Below, in pieces: positions 1 through 64,000 of a stretch of DNA of 64,000 bases. Each line of letters starts with the position of its first letter. The stretch's first letter is position 1. Both the position numbers and the translations under genes were made by a program. The notes under the pieces were generated by a model. It ran no database searches. It was not told the DNA's origin and worked only from the letters and a program-made list of their open reading frames with translations. Location of the stretch: positions 62,001 to 126,000 of the forward strand of contig JAHDVF020000413.1 in assembly GCA_022606425.2 (NCBI GenBank). Direction: 5' to 3'. The stretch is from Lepidostoma basale. Lineage: Eukaryota; Arthropoda; Insecta; Trichoptera; Lepidostomatidae.

Positions 1-273
1 ATTACATATCACAAGCGCAAAAAGAAACACTCAGTAGTTTGATCCTTACCTTCGGATTTGTCCACTCGAAAAATTAGATCAGAAGGGCCCGAAAACTTGT
101 TACGTCTACCACTCTCTAGCACGTGATGCGAACTGACTAAGCTGCATACCGCGGATGTTACCGGCAAACAGCTAGCATATGACGTCACTGAAACCGCCAT
201 CACGCGTATTGTTTTCGAATTAAAGGGGTGACTCCCATTGCCAACTGACTCCCATTGCCTACATCTCCCCTAC

Positions 274-905
274 ATTTTAAAATTGACGTTATTTAAAATT
301 GACACTTTTATTTTATCTTTTTGACCATGCTCTTTATGCCAGTGACTCTTTTTAACAGTGACATTAAAATTAACACTTATTTCATGTGACGCTTTTATAA
401 AATGATTCATTTTAAAAGGGATTATTTATAAATGGACATATTTTTAGAAATTAACCCTTTTAAAAATTGACACTTTACAAAAGTGTCAATTATTAAAATT
501 GTCCTTTTCAAAATTGAGACTTTTTATAAGTGATATATTGAATTGTATCTTTTTGACAGTGCACTTTATATGAGTGACATGTTTTAACAGTGACATTAAA
601 AGAGAGACATTTAAAATGGATAAAATTGAGACTTTTTAAAGATGACACATTGAATTTTGTGACACTTTTTAACACTTACATCTTGATGACACAATTTTAA
701 ATTGACGTTATTTAAAATTGACACTTGTATTTTATCTTTTTGACCATGCTCTTTATGCCAGTGACTCTTTTTAACAGTGACATTGAAATAGCTACCTATT
801 TAATGTGAGGTTTTATAAAATGAAACATTTTAAAATGGGTTATTTATAAATGGACACGTTTTTAAATATTAACCCTTTTAGAATTGACACGTTATAAAAT
901 AGTCC
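274..905. repeat. Diverged repeat field, two copies about 420 bases apart
   Basis: A block starting near 274 recurs near 694. Both hold the same run of short phrases (TTGACGTTATTTAAAATTGACAC, split here as TTGACGTTATTT and AAAATTGACAC, then GACCATGCTCTTTATGCC and GTGACTCTTTTTAACAGTG). A weaker half-period copy lies near 515-620. There is no open frame. It may be the inside of a decayed transposon or a degenerate satellite. Nothing recognisable lies in 1-273. Confidence 0.7.
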
Positions 906-1011
906 TTTTTAATATTGACACTATTTAATAATTTTATAATTTTATAGTTGGTACGTCAAATCTTGTGACTCTTGCTCTGGGGTTCCCTGTGTGTCCGGAG
1001 TGCACGCGCCG

Positions 1012-3171
1012 CACACTGGGGCCGATCCAGGAATTGTGCGAATAAACCCCTTTTTTAAAAATAACATTAGGTCACAAATAATTCCTGGAATTGATAGTTA
1101 AATATACCTGGCATACAGCTCAGTACTCTAAAGTCATGGTGCAAGTCAACTTTTATCCCTGTTCCAGTCGAAACTTGTCCGTCATAGGCGAAGCTTTTGC
1201 CGTCTGCGATTTCAATACGAAAAGTCACCTTGTACTCATGCCAAATACTTTATAGTGCTTCCAAATTTTGTTATTATTTCAATATGGCATTATCACCCAC
1301 ATGTTGGTACATATTTTTTTTGAAAATATCTTTGATATATTCTGAATTGTAATATTTTAAAGGGGTATTTACATTACTGGGGAAAATATTTGCTTTTTTT
1401 TAGTTTATTGATTTTATATGTAAAGTTTTAGTTGATATCAGTTCATATCATGTCTGCAATTTTGGGCTTATTTGCTTACGTATTCATTGTTCTTAAGGAA
1501 ATATAAAAAACATTTTGCGCATATTTGCGCTTTTTCACTTAAAGGTCACTTTTGTCCAGGATGTGGAAACATAGTAAAAAAGAAAGCATTTATGAGTTAT
1601 TTTAAATTAATTTCAATTATTATTTTTTCTTTCAGGATCAGGTACAACTAATATTTTTATAAGTAGACGTACCTTATTTGATCAAATGAGACAATCTGGC
1701 TACGTTAAATTGGCTGATCAAGTATCATGTTTGAAGGAATTTGTCGAAATACGTACTAAATGTCTAAAAGACCAATTACCAAGCCTTCATAAAACAATTT
1801 CATTTTTTGTGTCTGATTTTAAGAAGAAGTGGAAAAAGGCTATCAGAAAAGAGAACAGATATTTGGTTTTTAATAATGACTGCCTAGATACTTCAATAGG
1901 TTTTCATAACTTTTCTATTGTTTTAAGTAAAAAAGTGGGTCGCCCTCAAACAAATTTTGAAGAATCTTGTGATAGAGCTAAACGCCAAAAGACTAAATCT
2001 TTGAGATCAAAGCACTCTCTTAAGGAATGAACATTTGCAGTACAGGTGACTTTGCGAGCTGCTGGTCAAGTGGATGCCTCCAAAGTTTGGAAGGAAGTTA
2101 CGACAACTTTATCCACAGCTGCCTCATACAAAAATGCATAAAAGAAAATTAACATCTCTAAAAGGTTAGCAGCTTACAGAAAAAGAAGCTCTTTTGATGT
2201 TTATTGAAGTAAAACTCACCAAACATCAATACAATATAATTCGAGAACATGACAAATTCCTATTTCCATCTTGCAAAAAAATACAACAGGCGAAAAGCGA
2301 ATGTTATCCACCAAAGGAAAGCATTGCAGTCACAGATACTTTTGCTGAGATTAAATTGCAAATTTTACTTGATCATACTGCCACTCGTCTTTTGGAAGCT
2401 CATAAAGAAATTTTAGAAGTTCAGAAATCAGAAAATATAAAAAATATAACCTTAATATGCAAATGGTGCTTCGACGGATCTGCACAGTCAGAATACAAAC
2501 AGAAGTTTAGTAGCGATCCAAATTCTGAGGATAATAATATTTTTATATCGTCTTTAGTACATTTAAGATTGATATTGGACAATTTAATATTACAAAATAA
2601 AATAGTTTTTTGTCAAAATGAAAGACACGATACTGTAGACCCATAAACTCTTTGCGGGAAAATATGCGTGGTACCCGATGCCTCCAACTATTCACAAAGT
2701 TTTAATTCACGGCCCAGAAATAAAAAAACATGCTTTATTACCTATAGGCCAGCTAAGTGAAGAGGCCCAAGAAGCAAGAAACAAAGAGTTCAAAAGATAC
2801 AGAGAATGCTTCTCGCGAAAAATGTCACGTATAAAAACTAATGAAGATGTATTAAATTTACTTTTAATATCTTCGGACCCTCTTATTAGCAGCTTGCGAG
2901 AAGTATCTGTAAAGAAAGATGTAAATTTTGAGAAGGATACTTTAGATCTATTGGCTCCACCTAATATTATAACGTCCGACGTTTCCACGCAATCCACGAT
3001 CAGTGAAAACGAAGCCGAAAATTCTTCAGATAGTGAATAAAATTTTTAAAAATCCTGTTTTTCTTATTAAAATTACTTTATAACAATTTATTTACATTGT
3101 TTTATTTATTTCATATTTAAAAGACCACAAAAATAATTTATTCCGACAATTCTTAATTCGGCTCCAGTGTG
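1012..3171 (+). mobile_element. Transib DNA transposon, internally deleted, with target duplications
   Basis: The ends are inverted repeats of about 40 bases. The left end starts CACACTGGGGCCGA at 1012, and the right end read inward starts CACACTGGAGCCGA from 3171. Both are followed by a conserved GAATTGT and GAATAA block. The element is flanked by identical five-base duplications CGCCG (1007-1011 and 3172-3176). A CAC-starting terminus and a five-base CGNCG target are established features of Transib, the superfamily from which RAG1 derives. The inside carries decayed transposase coding. At about 2.16 kb it is shorter than a full Transib, and the middle of the transposase is missing. Confidence 0.85.
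1686..3040 (+). pseudogene. RAG1/Transib-like transposase remnant
   Basis: Coding similarity runs through three frames with stops and shifts. Piece 1 (1686-2030, continuing past a stop to about 2140) has a basic stretch with GRPQTNFEESC and RAKRQKTKSLRSK. Piece 2 (2194-2646) contains KWCFDGSAQSEYKQKF, where the aspartate at 2472-2474 sits where the first catalytic Asp of Transib/RAG1 is expected. Piece 3 (2678-3040) contains HKVLIHGPEI followed by LPIGQLSEEAQEARNKEF, matching the C-terminal catalytic Glu region of that family. The stretch between the Asp and Glu regions, hundreds of residues in intact members, is almost absent. The gene cannot encode an active enzyme. The family call rests on these motifs plus the ends of the element. 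Confidence 0.75.
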
Positions 3172-3301
3172 CGCCGCGCCGCTTCTTCTCCGCTCTTGGT
3201 GTTCTCTATTCCTCACGCCCGGCCCGGGCAGGAATAGAGAACACTAAGAACACCGGCTGCGTGGGCGCGCCCACGCCAGCCGCGTTACGTTAGAATGGCA
3301 T

Positions 3302-3769
3302 ATTTCACAAAACCGTCATAACGTCGTATTTTCACATACGTCATAATAACATAATACTTACTTACGTGCCAATGACGTCACAAGGATATAGTTCTGACGT
3401 GCCATTGACATATTTCTCACAAACGTTATATGGCTGTATTTCTCAAATATTTCAGAATGACTTATTTCTCACGTATGTAATTTTGACATATTTCTCACAT
3501 ATGTCTCATTGACATATTTTTCTCATACGTTAGAATGACATATTTCTCACAAACGTCACATTGACATATTATCAAAAACGTCAAACTTACACATTTCTCA
3601 CATACGTGCGAATGACAAAAATACGTCTTAATGACATATAACGTTTGTGAGAAATATGTCAATGGCACGTCAGTGAGAACTATATCATTGTGACGTCATT
3701 GGCACGTAAGTAAGAATTATGTTATTATGACGTATGTGAAAATACGACGTTATAACGGTTTTGTGAAAT
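3302..3769. repeat. Long palindrome, MITE-like hairpin
   Basis: The left arm (about 3302-3428) begins ATTTCACAAAACCG. The right arm (about 3636-3769) ends CGGTTTTGTGAAAT and mirrors it through CGTATTTTCACATACG, TACTTACGTGCCAATGACG and GACATATTTCTCAC. The loop repeats GACATATTTCTCACA units. It is non-coding and probably a foldback transposon. No target duplication was established. Confidence 0.75.
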
Positions 3770-4374
3770 TTTTAAACGCTGATAATTTTTCACTACACAA
3801 TGTGAAAAAAATGAATTAATTATTTATCATTGATGGCTAACTTCTTCGTGTAACTTAAAAAAAACTGTGATTTGAATTTCCAATATTCGAATTATTGTAC
3901 TAATATATTTTTGGTACAGATTCTTTCTTTTCATTTAAAAGCTTTTATAAATTTATAATATTGCACAAAATATTCCAAATTACCCCACTAAAATGCGACA
4001 GTTCGTTGGTACTATTTTACACTTTTTGCTACTAACTTCATTCATGACATGTTTCAGCAAATCATGAGTTGGCACGTGTGAAATGTCCGGCCGTTATTTA
4101 TCATTGATGGCTAGCTTTATTATGTCACACTTCCGTAACAGGGTGTGTGGGTCTGTATTTATAGGAAGCTACTATCGGTTTGTGTCTCAATGTTACCCTC
4201 TACTAAACACATCAAAAGATGAATAACTTCGCCAGTATTTAAAAAAATATATATATGATATTAGAAGTATGGATTTAAGTACTATGTCAATTTTATATTT
4301 ACTATATAAATATGTTACCATTATAAATATTAATTTATTCAAATAAATAGTTATTTAATATTATTGTTGTTATT
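3770..4374. other. No gene seen
   Basis: AT-rich sequence without a supportable frame. A phrase TTATTTATCATTGATGGCTA occurs twice (near 3820 and 4094), so part of it may be repeat-derived. Confidence 0.5.
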
Positions 4375-4605
4375 TTTCCTCTTCTTTAGCTATGGTTGGT
4401 CCACTGTTGGACATAAGCCTCCTTCAAGAACACATTCTATTCCACCTTATGTCCAACACTTTCTTTATACTTCTAGTTAGTAGCTAGAGTTTCAGCCTCC
4501 TAGATGATTTTCCTCCAAGCTCCTCGATCCTGCGCCTTGCATCCATTAGGCGCTGCCTTCCGTAAGGTCTTACTTCGGTTATTCAGGATCTTAGAACAGA
4601 GGAGA
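4375..4605 (-). mobile_element. LINE C-terminal fragment
   Basis: On the minus strand the sequence encodes a post-RT tail with KTLRKAAPNGCKAQDRGAWR followed by EAETLA, a piece seen at the end of insect non-LTR elements. It is broken at both ends. Confidence 0.5.
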
Positions 4606-5472
4606 GTGGAATGCCGCATTGGAACGTTAAATATTAGAGGGGGTGTGAAAGAAAAGATGAATGAGATGTGTGTAGAGATAGAAAATAAGAGGTTAGATAT
4701 TTTATAAGTAAAATAAGAGGTTAGAAAGAGTGTGGATCCAAGGAGCATGCAGATAAGCTTGTTCTGTGGTCGGGAGTACCTAAAGACCACAGAGCATGTC
4801 AGGGCGTGGCGGCGGTGCTAGCTCCAAGGGTGATAGAATGTATGAAAGGGTTTGAATGTGTTAGTCCAAGACTCATGTGGATTCGCTTCAAGATCGGGTT
4901 GACGAGAGTATTCCTGTTAATTGGTTATGCTCCCGTCAACAACGAATATGAGGCGATTAAGGATGAGCATCAAACAGACAAGAATGGAGGAAGCTCCTGG
5001 ATTCAGCCAAGGCCCACCCAGGGCTGTCGAGCTTAGGATGATGATGATGAAGGATGAGTTTTGGGATAAGGTGAGCGAGACATTGATGTGCAAGAAAGAC
5101 AATGAAAGGTTAATAATTGCAGGTGATATGAATGGTTGGGTGGGAATTCGAAGGAGTGGATATGAGGATTGCCTGGGAAGGTTTGGAGATAGAAGAATAA
5201 ATGACAATGGAAGGAGACTGCTTGGAGTGTGTATGGAATGGAATCTCTTTGTGTCAAACTCCTTTTTCGATCATAAGAGAATCCATCAATACGGCGTGAA
5301 CGGAGCTAGAAATAGAGGAAGGCCGATGAAAACGTGGCACGATCAAATCAATCAAATATTGAATGTCGGTCACGTGAAGAGTCGGAGAAATCGACGTGCG
5401 TGCATGACAAGATGTATGAATGTAGAGGAAGCGAGAGAAGTATGTCAGGACAGAACAGTGTGGCTAATTGCT
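4606..5472 (+). mobile_element. LINE family A, endonuclease joined to 3' end
   Basis: The 5' part encodes an AP-type endonuclease: IGTLNIRGGVKEKM at 4618 and LIIAGDMNGWVG at 5110 (the GDxN motif), then NDNGRRLLGVC. At about 5294 it jumps directly to the family A C-terminus, with GRPMKTWHDQINQILNVGHV and RRACMTRCMNVEEAREVCQD. The whole reverse transcriptase is missing, so this is an internal deletion rather than a 5' truncation. Stops and a shift occur near 4707 and 4990. Confidence 0.7.
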
Positions 5473-5640
5473 CTGATCCCTTCAGCTGGCCTTACGTGCC
5501 CAATCCATGCTAGGCGACCGGCTCTCACGGTGCTCGTTATAAGGAGCTGCTGGGTCATCGTACGGATCTCTTGGTTGGTCCTATGCCTCCAAGTTCCCGC
5601 TGCAACACCGGGTCTGGGTCCCAGGATCATTCAGAGTAAC
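5473..5640 (-). mobile_element. LINE C-terminal scrap
   Basis: The minus strand reads through RTNQEIRTM and RLAWIGHVRP, the WxGHV signature of LINE C-terminal regions. It abuts a family A copy in the opposite direction. The family is not assigned. Confidence 0.45.
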
Positions 5641-5757
5641 CTATTCATTTATGTCATCCGATAGCCTTTTATGGGGCCTTTTGACAATCTGCATGAGCGA
5701 TTAAAAATAGAGCATCCCATTGAAAGACCCTATTATAAATTAAATATATAAAGATTT

Positions 5758-5919
5758 TTAGAACTCGCTCCTATTGGTCATCTCAAACTGTATGAAGAAC
5801 ACGAGGTATGTAGACACAGCTGCGATGATTGCTGACAGACTGGAATAATCCATCGGGAAGAACCCGCCTCCGGTAAATTCTATCTTTTGGTGAAACATTT
5901 GTAAAGAAAACATCTCCAC
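5758..5919 (-). CDS. Gustatory receptor, minus-strand gene, exon 3 (C-terminus)
   Basis: This is the last exon of the receptor gene that starts at 12227. It follows a TTTGCTTTCAG acceptor ending at 5920 and enters in phase 0 with VEMFSLQMFHQ. It encodes 53 residues and a TAA stop at 5758-5760. The sequence FTGGGFFPMDYSSL, then a hydrophobic helix, then TYLVFFIQFE gives the TY.....QF signature that defines the seventh, pore-lining segment of insect gustatory receptors. It is too short to be conspicuous as a stand-alone frame. Joined to exons 1 and 2 the total coding length is 1161 bases, 386 residues plus stop, normal for the family. The intron before it (5920-10106) is 4.2 kb and full of LINE fragments. 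No strong AATAAA was seen just after the stop. Confidence 0.9.
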   Translation of the reverse strand: MEMFSLQMFHQKIEFTGGGFFPMDYSSLSAIIAAVSTYLVFFIQFEMTNRSEF

Positions 5920-5939
5920 CTGAAAGCAAACAAATTCAT

Positions 5940-6826
5940 TTATGATACAAATCTGTTTATGGACAAGTGTATGAAAGAGATGAAATGGTTGGATGTAGGT
6001 GCCAAAATGAGCGGAGTGTCAATAAGCTGTCTCTTGTTTGCGGATGACTCTATCCTACTTGCAGACAACGAGCATGAACTATAAGTGCTTTATAATAGTA
6101 TGTATGAGGTACCCATGCGTAATGATCTGATGATGAAGAAGAAATCATGACATTAGTGTGAATGGTGAAAATTTGGAGCAAGTGGATGAGTTTGTGTATT
6201 TGGGTAGTATGTTTACAAAAGATGGGCGAGTGGAGAGGTATATTGAAAGAAAGGTTGGGCAGGCAACAAAGTGAACGGTGCACTTAAAGTTGTCATCACA
6301 AACAAAAACCTATCCAAAAATGCTAAAATGTCAGTGCACAATGATGTTCTTGTACCTACCCTTGTACCGACCCTTATGTATGGAAGCGAAGCATGGAACT
6401 GGCAAAATTAGGATGAAAGTAGAATAAATGCAGTAGAAATGAGATCTCTTAGACGGATGTGTGGATACTCTGTGTATGATAGAGTGTCGAATGAAAATAT
6501 AAGAAGTGAATGCGGTGCGATTGATGGTGTTATGAACAAAATAATAAAAGGATCATTAAGATGGTTTGGACACATGGAAAGAATGAATGAAGAAAGAATG
6601 GTAAAAAATTATATGTTAAAGATGTAAATGGAACTAGAAATAAAGGAAGACCGAGGAAAACGTGGCACGATCAAATAAATCAAATATTAAATGTCGGCCA
6701 CGTGAGGAGTCAGAGACATCGACGCGCGTGCATGACACGATGTATGAATGTTGAGGAAGCGATAGAAATTTATCAGGAAAGAAAAGTGTGGCTTGATGGT
6801 TAGTTAGTTAGTTAGTTAGTTAGTTT
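5940..6826 (+). mobile_element. LINE family A, 5'-truncated copy with GTTA tail
   Basis: Starts inside the reverse transcriptase (MDKCMKEMKWLDVGAKMSG, then CLLFADDSILLADN, the xxDD motif) and runs through YGSEAWNWQ, MRSLRRMCGYSVYDRVSNE and RWFGHMERMNEER to the conserved 3' end and five GTTA repeats (about 6803-6826). There are several stops. It lies in the intron of the minus-strand receptor gene, antisense to it. Confidence 0.8.
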
Positions 6827-6827
6827 A

Positions 6828-7345
6828 CAGATAAACAAAACCATCACGCCGTCTTTCCGTAAGGGTAGGCAGAGAGAATGGACTGCCACACTAATCTATT
6901 CTGATATACCTCTGTGGATTCCTCCACATTCATAAATCGAATCATACACGCACATCCATTCTTCCGACTTCTAACATGGCCAAACTTTAAAATTTGATTA
7001 ATTTTGTCATGGTATGTTTTCCTTGGTTTGCCTCGACTCCGTTTACATCATTAATGTATACTTTCTTAACCCTTCTTTCTCCATCCATGCGTTCCATATG
7101 TCCGAACCAATGCAGCGATCCTTTCATAATTTTGTTCCCAATACCTTCTTCCGCTCTACATTCCTTTCTTATATCAGCATTTGATATTCTGTCGTAAATT
7201 GTTGTACCACACATGGGTCTTAAGGACCTCATCTCTACCGCATTTATTCTGCTCTCACACTCCTTCTGAGAGTTCCACGCTTCGCTTCCATACATTAGGG
7301 TTGGGACCAAAGTTCCATTGTGAACGGCTGTTTTCGCTTTCATTG
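6828..7345 (-). mobile_element. LINE family A, 3' fragment
   Basis: The minus strand encodes AVHNGTLVPTLMYGSEAWN, SLRPMCGTTIYDRISNADI and GSLHWFGHMERMDGE, with a shift after NDVNGV. It lies tail to tail with the preceding plus-strand copy, the two 3' ends meeting at about 6827. Confidence 0.75.
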
Positions 7346-7599
7346 ATGAATTCTTGTTTGCTTATCTTAATTATTGTTGATAATTATGATGTTCAACTTT
7401 CTCCTCTCCATTGCCCAAGAGTTAAGCATAAAAAAAGTTAGATAAACTGTAATTTTTTAAATTACTTACTGCAATTTTAGCTTCTTCATCCTTTTCTTCT
7501 ATTATCACTTGGTGTAACAATGTACTACACTTCCTTGCCTGAAATTATTTTACATAGGTTAGACACTCAATGAACAGTCAACAATGAATCAACTCAACG

Positions 7600-7682
7600 A
7601 ACAAACTGGAAGCATTTGAAATGTGGCTCCATCGCCGAATGCTCAGAATTCCCTGGACAGACATGGTTACCAATACCGAATA
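7600..7682 (+). mobile_element. LINE family B scrap
   Basis: Encodes KLEAFEMWLHRRMLRIPWTD and TNTE, nearly the same as 8110-8190, and stops abruptly at 7682. It is a second partial copy of the same family or a local duplication. Confidence 0.6.
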
Positions 7683-7723
7683 TATCATATTTAATCCCAA
7701 TGTATTATGACCAGTTCTAACAA

Positions 7724-7768
7724 GTTTAGTGAGTGTCCAAGTCACGGAGACTTGGACACTCACTAAAC
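7724..7768. repeat. Perfect 19-base-pair hairpin
   Basis: Arm GTTTAGTGAGTGTCCAAGT (7724-7742) is the exact reverse complement of ACTTGGACACTCACTAAAC (7750-7768), with the seven-base loop CACGGAG. Both arms read as a LINE WTLTK phrase in opposite directions, so it probably marks an inversion junction of a LINE. Confidence 0.8.
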
Positions 7769-8490
7769 GTGATGAAGTAAAGATGGATTGCTTCGAAAGG
7801 AAAATCCTCCATACAATCCTCGGACCCATTCAGAATGGTCAGACGTGGAGACATTCAAATGGCTTGACAACAGTGGGTCAGTATTGCATTTGAACGGCCA
7901 TAACGTTGAAAGGGTTGAAAAATGTAAATACCTCGGCAGCATACTAACACAATCTCTTGACCCAGATGTAGAGACAAAATGCAGAATCGAGGCAGCAAGA
8001 GCTACGTTTAATAAAATGAAATCACTCTTCTGCAATGATGACATAAACTTCGCCAGAGAATGATCAAATGTTGATGTGAAACGTGGACCTTGAAAGTTAA
8101 CTCAATGAACAGACTGGAAGCATTTGAAATGTGGCTCCATCGCCGAATGCTCAGAATTCCCTGGACAGACATGGTTACCAATACCGAAATCCTGAGGCGA
8201 GCTAGAGTTGACAGGGAACTGTTATCAACTATCAAGGTTCGGAAGATTTCACATCTGGGTCATATAATGCGTGGGGAAAAGTACCACCTCCTCCAACTGA
8301 TATTGGAGGGAAAAATTGAAGGACGCCGAGGGCCCGGAAGGAGACAAATGTCCTGGCTGCGAAACGTGAGGGATTGGACCGGCATCCGAAGTGTGGAGGA
8401 GCTGTTCCGGGCGGCGCAGGACAGGGACAGGTTCGCCGAGGTGATCACCAACGTTGGGGGGACCCGACAGGGCACTTGAAGAAGAAGAAG
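7740..8490 (+). mobile_element. LINE pieces ending in a family B 3' end
   Basis: The first piece (7740-7858) encodes LTKRDEVKMDCFERKILHTI of another LINE type. From 7859 the family B C-terminus follows: HNVERVEKCKYLGSILTQ, FNKMKSLFCNDDINF, then RRMLRIPWTDMVTNTEILR, ISHLGHIMRGEKYHLLQL, WLRNVRDWTGIRS and the ending GGTRQGT with a GAAGAAGAAG tail near 8480. One break lies near 8060. Confidence 0.75.
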
Positions 8491-8504
8491 GTTAGACAAA
8501 CAAT

Positions 8505-8740
8505 TAAAAAAAAAACTAACTATCACCCGTCTCCCCGAAGGGGTAGGCATAAAGAATGGACTGCCACACTTTTCTTTCCTGACATATTTCTCTCGCTTCC
8601 TCAACATTCATACATCGTGTCATGCACGCGCGTCGATTTCTCTGATTCCTCGCATGGCCGATATTTAATATTTGATTTTTTTGATCGTGCCACGTTTTCT
8701 TCGGTCTTCCTCTATTTCTGGTTCCATTTATATCGTGAAT
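8505..8740 (-). mobile_element. LINE family A 3' end, arm of an inverted pair
   Basis: Antisense family A 3' end: TAACTATCACCCGTCTCC, then the antisense of the RRACMTRC region, up to about 8740. It mirrors the plus-strand copy that starts at 8742, so the two form an inverted repeat. Confidence 0.75.
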
Positions 8741-8741
8741 A

Positions 8742-8905
8742 TATTAAATGTCGGCCATGTGAGGAATCAGAGAAATCGACGCGCGTGCATGACACGATGT
8801 AAGGATGCGAGAGAAATATGTCAGGAAAGAAAAGTGTGTCAGTTCATTCGTTATGCCTACCCCTTCGGGGAGACGGCGTGATGGTTAGTTAGTTAGTTTG
8901 TTATA
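8742..8905 (+). mobile_element. LINE family A 3' end, second arm
   Basis: Encodes LNVGHVRNQRNRRACMTRC, then a short deletion before REICQERKVC, and ends with GGGGAGACGGCGTGATGG plus GTTAGTTAGTTAG. It pairs with 8505-8740. Confidence 0.75.
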
Positions 8906-9365
8906 TAGATACTTATATTGCGACATTCTTTTGCCTTCCCACCTACACTCGTCCCGAATAATTTGTCACTCGAATTATTGTTCCCCACCGATCTACGCGG
9001 GACTCTAGTCGCGTCGATAATTATTCACACCAGTATCAAATCAACCGCCAACCGCTGCCTAGCTCTGTTGGCTCTAAGCGAACAATTTGCGGGAAAAGAT
9101 CGTGAAGATTCCGTGCCGTGGAAGTGAAGAAGAGGTCAGGTGCACCCATGGCCCTCGCCATAAAAGACAGACCAGTCGGTGAGTGCCTTCCTTTTTTGTC
9201 CTAAGCATTTTTAATGCCATACCACTCCAAGGCAGGTGAACGAAAGACCGCGTCTTTGCTCCCAGCAAGCGGTTGAGGATCCAATTTGTAAAATTATGTT
9301 TTCCTTAGAAACACTTTATTTCGTCCTACCTCAAATAACTTTTTTGATTTATATAATGTCATTTA
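8906..9365. other. No gene seen
   Basis: Contains a 69-codon frame (8918-9127) without any recognised motif. Slightly less AT-rich than its surroundings. Could be the 5' or 3' untranslated region of a retroelement. Confidence 0.4.
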
Positions 9366-9648
9366 GTATGAAATAGCTGAAAGGGTAGGATGTAGGTGCC
9401 AAAATGATCGGTGTGTCAGAAAGCTGTATCTTGTATGCGGATGACGCTGTCCTACTTGCAGACAACGAGCATGAACTACAAGTCCTGGTGAATGCGAAAT
9501 GATCTGATGATGAATGTGAATTAGTCCAAGGTAATGATTTTTGAAAGAGAAGAAATCATGACAGTCTGCAACATTGGCGTGAATGATGAAAATTTGGAGC
9601 AAGTAGATGAGTTCGTGTATTTGGGGAGTATGTTTACAAAAGATTATC
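9366..9648 (+). mobile_element. LINE family A reverse-transcriptase fragment
   Basis: Carries the YADD catalytic block (SCILYADDAVLLADNEHELQ near 9420-9480) and the phrase GENLEQVDEFVYLGSMFTKD in altered form. It has small deletions and shifts and is cut off at both ends. Confidence 0.7.
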
Positions 9649-10045
9649 CGTGTATTCCTTATCCTCTGAGCTATATATCTGAGCGTCTTCATTTCTGACA
9701 CTCTGAACGCGTTTTTTGTGTTTTGTGGTTGTGGTGTCCGCCCTGCACTCGATCCCATATGCCATGATAGGTCGTACACAAGTCTTATAGATTCTCACTT
9801 TGCTGCTGATCTTCATGTCAGGGTTTTTCCAAATTGAATTCTTCAAGCATCCTGAAATGACCGCAGCCTTGTTTATTTGCCCCATCACTTCACACGGTAG
9901 ATCCGTTTTCCCACACAAGTCCACACCCAGATATCCAATTTTTTCCACCTGTTCCACTGAAACACCCCCCACAGACACGCTACGTCCCACCAGAGCTCGA
10001 GAGAATACCATACTCTTGGTCTTTGCTACTGCTATGATGTATTCA
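9649..10045 (-). mobile_element. LINE family C fragment
   Basis: Minus-strand frame with EQVEKIGYLGVDLCGKTD, INKAAVISGCLKNSIW and SSKVRIYKTCVRPIMAYGIE, the region after the RT catalytic site. It lies just after exon 2 of the minus-strand receptor gene (coding sense), inside the intron and in the same orientation as the gene. Confidence 0.7.
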
Positions 10046-10106
10046 TTCGTATTAATTATTTAATGTGGAGTTTTACATCATTGTTTAAGAATCAATTGAT
10101 ACCTAC

Positions 10107-10545
10107 CTCTTCAATCGTCCTACAACTTGGATATATGGCCAGGTAAAACAAGGAAGAACACCAAACCCCCCAGACGATTGGATTCCAGATGTTTCGAATG
10201 TTGGCTTCGTAATTCTCATCTCTTTTCAAGATTAGGTAATATATGTACAGTTCGATCACCAGCACAATCGACGACTTAGCAGTTGATAGGAACATCTGCT
10301 TCGTGTACATACAATTCAAGACCTTAGCCCACTGGCACAAACGATCATGCATACAGCATATGGTCTGTATCTTGTATGCTGTGCTGGTTCTCTTGACAAC
10401 CGTCAGCTTCATCCGTTTGTTGGATACAATTCTTTTGTTATACACTGGGTTAGGTCCGATTATCGATAAGATTTCCATTTTAGAAGCTTTTCCCGCGCTT
10501 TGGAAGTTGGCTAGTCTCTTGATATAATCATTCAGGAACTCGAAC
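10107..10545 (-). CDS. Gustatory receptor, minus-strand gene, exon 2
   Basis: Internal exon of 439 bases. The acceptor CAG ends at 10546. The first base completes an Arg codon split after exon 1 (phase 2), giving RFEFLNDYIKRLANFQ. The exon ends with IEE before the donor GTAGGTAT at 10106 (phase 0). It encodes an intracellular loop, the motif CCMHDRLCQWAKVLNCMYTK, a fifth membrane segment (SSIVLVIELYIYYLIL) and a sixth (PIVWGVWCSSLFYLAIYPS). The same layout and the HDRLC.....LN..Y.KQ motif recur in the plus-strand second exon at 61794, so the two genes are paralogues. The internal ATG at about 10478 is not the start, because the reading frame continues upstream to the splice site. Confidence 0.92.
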
Positions 10546-10599
10546 CTGAAAATGTTTGGTATTTAAAATTTATTTGCGGATTGCCTGATGCATGGATAA

Positions 10600-11290
10600 C
10601 TAAATGGATAGATGACAATAAATTAATGCCGAAATTTATAAGCGAATAAAAGGATAGATGAGGAAATGGATAGATAATGCCTAAATGGATAAGTATTATA
10701 ACTAAATATTTGCTATTGCCTGATGAATAGATAGTTAAATAATTTAATAAATAATGAAATAGATAAGTGAATCAATGACGAAATGGATAGATGCCTAAAT
10801 GGATAAATATTATAACTAAATATTTGCTATTGCCTGGTGAATCGATAGTTAAATAATTTAATAAATAATGAAATGGATAAGTGAATAAATGGATATATGA
10901 CGAAATGGATAGATGCTTAAATGGATAAGTTTTATAACTAAATATTTGCTGTTACCTGGTGAATTGATAGTTTAATAATTTAATAAATAAAGAAATAGAT
11001 AAGTGAATCAATGGATATATGACGAAATGGATAGATGCCTAAATGGATAAGCATGATACAGGTGAATTGATTGTTAAATATTATAATTTAATAATTAAAG
11101 AAATAGACAAGTGAATCAATGGATATATGACGAAATGGATAGATGCCTAAATGGATAAGGGATTAAATAGATGTTGAAAACGATGTAGAGTATAAATGGA
11201 TAGTCATAGAAATTGATAGATTATGAAATGAATAGATGCCTAATCGATAGATAACGAAATTGATAAGCGACTAAACGGATAGATAACTGT
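10600..11290. repeat. Minisatellite, period about 114-122 bases
   Basis: The phrase ACTAAATATTTGCT recurs at about 10701, 10815 and 10937, each followed by a spacer, TAATTTAATAAATAA and GACGAAATGGATAGATGC. Copies then degenerate into shorter GGATAGATGCCTAA units up to about 11290. It sits in intron 1 of the minus-strand receptor gene. Confidence 0.8.
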
Positions 11291-11299
11291 ATATCATTG

Positions 11300-11560
11300 A
11301 TACACAATGAACAACCAGCAACTAGCACATGTATCTACGATGAGAGATCTCGGGATCATCTATGAGAGTAGGCTGACTTTTCGTGCACATATCGAGAGAA
11401 TTTGTGACATTGCACTGAGGATGTAGGGGTTCATCGTCCGGACCGGAAGAGTTTTCAGAGATCCCAATGTGCTCAGAGTCCCATACAACGCGTTGGCTCG
11501 GAGCAGACTCGAAAATGGTTCTGTGATATGGAGTCCTTACGAGGCGATATATTATACTTT
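11300..11560 (+). mobile_element. Jockey-like LINE fragment
   Basis: Plus strand encodes VSTMRDLGIIYESRLTFRAH, IERICDIALRM, a stop, then LRVPYNALARSRLENGSVIW, a typical post-RT segment of Jockey/I-type elements. A related piece lies at 37914-38055. Confidence 0.65.
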
Positions 11561-11667
11561 TTTTTAGCTCTTTCTGAGCTAAAAAGAAGGAAAAAAAAAA
11601 CAGATGACCAAGGTACACATATTCAAGGATAGATTACGAAATCCATAGATAAATTAGAAACTCTCAC

Positions 11668-12227
11668 CTTGCGCACAGCGTCATAACGAAGCCGGCAAAC
11701 TGCAGCATCGCCGAGTAGCACACGTAGAACTGCCAAATGCAGGCAAACCAATAAGCGTTTCCGAGTGAACCGTCCAAGATGATGAACAGCACATAGTCCA
11801 CGCTGCACGTAATGGTGAGAGAGGTATATATGATTCCCATTAACCAAGCGTTTTGTCTTCTGGCCGTAGCGTAGTCAATACTGATCCCCAAGCTTCCAAG
11901 CTCTTTATCAAACTCGCACAATTCCTCCATCAGCGCACAGGTCCTGTGCCTGTTTTTGAGCGAAAGCGAAACGCACAGAAACGCCAGCACAGCTCCACTT
12001 GTTCGTTGAAAGAGGTCTGAATACATTGCTATCTTATTTTCCTTGCGTGTTCCGCTGGTTTTTATACGATCCACAAGCGGTATCAACGATACGCTTAGTA
12101 TCAATATTATAAGAATATTATACGCAACGCCATATTTCGTTGGCTTCCACTTGGAATCGGATGGAGCCAGGCCAAAATGCCTTACACAAAAATATATTGG
12201 ATTCAAAGACTTGTAAAATAACGACAT
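11668..12227 (-). CDS. Gustatory receptor, minus-strand gene, exon 1
   Basis: First exon of a receptor predicted to be a seven-segment membrane protein acting as a ligand-gated cation channel in chemosensory neurons (family knowledge). It has 186 codons plus two bases, from ATG at 12227 to the donor AG|GTGAGA at 11668/11667. It shows FCVRHFGLAPSDSKWKPTKYG near residues 13-33, membrane segments at about 34-52, 76-95, 127-151 and 158-182, and the family phrase SLSLKNRHRTC. It ends MTLCAR, split in phase 2 like every plus-strand cassette. It lacks the ITPYS-type residues after GLAP seen in most cassettes (APSDS here). It is transcribed away from the plus-strand array, with about 4 kb between the two start codons. 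I chose this ATG because the N-terminus (MSLFYKSLNPIY) aligns with the cassette starts (MSLFYQSILPVH at 41346). Confidence 0.92.
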
Positions 12228-12794
12228 TTTTAGCTATTTTTAAATGATTCTACTACGACATTTATATATCTGAAGCTCTCATGTTCATATCTAATTAAAA
12301 AAATATATTAAAAGTGTTTTGTTCAGATGAAAAATGTGTAAGTTTCTCATAGGCCCTTCCGTGACACAAATATAAACATCAAAACATTAGATTTTACGCG
12401 TTACTAATAATAAAAAAAATATTTAAATTCATTAAAATGATTCAAATTAATGCTTAAATACTATTTCTAGACACGAATTTCTTGTATTTGTTTGTTTATT
12501 CTCTTGTTACTAAGCATAAGCGTGTATCCAAGATGGCCGCTATAAGAGGCCTGCAATTCTGATATCAAAATGGTGACGTGTCACTAATTCGCGGTTCTTT
12601 TAGTATGTACAAATGAAAATATAATATTTCGTTGTACTTAAACAATATCATTAGCTTAAAATATTAAGTTTAAAATAATATCCTTGTTTTAATAAATTAT
12701 TTTAAACATCACAGGGTGTGTGGTTCCTTGATTCAATTAATTTATATTAATAAAATCGTCTGTTTTCTAGAGGTTTTATTATATTTTAACTAAC
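12228..12794. other. Upstream region of the minus-strand receptor, no gene
   Basis: Strongly AT-rich with no supportable frame. It must contain the promoter and 5' leader of the receptor that starts at 12227, but no core element could be singled out. Confidence 0.5.
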
Positions 12795-13592
12795 TAACCA
12801 TCACGCCGGAATCCGTATTGATGAAAAATATTTAAACCGTCTACATTTTGCCGACGATAACGTACTCGTGAGCAACACTCCGGAAGAACTAGCTGAAATA
12901 CTGAAAGAACTGAACGATGTATCCAAATCTGTAGGTTTGAATATGAACCTGGCAAAGACCAAGGTGATGGGCACGGAAAGGCTTGAAAGCAACGTGGACG
13001 GCTACAGATTTGAGAATGTCCAAGAATATACATACTTGGGACACAATATTCGACTGGGCCGAGATAACCAAACCGCAGAGCTAAAAATAAGAATTGGACT
13101 AAGCTGGGCAGCTTTCGGAAACATGAGTTACATCCTTAAAAACCGGAAAATAGCAACCAACCTGAAACGAAAAGAAACTGTAACATTGTCCAAACAAACT
13201 GCCGAGAAACTACGAGTGACCCAAAGAGTCATAGAAAGAGCCATGTTAGGAATAAGCCTAAGAGACAGAGTCAGAAACGATACGGTGAGGGAAAAAACAA
13301 AGGTCACTGACATCATCCACCGGGTGGCGACTCTAAAATGGCTATGGGCAGGTCATGTAGCCAGAAGCTCAGACGAAAAATAACAACAAGACAAGAAGAC
13401 TCCTGGCTTGGAGACCGTGGACGGCAAAGAAAAGTGCAGGGCGACCGCAAATACGGTGGAAGGATGATCTGAACAGACACGTCGGGATAACCTGGATGCA
13501 GTCTGCATAAGACAGAGTGACATGGAAGCGAATGAAGGAGGCATTTGTCTAGAAGTGGATGGGAATAGGCGGAGGAAGAAGAAGCAGTAGCA
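12795..13592 (+). mobile_element. LINE family D, 5'-truncated copy
   Basis: Begins at the RT catalytic region (LHFADDNVLVSNTPEELAE), then LNMNLAKTKVMG, YTYLGHNIRLGRDNQ, AFGNMSYILKNRKI, a small deletion, AMLGISLRDRVRNDTVREK, IIHRVATLKWLWAGHVARSS, and the shifted GRPQIRWKDDLNRHVG region ending near 13592 with a GAAGAAGAAG tail. Stops near 13381 show decay. A short family A start (TAACTAACCATCACGCC) precedes it. Confidence 0.8.
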
Positions 13593-13799
13593 AACACGCT
13601 GTATTTTGTTAGCCATTATTGATTAATTGTTCTCTTTATCCAGTAATTACTTAATAATCCACTTTACGAATAAAATGAATAACTGTCCTCATATGAAACA
13701 CCTTTTAATCAAATTATACATTTTTACGACAGCTTTTTTACTTGCTAATACAAAAAATAGCAAATCCACTCTACACAATTAACCTTATTAATTCCTAAC

Positions 13800-13935
13800 T
13801 AACTAATGGACTGCCATACTTTTCTTTCCTGACATATTTCTCTCAGGAATTACAAGAGTTCAGAACCTGTTTCAAGAGGCGCAGGACAGAGATGCTTTTG
13901 CTGCAGTGATCACCAACGTTGGGGTAACCTAACAC
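13800..13935. mobile_element. Chimeric scrap of LINE families A and B
   Basis: 13800-13846 is antisense family A 3' end (ACTGCCATACTTTTCTTTCC). 13847-13933 is sense family B (GITRVQNLFQEAQDRDAFAA, ending TNVGVT). They join without spacer. Confidence 0.6.
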
Positions 13936-13989
13936 GGCACCACACATTACAGTAAGAGATCGATTTTATTCTACTTTCTTTATTCTTTT

Positions 13990-14065
13990 GGCAGATCCAT
14001 GCTACACTTCCATACAATAGGGTCGGCACAAGAACACCATTGTGCACTGCCATCTTAGTTTTATT
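13990..14065 (-). mobile_element. LINE family A scrap
   Basis: Antisense of the AVHNGVLVPTLLYGSVAWI region only, about 75 bases. Confidence 0.55.
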
Positions 14066-14084
14066 TATCCGATTATATCATATC

Positions 14085-14480
14085 AGTTAACTCAATGAAC
14101 AGACTGGAAGCATTTGAAATGTGGCTCCATCGCCGAATGCTCAGAGTTCCCTGGACAGACATGGTTACCAATACCGAAGTCCTGAGGCGAGCTAGAGTTG
14201 ACAGGGAACTGTTATCAACTATCAAGGTTCGAAAGATCTCACATCTGGGTCATATACTGCGTGGGGAAAAGTACCACCTTTTCCAACTGATATTGGAGGG
14301 GGAAATTGAGGGACGCCGAGGGTCCGGAAGGAGACAAATGTCCTGGCTGCGAAACGTGAGGGAGTGGACCGGCATCCGAAGTGTGGAGGAGCTGTTCCGA
14401 GCGGCACAGCACAGGGACAGGTTCGCTGAGGTGATCGCCAACGTTGGGGGAACCCGACAGGGTACTTGAAGAAGAAGAAG
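14085..14480 (+). mobile_element. LINE family B 3' fragment
   Basis: Open for 124 codons: MNRLEAFEMWLHRRMLRVPW through WLRNVREWTGIRS to GGTRQGT and a GAAGAAGAAG tail. Very close to 8097-8490, so recent. It starts at nearly the same internal point as that copy. Confidence 0.8.
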
Positions 14481-14727
14481 ATATCATAAAATGTCTTGTA
14501 TTTTTATATAGAAATATTGATTAACTTGACCCATTGTACCATATATTAATTTGATAATTATAAAATTAACACAACCAATTAAGTTTCATTATGAAATTTT
14601 ACTTAACCTTTACGCTACAATACGCTTTTTTATCATTCAAAAATATGAAGGATCAAATAAAAAGCATCGATTTTTCTAAAGTGCTTTTTGTAGCTGTCGC
14701 AAATCCGGCACAGTGCCGCGCTTTGAG

Positions 14728-14892
14728 CGCAGTTAGTGCGAGAAAGGTGGAGAAGGATATTGAAATAAGGGTTAGGGCTGGAAACAAAGTGAATGATGCA
14801 CTTAATGTTGTCATCGCAAACAAAAGCCAGTTCAATGCTTCGCTTCCATACATAAGTGTCGGTACAAGAACATCATTGTGCACTGCCATTTA
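14728..14892. mobile_element. Chimeric LINE family A scrap
   Basis: 14728-14823 is sense (EKDIEIRVRAGNKVNDALNV), and 14826-14890 is antisense (the AVHNDVLVPTLMYGSEAL region). The 100-codon frame across this point (14591-14893) is an artefact of the junction. Confidence 0.6.
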
Positions 14893-14974
14893 AAATTTCT
14901 TTATATATGAATAATAAAGCCTATTTAAATGCATAATTTTTTAAATATTAAATTGTATCTATATAAAAAAATTA

Positions 14975-15370
14975 AAGTAGGATAAATGCCGTAGAAATAA
15001 GATCACGGAGATGAATGTGGGGAAAACGATATATGATAAAATACCGAACGATGAAATAAGTAAGAAATGAATGACTCCGACTAATGTGGCCGACATTCAA
15101 TATTTGATTTATTTGATCGCGCCGCGTTTCCTCGGTCTTCCTCTATTTTAAGTTTTATTAATTAGTATTCTTTTCACGTGTCCAAACCATTTTAATGTTA
15201 CTTTCATTATTTTGATATCAAACACATATTTTTTCCACACATTCGTCTAAGAGATCTCGTTTCTACTGCATTTATTCTACTTTCATCTTTCTTTTACTAA
15301 TTCCGTGCTTCGCTTCCATACATAAGCGTCGGTACAATAACACAATTGTGTGCTGCCATTTTTGCTCTTT
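14975..15370. mobile_element. Two opposed LINE family A fragments
   Basis: 14975-15065 is sense (SRINAVEIRS and MCGKTIYDKIPNDEI in broken frames). 15075-15370 is antisense, from the NVGH region through the AVHN region, with a deletion. Confidence 0.6.
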
Positions 15371-15399
15371 TAATATTATAATTATAAGACTATGTAAAG

Positions 15400-16125
15400 C
15401 ATTCTTCAAAATAACTACAATATGAAGATATATAAAGGCAAAACAAAGCTGCTGACTGTTGACCGAACACAACATCAGATGAGAGTAGTGATGTCAGGAG
15501 TTCCACTAAAGAACACCAAGGAGTTTGTCTACCTCGGGAGCAAAATAACATGGGACGGTCGGTCTAAGAGCGAGGTCGATAGCCGTATACATCAGGCTAG
15601 GCTTGCATTTAATTAAAGGTCGAAAATAATCTATTCGAATAATATATTCCTAAAACTGAGAATACTCCTCACCAAGACCTATGTACGGAGCATCTTGATG
15701 TACGGCTGCGAGACATGGTGCCTATCCGAAAGAGATAAACGGAGACTTGAGGCTTTTGAGATGTGGTCCTTTAGAATACCATTAGGAATTTCCTGGAGAG
15801 ACCACATCACAAATAAGGAGGTTCTCCAAAGAATCGAAGGAGGAAGGCACCTTCTCAGGACCTTGTCCGAAAGGCGTGCAAGATGGATCGGCCATGTAAT
15901 ACGACAGGAAGACCTCTTGCATGCCATAATGGAGGGTATGACCGAGGAGACAAACTCTAGGGAACGCCCACGCCGAGAGTACCTGGAGCACCTGTTGCTG
16001 GACGTGCGCTGCTCTTCATATGCAGATTTCAAAAGAGCCGCACAAGAGAGGGAAGAATGAAAGAGAAGAATAGAGGAAATTGCTGCAAACCAATCCCAGG
16101 ATTTAAACCAGAGAAGAAGAATGAT
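15400..16125 (+). mobile_element. LINE family B-like, divergent subfamily
   Basis: Two frames: KEFVYLGSKITWDGRSKSEV (15421-15616) and, after a shift, YVRSILMYGCETWCLSERDK, RRLEAFEMWSFRIPLGISWR, RRARWIGHVIRQEDLLHAIM and SYADFKRAAQERE (15695-16060). This is the C-terminal half only. The 3' end lies about 130 bases upstream of cassette 1. Confidence 0.75.
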
Positions 16126-16253
16126 TATATAATAAAGTCGATATATCGGCCATGGGGCATTGAAAAGGTTAAATTTTATTAGTTCACAGTTGTCGTAAAA
16201 CGCAGTTTTACCAGTTATAATTTTAATGGTGGAAGCGTTAAAAAACCTTAGTA

Positions 16254-16825
16254 ATGTTTCGTTCAAAATCGCCCTTATATTGCATATCACGACTTCTTGG
16301 TATTGCTCCATACTCGATCGTGGTCAATTCGAACACCACACGTTGGAAAACCACAGTTTTATCTTTTCTTTATAGTATTTTTATTTTATTTCTGGTATTG
16401 TTTTGCTGCGTTCCTATTATATGCCAAATCAGATCTATAATTGGAAATAAAGGCATGAATCAAATAGCAAATTATTCTGATACGTGTAGAAGGTTATATT
16501 CTATATCAATTGCTTTCCTTTGCATATTTCTATCTATAAAAAACAGGCATAAAACCTGTGAATTTCTCAACGATTTGGAAGATTTCGACGTGAAAATTTT
16601 CAACGCATGTGCTTCTATGGTGTACGATAAATTTCACAGGCAATGTAAGATGCGCTTATATCTTATAAACGGGCTACTGGGCGTATTCAATCTACTCGAT
16701 ATAGTTTTTTATATGTTAATTCAAAAACACGATACGATGTTTTGGCTGGCTATAGTGCTAACATTCTCTCTATATTTCAACACAGCTTTGGAATTTTCTT
16801 CGTATGTCGAAATGATATATATAAG
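16254..16825 (+). CDS. Gustatory receptor N-terminal exon, cassette 1
   Basis: First and most 5' of fourteen plus-strand receptor exons. 190 codons plus two bases, ATG at 16254, donor ATAAG|GTAAGA. It starts MFRSKSPLYCISRLLGIAPYS, so it lacks a few N-terminal residues compared with MAAVHWSVSPVY in others. The family core RLLGIAPYSIVV, SNTTRWKTT, four hydrophobic segments (about 37-58, 81-99, 127-152, 160-186) and FLSIKNRHKTC are all present. It ends IYIR in phase 2, matching the acceptor at 61794 about 45 kb away. No second or third receptor exon lies between. It is isolated in sequence from the other cassettes, suggesting an old branch. Open throughout. Expression from this distance is inferred. 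Confidence 0.85.
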
Positions 16826-16860
16826 GTAAGAATTAAAAAAAAAAATCATAATAATATAAA

Positions 16861-17085
16861 ACTAACTAACTAACTAACCATCACGCCGTCTCCCCGAAAG
16901 GGTAGGCAGAATGAATGGACTGTCACACTTTTACTGATGCGGCACTCCATCCTTCTCTAACTAACTAATAATAATAATAATATGCTAACTTTTAAAGCGC
17001 CGTTTTTGTAATGTAATCGCCTCAAGGGCGCAATAAGACGTGTTTTAAATCTAAATGTGAACGCTGCATCAGATTGATATTTTTT
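16861..17085 (-). mobile_element. LINE family A end plus CR1-like 3' UTR scrap
   Basis: 16861-16965 is the antisense family A 3' end, beginning in a CTAA repeat and containing a CACTTTTACTGATGCGGC variant shared with 29468-29580. 16968-17085 matches 25955-26085, the 3' untranslated part of the CR1-like element there. Confidence 0.65.
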
Positions 17086-17812
17086 TATTTATTTTTTTGT
17101 ATTTAATTTATTTTTTTAAAAACCCGATTAGGTTATATGGATACATTTTTAGATCTTACTATTAATTATGTTATGTTTCAGATATATTTTATATTGAGTT
17201 GTAGTGACACTCCTTGTGTCTTTTGGTAGTTCATTGTAAAGTTTCAGTTACTGAAAGGCGGCCATGATCGAAGTAGGAACAATCGACGAGCGTGCATGTC
17301 ACGATGTGTGAATGTAGAAGAGGAGCGAGAATTATGCCAGGATAAACCAATGTGGTGATCCATACTCTCTTCCTACCCCTCTGAGGAAACAGCGTGATGG
17401 TTAGTTAGTTAGTTAAGTATACGTTAACAACGTAAACGGACCAAGAAATAGAGCAAGATTTAGGAAATCGTGGCACGATCAAATAAATCAAATATTAAAT
17501 CTCGACCACCTAAGGAGTCGGAGAATTCGACGCGCGTGCATGACAGGATGTATGAATGTTGAGGAAGCGAGAGAAGTATTTCAGGAAAGAACAGTGTGGC
17601 GGTCCATTTTTTCTGCCCCTTCGGAGAGACGGCGGTTTAGTAAGCTTTTTTAATTTTTTTTTATTTAATTTATTTTTTTTAAAACCCAATTGGGTTATAT
17701 GGATACATTTTTAGATCTAACTATTAATTATGTATTGTTTCAGATATATTTTATATTGAGTTGTAGTGAGATTCCTTGTGTCTTTTGGTAGTTCATTGTA
17801 AAGTTTCAGTCC
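17067..17812. repeat. Direct repeat of about 165 bases around LINE copies
   Basis: TTAGGTTATATGGATACATT, CAGATATATTTTATATTGAG and CTTGTGTCTTTTGGTAGTTC occur at 17090-17244 and again at 17640-17812. The first copy is probably a duplicated or re-inserted end of the element that follows at 17812. Two sense family A pieces fill the gap. Confidence 0.7.
17245..17640 (+). mobile_element. Two consecutive LINE family A 3' ends
   Basis: The first (17245-17412) ends with a GTTA repeat near 17400. The second (17413-17640) restarts at NVNGPRNRARFRKSWHDQIN and runs to the CTTCGGAGAGACGGCG end. Both are short and decayed. Confidence 0.65.
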
Positions 17813-18105
17813 ATTGTTCAATATCCTTGATTGTCCTGTCTTAGTACGTGCATTCGGTAAGTGATATCTGTCACAGTTCCTGGTCCAGTGTCTCTTTCGT
17901 CTGAATTTTTAGTTAATTTGTAGCTGCTGTCTGTTGTCTTTTCCATGGTCACTCTGTGTACAATTTCCAATGTCTCAAATTTGGTCAGGTCTGATATGTC
18001 CATTTGTTTTGTTTGTCTGTAAACTTGTAAACCCAACCATGTAAGGTAGTTAATGTTGAATGCTAATTTTATTATTTTATTTTGTTGTCGTTGGCTTAGT
18101 TAAGT
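17813..18105 (-). mobile_element. Unclassified LINE fragment
   Basis: A 72-codon minus-strand frame (LQVYRQTKQMDISDLTKFET and so on) follows the 17640-17812 repeat. The repeat context suggests a retroelement, but no diagnostic motif is present. Confidence 0.35.
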
Positions 18106-18109
18106 TATT

Positions 18110-18512
18110 TTAATGGTCTCAGTATGTGTGGTAGAACGATGTACGACAGAATCTCAAATGCTGATATTTGGAAGGAATGTAGAGCGAAAGAAGGTATTAT
18201 GAACAAAATTATGAAAGGTTCGCTGCATTGGTTCGGACATATGGAGCGCATGGCTGAAGAAAGAATGGTTAAAAAAGTATACGTTAACGATGTAAATGGA
18301 GTAAGGAGTCGAGGTAGACCGAGGAAAACATGGCATGTCCAAATTAATCAAATATTAAAGGTTGGTCATGTCAGAAGCCGGAAGAATCGACGCGCGTGTA
18401 TGACTCGATGTATGAATGTGGAGGAAGCTAGAGAGGTATGTCAGGATAGAGTAGTGTGACGGTCCATTCTCTCTGCCTACCCCTGCGGGGAAACGGCGTG
18501 ACGGTTTGTTGT
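18110..18512 (+). mobile_element. LINE family A 3' fragment
   Basis: Open for 111 codons: MCGRTMYDRISNADIWKECR, GSLHWFGHMERMAEER, RGRPRKTWHVQINQIL, RRACMTRCMNVEEAREVCQD. It ends with a GTT repeat rather than GTTA. It lies 200 bases upstream of cassette 2. Confidence 0.8.
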
Positions 18513-18702
18513 TGTTGTTGTTGTGTCAATATTATGATGTTAAATAATCGGGAAAGTATTTTAATTAAAAAAATAGAAACGATGTATTCCTTTCATTATA
18601 CATACAGTAGATTAATTACAATCAATTAAATTAATGTATTTATTAAATTGGGAGTTATGCTAAGAAATTCATTAGATTCTTTTGTTTTAAGTAGTCGACA
18701 AA

Positions 18703-18714
18703 CGCGTCAACAAA
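18703..18714 (+). promoter_or_regulatory. Conserved leader block CGCGTCAACAAA before cassette 2
   Basis: Lies directly before the ATG at 18715. The same block (CGCGTC, one variable base, ACAAA) precedes cassettes 3, 5, 6 and 7. It could be a translation-start context or a proximal promoter element kept through duplication. Confidence 0.5.
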
Positions 18715-19298
18715 ATGGCTGCCGTGCATAGATCGGTATCGCTCGTATACAACGTTTCTCGACTATTTGGTATCGCTCCTTACTCTACCGTTGTCGAAGA
18801 TAATAAGACTCATTGGAAAGTTACCAAGATTTCTATACTATATGTTTTTTTCGTTATAATTCTTTTATTGATCGGTTTGTTTCCAATCTACCAGCATATT
18901 TCTGTATATGATCTTGAAGATGGCCATGAAAACAACATTGCTTTACAATCAAACATGATAAGAAGAGCGAGTTCGGTTGTCACTACTTTCATTTGCATTT
19001 TCGTTTCGCTGAAGAATAGATATGTGACATGCAGCTTCATGAATGGTTTGCGCGATTTCGATGTGGAATTGATCAACAACGGAATGAATGTGGACCACGA
19101 AGGAGAGCGCAAAGTTATTCTGACCCGTTTCGCTTCTATCTATGTCCTGTTTACGATCACAATGGTCTTAGATTTTATTTTCTACGTCTTCATGCGATCG
19201 AAGAAGCTGCTGTTTTGGCTAGCCGTTGTCTTAGTCACTACCATTTTTTTTTTCACCATAATTCAGTTCTCCGCTTTTGTTGTGCTGTTGCTATCAAG
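18715..19298 (+). CDS. Gustatory receptor N-terminal exon, cassette 2
   Basis: 194 codons plus two bases, donor TCAAG|GTGAGT, phase 2. MAAVHRSVSLVYNVSRLFG is followed by IAPYSTVVEDNKTHWKVTKI, the hallmark of the largest cassette group (2, 3, 5, 6, 7). Membrane segments lie at about 39-60, 83-101, 133-158 and 166-190, with a VSLKNRYVTC phrase after segment 2. It ends LLSR. The exon is open and in strong start context (ACAAAATGG). The intron frame that continues past the donor has no receptor similarity. Role: candidate ligand-selecting half of a receptor once joined to the shared exon at 61794 (inference). Confidence 0.88.
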
Positions 19299-19639
19299 GT
19301 GAGTCTTAACCTGTCTGGTAGTGTGCCAGTATTGTTGCGTTTACAAATAATGTGTCATTCAATATATTATCGAATACCAAACGATACTGACATCTGTGAA
19401 CGTTTGTTAGAAGTTTTTAGCAATGTAACTATAATACCGACGGAGTAAATCACTTTTAAAATATTACGTGACGTCATCACTATCATGTTACTTGTCAACC
19501 TTTTAATGTCAGTCTACGATTTATATTTCACTAGTTGTTTGAGTATAATCAAAACATAATTAAACTCAAACATTAGTATAAATTCAATTACTTAAGTGAA
19601 ATCATTATTATGAAATTATTTAAATTATGAAATTATATC

Positions 19640-19785
19640 ATGTTGGCCAGAGAAATCGACGCGCATGCATGACACGATGTATGAATGTTGAGGAAGCGAG
19701 TGAAATATGTCAGGAAAGAAAAGTGTGGCAGTCCATTCTTTCTGCCTACCCCTTCGGGGAGACGGCGTGACGGTTAGTTAGTTTT
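19640..19785 (+). mobile_element. LINE family A 3' end
   Basis: Sense RNRRACMTRCMNVEEAS region to GGGGAGACGGCGTGACGG and GTTAGTTAG. About 145 bases. Confidence 0.7.
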
Positions 19786-19794
19786 TTATTATTA

Positions 19795-20097
19795 TTAACA
19801 CTAATAAAAACTAATCATCACACCGTCTCTCCTGGAGAGGAGGCAGAAATAATAGACCCCCATACTGTTCTATCCTGACATACTTCTATCGCATCCTCTT
19901 CATTCATACATCGTGTCATGCACGCACGTCGATTTCTCCGACTTCTCACGTGACCGACATTTAATATTCACGTCGTTCACATATACCTTATTCACGATTC
20001 TATCTTCATTCATTCTTTCCATGTGTAAACCATCTTAACGACCCTTTCATTTTTTTTTTTCGCTTCACTTCCATACTATAAGTACTTGGTACAAATA
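19795..20097 (-). mobile_element. LINE family A 3' fragment
   Basis: Antisense copy from the CATCACACCGTCTCTCC end to about 20097. It faces the preceding sense copy tail to tail. Confidence 0.65.
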
Positions 20098-20408
20098 ATG
20101 GTGTTATGAAAGGATCATTAAGATGGTTTGGACACATGGAAATAATGAATTAAGAAATAATGGTCAAAAAAAGTATATGTTAACGATATAAATGGAACTA
20201 GAAATAGGGAAGACCGAGGAAAACGTGGCACGATCAAATAAATGAAATATTTAATGTCGGCCACACGAGGAGTTGGATAAATCGACGCGGGTGCATGACA
20301 CGATGTATGAATATGAGGGAAGCGAAAGAAAAATGTCAGGAAAGAAAAGTGTGGCAGTCCATCTTTTCTGCCTACTCGTTCGGATAGACTGCGTGATGGT
20401 GTGAGTAA
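20098..20408 (+). mobile_element. LINE family A 3' fragment
   Basis: Sense piece beginning NGVMKGSLRWFGHMEIMN and ending with CTTCGGATAGACTGCGTGATGG. Head-to-head with the copy before it, so 19640-20408 is a run of three alternately oriented fragments. Confidence 0.65.
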
Positions 20409-20564
20409 GAAGAAGATGTTATCCTTGATATTTTTCGACTTCAATGTTCCATTCATCTCTTCAGTTTTATATTACCTTTTTGAATTTTTTTTTTATGAAT
20501 TTGGATAACTATAAAAAAAAGTGATTTATTGTTTAAGAAACAATTAATCACTCTTGTATTTATA

Positions 20565-21405
20565 ACTAACCATCACGCTGTTTCATCGGAGGGGTAAACG
20601 GAGAGGATGGACCGCCATACCGTTCTGTCCTGACATACCTCTCTAGATTCCTTCACATTCATATATCGTAACATGCATGCTCGTCGATTTTTCCGACTTC
20701 GAATGTGGCCGCCTTTTCGTATTTGATTAACCCTTACCACTCCTTTGTCGAATGCCAGCCGACATCGCTATATGTACGCTACAACTCAGTTATCGGCTGG
20801 CAGCTGACAAGATAAGACTTGCGCGCGCGGTGTATTTATTCGATAAGACGGTGCGCAACACTTGACTTTCTTGTGATATTCGTTAAAAAAAACATTTAAT
20901 TTCACGTTTAAATAAGATTTTGACTGATTTCTGCAAATTCACATAACCTAAAATGGCGGGAACTTGGCGTAATACGTCATGCAGAGGAGCGATTAGAATA
21001 CAAGCCCCACTTCATTGCGAAACCGGACAAACGTTCTAAAGACTGTACTGTGTGCAGTAACAGAAAGATTTCAGGGGGAAGACGAGAAACAGTGTGGTTT
21101 TGTGAGACCTGTTCCAGAAAACCTGGTCTCCATCCTGGAGATTGTTTTAAAAAGTACCATACTATGCAAAACTATAAATAATCATTACGAATGAATTTTT
21201 AACGATTTTTTTTGTAATTACCTATCAATAAAAATATTTTGACATTATTTAAATGAGAGTTGGCTGACAAACAATATCTAAAAATAATGGAGTGGTAAGG
21301 GTTAATTTGGTCATGCCATGACTTTGGTCTTCCACGGCATCTCTTTCTACTCACACTGCTTGTATACAACATTTAAACCATTCTTCTCTCGTCCATTCAG
21401 ATAAA
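20565..21405 (-). mobile_element. LINE family A 3' fragment, split by a piggyBac-type element
   Basis: Antisense LINE from AACTAACCATCACGCTG (20570) to TTTGA at 20726. It resumes after 21305 with TTTGGTCATGCCATGAC and continues to about 21405. Other copies read TTGATTAATTTGGTCATGCC without interruption, which shows the empty site. Confidence 0.8.
20727..21305 (+). mobile_element. Short piggyBac-type element with transposase C-terminus
   Basis: Flanked by TTAA (20727-20730 and 21302-21305) and bounded by perfect inverted ends CCCTTACCACTCC and GGAGTGGTAAGGG. Inside, the plus strand encodes KDCTVCSNRKISGGRRETVW, then FCETCSRKPGLHPGDCFKKY, the cysteine-rich zinc-binding C-terminal domain of piggyBac-like transposases (about 21040-21180). 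The catalytic DDD domain is absent. TTAA targets and this Cys-rich tail are established piggyBac features. About 579 bases with the duplications. Confidence 0.9.
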
Positions 21406-21677
21406 TTAAGTAAACTTAAAATGGTTGACAACATCTGTAAGACAGTCCGTAGAATTTTGTTTAGTACGGACATAATAAATTTGTATTAATTATCATAATT
21501 ACGTTTATAATATAATTGAAAACTCATTTAACATGTCAAATAATACTTAAATTATTTTTAATGTAAACGCAATTAATATTATGTGTCAAATCCATTACTA
21601 ATTGAACAAATTTAAAATGGTTTATTTAATTTCGGTGAAAAATATGTTCGATGTATAATTTGAAATCGTAGAAAAAT

Positions 21678-21689
21678 CGCGTCTACAAA
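21678..21689 (+). promoter_or_regulatory. Conserved leader block CGCGTCTACAAA before cassette 3
   Basis: Same position relative to the ATG as in cassettes 2, 5, 6 and 7, with T at the variable base. Confidence 0.5.
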
Positions 21690-22273
21690 ATGGCCGCCGT
21701 GCACTGGTCGGTATCGCCCGTATATCACGTTTCTCGACTCGTTGGTATCGCTCCTTACTCTACCGTTGTCGAAGATAATAAGACGTATTGGAGAGTTACT
21801 AAGATTTCCGTTTTATATGTTATTTTTATTATTTTACTTCTATTTGTCGGTTTGTTACCGATATCTCAACATATTTCGCAAGTTGATTTCGAGAGTGGAC
21901 ATGACGACTGGCTCTTATTAGATTCCAATGCATTTAGAAGGATTATTTCGATTTTAACTGGTTTCTTTTGCATTTTCATGTCGTTGAAGAATAGACAATC
22001 GACTTGTGATTTCATGAATAGTTTGCGCGTCTTCGATGTACAATTGAACAACAACGGAATGTTCGTTGACTATGGAAAAGCGCGCCGAATGATTTTGATC
22101 CGTTTCGGCTTTATCTATGGTCTTTTGATAACCACAATATTCGTAGATTTAATTGTTTATGTCATTATGCGAAAGAAGAAGTTTATGTTTTGGATTTTTG
22201 TTATTTCGTTCATAACAATATTTTATTTTTCGATAATGCAGTTCTCTGCTTTTGTCATGCTGTTGCACTCGAG
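21690..22273 (+). CDS. Gustatory receptor N-terminal exon, cassette 3
   Basis: 194 codons plus two bases, donor CTCGAG|GTGAGT, phase 2. MAAVHWSVSPVYHVSRLVG, then IAPYSTVVEDNKTYWRVTKI. Segment 1 is at about 39-60, segment 2 at 83-101 (SILTGFFCIFMSLKN), segment 3 at 133-158 and segment 4 at 166-191 (ending FVMLLHSR). It differs from its group by RVFDVQLNNN where the others read RDFDxxLN. Open. The first 80 bases of the following intron are still alignable with those after cassettes 5, 6 and 7 (TTGTAGC.TAGAAAGACAATG), so the duplicated unit reached beyond the donor. Confidence 0.88.
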
Positions 22274-22439
22274 GTGAGTTTTTTTAATTGATTTCTTAAG
22301 CTCTTAAACAATGTTTGTAGCTTAGAAAGACAATGATGAATATTATACGAGTAGGGTCCGTTAATTTCAGAGAAATTGTTTGCAATAAACGCCGTTTTTA
22401 TTTATTTTTTTATTAATAGTAAAATCAATAATAGTTTAT

Positions 22440-22890
22440 TAATAGAATAAGCTTATACTCCAGCTCTATTATTCCTTGCACTACTCCAACTTCATCTCTT
22501 TCATTTCCAGACCACGACCTAAAATATTACCATCTTCCTTATCAATTACCACCAAGTTATCCACCATCATTCAGTCCTTTACCCCTCCCGCAATCAATGC
22601 GGATAAAAAATAAAAATCCTACCCGATAGCCCACTACGTACCTACCTACTCCGCCAAACAAAATGGTCTCACGCAGGATGCTATATCCTACCACAACTCC
22701 ATCCAGGCACTGCTCCTCTTATCTTCCCCTCGGGAACAGACGTTTTTTAATAAATACAATCCCAACCCTAACTGGTCTTCTCTCATCAAAGCATCTCTCT
22801 CCTGTGCCACTTGGAACAGCTGAAACTTTGCCCATTCCCGTCCACTCTCTTGAGGCATGGCATGACCAAATTAATACATTATCAAAATGT
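22440..22890. mobile_element. LINE mosaic, mostly unrecognised
   Basis: 22790-22852 is antisense family B (CCTGTGCCACTTGGAACAGC and CCCATTCCCGTCCACTC). 22853-22890 is sense family A (AWHDQINT). The part before 22790 carries weak coding signal but no motif I can name. Confidence 0.4.
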
Positions 22891-23335
22891 TAACGCCACG
22901 ATGCTTGATTAATATGGTATCACGTATATGTATCACGTATGACAAAACGTATTGACTACAATATAACTATCAACTGTCAAATTCACAGTCTGTAGGAACA
23001 ATGTTGCCAGTTTAAAAACCAAACCTCTAAAAAAAACACCCTACGTATCATCTAAAGATATCTTCAAATCACTCTAAAAACATTCAATTGTGTTCTTTTT
23101 TAGATAATTAATTAATTTTTCTTTGTATCGCAGACCACGTGGGACAGTTTCATTAATATTAAATACATCTTTGTTCAAATGTCTTTTTATTTGAAATTGA
23201 TTCCTTTCATATCGGTTGGCTTATCGTATCGTTCAACTTTATATGCGTAATAGTTATTTTGGTGTCTTGACAGAACTTTCTTGTTTATATATAACAGTCT
23301 TATTTATCAGTTCTTCAAATTGTTTCAATTGAAGA
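22891..23335. other. No gene seen
   Basis: AT-rich sequence without supportable frames or repeats shared within the window. Confidence 0.5.
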
Positions 23336-23339
23336 ATCT

Positions 23340-23715
23340 TCTTCTTTTTGTCCTGTCACACCTCCGTGGTGCATAGGGCCTCAAGGAACCTTCTCCATCC
23401 GACTCTATCGCATGCCTGATGCCTAACATCATCCCAAGTGACTGCTGCTTTAACCTCGTCCTGCAGGGTTCTTCTCCAGGTGGCTCTAGGTCTGCCTCGC
23501 TTTTTCTTTCCCCCCATAGGGGACCAGTCTAGTGCGCCCTGAGCGATGCAGGCTGGGTTCCGTCTCAGAGTGTGACCGATGCACTGCCATTTGCGTCTAG
23601 CGACTTGTTCTCTAATTGGCTTTTCGCCTGCTATGGTCCAAAGAACGGCATTTGACACTGTTTGGGGCCAATAGATTTTGAATATTGAGCGAAGGCACCT
23701 ATATATAAACACCTG
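23340..23715 (-). mobile_element. LINE C-terminal fragment of a separate family
   Basis: Open for 118 codons on the minus strand: CLRSIFKIYWPQTVSNAVLW, RRKWQCIGHTLRRNPACIAQ, KKRGRPRATWRRTLQDEV, DRVGWRRFLEALC. No second copy was seen in the window. Its edge lies only about 65 bases before the ATG of cassette 4, so it may have displaced that cassette's promoter. Confidence 0.75.
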
Positions 23716-23783
23716 GAGTTTACCAATAACGTCCGCGGTAGATTTCCAAGTCGTTCATTCTCAGCGTTATATTCAATTCTGCG

Positions 23784-24404
23784 ATGCGTTTTGGTATTAA
23801 GCCAGTAAAAAAATGGTCTAAAGTAGCCCCAATATATTGGACGGTTTCGCCTATATATAAAGTTTCTAGACTATTTGGTATCGCTCCCTACTCTTTGATA
23901 GTCAAATCGAATACAGCGCAATACAGAGTGTCAAAATATGCAATTTTCTACACGATTTTAATAACTTTAATTTTGACTATATCTTTCTTATTCGTTTTAA
24001 GACGAGTAGTGATCATAAATCATAATGATAAAAATAAAATAGCACTCTATTCGACATTATTTAGGAGAATTGGTGGAATTTTCACAGGATTTCTTTGCAT
24101 TTTCCTGTCATTAAAATATAGGAAAAAATCTTGTAATTTTTTAAATAATCTTCGGGATTTTGACGACACTCTAAAATCTAAAAGGATCGCTTTTGTTCAC
24201 AATAAATCATACAGAATAAATTTTGTATCAGTTTGGGTCGTTTATTTTTTTCTTACATTTTTTTTTATCAGTAGATTTCATTTGCTATGTCGTTGTATAT
24301 CGACTTACGAAATTTGCTTATTGGATAATTCTCATATCATTTGTTCTAATCTTCTCAACGGTGGTTATACAGTTTAATCTACTCGCTCTGATGATATATT
24401 CGAG
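23784..24404 (+). pseudogene. Gustatory receptor N-terminal exon, cassette 4, frameshifted
   Basis: Starts MRFGIKPVKKWSKVAPIYW and has RLFGIAPYSLIVKSNTAQYR, closest to cassette 8. Coding is intact to HNKSYRINFVSVWVVYFFLT, then a run of nine T (24258-24266) shifts the frame. In the next frame the family sequence resumes (LSVDFICYVVVYRLTKFAYW to LALMIYSR). Eight T would restore agreement, so the change is one extra T, either a true lesion or a homopolymer error. Three more signs suggest decay: the internal Met used by cassette 8 is lost (tgg instead of atg), the donor AG|GTATCT is weak, and a LINE lies right before the start. Confidence 0.8.
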
Positions 24405-24464
24405 GTATCTTTATATCCTTAAAATTACTATCCTAATATTCAAACTTTGGGGGATGTGGTGAGA

Positions 24465-24960
24465 GTAAAAAGCAGTGGAGGTTTCAGCGTTTATTGCAGG
24501 TCACAAGCAATCATACGTTAACAGTATTATGTACTCGTGATAGAGCGTGCGCCTGGACGTCGATAGCAGCTGGGGCTGATGGCTCGCTGGGCTGTAGCGT
24601 CGGTTGGCGGAAGCGAAGACTCGTCGGAAGTTACGTGGCGTAGCAGTGTAGACAGTTGCGTGGCTCTCGTACGTAGACTTGACGGCGTAAACTCGTGTCG
24701 GTTAGAAGTCACAAGAAGGAATACTGTCCATGGTGGTCGGATGTACCGCTTTTATATACTTTGCTTCCATTTTCACACGATGCTCTGCTCTAGTGACCTA
24801 GTGACCAAACTGAATAAATCAGGGCCCCGACCCATCAGTTTTGATAAGTAGGTCCTAAGTCAGGCGTTTTCGGTTATTCGTGTACAATATTTCATCATGA
24901 AATATGCTGGTTCAGCGTCGAAGTCCACTTATGTGGATCACCTACAAAACTACTAGAAAA
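24465..24960. other. Unrecognised, GC-richer island
   Basis: Base composition is higher in GC than its surroundings and a 90-codon frame (24579-24851) is present, without motif. A TTTTATATACTTTGC stretch near 24752 resembles a TATA box, so a solo LTR is possible, but no terminal duplication was found. Confidence 0.35.
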
Positions 24961-24989
24961 TAACCATTATCATTCTAATTGTATTGTAT

Positions 24990-25195
24990 TCTACACTGTA
25001 CGAACCAAGGATCTGCGAATTTCTTTGGGTGTCCTATCTCTAAGGGTTCTACCAGCGATAGGTCCAAAGTTATCATTTCTGTTGTACTTATGAGATGTTT
25101 GGTTCTGACAGTGTCTGCTATTGCTTCGATTCCGTAAGTCATTATGAGCTTGATGCATGTTTTGTAGATCCTGACTTTGCTTTCCACTTCTTCTT
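24990..25195 (-). mobile_element. LINE family C scrap
   Basis: Minus strand: VESKVRIYKTCIKLIMTYGI, then EAIADTVRTKHLISTTEM. It abuts family B at about 25195. Confidence 0.6.
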
Positions 25196-25840
25196 TTTTC
25201 GGTGCCGTGTTAGGTCCCCCCAACGTTGGAGATCATTGCAGCAAAGGCATCCCTATCCTGCGCCACTTGGAACAAGTTCTGAACTCTTGTTATTCCTGTC
25301 CACTCTTTGATGTTCCGCAGCCAGGACAGCTGCCTTCTACTAACTCTCCGACGTCCCTCCACTTTACCCATTAATATCAGTCGAAGTAGGTGGTATTTTT
25401 CTCCCCTTAGCACATGACCCAAATATGAGACCTTTCTAATTTTCACACTCGACAACAGCTCTCTATTGGCTCTGGCTCTCTGCAGTACGTCTGCATTACT
25501 GACCCTATCGGTCCACGGTATACGGAGCATTCTGCGGTATATCTACATCTCGAACGCTTCCAACCGGTTCATTACATTCACTTTCAGAGTGCAGGTTTCG
25601 CAGCCGTATAGTAAAACGGACTATATATAACATTTAATCATGCTTTCCACTAGCTTATTGTCCCAAACCGTGTCCCTCGGGCATTCGGAGACAACTGCTG
25701 CTTTATTAGTCTGTTCTTTAACTTCATTATACAGATCGCTGCAACTAGATAACTCCACACCCAGACATCTAAACTTCATGACTTGTTCTATGGTCTATCG
25801 TCAACAACCGGTTTGCATCTAAGAGGCTGTCTAGATTTCA
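25196..25840 (-). mobile_element. LINE family B, 3' half
   Basis: Minus-strand order: QVMKFRCLGVELSSC region near 25790, NKAAVVSECPRDTVWDNK, the MNRLEAFEM region near 25570, MLRIPWTDRVSNADVLQRA, VSYLGHVLRGEKYHLLRL, WLRNIKEWTGITRV and ISNVGGT. Longest family B copy in the window, with stops near 25540 and 25630. Confidence 0.75.
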
Positions 25841-25954
25841 TTTGTCGACGGATATCAGTAGTACTGATTCACTCCCTCACGTTCTGTCGAAAACGACAAT
25901 GATTCTTTTATTAATCATGGCTTCGATCCTTCTGATTCGGCACTTCTCGCTAGT

Positions 25955-26515
25955 TTAGCAAAAGCTGATAATAATATACAATCTTTTAAAACACCGTTTT
26001 TGTGATGTAATCACCTCAAGGGCGCATTAAGACGTGTTTTAAATCTAAATGTGAACGCTGCATCTGATTGATATTCGCGATTGATTAGAAAGTAAATATA
26101 ATAGAACAAAATATGCAAGTTTTAAATTGGGTATGAAATATGAAAAAGATGGGTTCTCAGTTTAGATCTGAAGTCTGTCGGATCATTTATGCATCTGAGG
26201 TGTGAAGGAAGATTGTTCCAAGCTAATGAACCGGCTTCCGCAAACGCTCGATCCCCGAAATTTGTACTAGGGCAACGCTTTGGCTCAACTAATCTTCCTA
26301 TTGTCGAGGAGTTCGCCAAGCGAAGTGTGGATTTCCTTGTATTTAGGCTGTCCGTTATACAGAGTTCGGATATATAATTTGGAGCCATTCCATGTAGCGC
26401 TTTGAAGACTGTCCAGCAGAGTTTATACTGGATTCTTTCTGGACTCTTAAGCCAGTGAAGTTCTTTGAAATGTTGTTTCCGATTTATCAGATCTCGGCAA
26501 CGAAAGGGTTAAAGC
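25955..26515 (-). mobile_element. CR1-like LINE 3' end
   Basis: Minus strand: RKQHFKELHWLKSPERIQYK near 26480, then APNYISELCITDSLNTRKST and FGDRAFAEAGSLAWNNLPSH, a C-terminal signature typical of CR1-type elements. About 160 bases of 3' untranslated sequence follow, shared with 16968-17085. Confidence 0.75.
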
Positions 26516-26692
26516 CTAATTAATAAGTAAAATCAATAAATTAATTGCAATTATCACAATTACGGCAATATGTACGAGTATACCTGTCAATTATTGTGTT
26601 ATTTAGTTTATTGAAAAAAAGCTATTGATGTTTAATCAATCGAGAATTTTCTAAACAATGAGTTCAATTTATAGTTTACATTGTTGATAAAC

Positions 26693-26704
26693 CGCGTCAA
26701 CAAA
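26693..26704 (+). promoter_or_regulatory. Conserved leader block CGCGTCAACAAA before cassette 5
   Basis: Part of a longer conserved stretch (TTTATAGTTTACATTGTTGAT just upstream) shared with cassettes 6 and 7, so it is the best candidate proximal regulatory block of this group. Confidence 0.5.
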
Positions 26705-27288
26705 ATGGCCGCTGTGCACTGGTCGGTATCGCCCGTGTATTACGTTTCTCGATTGTTTGGTATCGCTCCTTACTCTACCATTGTCGAAGATAATAAGACG
26801 CATTGGAGAGTTACTAAGATTTCCGTTTCATATGTTATTTTTATTATTTTTCTTCTATTTGTCGGTTTGTTTCCGATATACCAATATATTACTGGACATT
26901 ATAATGAGAGCGAACACGAAAACTGGCTCGTTATAATTTCTAATAATTTCAGAAGGATCAGTTCAGTTTTAACGGGGTTTCTTTGCATTTTCATGTCGCT
27001 GAAGAATAGATACTCGACCTGCGATTTCATGAATTGTTTGCGCGATTTCGATACAGATTTGAACAGCAACGGGATGTTTGTCGACTATGGAAGGGCTCAT
27101 AGAAATAATTTGATGGTTTTCGGATTTATCTATTCCCTCTTAATGAGCACAACGTTCATAGATTTAATTATTTTCATCATATTGGGAATGAACAAGTATT
27201 TCTTTTGGCTTTTCATTATTTCGTTCATAATAATATTTTTTTGCTCAATATTTCAGTTCTTGGCTTTTGTCCTGCTATTGCATTCAAG
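26705..27288 (+). CDS. Gustatory receptor N-terminal exon, cassette 5
   Basis: 194 codons plus two bases from ATG at 26705, donor TCAAG|GTAAGT, phase 2. An in-frame ATG at 26681 (LINRVNK extension) exists, but the downstream ATG aligns with all other members and has the ACAAAATGGCC context. MAAVHWSVSPVYYVSRLFG, IAPYSTIVEDNKTHWRVTKI, MSLKNRYSTCDFMNCLRDF, and ending LLLHSR. The first loop reads GHYNESEHENWL, unlike the VDLENG of cassettes 6 and 7, so the outer loop between segments 1 and 2 is where this group diverges most. Open throughout. Confidence 0.88.
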
Positions 27289-27361
27289 GTAAGTTTTTTT
27301 AAATTGATAACTTAAGGTCTATTGTCATGGTTGTAGCATAGAAAGGCAATGTATTATCTTC

Positions 27362-27692
27362 CTTCTTCTTCTTCCTCAGCCTATTCCCGTCCACTCCTGG
27401 ACAAAGGCCTCCTCCATTTGCTTCCATGTCACTCTGTCCTGTGCAGACTGCATCCAGGTTATTTCGACGTGTCTGTTTAGATCATCCTTCCACCGTATTT
27501 GCGGTCGCCCTGCACTTCTCTTCGCCGTCCACGGTCTCGAAATCACCAGTCTTCTTGTCCATTTTTCATCTGAGCTTCTGGCTACGTGACCCGCCCATTG
27601 CCATTTTAGAGTCGCCACCCGGTGGATGATGTCAACGACCTTTGTTTTTTCTCTCACCGTATTCTCACCAATTTCATTAACGTGCAATTGCA
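27362..27692 (-). mobile_element. LINE family D 3' end
   Basis: Minus strand: NTVREKTKVVDIIHRVATLK, WQWAGHVARSSDEKWTRRL, RSAGRPQIRWKDDLNRHVEI, EAFVQEWTGIG and a GAAGAAGAAG tail. Open for 105 codons. Confidence 0.8.
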
Positions 27693-27747
27693 TAAAATTA
27701 TTATTTTTATATGGTTTTTGTTTTTTATTTTCATATGGTGAATACTA

Positions 27748-28742
27748 TTAACTAACTAACTAACTAACTAACCATCACGCCGTCTCCCCGAAGGGGTAGG
27801 CAGAAAGAATGGACTGCCACACCTTTCTTTCCTGACATATTTCTCTCGCTTCCTCAACATTCATACATCGTGTCATGCACGCGCGTCGATTTCTCTGACT
27901 CCTCACATGGCCGACATTCAATATTTGATTTATTTGATCGTGCCACGTTTTCCTTGGTCTTCCTCTATTTCTGGTTCCATTTACATCATTAACATATAAT
28001 TTTTTTACCATTCTTTCTTCATTCATTCTTTCCATATGTCCAAACCATCTTAATGATCCTTTCATTATTTTGTTCATGACACCATCATTCGCACCGCATT
28101 CACTTCTTATATTTTCATTCGACACTCTATCATACACAGAATATCCACACATTCGTCTAAGAGATCTCATTTCTACTGCATTTATTCTACTTTCATCCTT
28201 CCTTTGCCAGTTCCATGCTTCGCTTCCATACATAAGGGTCGGTAGAAGAACACCATTGTGCACTGCCATTCTAGCTTTTTGGATAGGTTTTTGTTTGCGA
28301 TGACAACTTTAAGTGCACCATTCACTTTGTTGCCTGCCCCAACCCTTCTTTCAATATCCCTCTCCACTCTCCCATCTCTTGTAAACATACTACCTAAATA
28401 CACAAACTCAACTACTTGCTCCAAATTTTCACCATTCACGCTAATGTTGCAGACTGTCATGGTTTCTTCCTTTTCAAAAATCATTACCTTGGACTTATTA
28501 ACATTCATCATCAGATCATTTCGCATGCATACCTCATACATACAATTCACCAGGACTTGTAGTTCATGCTCGTTGTCAGCAAGTAGGACAGCGTCATCCG
28601 CATACAAGAGACAGCTTACTGACACTCCGCTCATTTTGGCACCTACATCCAACCCTTTCAGCTCTCTCATACAATTGTCCATATACAGATTAAATAACCA
28701 CGGGGACATTACGCAACCTTGTTTGACACCTTTATTGATACT
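27748..28742 (-). mobile_element. LINE family A, longest reverse-transcriptase copy
   Basis: Minus strand from 28742: NKGVKQGCVMSPWLFNLYMD (RT motif with QGxxxSPxLF), CLLYADDAVLLADNEHELQ (catalytic YADD), NGENLEQVVEFVYLGSMFTR. After a one-base shift near 28265 come LPTLMYGSEAWNWQRKDES, SVYDRVSNENIRSECGANDG, RGRPRKTWHDQINQILNVGH and the ending LSAYPFGETA. The 3' end is a CTAA (GTTA) repeat at 27748-27772. 5'-truncated, but the best reference for this family here. Confidence 0.85.
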
Positions 28743-29027
28743 ATTAAGTTAATGGAATTCACTATTTAAATGTGTTCTTATATTTCCTTTAAATAGTGCA
28801 ATTTATGATGTATTAAAATGATCAAATATTATGTAAAATAATTGTATAAAGCAACAAAATTTTCATGGTGTAAAATGTTTTAGTTTTAAGTCAATTTCCT
28901 GTTCTGTTTTCTAAAGGTCCATAATTATTTTATATGTAACTTATCCCTTCTGTCCCATAATGAGTTTTCTACTCATGGGAATACAATGTAACTATTGTAT
29001 GTTTATAAATAAATAAAAAAAAGTATC

Positions 29028-29108
29028 GTTTCTGACTCTGTCTCTTAGGCTTATTCCTAACATGGCTCTTTCCATGGCTCTTTGGGTCACTCGCAGTTTC
29101 TTGGCACT
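29028..29108 (-). mobile_element. LINE family D scrap
   Basis: Antisense of the KKLRVTQRAMERAMLGISLR region only, abutting family C. Confidence 0.6.
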
Positions 29109-29119
29109 ACTAATATAAT

Positions 29120-29460
29120 ACGAATACTTCTTCTTCGTCATCTAAGTTTAGGTCGTATGACCTGTTGATGTCCAGCCATTTCTCCGCCTCTTTAGCGGCC
29201 TTCCTGGTAATCTCTTGCTGCTTGGGTTTTCATATTTAACAATTTTTGCAATACTTGTATTCTCCACACGGTCCACGTGGTCTCTCCAAAAGCGCCTTCT
29301 GCTTCTTCCCCATCTTATTATGTCTTCGACACCACAGACTGATTCCTCGTTTTCATTTTTGATCCGATATCTGAGGGTAGGGTTCGCATTTCTGCTACTC
29401 TGAGAAGGTTCTTAGTTCTATTGGTATCGGCTCTTACCTCTATTACATACGTCACGTTCA
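29120..29460 (-). mobile_element. LINE family C fragment
   Basis: Minus strand: VRADTNRTKNLLRVAEMRT in broken frame, then WGRSRRRFWRDHVDRVENTS, LPGRPLKRRRNGWTS. Several shifts. Confidence 0.6.
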
Positions 29461-29467
29461 ATACGAA

Positions 29468-29640
29468 TACAACTAACTAACTAACCATCACGCCGTCTCC
29501 CCGAAAGAGTAGGCAGAAAGAATGGACTGTCACACTTTTACTGATGCGGCACTCCATCCTTCTCTTTTCGCCCCGCGGGAGACGTGGTGTGATGGGTTGC
29601 GAACCTCATCGCCACCAATAGGCATCTCCCGCGCACACTT
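29468..29640 (-). mobile_element. LINE family A end with foreign 3' join
   Basis: Antisense 3' end with the same CACTTTTACTGATGCGGC junction as 16861-16965, here continuing into a GC-rich piece (CGCCCCGCGGGAGACG). Two copies with the same junction mean that this chimeric form was mobilised as a unit. Confidence 0.55.
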
Positions 29641-31066
29641 CGATCGTCCAATATCCACAAAATAAATCTAAAACAAATAACAAATAATATAAAATACAAT
29701 GATATAAAATAAAATAACAAAATAAAAATAATTTAACACAAAATGTTCTTTTTTGATGGTGCACATATTGACTATTTAATTTATAATATGTTCCACGAAT
29801 CCACCGTTTTTTTAATTTAGCACATAATGTAATAACACATAATGGTTTTTTCGTTGTTGCACATGTTGACATGAACGATCCGGACTTTTGTGTTTATTTA
29901 ATTTATGTTACACGTATCCATTAGCTGAATTAGCTGAATATCCGAATTAGCTGTAATTAGGCACTTAACCAGCAAGAACTTAAAAATAATATTGAAGAAA
30001 TTATTCAAATTGTCATTGGAACAAATGAAAATTTTATTTTTACATCTGTCAAAATTCTTTGTAAAAACTAATACCTATATTTTTAACAGCAAAAGAGTAC
30101 AAACGTATTACGTGTCACAATTAACTATTATAAAGTGCGGCAACAGTTAAATTGACCAAAACAATTCACTTATACACGACATATCTCCAAATTTACAGGA
30201 GCACCAAATGAACCAAACCAAATTTTCAAAATCAGAAATATAAAAATCAAATCAGTTTATTTTCTCAAATGATAATACAAATAAAATTCTAGTTTCATGC
30301 ATCTATTGAGAACAAGTAATTTTTTCTATATACATACAATTCTTCTGTACGGGCGTATGTAGTCGAACTCGTCCTAAACGGCTGGACCTATTTTGATGGA
30401 ATTTTGTATGTGTGTTTGAGTGGGTCCCTGAATGATTTAGATTCACAATTGAACCCGGTAGGTCACCTTTAAAACTTTCTGGGAAGTTCGGGTTTTAAAT
30501 CAGGGTCTTCTGATTCCTCCATGGCAGCTCTAATTAGGCACTAACAATTTTTCTAATACCTACTCGTCCAGTCTTTAAGTCCTGTCTAGTCCCCACTTCG
30601 ATGGTGCCCTGGAGTTTAGGAAGTTCTTCCGCTGGAGTTTAGAAAGTCTCAGGTCTTGACGTTCGTGGTTGAAGAGTCGATGCCTCTCATTTATTTTATC
30701 TTTTCCACCCTCGTATTTTTACTTAAACTAAATTAAATACAGCCTTTCTACGAAGGCAATATCATAAAATGTAATAAAACCTATAAAAAATATGTTTTTA
30801 TTCCTATTCCTTTATCTTAACGGTGTTTGAATAAGTTTTTTAATTCATCAAAACGATTTAAGCCATTTTAATGACTAATAATTGGAGCATGATTGTTATT
30901 GGAATTTAATGTATAACTACCTATCAAATAATCGGTCAAATTATAACAGTATTTTAATAAAAATAAGTAATTAACATTTTATTAGGTCAATTGTTTCAAA
31001 CCATTTGTTTAATTAATAATTTCGCTTAGCAATGTATTCGATTTATAGTTTGCATTGTTGATTAAT
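29641..31066. other. No gene seen, possible dispersed repeat at 30340-30500
   Basis: AT-rich throughout. Around 30350-30480 a GC-neutral patch reads TAAACGGCTGGACCTATTTT and GAATGATTTAGATTCACAAT, wording I associate with abundant lepidopteran mobile repeats. It has no second copy here and cannot be confirmed. Confidence 0.4.
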
Positions 31067-31078
31067 CGCGTCGACAAA
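31067..31078 (+). promoter_or_regulatory. Conserved leader block CGCGTCGACAAA before cassette 6
   Basis: Preceded by CGATTTATAGTTTGCATTG, nearly identical upstream of cassette 7. Confidence 0.5.
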
Positions 31079-31662
31079 ATGGCCGCCGTGCACTGGTCGG
31101 TATCGCCCGTATATTACGCTTCTCGACTCGTTGGTATCGCTCCTTACTCTACCATTGTCGAAGATAATAAGACGCATTGGAGAGTTACTAAGATTTCCGT
31201 TTTATACGTTGTTTTGATCATTATTTATTTATTTATCGGTTTGATTCCGATATGCCAATATATTGCGCGAGTTGATTTAGAAAACGGGCCCGAAAATTGG
31301 CTCGCATTATATTCAAATGTATTCAGAAGGATAAATTCGATTTTAACTGCGTTTCTTTGCATTTTATTATCTCTGAAGAACAGATACTCGACGTGCGATT
31401 TCATGAATAGTTTGCGCGATTTCGATACAGATTTGAACAACTATGGAATGTTTGTCGACTATGGAAGAGGGTTCAGAATTAATTTGATGGTTTTCGGATG
31501 TATCTATTTCTTCTTAACAGTCACAATGTTCTTGGATTTAGTTCTTTCCGTCATACTGCGAACGAAGAAGTTTACCTTTTGGCTTTTCATTGTTTCGTTC
31601 ATAACAATATTTTATTTTTCCATAATAGAGTTCTCGGCTTTTGTCCTGCTTTTGCACTCAAG
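31079..31662 (+). CDS. Gustatory receptor N-terminal exon, cassette 6
   Basis: 194 codons plus two bases from ATG at 31079 (an in-frame ATG at 31055 is less likely). MAAVHWSVSPVYYASRLVG, IAPYSTIVEDNKTHWRVTKI, loop ARVDLENGPENWLALYSNVF, segments 1-4 as in its group, donor TCAAG|GTGAGT. Open. It and cassette 7 differ at only about 13 of 194 residues and share flanks on both sides, so they are the youngest duplicates in the array. Cassette 6 has unusual changes at otherwise conserved sites (LSVILRTKK where others read LYVIL, and IIEFSAF instead of IIQFSAF). It may be relaxing or adapting. Confidence 0.88.
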
Positions 31663-31920
31663 GTGAGTTCTTGAAATTGATATCTTAAGCTCTTAAAATA
31701 GGGTTGTAGCATAGAAAGATAATGTTTAATAAAATACAAGTTGACCTACACAAATATCCTTCTTTGATCGTGCCAAAAACGTAAGTTCTTTGGGTTTTGG
31801 AATAGTGTTAACACTTTATTTTTAGAGCTAACACCAGAAATTTAATACAATGTTGTTAGAAATTATTCATAAATATCAAAACTGAGCAGAAATAGCTCGT
31901 TTTTTAAAGAAGGAATAGGC

Positions 31921-32451
31921 TTAACCCTTACTACTCCATTTTTCAAATATTGTTTGTCAGCTAACTCTATTTTGAATAATGTCAAAATATTTTTATTGAT
32001 AGGTAGTTACAAAAATAAAATCGTTAAAAAATCATTTGTAATGATTTATTCTTCAAATAACAAACAATTTACAAAAAACATTATGGACTGCTTATAGTTT
32101 TGCATAGTATGGTACTTTTTAAAACAATCTCCAGGATGGAGACCAGGTTTTCTGGAACAGGTCTCACAAAGCCACACTGTTTCCCGTCTTCCCCCTGGAA
32201 TCTTTCTGTTACTGCACACAGTACAGTCTTTAGAACCTTTGTCCAGTTTCGCAATGAAGTGGGGCTTGTACTCTAATCGCTCCTCTGCATGACGTATCAC
32301 GCCAAGTTCCATCCATTTTAGGTTATGTGAATTTGCAAGGATTATTTTATAGTAAAATCTAAACGGAAAACATGCCGCCAACCGACAACTGAGTTGTAGC
32401 GTACATATAGCGATGTCGGCTGGCATTCGACAAAGGAGTGGTAAGGGTTAA
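31921..32451 (-). mobile_element. Second short piggyBac-type element
   Basis: Flanked by TTAA (31921-31924 and 32448-32451) with ends CCCTTACTACTCC and GGAGTGGTAAGGG. The minus strand encodes the same tail: LGVIRHAEERLEYKPHFIAK, CTVCSNRKIPGGRRETVW, LCETCSRKPGLHPGDCFKKY, ending 32046. It is in the opposite orientation to the copy at 20727 and about 50 bases shorter. The Cys and His ligands are all kept. Confidence 0.9.
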
Positions 32452-32475
32452 ACACATATTACTTTGATCAGAAAG

Positions 32476-32772
32476 TTAGCGTTCTGTCCCGTAAACCACC
32501 ACCCGGACATTATGACCACTACTTTTTACGAGATAAACTTTGATTAACTGATGATGAATGTCAATAGGCGGAGTTCCTTTTGCGTGTAAAAAACGTACCA
32601 CAGCGCGAATTTCGCATCTGGCGGAAACAGCAATAGGAAGCTCCATCTTCGATGGCTGCCAGGCCGGCACTGAGCGGTGTACCATGGCGGGAGCGGCAGG
32701 GATAGAGAGTGGAGGAGTTGATGAGTCAGCCAGTGTTTTTCCCAGCGCACCAGCAGATTTTTCCCAGCGCAC
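32476..32772 (-). mobile_element. Mariner transposase N-terminal fragment
   Basis: Minus strand: WQPSKMELPIAVSARCEIRA, VVRFLHAKGTPPIDIHHQLI, KVY, then loss of similarity. This is the start of the helix-turn-helix DNA-binding region of mariner-type transposases (family knowledge). The catalytic part is absent. Confidence 0.65.
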
Positions 32773-33124
32773 CGCTAAACGTCGTCATCCTTCTTCGACC
32801 TCAGGCCTTCTCTATCTGCTATGATTAATCCTACGTCTCGTTAGATTACTTCCCTCTCCACAATCATCTCTTCATTTAACTTTAACCATAATTCTAATTC
32901 CCTCCAACTTCTCTCTTCTTCTCGGTCGTATTCCTCATGCACTCCAGCATGTCACCCGTCAGTCTCAGGCTGAGACCAGTCAGCTTCCTGATTTGATCGG
33001 ACTAGCGGCTAGGTGATCATTCTTGTGGTCGCTTTTCCTCCGCTTTGCCCATGATGATGAGCTTTTTAAGGTTGTTCCTGATCCCTCTAGGCTATGCGTT
33101 CAAAAGTTATTGAGTTTGTCCCTC

Positions 33125-33400
33125 CAACTTACTTACTTACTTAAACAGATGAAGTCATCCACTGCTGGACATAGACCTCCCCCATACTTTCTCCACATAT
33201 TTCTATATTGTGATTTCTGGATCCAGTCACCGGCAATTTTTCTTATATCATCTGACGATCGTGTGAGGAATCTCTTTTTGCTTATTCTATCTTCACGAGG
33301 TTTCCACATCACTACCCTTCTCGTCCATCTTTGGTCTACCAGTCTGGTATTATAACATGTCCCACAAATAACCATTTAAGCTTAGTCACCGTTTCGACGA
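33125..33400 (-). mobile_element. LINE family E fragment
   Basis: Minus strand: TRLVDQRWTRRVVMWKPRED, SSDDIRKIAGDWIQKSQYRN, MWRKYGGGLCPAVDDFI. C-terminal tail only. Confidence 0.65.
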
Positions 33401-33415
33401 CAAAATAAACTTCCT

Positions 33416-33800
33416 ATGTTACCTTCCCTATTCCACATATTAAATAAATTTCCTTCTTTCCCCCATCCTGCATTTTATCTCCTCCCTCCCTCCTGTGCCT
33501 CTTGCTGGGCATTATTTCTTTTTCATTCTTTCTCTAACATATGTTATTTATGTATCAATTGTGTATTTTCTTTTGCTGTTGTATTGCTATGTGTGTACGG
33601 CGGGACATCGAGGGAGAGTAGCGTAGCTTAGATGTGGTCTGGGTCCCCCTTGGTTGCAAATATACATATATTATTATTATTTTTTTTTACGTAAGTCCCG
33701 TATGGACGGGGGACGGGCCTAGGGAGTGCACGAGTGAAGCTGACGAAAGGCGCCGCTGCGCCTATAACAGCTTCGGGTAAGCGGAGGGAGCCCTCTATGG
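33416..33800 (+). repeat. Dispersed retroelement-like repeat
   Basis: Shares order and wording with 63545-63990 on the minus strand: CATCCTGCATTTTATCTCC, TAGATGTGGTCTGGGTCCCC, CCGTATGGACGGGGGACGGG, then GGCGCCGCTGCGCCTATAAC. The last part also matches 42590-42690 (minus). Three copies with different lengths suggest a 3'-anchored retroelement of unknown class. Confidence 0.6.
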
Positions 33801-33811
33801 CTCGGCCATAT

Positions 33812-33962
33812 ACCGTTCATTGTGTTCATTTTGTGGGTCCAGGTCTCCACTACGTAAAGTAAGATGGACCAAATATAGCACTTGAACATTCTCTGTTTCA
33901 ATTTGAAGTTGATGTTGTCATTGCAGAAGAATGGTCTCATATTATTCTATAGTCTCGCAATC
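33812..33962 (-). mobile_element. LINE family B fragment
   Basis: Minus strand: MRPFFCNDNINFKLKQRMFK, CYIWSILLYVVETW, matching the region at 8010-8095. Confidence 0.6.
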
Positions 33963-34412
33963 TCTATTCTGCAGCTCACTTATTTTTCGGGATCAATGTA
34001 ATATGTTATTACATTGCCAACAAATTTAAATGTGTGTACTTGCTGGCTATATACTGAACTAAGGAGATGGTCTTGAGGATGACTTGTGACATTTGATAAC
34101 ACCTTAGAAATACCAAACATGTCATAAAATATACTTAAACTTCTAGTGAATTGACTTTTATTATTCATTTTAACTATCTTAACAATGTGTTCCAATAAGT
34201 TTTTTATTTTATCAAAATTAATTAATTATTTTAATGACAAATAATTGCAACATTATTATTATTGGAATTTAATGTGTACATGTGAAATAATAACAGTATT
34301 TTAATAAAAATAAGTAATTAACATTTTTTATGTCTGCTATATCCAATTAATTTATTTAATTAGAATTTCGCTAAACAATGTATTCGATTTATAGTTTGCA
34401 TTTTTGATTAAT

Positions 34413-34424
34413 CGCGTCGACAAA
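34413..34424 (+). promoter_or_regulatory. Conserved leader block CGCGTCGACAAA before cassette 7
   Basis: Identical to the block before cassette 6. The upstream GTATTCGATTTATAGTTTGC is also the same, so the duplication copied the promoter region. Confidence 0.5.
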
Positions 34425-35008
34425 ATGGCCGCCGTGCACTGGTCGGTATCGCCCGTATATTACGCTTCTCGACTCGTTGGTATCGCTCCTTACTCTACCA
34501 TTGTCGAAGATAATAAGACTCATTGGAGAGTTACTAAGATTTCCGTTTTATATGTTGTTTTGATTATTATTTTTTTATTTATCGGTTTGATTCCGATATG
34601 CCAATTTATTGCGCGAGTTGATTTAGAAAACGGGCCCGAAAATTGGCTCGCATTATATTCAAATGGATTCAGAAGGATAAATTCGGTTTTAACTGCGTTT
34701 CTTTGCCCTTTTTGATCTCTGAAGAACAGATACTCGACGTGCGATTTCATGAATAGTTTGCGCGATTTCGATACAGATTTGAACAACTATGGAATGTTTG
34801 TCGACTATGGAAGAGGGTTCAGAATTAATTTGATGGTTTTCGGATGTATCTATTTCTTCTTAACAATCACAATGTTCTTGGATTTAGTTCTTTACGTCAT
34901 ACTGGGAACGAAGAAGTTTATCTTTTGGCTTTTCATTGTTTCGTTCATAACAGTATTTTATTTTTCCATAATACAGTTCTCGGCTTTTGTCCTGCTTTTG
35001 CACTCGAG
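34425..35008 (+). pseudogene. Gustatory receptor N-terminal exon, cassette 7, nonsense codon
   Basis: The exon matches cassette 6 over its full 584 bases, including start and donor (CTCGAG|GTGAGT). A TGA at 34713-34715 interrupts the second membrane segment: FLCPF, stop, SLKNR, where cassette 6 reads FLCILLSLKNR. The frame after the stop is the same, with no indel. Four of the eight bases at 34707-34714 differ from cassette 6 while neighbouring bases are identical, which looks like one complex mutation event. Elsewhere cassette 7 keeps consensus residues that cassette 6 has lost, so it stayed functional until recently. The transcript would encode only about 96 residues. Confidence 0.88.
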
Positions 35009-35114
35009 GTGAGTTCTTAAAATTGATATCCTAAGCTCTAGAAATAGGGTTGTATCATAGAAAGACAATGTATAATAGAATACAAGTTTAACTACACAAA
35101 TACTGATCGTGGTC

Positions 35115-35745
35115 AGTCTTCAAGGCATAAATATTCTTCTTCTTCTCCTTATAGACCTTTAGTCTGTTCCTGAAATCACGCTGGCCTCTCTTGGGAGGTT
35201 GACTCCCAACTATCTCTCCATCTCTTCGGCGGTCTTCCGGGGGACGGCAGCCGGCAGGAATCTGATGCGCCACAGCGTGTGGGATTCTGGTGGGATCCAT
35301 CCTCTGCACGTGCGCATTCCAGTATTTTATGCGTTGTCTGCCCCATCTCACGACATCCTCCACCTTGCAGATCTCGCGGATGGCCGTGTTCCTCACCCTA
35401 TCTCGAATAGTCCTTTCTGCTATCATCCTCAGCGTCCTCATCTCTGCCACCCGTACTTTAGCCTTCGTTCTTGTGGTATCCGCTCTGGTCTCAATACTAT
35501 ATGTCAGTATAGGACTTACGCAGGTTTTATATATTCTGACCTTACTGTCAATTCTCATATACTTGTTTTTCCATATTATATCCTTGAGACAATTTGATAC
35601 CGCCGAAGCCTTGTTGACTTGTCCTATTGTTTAACTGACAAGATCATTTTGACTGAGCAGATCCGCTCCCAGATATCTAAACTTAGCAACCTATTCCAGC
35701 ATTATGTCATTTATGGATAACCTGCATCCTAAGGGTTCTTTTGAG
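35115..35745 (-). mobile_element. LINE family C, 3' half
   Basis: Minus strand: DSKVRIYKTCVSPILTYSIE, KVRVAEMRTLRMIAERTIRD, RVRNTAIREICKVEDVVRWG and AHVQRMDPTRIPHAVAHQIP, PPEDRRRDGE. Open for 156 codons, the best family C copy. The 5' end runs on to about 35745 in a shifted frame. Confidence 0.75.
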
Positions 35746-36164
35746 AATGTCATGGTTTTTGTTTTTATATATTAGTGTGTAGTATCACACATATTAGTGT
35801 GAAACCAAAAAGGTGGCGCTTTTCGGGGTTATTTGAGCTTTGGAAGAGTGTGCAGATATTATTGATATTGGAAATTGCCTTCATTGCTCGCACTTGAATA
35901 TCAGATATCTATTATAAACTATGCGAACATCGGAAAGGTCCCAACATTGACGCTTTCGAGATCAGTTTATTTCCTCAAAAGATATTACAAACAACAATTA
36001 TTGTTTACGGCATCTATTGAGAACAGGTAAAACGTAAAAAATTATATAATACCAGGAACGCACGAGAGATGGTTCGACACTAGGAATACATTATACTGTC
36101 CAAAGTCAAAAATATTTCTCTTCTGAATGTACTTTCACGAATATGAAAGACGTCGATCTCCGAA

Positions 36165-36430
36165 ACGATCATGTTCAGCAGTTCGATTGCTCCCCCCACC
36201 AGCATCACAGAGGCAGGTTGGTTCTGCATGCTGGAAGATAAAACAGTCTGTGCTGACGCTGCCGAAGATAACAATCCGGAACATAAAGACGGATAGCCTC
36301 CAAGATAACGCATTTCTCAAAGAATTCCCTGATAAATCTGAAGAAATAGGTAAGTGTGTACCTATCTCTTCTTATCTGCAAACTATTGGTCCCCAGCATG
36401 CCCAAGAGGAATGCAGTGGGATAAAGCCAC
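36165..36430 (+). repeat. Dispersed repeat with weak coding signal
   Basis: Encodes PASQRQVGSACWKIKQSVLT and SEEIGKCVPISSYLQTIGPQ, HAQEECSG. The same peptide wording occurs antisense at 40020-40250, so this is a mobile sequence rather than a gene. No diagnostic domain. Confidence 0.55.
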
Positions 36431-36637
36431 GGATAGCTACCAAACTCTCTCATGTAGAGATATCTCAGAAATCTTTTCTGAACCCTCTAACATGAGCGAG
36501 TATCTCGCCTCGTGGGGACTCCATATCACCGAACCACACTCGAGCCGACTCCGGACCACTGAGTTATACAAAATTCGCAAAACATAGGGATTTCTGAAAA
36601 CTCTACCAGTTCAGAGAATAAATCCCACCATTTTCAG

Positions 36638-37050
36638 TGCAACTCCAGATATTCTCTCGATATGAGCATGGAAATGCGATGCGGTGCTGGCGAGGAATTC
36701 TGGGTATACCCTGGACGGCAAGAAGAACAAACCAGTCAATCATTGACCAGCTGGGTATCAAGGCAAGACTCTGGCGGGTGTGCTCTCAAAAAGTGTTGAA
36801 ATATTTTGGACACATAGCCCGGAGCGATCAGGACAACCTTGAAAAGCTCATCATCATTGGCAAAGTGGAGAGAAGGCGACCACAAGGACGACCATCGATC
36901 CGCAGGTCCGATCAAATTAGGGATCCGACTGGTCTCTCATTATCTGCAGCCTGGAGACTGGCGGGAGACAGGAGCACATGGCGTGTCATGGTCAATAGTT
37001 TACAGGATTGACACGACCCTCAGTCATGAGGAATACGACTGAGAAGAAGA
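36638..37050 (+). mobile_element. LINE C-terminal fragment, another family
   Basis: Open for 124 codons: MRCWRGILGIPWTARRTNQS, KVLKYFGHIARSDQDNLEKL, KVERRRPQGRPSIRRSDQI, AAWRLAGDRSTWRVMV. Ends GAAGAAGA. Single copy in the window. Confidence 0.7.
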
Positions 37051-37059
37051 TTATTAACT

Positions 37060-37462
37060 AATTTACCATCGCGCTGTCTCTCGAAGACGTAGTCTAGGTA
37101 TATTCTAAAACACTTCTCTCCGTCCTCAACATTAATACATCGTGTTGAGCACGCTCGTCGATTTCTCTGACTCAGGACATGACTGAACAAATAGCCATAT
37201 AGATCAGTACTTCAAGGGCACCCAGAATAATCCAATGGAGACATTGGACAAGAAAGCTTGAGTGTTGAGAGACCACCTAAAATATGAACCTTAGCCCGGA
37301 TAGCCGGGAAGACCTGGATGAAGATGAAGGGACTAAGCAGTACAAACAAGTCGATGTGCGTGTATGAATGTGGAGGAATAAAGTGATTTATCTGGATAGA
37401 GTAGTGTGGCGATCCATTCTCTCCGTCTACCTCTTTACAGTAATGGTTTGTTGTTGTTGTCG
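37060..37462. mobile_element. Two opposed LINE family A scraps
   Basis: 37060-37190 is antisense and degenerate. 37345-37462 is sense and ends with a GTT repeat. Unrecognised sequence lies between. Confidence 0.5.
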
Positions 37463-37467
37463 AAACA

Positions 37468-37830
37468 CTCTTCTTCTTCTTCCTCAGCCTATTCCCGTCC
37501 ACTCCTGGACAAAGGCCTCCTCCATTTGCTTCCATGTCATTCTGTTCTGTGCAAACTGCATCCAGGTTATTCCGACGTGTCTGTTCAGATCATCCTTCCA
37601 CCGTAGTTGCGGTCGCCCTGCACTTCTCTTCGCCGTCCACGGTCTCCAAGTCAGCAGTCTTCTTGTCCACTTTTCATCTGAGCTTCTGGCTACGTGACCT
37701 GCCCATTGCCATTTTAGAGTCGACACCCGGTGAATGATGTGAGTGACCTTTGTTTTTTCTCTCACCATATCGTTTCTGACTCTGTCTCTTAGGCTTATTC
37801 CTAACATCGCTCTTTCCATCGCTCTTTGGG
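37468..37830 (-). mobile_element. LINE family D 3' end
   Basis: Minus strand: AMERAMLGISLRDRVRNDMV, THIIHRVSTLKWQWAGHVAR, RSAGRPQLRWKDDLNRHVGI, EAFVQEWTGIG. Open for 147 codons including upstream sequence. Confidence 0.8.
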
Positions 37831-37913
37831 ACACTCTATAATGTTTTAATTTGACTTGTATTATGATAATTAACTGTTTTTGTATCTGACCTGGATGAGG
37901 TAGGCACCAAACA

Positions 37914-38055
37914 GGAGAGCACTGCAATGAGGATGTTGGGCTTCATCATCCGGACCGGAAGAGTTTCCAGGTATCCTTATGTGCTCAGAGTCCTATACAA
38001 CGCATTGGTTCGGAGCAAACTCGAAAGTGGTTCTGTGATATGGAGTCCAGGAGGC
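37914..38055 (+). mobile_element. Jockey-like LINE fragment
   Basis: Encodes MRMLGFIIRTGRVSRYPYVL, LYNALVRSKLESGSVIW, homologous to 11400-11540. Confidence 0.6.
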
Positions 38056-38254
38056 AAATACTCTTAATTCTGGAGAGTATCCTGTCTTCCTAATGTTTGA
38101 ACCATCTCTCATGCGTTTCTGGTAGTATACTATACACAATATATTATTTTACCTGTTCTCAATAGATGCCTTAAAATTTTATTTTGTAATGTATATTAAT
38201 GAAATTAACTGATTAGATTTGATTTGAGAGTTGAGAAAAGAATGCTGAAAAATA

Positions 38255-38380
38255 AGCAGAAGATGTAAGAAGTCGATGTGCGTGTATGGATATGAAGGAA
38301 TATAGTGGTTTATCTGGATAGAGTAGTGTAGCGGTCGGTTCTCTCTGTCTACCCCTTCAGCGTGATGGTTTGTTGTTTTT
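38255..38380 (+). mobile_element. LINE family A scrap
   Basis: Short sense 3' end, degenerate, ending TTCAGCGTGATGGTTTGTTG. Confidence 0.5.
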
Positions 38381-38799
38381 GTGGTCAAAAAACTCTTAAA
38401 AATATTAATTTGTGATAATTTATTGCATTACGATAATTAATTATTTTGCTTTTAATGCCAATCACAAATGGCAGTTTAATAAATATTAAATTATTTTGAA
38501 TATGGAAATCAATTCTTCATTCTTAATTCGTTCTTTTGCTTTGTAACCAACCGTATTGAACACGTTTAAATATTAAAAGATCCTTTTAAGGCCTACAGAC
38601 AAAGAATTAAATTTAGACACCTCTGGACACCTCCAGCCACCACAAGCGCCCAAAATCGATTAACCTTCAGAGAAACATTCAACGTATTAACCAACAACCC
38701 ACCTTTCCAACAATGTTCCATCAGGCGTAAGAGGAATAGCCACAAGAGCTCTGTAAGCCAGAAGATCCAAGTCCAAGAGACTAAATTCCGCTTTGCGTT

Positions 38800-39413
38800 T
38801 TGGCTATCCATTGTGTCAAAAAAATGTCTAAAGTGCCCTCAATATACTGGTCAATATCACCAATATATAATATCTCTCGAGTTTTTGGTATCGCTCCTTA
38901 CTCTTTGATAACAGAATCGAATATCACGCGATTCAGTGTATCTAAATTTGCAAATGCGTACACAATTTTCATCATTTTTATTTCATCTTTCGGTTTCGTG
39001 TTCGATCAGAGAAAAATGGTCATGAACACCGAAATTCATGAAAATATAATAGCGCTTTACTCCACATTGTTCAGGAGAATTGGTGGAATTGTAACAGCAT
39101 TCTCATTTATTATCTTGTCTCTAAAAAACAGGCACAAGTTTTGTCATTTCTTTAACAGTCTCCGGGATTTTGATGATACTTTGAAATCTAGAGGGATCAT
39201 TGTTGAATATAACAAATCGTATAGATTGAATTTGATTTCAGTTTGTGTGGTCTATTCTATTTTGATATTTTATCTATTGGTAGACTTCATTTGCTATGTG
39301 GCTATATTTCAATATACGAAATTCACATTTTGGATCCTCCTTCTCTTCGCGTGTTTAATCATTTCTGCGACAGTTGTGTATATTAATTTGCTCGTTCTAA
39401 TGATATATTCAAG
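38800..39413 (+). CDS. Gustatory receptor N-terminal exon, cassette 8
   Basis: 204 codons plus two bases from ATG at 38800, or 196 from the ATG at 38824 (AAAATGTCTAAAGTG), which better matches the usual start position. SIYWSISPIYNISRVFGIAP, YSLITESNITRFSVSKFA, segments 1-4, LSLKNRHKFC, SLRDFDDTLKSRGI, ending LVLMIYSR with donor TCAAG|GTAAGT in phase 2. Closest to the broken cassette 4 (shared VPSIYW or VAPIYW, KFC or KSC, DDTLKS). Open and with a strong donor, so it appears to be the living member of that pair. Confidence 0.86.
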
Positions 39414-39564
39414 GTAAGTGATAGATTATTATTCAAACATTAATGCACGCTGGAGTGGCGACCTAAAACCGGCCACAGAAACCCGGGCAGACTACAAGCA
39501 AGATGGTCTGATGACATATAAAGAGTGGCAGGAGGTCAATAGCACAGAGTGGTGAGGGATAGAG

Positions 39565-40015
39565 AGTTAAAAAACTAACTAACTAACCAACCATCACGCC
39601 ATTTCCCCGGAGAGGTAGGCAGAGAGGATGGATCGCCACAATGCTCTGTCCTGGCATACCTCTCGGGCTTTCGCTACATTCGTACATCGTACCATGCACG
39701 CACGTCGATTATTTCGACTTCGAATGTGGCCGCCTTTTAGTAATTGATTAATTTCCTCGGTCGTCCTCACGTTGCTTGTGTACAACTTTTTAACCATTCT
39801 TCTCTCATCCATTCGTTCCATATGTCCAAACCATCTCAAGGATCCTTTTTTTAATTTTATCCACGATGCAGTCATCTGCCTTACATTTCTCTCTTATTTC
39901 ATCGTTCGGTATTTTATCATATAACGTTTTCCCGCACATTCTTCTTAGTGATCTAATTTCTACGGCGTTTATCCTGCTTTCATCCTTCTTTTGCCAGCTC
40001 TTTCGTGACATTTTT
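39565..40015 (-). mobile_element. LINE family A 3' fragment
   Basis: Minus strand: INAVEIRSLRRMCGKTLYDK, KKGSLRWFGHMERMDERRMV, RACMVRCTNVAKAREVCQDR, ending at the CTAA repeat near 39575. One small shift. Confidence 0.7.
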
Positions 40016-40019
40016 AACT

Positions 40020-40250
40020 TTCTACTATATATCCTACCGCATTCCTCTTGGGCATGCTGGGGACCAATAGACTGCAGGTGAAGATAGATGGGTTCACAAT
40101 TACCCATTTCTTCAGACTCATTTTTGAAGGGTGTCCATTTTAAATTCCGGACGGCTATCTTTGACAGCGTCAGCCCAGACTGTTTTATCTCCCAACTTGC
40201 AGAACCAACCTGCCTCTGTGATGCCGGTGTGGAGAGCAAAGAAACTGCTG
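40020..40250 (-). repeat. Second copy of the 36165 repeat
   Basis: Minus strand encodes PASQRQVGSASWEIKQSGLT and LQSIGPQHAQEECG, aligning with 36165-36430. It joins a family A LINE directly at about 40015. Confidence 0.55.
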
Positions 40251-40404
40251 AACATGATCAATTTTTCATATTCAAAAAGAAAATACTCCAAATATATTAA
40301 AGTACTCAACCTCATTAACGTCGTACTTGTGTTACTACGTGTATGTCGATACTTTCTTCCAAAAAAGGTACTTTTTTTGTATATTTGTAATGTCTATTTG
40401 GTTT

Positions 40405-40480
40405 GACGATCTTCGTGGCAGAGTGGCAAAAGCCATGACTGTCACACCAAAGGTACAGGGTTCGATTTCCGGCGATGGCT
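40405..40480 (+). mobile_element. tRNA-derived SINE head
   Basis: GACGATCTTCGTGGCAGAGT (A-box-like TGGCAGAGTGG) and GGTTCGATTTCCGGCG (B box GGTTCGATT) are spaced as in a tRNA. It matches the antisense copy at 54318-54392, but the body after it differs. Confidence 0.65.
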
Positions 40481-40584
40481 TTCTAATTATTACATTGTCT
40501 TTAGTCTGTTGTAGGTTCATAATAAAATGGCAATAGATTATCTACCTATCACCTACCTTATGATCCTTGATGACATTATAATCA

Positions 40585-41060
40585 AAACTAACTAACTAAC
40601 TAACCATCACGCCGTCTCCCTGAAGGGGTAGGCAGAAAGAATGCACTGCCACACTTTTCTTTCCTGACATATTTCTCTCGCTTCCTCAACATTCATACAT
40701 CGAGTCATGCACGCGCGTCGATTTCTCTGACTCCTCACATGGCCGACATTCAATATTTGATTTATTTGATCGTGCCACGTGTTCCTCTATTTCTGGTTCC
40801 ATTTACATCATTAACATATAAGTTTTTTACCATTCTTTCTTCATTTATTCTTTCCATATGTCCAAACCATCTTAATGATCCTTTCATTATTTTGTTCATG
40901 ACACTATCATTCGCACCGCATTCACTTCTTATATTTTCATTCGAAACTCTATCATACACAGAGTATCCACACATTCGTCTAAGAGATCTCATTTCTACTG
41001 CATTTATTCTACTTTCATCCTTCTTTTGCCAGTTCCATGCTTCGCTTCCATACATTATAA
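40585..41060 (-). mobile_element. LINE family A 3' fragment
   Basis: Minus strand: YGSEAWNWQKKDESRINAVE, GYSVYDRVSNENIRSECGAN, SLRWFGHMERINEER, with a deletion after NGTRNRGT. The CTAA repeat end is at 40588. Very close to 27748-28260. Confidence 0.75.
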
Positions 41061-41345
41061 TCAATATAATAGCTAAAACCAATTTTTATACAGTAATTAA
41101 GTTTAAACGACATGTTTTATACGAGAAGAAAAACAGAGAAAAAAAAATGACTTAATCCACAGAAAAAAAAATTACTTTCAAAGGCATATAAAAACAATAA
41201 ATACATTATAGAAATTTGTTTTTAAATGCCTATTGCTTTAATTAATTAAGCAAAATTATTATTTATCGATTATTTTAAGACAACATGAAACTTTATCATG
41301 CAAGTAAAATTAACATAGCATTCGATAATAAATTACAGATAGACG

Positions 41346-41932
41346 ATGTCACTGTTTTATCAGTCAATTCTACCAGTTCATCGCGTTTGTCGACTTTTTG
41401 GTATCGCTCCTTACTGCATCTGTGTCGAATGCGATACCGCGCACTTAAAAGCGACGAAAGCGTCATTTTTCTACTCGATTTTTATCGCTTTTCTTTCGTT
41501 GACTTGCTTCGCGGTTGTTGTGTTGTTTGTTGGACTTTTCGATGTGGGAAACGAACGCGAAAATTTTATAGAGAAATATTCTACACTTTGTAGAAGAATG
41601 ATTTTGATTGGTTTAGAGTTTCAATGTATTATTCAGGCGCTAATTAATAGGCGTAAAATGATTATTTTTATAAATGGAATGCGAGATTTTGATGTTCTAA
41701 TGAATTTCAACGGTTTGTTTGTTAACTATAAAAAATCTTACAATTTTAATTTACTTTGTATGTTTTCCGTATATGTTTTACTGCTTTTATTTCTTACGGT
41801 GGAATTTGTATTTTATGCATTAGTTTTACGTAAAAAAAAGATGCTTTTTTTGTTAATTATTATGTTTTCAGTTTGTGTTTTTTCTTCAACGATTATTGAA
41901 TTTTCGGCTTATGTTATTATGATTAATACAAG
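41346..41932 (+). CDS. Gustatory receptor N-terminal exon, cassette 9
   Basis: 195 codons plus two bases, donor ACAAG|GTAAGA, phase 2. MSLFYQSILPVHRVCRLFG, IAPYCICVECDTAHLKATKA. After segment 1, VGLFDVGNERENFIEKYSTL, and after segment 2, ALINRRKMIIFINGMRDFD in place of the usual LKNR.xTC. It ends IMINTR. Groups with cassette 10 only. No family A-type leader block precedes it. The ATG is the first in frame after a stop, and the aligned start of cassette 10 supports it. Open. Confidence 0.87.
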
Positions 41933-42049
41933 GTAAGAATAAATTCGTTTTTATTTATTTTCAATGTGAATATTTATTGTAGGGTAGGTAACATACAATG
42001 ATTTTTAACACATATACAAATTAACAAACATACAGTGAACTCTTCTTCT

Positions 42050-42590
42050 TCTTTGCTAGCCTTCTTCCCTCCACTGCTGGATATAGGCCTCTTCCAATTT
42101 CTTCCACACGTCTCTATCCTGCCCCCTTTGTATCCAAGATTTTCCAACCCTTTTGACAATATCATCGGTCCATCTCATCGGTAGCCTTCCGACACTTCGC
42201 CTATTTGCCCATGGTCTCCAACTGAGTATCCTGGGTGTCCATCTGTTGCCAGCCTGTCTAGCCTCTTAGGCCTCTTCCAATTTCTTCCACTCGTCTCTAT
42301 CCTGCCCCCTTTGTATCCAAGATTTTCCAACCTTTTTGACAATATCATCGGTCCATCTCATCGGTGACCTTCCGACACTTCGCCTATTTGCCCATGGTCT
42401 CCAACTGAGTATCCTGGGTGCCCATCTGTTGCCATCCTGTCTAGCCAAGTGTCCAGCCCATTGCCATTTCAATTTTGCCACTCGGTCCATGACGTCAGCA
42501 ACCCTGGTGCGGCGTCTGCTCGCAAGCTCACACCAAGTATCTGTCTTTCCATGGACAGTTAACTTAAGACATTGAAAGTTACCCACCGCT
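42050..42590 (-). mobile_element. LINE family F 3' end with internal 183-base duplication
   Basis: Minus strand: RRRTRVADVMDRVAKLKWQW, AGHLARQDGNRWAPRILSWR, RRSVGRSPMRWTDDIVKKVG, KSWIQRGQDRDEWKKLEEA, then the same segment again. AGGCCTCTTCCAATTTCTTC starts at 42085 and again at 42268, a tandem duplication of 183 bases. Ends with a GAAGAAGAAG tail near 42055. Confidence 0.75.
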
Positions 42591-42690
42591 TACCCGAAGC
42601 TGTTATAGGACGCAGCGACGCCCTTTTGTCAGCTTTTCTCATACAATTCCATGGCCCGCCCCCCATCCGCGCGGGACTTAAGTTAACTGG
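42591..42690 (-). repeat. Short copy of the 33416 repeat
   Basis: Antisense match to the end of 33416-33800 (TTACCCGAAGCTGTTATAGG, GCGACGCCCTTTTGTC). About 100 bases. Confidence 0.5.
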
Positions 42691-42729
42691 GTATTGCTTT
42701 AATGACGTACAACGAAAAACATAATAACA

Positions 42730-43270
42730 AGTTTTAACCAACTAACCATCACGCCGTCTCCTTTATCCTGGCCCACCTCTCTAGGTTCCTCTACATTCAT
42801 ACAACGAGTCATATACGCACGTCGATTCTTCCGACTTTTAACATGACCAACCTTTACAATTTGATTAATTTGGTCATGCCATGTTTTCCTCGACTTCGTA
42901 CTCCATTTACATCATTAATTTCTTAACCATTCTTTCTCCATCCATGCGCTCCATATTTCTGAACCAACGCAATGTAATGGACAGCCACACTGTTATTTCC
43001 TGACATAATTCTCTCATTTAATCAACAATCAAAAAAGTGTCATGCAGGCACGTCGATTTCTCCGACTCCTCACGTGGCCGACATTCAATATTTGATTTAT
43101 TTGATCGTGCCACGTTTTCCTCGGTTTTCTTCTACATTTTGTTTCGGTTACATCGTTAACATCTACTTTATTTACCATTCTTTCTTCATTTATAATATTA
43201 TTTCTATACGTCCAAAAAATCTTAATAATCCTTTCATTATTTTGTTCGTAACACTTTAATTTGCACAATA
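42730..43270 (-). mobile_element. LINE family A fragments, degenerate
   Basis: At least two antisense pieces. 42745-42970 resembles the 6828 copy. 42965-43270 restarts at the 3' end and includes KCRRKPRKTWHDQINQILNV and RSRRNRRACMTLF. Confidence 0.6.
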
Positions 43271-45470
43271 TTCACTTCTTAATGGAGCACCGGGTCGAGG
43301 CAGACCGAGGAAAACATGGCATGACCAAATTAATCAAATTTTAAAGGGTGGTCATTAGGGTGTCCCTTATATAGGCAAAAATTATATTTTTTTGGATTAT
43401 TGAAACGCATACCCCCTAATTGTGATAAATAGTCTACTAGTTACCCAAATACAGAATTTCAACTTCCTATGTTAATTCTAACCCGTGCCGACTTGGCCTC
43501 AAAGTTTTAGAAAAAGCTGCTTTAAGTGTCTCTTAAATTTAATTGTAGATGATCACTTAAAACCATATATGTTAGATAAATATTGATGAAAACATAAACT
43601 TATATAAAGTTTTCTTGTAATTGTCAAAAAAGATACAAATTTAAATTTATTTACTTGGATATTTCCTCTTCAAAGTCTCTTTTTGTACAGTTTGGGTAAA
43701 TTTTTCTATGTTCTTGCACACAATATAATATGAACTGCTTATGTTCTTCATATGCGGTAGTCAAACCATGAAAGTCTGTCATTATATTAACAGCTCTTTT
43801 AACTGTGTCATTAACTGCTTTTAAGCTAGTAACCTTCATTTTAGCTACCACTACCGCGCTGTCTTTCTATGAAGATACAATTTCTTGAAAAAAAAACTAC
43901 TATCAAGTTTCAGTCGTGAAAATAAATCTTTACTCTTGACAGAAACAAAATCACTCAAAGATTTCCATAAAACAAGATAACAAATAGTTGAAGTACCTAT
44001 AAATAAAACAAATAGGTTCTATTAAACACTATTTACGTACCATAGAGAGAGACAGATATCTGTTCCTTCGATGGAACATATCTCTTTCCCGAATCACCAA
44101 AACTTTCTTTTTGTAAGTTTTCTACAATGTTTCCTTTTGCTTGCTCATCAACGTTGTCATCAAAAATTAAAAGGACCACTATTTCCTCTGACAAGTACTA
44201 CAAATGTTGACTGAACTTGCTGAAAGCCGCTTTGGAAATTGTCAACTTCTTCGAGATATTTTAAGGTCTTAAAAAACAAAAATCTTGATTCGGAGCTTTC
44301 ATTGCCAAACTTCATTCAAGCCAGGGCTTCACATAAACTGCCACAATAAATAAACAAACGTCTTGTAAAGCTTTTTTGTCCTTAGCGCACATTTTAAACT
44401 GGGACTGCAGCAAACGTATTTTTGAGGAGTAAATAGCTCTTGCCATCCATCGTGCTTGATGCATTGGGCCAGCAGGTCTGATTTTTATTTTATTTTCATT
44501 GCCTCCACCCAGAAAAATAATAGCAAGCTCAATGAGTTCGCTATAATCATCTCGTACAATCTATTTTGCGATTCAAATGCAGTTTTGAGCATCAGTTCAT
44601 ATACATGATGGCGGTAAGCAAAGAGTAACAAATCTCTTTCTAGTTTTTGAACACAAGCTCCGTTCAAGCATCCTGCATAAGAAACTATTGTATCATAGCA
44701 CATTTAAGAGCATGGGCGTGTGCGATATCGAATAAATTATCTTATTCAAATTGAAAGTTCTCTTCGCAGTGCCTATGTAAGTCCTGAATCTTCTTGCTAT
44801 TTTTTGCAGTTCTCGTCAGACCTGATAAAGATCCACTAACTTCATAACACAATTAAGAACAGCTCTGATAGGTATTCTAGCCTTTTTTCAGAGTATATTG
44901 CACTCCAGAATTACAATATTTGCACTTTCATTATCAGTCAAATTAACTTCACGTATATTGAAAAATAGAACTGCGAGAACTTGACGATTATATGGTAGTT
45001 TACACCTGTTATTTGGTGATTTACTTCCTCAACCAAGAAAACACTTTTTTAATTGCTTCTTAGTTCCACTGACATCTTCGAAATATAAAACAATCCATGC
45101 TTACTACCCGACAAGCTTCTAAATGATAATAACAACGACAACGCGCCGCTCCTGTGACGCAATTTGTATGGGACATCTTTGCGCGCAAGTCGGCACGGGT
45201 TACACTGTTCCGAATAAGGAAAAAAAATGTTTTCGGATGTTTTAGGCCCAAATGAATAAAACAATAGCCTATGCATTGTAAAATTAAAACTTTGAAAAAT
45301 AAGGGACACCCTAGTGGTCATGTTAGAAGTTGGAGGAATCGACGTGCGTGTATGACTCGTTGTATGAATGTGGAGGAAGCTAGAGAGGTTTGCCTGGATA
45401 GAGTAGTGTGGCGGTCCATTCTCTCTGCCTACCCCTGCGGGGAAACGGCGTGATGGTTTGTTTGTTTGTT
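43271..45470 (+). mobile_element. LINE family A 3' end, split by a hAT-like transposon
   Basis: Sense GAPGRGRPRKTWHDQINQIL ends at 43355 in GTGGTCAT. The same eight bases restart at 45314 and the LINE continues to RACMTRCMNVEEAREVCLDR and CGGGGAAACGGCGTGATGG with a GTTT repeat near 45470. Removing the insert gives a continuous LINE end. Confidence 0.8.
43356..45313 (-). mobile_element. hAT-like DNA transposon, decayed, 8-base target duplication
   Basis: Inverted ends TAGGGTGTCCCTTAT (43356-43370) and ATAAGGGACACCCTA (45299-45313), flanked by GTGGTCAT on both sides (43348-43355 and 45314-45321). Eight-base duplications point to hAT or P superfamilies. Minus-strand coding traces include LKAVNDTVKRAVNIMTDFHG and FILYCVQEHRKIYPNC at 43651-43851, plus a second piece at 44485-44703, interrupted by many stops. 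The first piece looks like the C-terminal end of the transposase. Superfamily left as hAT-like. Confidence 0.8.
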
Positions 45471-45474
45471 TATA

Positions 45475-45700
45475 TTTTCATTCGACACTCTATCATACAC
45501 AGATTAACCACACATTTGTTTAAGAGATTCTACTTTTATGTACAATTTTTTTTGTACTTTCATTCTTTTTTTGCCATTTTCATGCTTCACCTTTATACAT
45601 GAGGGTCGGTTCAAGTGGATCCATTGTGGTCCATTGTGGACTGCCAACTTAGCTTTTTTGGATGGTGTTTTGTTTGCAGCTTTAAGTACACCAATTTTGT
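45475..45700 (-). mobile_element. LINE family A fragment
   Basis: Antisense of the GYSVYDRVSNE to AVHNGPLWTTM region, degenerate. Confidence 0.5.
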
Positions 45701-46194
45701 TGATGTATGATACAACGAAATAAGAAAGAAATGCAAGGCAGATGATAACATCATAAGTAAAATTAAATAAGGGTCACTGAAATCCCTGGTCAAAGACACT
45801 CCCGATCTCTCCACACTTCTCCCTACACGGGTAGTCAGATCCAATTGTTGTACCCAACCCAACACATCTTCAAAGAAACCCTCCTCTCACCATCCAACAA
45901 TATCCAACCTTAACATCCAAGAAAGACATTTCCAACATATGTGGGAGCAATAGCCTTCGGGCTGGTACTACCGAACAGACAATATCCAAGATAATGATCG
46001 ATTTGATTCAAAATCAGAAAGACCACTTAATATTTTAAAATCGTTATTTTTTGCTTTGTATGTTTCTCCACTACTGGATGTAGGCCTCTTCAAACGTTCT
46101 CCATGTTTCTCTATCCTGAGCCACTCTCATCATCTTCTTCCTCTGACGATTAAGTCGTTAGCCTATATTTTTTGGGTACTACTTTTTCACGACT

Positions 46195-46660
46195 GTCTTC
46201 TTCTTCTTCTTCAGCTTATCTCCATCCACTCTTGGACGAAAGCCTCCTCCATGTCCCTCTATGTCGATATCTCCTGCGCAGTCTGCATCCATTGCACCCC
46301 AGCGTATCGTTTCAGGTCATCCCTCCACCTCATTTGTGGTGTTTCTACTCTTCTTCTCGCGTCTCTCGGTCTCCAAATCAGCAGTATTTTGGTCCATCTT
46401 TCGTCTGCAGCTCTGGCGACATGCCCTGCCCATTTATATCTTTCGTCTGCAGCTCTGGCGACATGCCCTGCCCATTTCCATTTTAAAGTCGTCACCCGGT
46501 TGATCACGTCTGTGACTCTTGTTTTATCCCTCACCGTTTCGTTCCTGACTCTATCTCTATGGGACAGGCCTAGCATGGCTCTCTCCATCGCTCGCTGCAT
46601 GACTCTTAGCCTCTCTGCACTGTACTTTGTCAGAGTGGCAGTTTCAAGACCATATGTCAT
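46195..46660 (-). mobile_element. LINE family D-like 3' end with 42-base duplication
   Basis: Minus strand: YGLETATLTKYSAERLRVMQ, RAMERAMLGLSHRDRVRNE, VINRVTTLKWKWAGHVARAA, RWRDDLKRYAGVQWMQTAQ. The segment WAGHVARAADER occurs twice in a row (about 46398-46481), a 42-base tandem duplication. Related to 61070-61245. Confidence 0.75.
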
Positions 46661-46679
46661 CATCATCATCATCATCGGC

Positions 46680-47045
46680 TGTCCCTCGTGTCTGAGGAAG
46701 ACTGTCCTTCACGGTTGTGGGTCCGCATGTGACTGAAGAGCCCGATCCTGGACCCACATATTCTGGGGCATCTGGGGCAGGGGAAGGCGCTTGTAATGGA
46801 GCCGTCACCGTCTCCCAGTGGTCTCTCTTTCTCATCCTCCCCCTCTCTGCGACGTCGTCTCTGCGATGTGCTTCAAAGTCTTGTGTGCCTTTATGTACTG
46901 CTGTTCTCCATCTAGGTCTGTCCTCTGCAGTCTTTTCCCAGCAATCACAGTCGATGCCAGTCTATGTAGGTTTCCTATAAGGGAGTCCTTAAAGTGTTTC
47001 CTCTGGCCACCGTGTGAGCGTTTTCCTTGGGTAAGCTGAGAGAAA
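46680..47045 (-). mobile_element. LINE C-terminal fragment, another family
   Basis: Minus strand: QLTQGKRSHGGQRKHFKDSL, IGNLHRLASTVIAG, then at the end IGLFSHMRTHNREGQ in shifted frame, a C2H2-like tail known from some insect non-LTR elements. Preceded by an ATC repeat near 46655. Confidence 0.55.
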
Positions 47046-47241
47046 AAAAATACCATATGTACTTACTGGCAGAACACAAGCTTCATATACTTTCCTCTTC
47101 AGGTTGATGGGTGTTTTTTATTTATTTTTTCGACCTACTGATCAATAATTCACTTTTCAATTAAGTTTCCATTAATATTAAATACTAATGTGAAATTTAC
47201 ATAATTGTTAAAGTAACAATAAATATATTTTACAAAATGTT

Positions 47242-48149
47242 TTAAGGGGGTTCACCCATGTGACGGCCTCTTTTAAACCTTTTTTAGGGAATTTTTTTTG
47301 ACGACCAGTAAAAAGATAGAACTTGAAGTTTTTTTTATCATTTATTTGTATGTATTTTAAGAGTATGTATATAAATATTTTGCCAAAAATATCCAATAGA
47401 CAGCTGTTGTGCTCTTCGAAGCTAAACCATGACTAAAACAAGTTCGACAAAATATTCAATAACTATAGAAATTTCCTTTTAAACCTTTACAAACTTGTCT
47501 ATACTTGTATGAACGTATATTTGTACAGAAGGGTCTCAGGTATCAAGCCTACTGTACACAACAGGCCCTTACGTTGCTTCTAATAACCATCAATATCTCT
47601 ATACATTTAATAAATACAAGGTTAAGATTTTAGGTATTCCTCCATAATATATTTACGCATTGATTAAAAAAATAATATTAATAATAATCAGATTCATCGG
47701 GTACATCGGAGGTATTTTGTGAAGATCGGAAACAAAATTCGTAGCGCTGAGTACGCGACACTATATTCGCATCTCACTCTTGCATATGTTCTAGCTCAAT
47801 GTTCTCACTCTCGCTGTGCCGCCGCGCCGGCGGCAGTCGCTTTCGGGCTTGCAACCAGAGCGGGTCTATGGCCGTTCCGTGAGCGTTGCCAGATGGTTTT
47901 TACATGTTTTTAGCAATCAAATCTCAATTATTATAATTTTTTACTTGAATTATAATTATATAAGGGGATTAGCTATGAATGTTCCTATTTTTCCGATTTA
48001 AAATCGCTAATTTTATAACGCGTACTGACTACCCTACACCGGAACGCACGTTTTAGAAAGGAAAAGTTTAAGGGAAAGGTTAAGGAAGGAATTTATGAAA
48101 GAAAAAAAAATCGATTTATTGAATCCTTCACATGGTTCAACCCCCTTAA
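47242..48149. mobile_element. TTAA-flanked non-autonomous DNA element
   Basis: TTAA (47242-47245 and 48146-48149) bounds inverted ends GGGGGTTCACCCATGTGA and TCACATGGTTCAACCCCC, which match with two differences. The inside (about 900 bases) has no transposase motif. TTAA targets occur in piggyBac and Kolobok superfamilies. The ends differ from those of the elements at 20727 and 31921, so this is a separate family. It stops 180 bases before cassette 10. Confidence 0.75.
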
Positions 48150-48328
48150 AACACCTTATGTATACGAGTATACTAATCAAGCAGACACTTTGTTAATTGA
48201 TTATTTTTTAGACAACTTGAAAATTTATTCCGCACGTGAAATATACATGTCACACATTAATCAATTGCTTTATATATCAGACAACGTAAAAACCATTTCT
48301 AAACTAAAGATACCAAAACGAATATAAA

Positions 48329-48915
48329 ATGTCCCAGGTGTACCGATCAATTCTACCAGTATATCGCATTTCTCGACTGTTTGGTATCACGCCTTACACA
48401 ATCTCATTTGAGAACGATACCGCGCACTTGAAAGCGACGAAATCGTCAATTATTTACCCGATTTTTATCGCTTTTCTTTGTTTGATCGGTTTCGTTTTTG
48501 TTTTTTCTTTTGTCGGACTGTTTGATGCTGGAAACGAACATGAAAATTTCATAGAAAAATATTCTACTCTTTGTAGAAGACTCACAGTGATTGTCATAGA
48601 GTTTCAATGTATCATTCAATCGCTTATAAATAGGCGTAGAATGTGTGATTTTATTAACGGCTTACGCGATTTCGACTCTAAACTGAATTCCTACGGTTTA
48701 TTAGTTAATTATAAAAAATCATATAGGTTTAATTTATTTTATATGCTTTCAGTATATTCTTTACTGTCTGTTTGTTTAACAATCGAATTTATATCGTATG
48801 TTTTGATTTTACGAAAGAAAAATTCATTTTATTGGGTGATTCTTGTATTTGCAGTGTGTGTTTTTTATATAACTATTATAGAGTTTTCAGCTTACGTAAT
48901 GATGATGAATTCAAG
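48329..48915 (+). CDS. Gustatory receptor N-terminal exon, cassette 10
   Basis: 195 codons plus two bases, donor TCAAG|GTAAGA, phase 2. MSQVYRSILPVYRISRLFG, ITPYTISFENDTAHLKATKS (the usual IAPYS is ITPYT here). Loop VGLFDAGNEHENFIEKYSTL and SLINRRRMCDFINGLRDFD, ending MMMNSR. Sister of cassette 9 about 7 kb upstream. The two share the diagnostic ILPV, DTAHLKATK and EKYSTL stretches. Open. The frame that overlaps the donor (48772-49089) is not coding for a receptor. Confidence 0.88.
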
Positions 48916-49138
48916 GTAAGAATCAGTTGGATCATTGTTTGCTTTCTTATCTTTTGGTATTCATTGCCTTTTTGGTTTTTCAAATCAAATAAAATTAATT
49001 CAGTATATTTTCTCAACAGATATTACAAATATACTTTGGAAATTAAAAAACTTTGTTTAATCCACTATTTTTTAAATAAAAAATATTAAAAAAACCACGA
49101 CATGTTTCGGAGGATACCTCCATCTTCAGGTGTAAAAA

Positions 49139-49740
49139 TTAACGCACATTTCTCCGACTCCTCACGTGACCGACATTCAATATTTTATTGATTTGATCGT
49201 GCCACGTTTTCCTCGGCCCTCCTCTATTTCTAGCTCCGTTCACGCCGTTTACATATACCTTCTTTACCATTCTGTCTTCACTCATTCTTTCCATGTGTCC
49301 AAACCATCTTAATGACACTTTCCTTATTTTGTTCATAAAACTTTCATTCGCATCACATTCACTTCTTATACTTGCATTTGTCACTCTATCATATACAGAT
49401 TTGCCACACATTCGTCTTAGAGATCTCATTTCTACTGCATTATTCTACTTTCATCCTTCTTTTGCCAGTTCCATGCTTCGCTTCCATACATAAGGGTCGG
49501 TAGAAGAACACCGTTGTGCACTGCCATTCTAGCTTTTTTGGATAGGTTTTTGTTTGCGATGACAACTTTAAGTGCACCATTCACTTTGTTGCCTGCCCCA
49601 ACCCTTCTTTTAATATCCCTCTCCACTCGCCTATCTCTTGTAAACATACTACCCAAATACACGAACTCAACTATTTGCTCCAAATTATTATGATTTGTGA
49701 TTTTTGAAAAGGAAGAAACCATGACAGTCTGCAACATTAG
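49139..49740 (-). mobile_element. LINE family A, RT end to C-terminus
   Basis: Minus strand: NLEQIVEFVYLGSMFTRDRR, RVGAGNKVNGALKVVIANKN, LLPTLMYGSEAWNWQKKDES, then shifted MRSLRRMCGKSVYDRVTNAS and RGGPRKTWHDQINKILNVGH. The 3' tail is missing (cut at RNVR). A short sense piece at 49690-49740 gives an inverted junction. Confidence 0.75.
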
Positions 49741-49744
49741 CGTT

Positions 49745-50284
49745 CTTGGTATTATTTTTAAATATATATTATATTTTATGTGTATTCAATAGATGCCGTA
49801 AACGTTAATATTGTTTGTAATGTCTGTTGCGATAGTAAACTGATTTGATTTGAATATTATCACGTACCTCTGAAACTTCGTTAAACGAGGCCTTAATATA
49901 TTTTATTCAATATATTACCATTATACTCATTTCCCTACTCATTAGCGGAGGTGTCACAAATAGTAACGAATTGATACATATTTAAACACATGAATACAAT
50001 TTGATTAATTAATATTTTTGATGGATCATTTCAAAATATTGGTAAAAAAAATATAATTATTTTATAATGAAATGTTTACAAACATAAAATTCAATCAATC
50101 ATTTTGTTTTCATATTTATTAAACTCTGTTTAAAACAATTATATTATTACAGTTTTCAACAAACATATTACACAATTAAAATACTCGTACGTGCTTGGTT
50201 TTGGTATCGCGAACTGTCCCAAGCGATTTCACTTCGTTTATTTAAATATATGCATTATATCATAGTTTTTATCATTCTCCATCT
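49745..50284. other. No gene seen
   Basis: AT-rich, no frames or repeats that I can support. Confidence 0.5.
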
Positions 50285-50835
50285 TCTCCTTCTTCTTCAC
50301 TTTTGGTAGACTCAGGAGTCTGTTATTTCAGGCGGGTCCTCTTAAGACGCCAAACTCCAGCTTTCTTCCGTTCTACCGTTTCGGGGGTCTTCCTGGTCGG
50401 CGTTGTCTGTTTGGCGTTCCATGGAGAGCTTTGTATGGTATCCTATTTGAGCTCATTCTTTCTACATGTTGATGCCAGTATCGCCGTCTTTGACGTCCCC
50501 ATCTGACCACATCTTGACTTCGATTGTTGTATTCCTAACTCGATCACGTAGGGTTTTGCCAGTTATAGCGAGTGTTTTCATCTCGGTTGTCCTGAGCATG
50601 CTCTTTGTCTTGACAGTGTCTGCCTTCGATTCAATGCCATATGTGAGGATTGGTCGCACACAGGTCTTATAAATGCGTACCTTGCTGTCAGTCCTCATGT
50701 CCTTGTTTCTCCGTATGACATCTTTCAGGCAGCCTGCAACCGCTGCAACCTTTTCTACCTGTGACCTTACTTCTCTGGGGCGGTCATTAGAGCTGGTTAC
50801 TTCGCTTCCGAGATATCTGAATTGGTCTACCTGTT
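50285..50835 (-). mobile_element. LINE family C fragment
   Basis: Minus strand: TDSKVRIYKTCVRPILTYGI, ESKADTVKTKSMLRTTEMKT, ITGKTLRDRVRNTTI, then shifted. Related to 35115-35745. Confidence 0.7.
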
Positions 50836-51256
50836 AAATTTTTTTCTTGGCGTACGGAGATTTCGCATCTTATTAATTTTTCTAATTCTTATAAAATAGT
50901 AAAATCTTTTAATTAAATAAATTTATTTTAACGTAAACTCATTTATTAATCATTAATCGATGTATGATTAAGTGTATAGAATTCCATAATGATGTTATTA
51001 AAATAAACAAAAGTTGTTTAAATATAGAAGAACTAAAAATTCTATAAATGATATGAAATATTCACGACACGTGTTTCGTCTTATGAGGACATCTTCGAGT
51101 GTATAGAATTTTACAATTTGAATTCATAATTATTTTTAAAATATCTTAAATACTACATAATTCAAAATTGTTTTTATGCTTAATAGTTTATATTCATATT
51201 TAAAATATATCATCATGAATGTCTTAAATAAAATTATGTTGAATAACGCATTTAAA

Positions 51257-51835
51257 ATGTCCCCATTATTTCGGTCAATATCACCTGTCTATTATATTAC
51301 CCGACTGTTTGGTATCGCTCCTTATTCGATCGTGGTCGAAGCTGGTATCGCTCGTTGGCAAACGACAATGGTATCTGTGCTCCACAATTTATTGATCATA
51401 TTATTTCTACTGCTCGGTATTATACCCACAGTGAAGCATATACATGTTGAGGTATTTTGATTTTGGGAAAGCCATTACAAATTACTTGTTAATATTTAGA
51501 AGGTGCAGCGCATACTTCACTTCAGTGGTTTGCATACTGCTTTCGCTTTACAACACGAATAAAATTTGCGTTTTTTTCAACGTCTTGAATGATTTTGATA
51601 AAGACTTGTATGAAAACGGAATACGCGTGTGTTACTCGTTAGAACGTAGGAGGAACAAGAGATTTATCTATTCTATTTACTTCATTCTTTTCATTGTGAT
51701 TTTTGTCGATTTTTATTTTTACGTCATAATTCGCTTGAAACCTTGGGACTTCTGGATAGCTACTGCGCTTAATTTTTGTATTTTTTATACAACAGTTATT
51801 GGGTTTTCTGCATTTGTTTTGATGATTCATTCAAG
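51257..51835 (+). pseudogene. Gustatory receptor N-terminal exon, cassette 11, frameshifted
   Basis: ATG at 51257 aligns with other starts: MSPLFRSISPVYYITRLFG, IAPYSIVVEAGIARWQTTMV. Coding runs to KHIHVEVF, where a TGA (51458-51460) follows a run of four T (51455-51458). In the next frame the receptor continues without other lesions: FGKAITNYLLIFRRCSAYFT, FVDFYFYVIIRLKPWDFWIA, ending VLMIHSR with donor TCAAG|GTAAGT. Three T would give a continuous frame of 192 codons plus two bases, the expected phase. Either a true one-base insertion or a homopolymer error. The rest of the exon looks constrained, so I keep this possibly functional. Confidence 0.78.
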
Positions 51836-52064
51836 GTAAGTTTTTTGGTGTCCATCTCCAATATCTATGCTTAACCAATGCTGTTTTGAATGTATTTACC
51901 AGGCCCAATGCCGTCTTAAAAGTATTTACTGTCTTGAAAGTAACCAGGCCGTAATCACATAGATAATATTTGCAACATGGAGCTATTGTAGGCCGTTAGT
52001 ATGTGTCTCGTGCCGTGATCTCGTATTTTATTTCCATTATAAATGTGAAATAAATGTAAAATAC

Positions 52065-52475
52065 GACTTCTTCGTCAGCCCTTATCGGTCCACTGCTGGA
52101 CATAGGCCTCCTCCCTTCCCTTCCACTCGTCTCTATCTCCTGCCAGTCGTAGCCACCTTTTCCCCCCCACGGCAGCAATGCCGTTGGCCCACCTTTTTGC
52201 GGCCTGCCTACGTTTCTCCTATTCTCCCATGGTCTCCACCTTATTATTTTCTGGATCCATCTATCCTCACTCTGTCTCGCCACATGACCCGCTCATTGCC
52301 ACTTCAGTCTCGCTAGTCGTTCCATGATGTCCGTTATTTTTGTTCGGCGTCTAATCTCCTCATTTCTGATTCTATCTCGGAGACTGACGCCGAGCATATG
52401 TCTTTCCATGGAACGCTGCGAGACTCTCATTCTTTCTTCATTTCTCTTGGTGAGGGTCACAGTTTCCATCTATTA
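52065..52475 (-). mobile_element. LINE family F-like 3' end
   Basis: Minus strand: RSMERHMLGVSLRDRIRNEE, IRRRTKITDIMERLARLKW, AGHVARQSEDRWIQKIIRWR, RRNVGRPQ, then a small insertion. Ends in a GAAGAAG-like tail. Confidence 0.65.
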
Positions 52476-53079
52476 TTATTCCTTATATACGTGTTAAAAA
52501 TATTTTAATATACTAAATTTGTGTTTCCGCAGTGCCGGTATGTCAATTTTACTTTCTCCTCGTGCCGGGCCATTTGTAAAGTATTTATATGCATTTTCTT
52601 CATTGTGTTTACTTTATAAAAGTACTAGTAATATATTGAACACACATTGAATTGTATAATATAGTTTGTGTACAACTTTGGTATGTGAAATGTTCAAAAT
52701 AATCTTTCGATATAACCTCAAAATCATTATATATTAACTTCAAAATTTGTAGCACAGAAAGCTCAAAATTCATTATAATAATGCCTAATGCAATAATATC
52801 ATTAAAAATGTTTATGGTTATTAATTGTTTCGAAAAAATCGCGATATTTTTACCAAAATTGTCTGACATTTGACAGCTGTCAGATCGATGGACCCAGAGT
52901 TATAAACTTAACATTGCGGCTTGATAACATAGATTCGAGACGGCATTGAATTACCAGGCCATATGCACCATAAACAATATTTTCACCATGGAAATTTATG
53001 GGGCCGAATGTAGTATTGAAATCCGTGAAGTTATTATGTATGTGGTAAACTCATTTTATTTAGATTATTTTGATTATAG
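52476..53079. other. No gene seen
   Basis: AT-rich. The phrase TTTGACAGCTGTCAG near 52869 recurs near 54438, so part of it may be a dispersed repeat. Confidence 0.45.
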
Positions 53080-53165
53080 CTGTATATGCGAGTCTGTCAC
53101 CATTCATTCTGGCTTCACGGTCACTCCAGTATCTTCATCTGGATCTACTCCATTGAATACGTTTG
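53080..53165 (-). mobile_element. LINE family C scrap
   Basis: Antisense wording ATGCGAGTCTGTCACCATTC and CCAGTATCTTCATCTGGATC matches 57070-57140. Confidence 0.5.
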
Positions 53166-53309
53166 TGTTTCCGCAGTGCTAATACAACAAATTGGTAGTC
53201 TGACCTCTCTCCACTGAAAATTCTACATAATATTTTAAAAGAATGTGATGTAGAATCTTCCCTATTTGTAAAGTACTAACAATATTAATGAAATAACATT
53301 TTTTTAAAT

Positions 53310-54015
53310 GGTGATCTTCTACCGACTCTTATATATGGAAGCGAAACATGGAACTGGCACAAGAAGGATGAAAGTAGAATAAATGCAGTAGAAATGAGAT
53401 CTCTTAGACGAATGTGTGGATATGATAGAGTGTCGAATGAAAATATAAGAAGTGAATGCGGTGCGAATGATGGTGTTATTAACAAAATAATGAAAGGATC
53501 ATTAAGATGGTTTGGACATATCGCACGCTTAATAGAAAACTGACCGATTATGGTTTAGGTCATAATTGAGTAAACATTAGACAGAGGTTTGTGTTAAGTC
53601 AAAATTCCACCAATTGACCTCCATTACACTATATCGGTATTTTTCATTCGTACGTGTTTTTCGACTGTTTTTGTTAAAACACCGACTCATGTCAGATTGA
53701 GCAAAACTCGCTTTTTTGAGTTAAGCCAGTGTTCTATTAAGCGTGCGATATGGAAAGTATGAATAAATAAATAATGGTAAAAAATATATATGTGAACGAT
53801 GTAAATGGAACCAGAAATAGAGGAAGACCGAGGAAAACGTGGCACGATCAAATAAATCAAATATTGAATGTCGGCCATGTGAGGAGTCAGAGAAATCGAC
53901 GCGCGTGTATGATTGTTGAGGAATTGAGAGAAATATGTCAAAAAAGAAAAGTGTGGCAGTCCATTATTTCTGCCTACTCCTTCGGGGAGACGGCGTGATG
54001 GTTTGTTAGTTAGTT
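53310..54015 (+). mobile_element. LINE family A 3' fragment, split by a MITE
   Basis: Sense ESRINAVEMRSLRRMCG, a deletion in SVYDRVSNE, RSECGANDGVINKIMKGSLR, WFG to 53520, then after the MITE MESMNK, DVNGTRNRGRPRKTWHDQIN, RRACM, a deletion, and CTTCGGGGAGACGGCGTGATGG with GTTAGTTAG. Confidence 0.75.
53521..53748. mobile_element. 228-base MITE with TA target duplication
   Basis: Ends TCGCACGCTTAATAGAA and its reverse complement TTCTATTAAGCGTGCGA, flanked by TA (53519-53520 and 53749-53750). The LINE it interrupts reads GGACATATGG in other copies, so the original TA is known. TA targets fit Tc1/mariner-type elements. Non-coding. Confidence 0.88.
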
Positions 54016-54021
54016 AGCTAA

Positions 54022-54200
54022 GAAGACCAAACATACGTCTAAGGGACTCATCTCTTCCGAATTTATTCTGCTCTCATGCTTCTAATGCCAGTTCCATGTT
54101 TCACCTACTTGCGTAAAAGTTAGAATCAGAACTCCATTGTGAACGACCATTTTCATTTTCATCAATAAATCCTTGTTTCCAATAACTACTTTAAAACGAT
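54022..54200 (-). mobile_element. LINE family A fragment
   Basis: Antisense of the SLRRMFG to VVHNGVL region, tail to tail with the previous copy. Confidence 0.6.
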
Positions 54201-54234
54201 TTAAAAAAAACGAATACCAATACTTTAAATCAAT

Positions 54235-54392
54235 CATATTAGAATTGATTTTTACAATCTGCAATGCGAGCAGAAAATGGCTCATTTTTAGACCATAGAC
54301 AGTGTGACAATCACACTGCCATCGCCGGGAATCGAACCCGGGACTTTCGGTATGGAAGTCAGAGCTCTTACTACTCTGCCACGAAGGTCGTC
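54235..54392 (-). mobile_element. tRNA-derived SINE
   Basis: Read on the minus strand: CGACCTTCGTGGCAGAGTAG (A box), then GGGTTCGATTCCCGGCGATG (B box), then a body with GAGCCATTTTCTGCTCGCAT. The body recurs at 61500-61605 without the head, and the head recurs at 40405. That combination of shared parts supports a SINE rather than a working tRNA gene. Confidence 0.7.
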
Positions 54393-54704
54393 TGTTGATT
54401 GTTTCGGAAATCGCATTATTTTTTATAATTATTTGTCATTTGACAGCTGTCAGATAAAACCGGCCCCACATTTAGTTTTATTAACCAGCAATACATTATA
54501 ATATGGGTTAATAGTTAACGACACATAACACATATATAAAGACTACATTATTTCCAACTTGATAAACGATGTTTACTTGTATTCATATTGTCTGATTGAT
54601 TAAAAATGTATCGATACGATCAACTAGCATATTTAAATTCAAAAGTAGAACGTTTGCCATTCTATGTCCGAGTGGCGAAAATGCACGTCGAATCAGATTA
54701 CAAA

Positions 54705-55285
54705 ATGGCCGCCGTACACTGGTCAATATCACCCGTTTATTACGTTTCTAGATTATTTGGTATCGCTCCTTACTCTATAGTGGTTGAGGCAAATACCACG
54801 CGTTGGAAAGTTACGAAACCATTTGTGGCGTACAACTTGTTTGTGATTATTTTACTAGTTTGCAGTTTATACCCGATTACCCGACAAATTATATATAACA
54901 TATGGTTTGGAAATGATAATATACTAGCAGCATATTCCACGTTTTTAAGGAGACTAAGTGGAATCTTTACTGCGTTACTTTGCGTTGAATTATCTTTCAA
55001 AAACAAGTATAAAACATGTGATTTTTTGAATCGCTTGAGTGATTTTGACATCTATTTAAGCGGGATGAATGTCACAATAGATTATAAACGGTTTCACCTG
55101 CTAAATACTTTATCAGTTGGTTTCGTCTGTGTACTGCTGGGGTTGTTTGTTCTAGTTGATTTCATTATCTTCGTACTAAACAATTCGACACCATTGGATT
55201 TCTGGTGTGCTAGTGTTTTCGTGTTTTGCTCCTTTTACTCAACAATTATGCAATTTTCTGCTTTTTTAATGATGGTTTATTCAAG
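54705..55285 (+). CDS. Gustatory receptor N-terminal exon, cassette 12
   Basis: 193 codons plus two bases from ATG at 54705, donor TCAAG|GTATGT, phase 2. An upstream in-frame ATG at 54606 would add 33 residues without family similarity. MAAVHWSISPVYYVSRLFG, IAPYSIVVEANTTRWKVTKP, LSFKNKYKTCDFLNRLSDFD, SGMNVTIDY, segments 1-4, ending LMMVYSR. Forms a group with cassettes 13 and 14 (ANTT.W.VTKP, SFKNK.KTC, GMN.TIDY), the block nearest the shared exon. Open. Confidence 0.88.
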
Positions 55286-55363
55286 GTATGTTTAATGTTA
55301 TTTTTATTTTAAAATTTGAAGCAAAATAAGTAAATAACTATTAATTATGAATTAAAACACTAA

Positions 55364-55770
55364 CTAGTTGTCATCGCAAACAAAAACCTATCCAAAAAAG
55401 CTAGAATGGCAGTGCACAATGGTGTTCTTCTACCGACCCTTATGAAAGTAGAATAAATGCAGTATAAATGAGATCTCTAAGGCGAATGTGTGTTAAACCT
55501 GTATATGATAGAGTGTCAAATGCAAATATAAGAAGTGATTGCGGTGCGAATGATATAAAAAAAATAATGAAAGGGTCGTTAAGAAATTAAGGAGAGAAGA
55601 AAAACGTGGCACGATCAAATCAATACAAATAAAATGTCGGTCACGTTAGGAGTCGGAGAAATCGACGTGCGTGTATGAATGTGGAGGAGGCGAGAGATGA
55701 CAAAACAGGGCATTATGGCGGTTTATTCTTTCTGCTTACCTCTCCGGAGAGACGGCGTGATGGTTAGGTT
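55364..55770 (+). mobile_element. LINE family A 3' fragment
   Basis: Sense VVIANKNLSKKARMAVHNGV, LLPTLM, deletion, SLRRMCVKPVYDRVSNANIR, deletion, TWHDQI and the 3' end with GGTTAGGTTAG. Several deletions of 50-100 bases. Confidence 0.65.
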
Positions 55771-55977
55771 AGTTTGTTTTTAATATGTGTGTATAAGTAT
55801 ATTTACGTTTTCACTTAAGTAATTGAATTAATATTAATGTTTGAGGACAATAATATTTTGATTATAAACATCTTATGATAGATTAAAAATTTATTGACTA
55901 TTTTTGAAATGCCTTTTTAGATATTTCTTATCGGACATAGTAGATAATTTTCATGTTCAGTTGGCGAACATAACAAA

Positions 55978-56549
55978 ATGATCGCTGTGCATCGGTCAAT
56001 ATCACCCGTGTATTACGTTTCTCGAATATTTGGTATCGCTCCTTACTCTACTGTGAATACCACTCATTGGAGAGTTACGAAACCAGATGTGGTCTACAGC
56101 TTATGCATGATTATTTTAATGATATATGGCATATTCCCGATTATTCGACACGTGCAACAGAGCATAACACTCGTGAATGACAATAAATTAGAAATTTATT
56201 CTACACTAATAAGGAGAATGAATTCTCTCTTCACTTGCTGGCTTTGCATTTTGCTGTCTTTCAAAAACAAGCATAAGACTTGTGATTTTCTTAATCACTT
56301 GGGAGATTTCGACATTCGCTTAAACGGGATGAATGTTACCATAGATTATGGAAGACATCGCCGGCTGATTGCATTATCTGTTGGAATTATCTATGGACTA
56401 TTGGCATTATTTTTTTTTATTGATTTTATTATTTACGTACTAATCCGCATGAGACCTTTGGATTTCTCTGGTATAACAGCTCTTGTTTTTAGTATTTTTT
56501 ATTCCACGATAATTGAATTTTCAGCTTTTCTATTAATGATTTATTCAAG
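55978..56549 (+). CDS. Gustatory receptor N-terminal exon, cassette 13
   Basis: 190 codons plus two bases, donor TCAAG|GTGAGT, phase 2. MIAVHRSISPVYYVSRIFG, IAPYSTVNTTHWRVTKPDVV. Compared with cassettes 12 and 14 (YSIVVEANTT, YSIVVAANTT) it lacks three codons just after IAPYS, an in-frame deletion. YGIFPIIRHVQQSI, LSFKNKHKTCDFLNHLGDFD, GMNVTIDYGRHRRL, ending LLMIYSR. Sister of cassette 14, sharing VVYSLCMIILMIYG or VAYSLCMIILMIYG. Open, and otherwise normal. Confidence 0.88.
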
Positions 56550-56574
56550 GTGAGTTAATTTGTATATTATTATT

Positions 56575-56959
56575 TTTTTCTTCTTCTTGCTGTGTCCTGT
56601 CAGGTCTCCCTAACGTTGACTATCACCCTTGAGTCACAGTGATGACCTGGGGGAAAATATCCTGAGTGGTATCCTCTGGAGAATTTTCTGTCGGGGTTAC
56701 CTTCCCTTAGCTGGGTGTATCCAGTTTTATGGCGCTGGAAGCTCGCCATTCGTCCTCCATCTGATATGGCACTAAGTAATATGTGCCACATTTCCCGGGG
56801 TTCGCGGGGTCTTTAAAAAGACCTCTCGTGGACGCTAGAGAGTTGGACTTGATAGTGTTGCTGTTGTAAATGCAACATGGCGCCTTACGACATTTCGTAG
56901 AGGCATATTTTCCAGCAAAACATACCCCATCGTAGCCCTACTACCCTTTTGAACCCCTT
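56575..56959. other. Unrecognised, possible transposon remnant
   Basis: Opens with antisense family B 3' wording (CTGTCAGGTCTCCCTAACGT) to about 56635, then unrelated sequence with no frame or motif that I can name. Confidence 0.4.
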
Positions 56960-57390
56960 CTTCTTTAATACACAGAAATCATGTCTCGTCGCATGATGAG
57001 GTCAAGCTGTCCTTCCATCACTTAGGCGGTCTTCCAGGTTAGCGGTGTCCGGAGGGGATTTCATAAGCGGCTGTATATGCAAGTCCATCACCATCCATTC
57101 GGGCTACATGGTCCCTCCAGTATCTTCTTTTGGATCTACTCCACTGAACGATATCCTCTATTTCGCAAGCTTTTCTTATATCTACGTTGCGGACACGATC
57201 TCGGAGAGTTTTCCAGTAATTTATCTTAGGACCTTCATCTCCGATGTTCTTAGTAGTCCCTTGGTTCGCACAGTGTCGCACATGATAGGTCGCACGCATG
57301 TTTTATAAATTCTGATCTTGCTGTCGATACGCACGTGCTTGTTCTTCCAGACCAGTTTTTTTAGACATCGCGATACGGCAGACACTTTAT
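56960..57390 (-). mobile_element. LINE family C fragment
   Basis: Minus strand: KINYWKTLRDRVRNVDIRKA, CEIEDIVQWSRSKRRYWRDH, VARMDGDGLAYTAAYEIPS, with shifts at both ends. Confidence 0.7.
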
Positions 57391-57394
57391 TGAC

Positions 57395-58440
57395 TTCTTC
57401 TTATTCTTCTTCAGCCTATTCCCGTCTACTCCTGGACAAAGGCCTCCTCCATTCGCTTCCATGTCACTCTGTCCTGTGCAGACTGCATCCAGGTTATTCC
57501 GACGTGTCTGTTCAGGTCATCTTTCTACCGTAGTTGCGGTCGCCATGCACTTCTTTTTGCCGTCCACGGTCACCAAGTCAGCAGTCTTTTTGTCCACTTT
57601 TCATCTAAGCTTCTGGCTACGTGACCCGCCCATTGCCATTTTAGAGTCGCCACCCGGTGGATGATGTCAGTGATCCTTATACTCTCTCTCACCGTATCGT
57701 TTCTGACTCTGTTTCTTAGGCTTATTCCTAACATGTCTCTTTCCATGGCTCTTTGGGTCACTCGCAGTTTCTCGGCACTTTGTTTGGACAATGTAACAGT
57801 TTCAAGACCATAAGTACCAACTGGCAGAACGCAGGCTTCATAGACTTTTCGTTTCAGGTTGATCGGTATTTTCCGGTTTTTAAGGATGTAACTCATGTTG
57901 CCGAAAGCTGCCCAGCTTAGTCCAATTCTTCTTTTTAGCTCTGCGGTTTGCTTATCTCGGCCCAATCGAATATTGTGTCCCGGGTAATTATATTCTTCTT
58001 CTTCTTTCCGTGTCCTGGCAGGTCTCCTCAATGTTGACTATCACCCTTGAGTAGGCCTCCCTGTCGTGGGCAGCTCAGAACAGCTCCTCCACGGTCCTCA
58101 GCCCTTTCTACTCTCGGGTGTTCCTCAGTCAGGAAACCCGCCTTCTCCCAACACCTCGTCGACCCTCAATCTTACCCTCCAAGATCAGATTCAACAGTGC
58201 GTACTTTTCGCCTCTCAGAACATGTCCCAAGTAGGACACTTTACGGACTTTGATGTTACTCAGCAACTCTCTGTCAACTCTGGCTCTATGGAGATGGTTT
58301 GTGTTGCTGACCATGTCAGTCCAGGAGATGCGTAACATCCTTCGGTGTATCCACATCTCAAAGGCCTCTAACGCCTCTAATTATATTCTTGGACATTCTC
58401 AATTCTGTTGCCATCCACGTTGATTTTGTCTTGTTCTACA
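57395..58440 (-). mobile_element. LINE family D, split by a family B LINE
   Basis: Minus strand: INVDGNRIENVQEYN near 58390-58440. After the insert it resumes with YNYPGHNIRLGRDKQTAELK, GNMSYILKNRKIPINLKRKV, YGLETVTLSKQSAEKLRVTQ, DIIHRVATLKWQWAGHVARS and the C-terminal part to about 57405. Removing 57998-58390 restores a continuous element. Confidence 0.82.
57998..58377 (-). mobile_element. LINE family B inserted into family D
   Basis: Minus strand: MWIHRRMLRISWTDMVSNTN, VSYLGHVLRGEKYALLNLIL, GRRGVGRRRVS, ending with a GAAGAAGAAG tail. Flanked by the 13-base duplication TAATTATATTCTT (57985-57997 and 58378-58390). Confidence 0.85.
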
Positions 58441-58677
58441 TATATTAAAGTTTTTTTAAAATAATTAGTGTGAAAAAAATGATTAACCCACATATACTGG
58501 ATACATAAAGTTTTTATATAATACAATATCTTAATTATGAAAATGAATTAACGTCTTATGATTAATTAATAATTATCGATTAGTTTTAAAACACCATTAT
58601 TAATTTTCTCTTTGTACAGAATAGATACATTTCGGCATTGGGTGTTGACCTGGCGACAATTTGCGCTGGATTTCAAA

Positions 58678-59258
58678 ATGGCCGCCTTTCATAGGTCAAT
58701 AACACCCGTGTATTACGTTTCTCGATTGTTTGGTATCGCTCCTTACTCTATAGTGGTCGCGGCGAATACCACTCATTGGAGAGTTACGAAACCAGATGTG
58801 GCCTACAGCTTATGCATGATTATTTTAATGATATATGGCATATACCCGATTATTCGACACGTGCAACAGAGCATATCATTCGATGATGATAATCAACTTG
58901 CAATGTATTCTACATTGATAAGAAGAATGAACTCGCTTTTTACTTCATGGCTTTGCATATTTCTGGCTTTCAAAAACAAGTATAAAACCTGTGATTTATT
59001 TAATCGCTTGAGAGATTTCGACATTTCCTTAAACGGGATGAATGCCACTATAGATTATGGAAGACATCGCCGGCTGAATGTCTTATTGGTTGGAATTGTC
59101 TATGGACCAATAGCGATATTTTTTACAATCGATTTTATAGCTTACGTGATTCTCCGCATGAGAGATTTTGATTTCTGGGTTATAACTTTTTTTGTTTTTA
59201 GTATTTATTACACTACCATAATAGGGTTTTCGACTTTTGTGACGATGATTTATTCGAG
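58678..59258 (+). CDS. Gustatory receptor N-terminal exon, cassette 14
   Basis: 193 codons plus two bases from ATG at 58678 (an in-frame ATG at 58612 is less likely), donor TCGAG|GTGAGT, phase 2. MAAFHRSITPVYYVSRLFG, IAPYSIVVAANTTHWRVTKP, YGIYPIIRHVQQSI, LAFKNKYKTCDLFNRLRDFD, GMNATIDYGRHRRL, ending FVTMIYSR. It is the last cassette, 2.5 kb before the shared second exon, so it is the default first exon of the locus. Joined to 61794-62220 it keeps frame: MIYS, Arg (split codon), FKILNNQIKN. Open. Confidence 0.9.
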
Positions 59259-59436
59259 GTGAGTTATAATGTAGGACATTTGATAACGTTTCAGCAAGAC
59301 GAAACATCTCAATCCCATAAAATATAATAACATTTGTTTAAAAACATCTCTATTTTGGGCTACTTCTAATAGGTTTCTCAACTCTCTACATTCCTGTCAA
59401 TTATTGGATGGAATTGTCCTCATACTCCGTATCCCG

Positions 59437-60340
59437 AACAACTGCCTTCTGCAAATTCCCCCCGACCCATCTTGCCAATAATTATTACCTGAAGGAGGTG
59501 GTATTTTTCTACCCTTAGCACACGACCCAAATATGAGAGCTTTCTAACCTCCACACTTAACAACAGCTCTCTATTGGCTCTGGCTCTCTGTAGTCTTCTT
59601 ATTCTTCTTCTTTGCTAGCCTTCTACCCTCCACTGCTGGATATAGGCCTCTTCCAATTTCCTCCACTCGTCTCTATCCTGCCCCCTTTGTATCCAAGATT
59701 TTCCAACCCTTTTGATAATATCATCGGTGGCCTTCCGACACTTCGCCTATTTGCCCATGGTCTCCAACTGAGTATCCTGGGTGCCCATTTGTTGCCACCT
59801 TGTCTAGCCAAGTGTCCAGCCCATTGCCATTTCAATTTTGTCACTCGGTCCATGACGTCAGCAACCCTGGTGCGGCGTCTGATTTCTTCATTTCTTATGC
59901 GGTCATGCAAGCTCACACCAAGTATCTGTCTTTCCATGGACCTCTGTGTACACTTGAGCCTTTGGACACTTTTTGCTGTAAGAGTTGTCGTCTCTAGTCC
60001 GTATGTCATCATGGGCAGTATACACATGTCGTAGAACTTTCTTTTGAGTCCAACCGGTATTTCACCATTTTCAAAGACATGTCTCAGTTTACCAAAGGTG
60101 GCCCAACCCAGTATCTCTGTAGTACGCCTACATTACTGAACTTATCGGTCCACGGCATACGAAGCATTCTGCTGTATATCTACATCTTAAACGCCTCCAA
60201 CTAGTTCATTACATTCACTTTCAGTGCCTAAGTTTCATAGCCACATAGCTGAACAGACCATATATAACATTTAACTATTCTTTGTCGGAGTTTCGGGTTA
60301 AGATTATCGTCGCAAAGAAGGTTCTCATTTTATTAAATGC
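59437..60340 (-). mobile_element. LINE family B, split by a family F LINE
   Basis: Antisense family B at 59437-59594 (the GEKYHLL to ANRELL region) and again at 60114-60340 (VDRFSNVGV, MNELEAF and the YMVCSAMWL region). Removing 59595-60123 joins the halves. Confidence 0.75.
59595..60113 (-). mobile_element. LINE family F inserted into family B
   Basis: Minus strand: LPMMTYGLETTTLTAKSVQR, RSMERQILGVSLHDRIRNEE, IRRRTRVADVMDRVTKLKWQ, AGHLARQGGNKWAPRILSWR, RRSVGRPPM, then a small deletion. Target duplication TCTCTGTAGT (59585-59594 and 60114-60123). The tail is GAAGAAGAATAAGAAGA. Confidence 0.82.
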
Positions 60341-60589
60341 GGCCAAGTTTCGCAGCAATTTAAACTATATTACAATTTATACTGCCACATTCTTATATCC
60401 TGACACGCCTATCTGGATTCCTCAAAATTAATACATCGTATCACGATACTCGTTGATTGCATTGACTTCGCTAAAACTTATTATAAGTATTATTTTATTA
60501 TGATTGGATGTTTTTTTCCCCTTTTTCGGTTCATTGACTTATATCCGACTTATCCGACTTTTATTCATAAAAACAACATTTATTGAGAT

Positions 60590-61067
60590 ACAATTAAATG
60601 ACACTAATCCCCTTCAAAGTAGTCCCCTTGAGCTGCTGCACACTTCTCCCAACGGTTCTGCCACTGCCGGAAGCAATGCTGGAAAGACTCTTTTGGTATG
60701 GCCAGCAGGTGGTCCGTCGCAATGTTCATGATGTCTTCCCTGGTCTGAAATCTAGTCCCATTCAAAGGCATTTTCAGCTGGGTTAAAAGCCAGAATTCAC
60801 AGGAAGCGATTGGGATCATTGATCACAGTCTCCAGCATGTCCTGTGTGATCTCCACACGAAATTGCTTCTGTTCAATTGTCAGCAACTTTGGCAGAAATT
60901 TTCCTGAGACCTTTCTGAGGGCCAAATCTTCAGTTAAAATGGAATGAATGGATCCAACACTAATGCTCGCTTCATCAGCAAGTTCTCTGATCGTTGTTCG
61001 ACGATCCTGCATCACCAGGGTCCTTACTTGATCAATGACAACATCATTTTTGTTTTTTGTCATCATC
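60590..61067 (-). mobile_element. Mariner transposase remnant, catalytic core deleted
   Basis: Minus strand from 61067: DQVRTLVMQDRRTTIRELAD, ISVGSIHSILTEDLALRKVS, KFLPKLLTIEQKQFRVEITQ, DMLETVINDPNRFL, then directly CEFWLLTQLKMPLNGTRFQT, IPKESFQHCFRQWQNRWEKC and AAQGDYFEGD. The central part with the catalytic aspartates is absent. Same family style as 32476-32772, which is only an N-terminus. Confidence 0.8.
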
Positions 61068-61069
61068 AA

Positions 61070-61245
61070 CCTCATTTGTGGTCTTCCTACGCTTCTTCTC
61101 GTGTCTCTCGGTCTCCGATTCAGCAGTATTTTGGTCCATCTTTCGTCTGCAGCTCTAGCGACATGCCCTGCCCATTTCCATTCTAAAGTCGTCACCCGGT
61201 GGATCATGTCTGTGACTCTTGTTTTATCCTTCACCGTTTCGTGAT
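61070..61245 (-). mobile_element. LINE family D-like scrap
   Basis: Minus strand: ETVKDKTRVTDMIHRVTTLE, WKWAGHVARAADERWTKILL, RRSVGRPQMRLM. It joins the mariner remnant with no spacer. Confidence 0.65.
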
Positions 61246-61249
61246 TTTG

Positions 61250-61350
61250 GTAGAATTCACGTGACATTCGTTATAATTCACGTGACATTCGGTAGAATTC
61301 ACGTGACATTTGGTAGAATTCACGTGACATTTGGTAGAATTCACGTGACA
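61250..61350. repeat. Minisatellite of about 21 bases with CACGTG boxes
   Basis: Five units of GTAGAATTCACGTGACATTTG and variants between 61250 and 61350. Each carries TTCACGTGACA, so five palindromic CACGTG E-boxes are evenly spaced. It ends 440 bases before the shared receptor exon. Its open frame (HVTFGRIHVTFGR) only reflects the repeat. Confidence 0.9.
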
Positions 61351-61499
61351 ATAAAAAGGCGATATACTAGCTATCTACAACATGTCATGAGAATCAATTG
61401 CAAAAAATCGTATGTTTTCATTGGGTTCAAATAACCTGTAAACTATCACATTAATGGCATAAGTAGCATTCTAAGAACCAGCATAGATAATTTTTTTTT

Positions 61500-61605
61500 T
61501 TTTTTTTTTTTAAAAAAAAAGACTAATATCAAGGATTTACATCAATGATATTAGAATTTATTTTACAATCTTCAATGTGAGCAGAAAATAGCTCATTATT
61601 ATGAA
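61500..61605 (-). mobile_element. SINE body fragment
   Basis: Antisense match to 54235-54290: AGCTATTTTCTGCTCACATT, then a body and a T/A-run (61491-61520). The tRNA head is missing. Confidence 0.55.
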
Positions 61606-61793
61606 GAAGGAATCTGGACTAATATAAGTATTCTACTAGAAAAATAGGACTCGAAATGCGCACGTGCGTATCGAATGACGGTCGATATAGAAGAGAATTG
61701 ATCTAAGTCAACTGTTCGCAGAGTTATTGCGGGCGTATCATCGAATAGAGCCGTTCTACGTTATAATTAATAAATGTTTTATTTTTATTCCAG

Positions 61794-62220
61794 ATTCAAG
61801 ATACTTAACAACCAAATTAAAAACATTTCCGACTCGCTGGTCAAGAAAAAGACACGCCAGTCAAACCTTTGGGTCACAAAACAGAGTAATTCTAACAGGG
61901 TCCGTTCGACGGAATCCAAAATCGTAAAATTTAATCCAAAAACAAAGGCGAATCAAATTGGAGACATTTGCAAGATGCATGATAGGTTATGCGAACTTGG
62001 AAAGATGTTGAATGAGCTGTACTCCAAACAGATACTGACCACCACAGGAATAGCGTGCGTCATGGTTGTGATTCAACTCTACATTTTCTATCTCATCATA
62101 AAGCAGGATCTCATGAACGAGCCCATAATCCTCAAGGCTTGGAACGCCTCTGTATGGGGTTCGTGGTACTTTTCCATGATTTTGATCACCTCGATAGTTT
62201 GCTCAAAAGCCACGTCAGAG
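61794..62220 (+). CDS. Gustatory receptor shared exon 2
   Basis: The only plus-strand second exon found in the window. Acceptor TTTTATTCCAG ends at 61793. The first base A completes the AG left by each cassette, giving Arg, then FKILNNQIKNISDSLVKKKT. 427 bases, ending SEV-type junction ACGTCAGAG|GTACGT at 62220 (phase 0). It encodes the intracellular loop, GDICKMHDRLCELGKMLNEL, YSKQIL, segment 5 (ACVMVVIQLYIFYLII) and segment 6 (ASVWGSWYFSMILITSIVCS). Structure, length and phases match exon 2 of the minus-strand gene (10545-10107). The expected last exon with TY.....QF was not found in 62221-64000 and probably lies to the right. A frame starting at ATG 61774 is an artefact, as that ATG lies in the polypyrimidine tract. 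All fourteen cassettes are in phase with this exon. Confidence 0.92.
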
Positions 62221-62264
62221 GTACGTATGTATACTTGCTTATAAAACAGATTTCGTGCACTGCA

Positions 62265-62565
62265 GGACATATTTCTCAGCAGAGTTGAAGAGAGTAGGCA
62301 CGTGTTGAACACCATAGCGGAGAGGCGCGCAAGATGGATTGGTCATGTGTTGCGATACGAATGTTTCCTGCATAATGTGTTGGAGGAAATGGTCGAGGGA
62401 TCGATTGGCAGAGGATGACCTCGCCAAGAGTACCTAGACCAGATTTGCCGAGATATGGGCTGCACCTCTTATGCGGAGTTGAAGAGAGTTGCCGAGCACC
62501 GAGCGGAGTGGAAGAGGAGATGCGTCGCCTTGCTGCAGACCAATCATTAGATTGAGACCGGAGAA
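62265..62565 (+). mobile_element. LINE family B-like 3' end
   Basis: Sense RVEESRHVLNTIAERRARWI, GHVLRYECFLHNVLEEMVEG, SYAELKRVAEHRAEWKRR, then a GAGAAGAAG tail. Same divergent subfamily as 15400-16125. It begins 45 bases after the exon donor, in the last intron of the receptor locus. Confidence 0.7.
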
Positions 62566-62569
62566 GAAG

Positions 62570-63000
62570 GATATAGGCCTCCCCCATATTTTTCCATACA
62601 CTCCTATCTTACACCCTTCTGGATCCTTCTTCTTTTTTGATAGCTCTACATCTCATTTCGGACCTTGGCCTCCATCAGTCCTAGCCTCCAAGCACTTCTG
62701 TCACCTGCTCCTCATTCCAGTCTCTCATTTGCAGGAGTTGTGCTGAACCTTCCTCACCTCATCCTCCCATCTGAATCTAGGTCTACCGTTCCTTCTCCTT
62801 CCACCCGGATGTTCCTCAAGGGTTCTCTTTGCTGCCTGAGACGACGGCTTTTCTCCACATGTCCAGCCCATCTCAGCCTTTCCAGTGTAGAATGTGTCTA
62901 TATAAAGCTTCTCATTATACCTAAATACAGCGGTTTTGTTTCCAGTTACCAGCAATTTTTCCTATATCATCAGACCATTGTGTGAGAGGTATCCTTCTAT
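62570..63000 (-). mobile_element. LINE C-terminal fragment, single copy
   Basis: Minus strand: NEKLYIDTFYTGKAEMGWTC, GGRRRNGRPRFRWEDEVRKV, then shifted. The GRPxxRWxDE motif marks a LINE tail. Confidence 0.55.
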
Positions 63001-63350
63001 TCCTTCTATTTTCACAAGATGTTAATTTCACTACTCTTTGGTCTCCCAATCTGGCAACATGTCCCGCAAATGATCATTTGTCTCCAAGTCAGCAGTTTTC
63101 TTGTCCATTTTTCGTCCGAGCTTCTGGCTACGTGACCTGCCCATTGCCTCTTTAGAGTCGCTACCCGGTGGATGATGTCAGTGATCTATGTTTTTTCTCT
63201 CACCGTATCGTTTCTGACTCTGTCTCTTAGGCTTATTCCTAGCATGGCTCTATCCATGGCTCTATGGGTCACTCGTAGTTTCTCGGCACTTTGATTGGAC
63301 AATGTTATAGTTTCGAGGCCATAAGTACCAACTGGCTGAATGTACATTTT
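63000..63350 (-). mobile_element. LINE family E and D pieces
   Basis: 63000-63080 resembles family E (33300-33380). 63085-63350 is antisense family D (AEKLRVTHRAMDRAMLGISL, IHRVATLK and WAGHVARSSDEK regions). Confidence 0.6.
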
Positions 63351-63479
63351 TATTACAATTAATGTTTTTTGTTTTTGTTTTAGGCCAATAAGTCCAGTAC
63401 ACTACTACATCAAATAACGAATCTTAATATGAACCGGTTATCAAAAACGTCAGTAAGTAACAATTTAATATCATTACTT

Positions 63480-63540
63480 TTCTCCTCTCCAAGCACATGA
63501 CCCAGGTAAGACCCCTTCCGGACCTTGATGTCAGTTAGCA
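63480..63540 (-). mobile_element. LINE family B scrap
   Basis: Antisense of the LTDIKVRKGSYLGHVLGEEK region, 60 bases. Confidence 0.45.
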
Positions 63541-63544
63541 TTTT

Positions 63545-63990
63545 TTTTTAAAGGAACATAGAAGTTCCCGCCACATACTCGAGGATGTTATAGGGCGTAG
63601 CGGCGCCCTTTTGTCGCCTCACTCGTACACTCCCTGGGCCTATCCCCGGTCCATCCGGGATTTACATTTTAAGACGACAACAACAAGGGGGTGCCAGACC
63701 ATATTTAATCTACCCCATCTTACTTCTATGCTCCGCTGTACTTTATTGAATAAATAAGCACAATATATAATACATGAACATTTCAGAAACATTATATAAA
63801 AGATAAAAATAATAATACATCACAGGAATATACAGCGGGAAGAACAGGAGAGGCAGAGGAGACAAATGCGGGATGGGAAAAAAAATGTGGAGTACAGTTT
63901 TTGGCATGTAGGACAAAGGGCGAGGTTTAGGAAGCATTTCATATTTTTAAATAAAAACCACTGCACAAATTATTATAATGGCCGAGAGGG
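63545..63990 (-). repeat. Third copy of the 33416 repeat
   Basis: Minus strand carries the same order as 33416-33800: CATCCCGCATTTGTCTCCTC, a variable AT-rich part, ATGGTCTGGCACCCCCTTG, a GGATGGACCGGGGATAGG-like stretch and GGCGCCGCTACGCCCTATAA. Slightly longer than the other copies, reaching the window edge. Confidence 0.6.
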
Positions 63991-64000
63991 AGAGGATCAG

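Follow-up and report, generated by a model that had tools for sequence, protein, structure and literature searches.

The layout in which alternative exons of a gustatory receptor (GR) gene are joined to a shared 3' end is already known from beetles, cockroaches, and flies, since Gr214, Gr99, Gr48, Gr60, and Gr39a have been described with alternative exons; the locus reported here is a new addition to that set. Gr214 of Tribolium castaneum is described as splicing 30 long alternative 5' exons to three shared 3' exons (PMC6307266), and the variant counts given in a second source are 30 for Gr214, 17 for Gr99 of the longhorn beetle Anoplophora, and 13 for Leptinotarsa Gr48 (PMC6720082). In Blattella germanica, several long first exons of Gr60a-m and its kin are reported to join a shared set of three final exons; Gr60 yields 13 intact receptors, and at least some of these junctions in the gene set are backed by RNA (PMC6175461). 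Drosophila Gr39a, Gr23a, and Gr28b are likewise described as joining alternative large exons to shared 3' exons (PMC2204066), and in D. melanogaster the proteins credited to single genes of this set number two, four, and five (PMC6307266). The account of Gr39a includes exon gain, exon loss, pseudogenes, and purifying selection, with more exon copies in some other Drosophila species (PMC2204066). Among the caddisfly GR papers listed, no title concerned such a locus, and the available part of a paper on antennal caddisfly receptors reports 9 GRs in Rhyacophila nubila and does not contain the word stem "alternative splic".

In the caddisfly Lepidostoma basale, fourteen tandem plus-strand exons (16254-59258), identified by six-frame reading and tblastn, encode N-terminal halves of GRs (Pfam 7tm_7). 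They lie in the window, by which we mean the whole 64,000-nucleotide stretch analysed (C1013:62001-126000 in a 769 Mb assembly; positions follow window numbering unless a contig is given). Each of these cassettes was defined by tblastn and a donor check, with Pfam 7tm_7 as additional evidence for c1 and c6:

16254..16825, plus strand: c1, open first exon (GR N-terminal half), donor AAG/GTAAGA, phase 2
18715..19298, plus strand: c2, open first exon
21690..22273, plus strand: c3, open first exon
23814..24404, plus strand: c4, broken first exon with a frame change and the weak donor GTATCT
26705..27288, plus strand: c5, open first exon
31079..31662, plus strand: c6, open first exon
34425..35008, plus strand: c6b, a copy of c6 with one in-frame TGA, donor consensus-like
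38824..39413, plus strand: c7, open first exon
41346..41932, plus strand: c8, open first exon
48329..48915, plus strand: c9, open first exon
51257..51835, plus strand: c10, first exon with a frame change, donor consensus-like
54705..55285, plus strand: c11, open first exon
55978..56549, plus strand: c12, open first exon
58678..59258, plus strand: c13, open first exon, nearest to exon 2

The initial annotation had described fourteen exons, each with its own ATG and all ending in phase 2. Fourteen GR first exons are indeed present, but an ATG at the shared position with an open frame occurs in fewer than 14, a consensus-like donor in 13 (the exception being c4), and an open frame that reaches the phase 2 donor in 11. 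The annotation's count of eleven open cassettes agrees with our tblastn matches and reading frames, the broken ones being c4, c6b, and c10, and the eleven donors that it listed coincide exactly with the last exon bases. Every open cassette has its own ATG, in an AAAATG context in 9 of 11; c4 carries, by eye, a Trp codon at the ATG position of its nearest relative, c7, and another in-frame ATG lies upstream at 23784. Pairwise identity among the open cassettes is 33-75% (median 39%), and when divided into 15-residue bins they vary most at residues 61-75 and are best conserved at residues 16-30, a segment that includes FGIAPYS. Chance resemblance to GRs can be excluded, because all six of the pieces scanned exceed the Pfam 7tm_7 cut-off and the cassettes also match one another.

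Downstream of the array lie three exons that we regard as its common 3' end:

61794..62220, plus strand: shared exon 2, 427 bp, acceptor TTCCAG (phase 2 in), donor GTACGT (phase 0 out); Pfam 7tm_7 and spliced models
63384..63452, plus strand: shared exon 3, 69 bp, ANKSSTLLHQITNLNMNRLSKTS, phase 0 on both sides, between TTTTAG and GTAAGT
C1013:127432-127593 (65432-65593 in window numbering), plus strand: shared exon 4, TYLVFFIQF followed by the stop, 1.4 kb to the right of the window

The motif TYxxxxxQF is a C-terminal signature of GRs encoded in the last exon. Exon 4 carries it as TYLVFFIQF and is the exon that the initial annotation had proposed should be sought to the right of position 64000. 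Exactly one plus-strand exon 2 with a matching acceptor, that at 61794, occurs in the window, as had been claimed. When joined to exons 2-4, all eleven open cassettes read in frame through 409-415 amino acids to a single terminal stop, over implied introns of 2.5 to 45 kb; the longest, 44,968 bp (16826-61793), bears out the earlier figure of up to 45 kb. A full-length profile scan covered one spliced isoform, that of c5, which spans positions 2-369 of the 370 in 7tm_7 (PF08395) with 191.2 bits against a cut-off of 26.6; among the separate parts, the c6 half alone scores 35 bits and exon 2 alone 49 bits. Residues 11-408 of the 413 in the c5 isoform also match solved GR chains (E 7e-8 to 2e-6), namely 8zdz, which carries the label Gustatory receptor, and two sequences designated Gr43a. 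In this isoform exon 1 meets exon 2 at residue 195, which aligns with residue 202 of 8zdz, so that the constant part amounts to 218 of 413 residues (53%).

Set beside the described systems, the locus resembles Tribolium Gr214 in layout, though that gene has 30 alternatives where we find 14 (11 open). The initial annotation's phrase, a "large version" of the Drosophila design, needs a qualifier in view of the 30 of Gr214 and the 17 of Anoplophora Gr99. In Blattella Gr60 the three shared exons are described as short (PMC6175461), whereas exon 2 here is long. Gr39a is described as encoding six transmembrane segments in its large exon and the seventh in its shared exons (PMC2204066), whereas the caddisfly receptors would be cut about half way.

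Relatives with one-to-one exons adjoin the array and serve as internal controls. One of them, gene A, is a complete four-exon GR gene on the minus strand inside the window (5758-12227):

11668..12227, minus strand: gene A exon 1 (tblastn)
10107..10545, minus strand: gene A exon 2 (tblastn)
7470..7538, minus strand: gene A exon 3 (exon 3 pattern)
5758..5919, minus strand: gene A exon 4, TYLVFFIQF and stop (gene A sequence)

Gene A, together with exon 3 and the position of exon 4, adds to what the initial annotation had described. In gene A and in each of five further relatives (B, C, and D further to the right; E and F on C767), exons 1, 2, and 4 are present once apiece, and about 1.1-2.2 kb separates exon 1 from exon 2. 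Counterparts of the shared exon 3 are found in A, B, C, E, and F, and the exon 3 search pattern found none in gene D. Across C1013:42001-176000, tblastn and profile HMMs count 18 first exons, five copies of exon 2, and five of exon 4, the figure of 18 leaving out a low-complexity match at 129995-130120 (E 0.0009) with an internal stop. Between the cassettes, the absence of second or third exons that had been claimed is upheld: no relatives of exons 2, 3, or 4 were found by tblastn at E 0.01, and none of exons 2 or 4 by profile HMM at E 0.1 or better. The same profile HMMs, built without the array's own exon, recover its exon 2 at 4.8e-40 and its exon 4 at 4.4e-35 and reach relatives as distant as those on C406. 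A search of the whole assembly returned one exon 2 of the array type (next best 43%) and one exon 4 (next best 88%, from gene C), copy counts that are lower bounds; the assembly could also be incomplete. In 30 kb of another GR cluster, on C109, we observed six first-exon-like frames of at least 325 codons and five exon 4-like matches at E<0.01.

In a maximum-likelihood tree of 21 first-exon sequences (the 14 cassettes, of which c4 and c10 are partial, genes A-F, and one caddisfly relative; root not known), a branch with 99/99 support separates the 14 cassettes from the seven one-to-one or outside sequences, no member of which falls among them. Since the cassettes form one group, the array most likely grew through first-exon duplication within one gene. 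Such a history fits the youngest pair (c6 and c6b), in which homology extends from about -320 to +677 around the ATG at 90% identity, a duplicated unit of upstream DNA, exon, and donor that does not include exon 2. In older cassette pairs the main aligned block reaches at most -76 to +662, with one more weak upstream match in c8/c9. The only named protein match was an Arctopsyche grandis "putative gustatory receptor 28b" (P0001; the name is NCBI's), and a further protein search with alignment returned the same protein and two unnamed ones. Compared at the protein level, P0001 shares 39% identity with the c5 isoform, and with gene E the figure is 45%. It has a similar exon 4 end, and the tree groups it with E and F, both one-to-one genes, and not with the cassettes.

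Purifying selection acts on the cassettes in the pairs that sequence divergence allows us to assess. We computed dN/dS for 136 pairs and report the 21 with dS under 1.2, a set that excludes c1 and c7, neither of which has any pair below that limit. Ten of these are open-cassette pairs, with dN/dS of 0.27-0.55 and dS of 0.30-0.94 (roughly 0.15-0.47 per lineage); Fisher tests on six of the ten gave p values from 0.01 to 1.5e-11, and the one-to-one pair B/C has a dN/dS of 0.30. The comparison of c6 with the stop-bearing c6b yields 0.91, a weak contrast based on only 17 changes (p 0.77), and c6b against c2, c3, and c5 gives 0.37-0.50, much like the open cassettes. A second copy of gene A and c2 lies on C1018. 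Gene A and its copy there have a dN/dS of 1.23 on 8 changes, and the two copies of c2 differ by 2 mismatches in 584 positions of the exon against 41 in about 1,860 of the flanks (p 0.0016), the exon being the more conserved.

These observations could be explained without a shared 3' end if c13 alone made a receptor and the other 13 cassettes were decaying first exons of duplicated genes that had lost their 3' exons. Orphan first exons do arise, as the C1018 copy of c2 without a matching exon 2 demonstrates, and 3 of the 14 cassettes are broken. Yet eleven remain open despite the synonymous divergence of the ten testable pairs, and neutral frames rarely stay open in simulation (with an ATG and without indels, 25% at 0.05, 7% at 0.1, and 1% at 0.2 substitutions per site). 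The low dN/dS of the same pairs, the retention of donors in 13 of 14 cassettes, and the failure of tblastn and profile HMMs to find 3' exon remnants between cassettes also speak against decay, and we consider this account very unlikely. That each cassette has a private 3' end nearby, very diverged or missed, is extremely improbable: profile HMMs that recover the array exons and the relatives on C406 find nothing between cassettes at E 0.1, even though each first exon of the six relatives in the same genome does have its own exon 2 within about 1.1-2.2 kb, which speaks for such a reading.

Loss of the true 3' exons from the assembly, by collapse or at a gap, would make the one-to-many ratio an artefact. 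In the regions of gene A and c2, C1018 matches C1013 in blocks at 94-99% identity, and these copies suggest haplotype, duplication, or assembly trouble at the locus, which lends this possibility some weight. Against it, the 134 kb read on C1013 contains no N bases, the traceless loss of 13 exon sets with every first exon kept is unlikely, and the seven one-to-one or outside sequences all fall outside the cassette group; we judge such an artefact highly improbable. The best reading of the exon anatomy, the fit of frame and phase (11 of 11), the single-copy exons 2 and 4, the one tree group, and the purifying selection in testable pairs is a shared 3' end, to which the one-to-one controls and a duplication unit without exon 2 add support. 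At the level of sequence, we therefore agree with the initial annotation's reading: the locus is very probably one GR gene with 14 tandem first exons; each of the 11 open ones is predicted to join one and the same exon 2 singly, and with it the set of three common 3' exons, giving 11 receptors.

Under the shared 3' end that we favor, each open cassette would be spliced singly to the acceptor at 61794 across 2.5 to 45 kb of intron, and the eleven predicted receptors would differ in their N-terminal halves but have the same C-terminal half. Transcription probably starts at a separate promoter upstream of each cassette, because the youngest duplicated unit has about 300 bp upstream of the ATG and the open cassettes have their own ATG; the receptor made by a neuron would thus be set by promoter choice. 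No shared core-promoter pattern emerged when the regions ahead of 12 ATGs were scanned for Inr-like and TATA-like words. A transcript begun at one cassette would be spliced past all later cassettes to 61794, and the later cassettes would offer no rival acceptors if they start with untranslated sequence and have no 3' splice site. Going by GR structures in general, the constant half would contain the pore helix and the cytoplasmic assembly region. Because the last transmembrane helices and the TYxxxxxQF end belong to the common half, the ligand would likely vary among isoforms, with pore and assembly surface unchanged. A bolder proposal, which we regard as unlikely, is that the locus is a modular receptor generator, in which the ligand-facing half is swapped, the pore and assembly half stays identical, the eleven isoforms can co-assemble freely into mixed tetramers, and duplication of a promoter plus half a receptor is the lineage's route for growing this part of its taste repertoire.

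Our findings have consequences for how taste receptor repertoires are counted. A plain gene count would yield one gene or fourteen truncated ones at this locus, where we predict eleven receptors, and receptor counts in such genomes need exon-aware annotation. The locus provides a clear added case of taste receptor diversification through first-exon duplication.

The array of gustatory receptor (GR) first exons lies head to head with a complete neighbouring GR gene, gene A, and two of the eight non-receptor open reading frames scanned against Pfam in the window matched PF00078, the remaining six being without any Pfam match.

Window 5758-12227, minus strand: gene A, four exons
Window 12790-13383, plus strand: retroelement reverse transcriptase fragment (PF00078)
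Window 28182-28748, minus strand: retroelement reverse transcriptase fragment (PF00078)

Elsewhere in the assembly (G000), long GR first exons that span Pfam positions ~2 to 300 are grouped in further large clusters, three of which are listed below; in the 30 kb examined of the C109 cluster, five exon 4-like matches (E < 0.01) lay among six first-exon-like frames.

C109:669435-885004: large cluster
C185:12174-153640: large cluster
C154:847785-968356: large cluster

Sequence identity to gene A and c2, the array's second cassette, also identified a partial copy of the array region on another contig.

C1018:716001-746000: partial copy (L016-L018)

Blocks there match gene A and c2 at 94-99% identity, the stretch with cassette c1 is absent from this copy, and the array-type exon 2 has no match on C1018. 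The C1018 stretch would thus be either the other haplotype of this region or a segmental duplicate carrying an orphan first exon.
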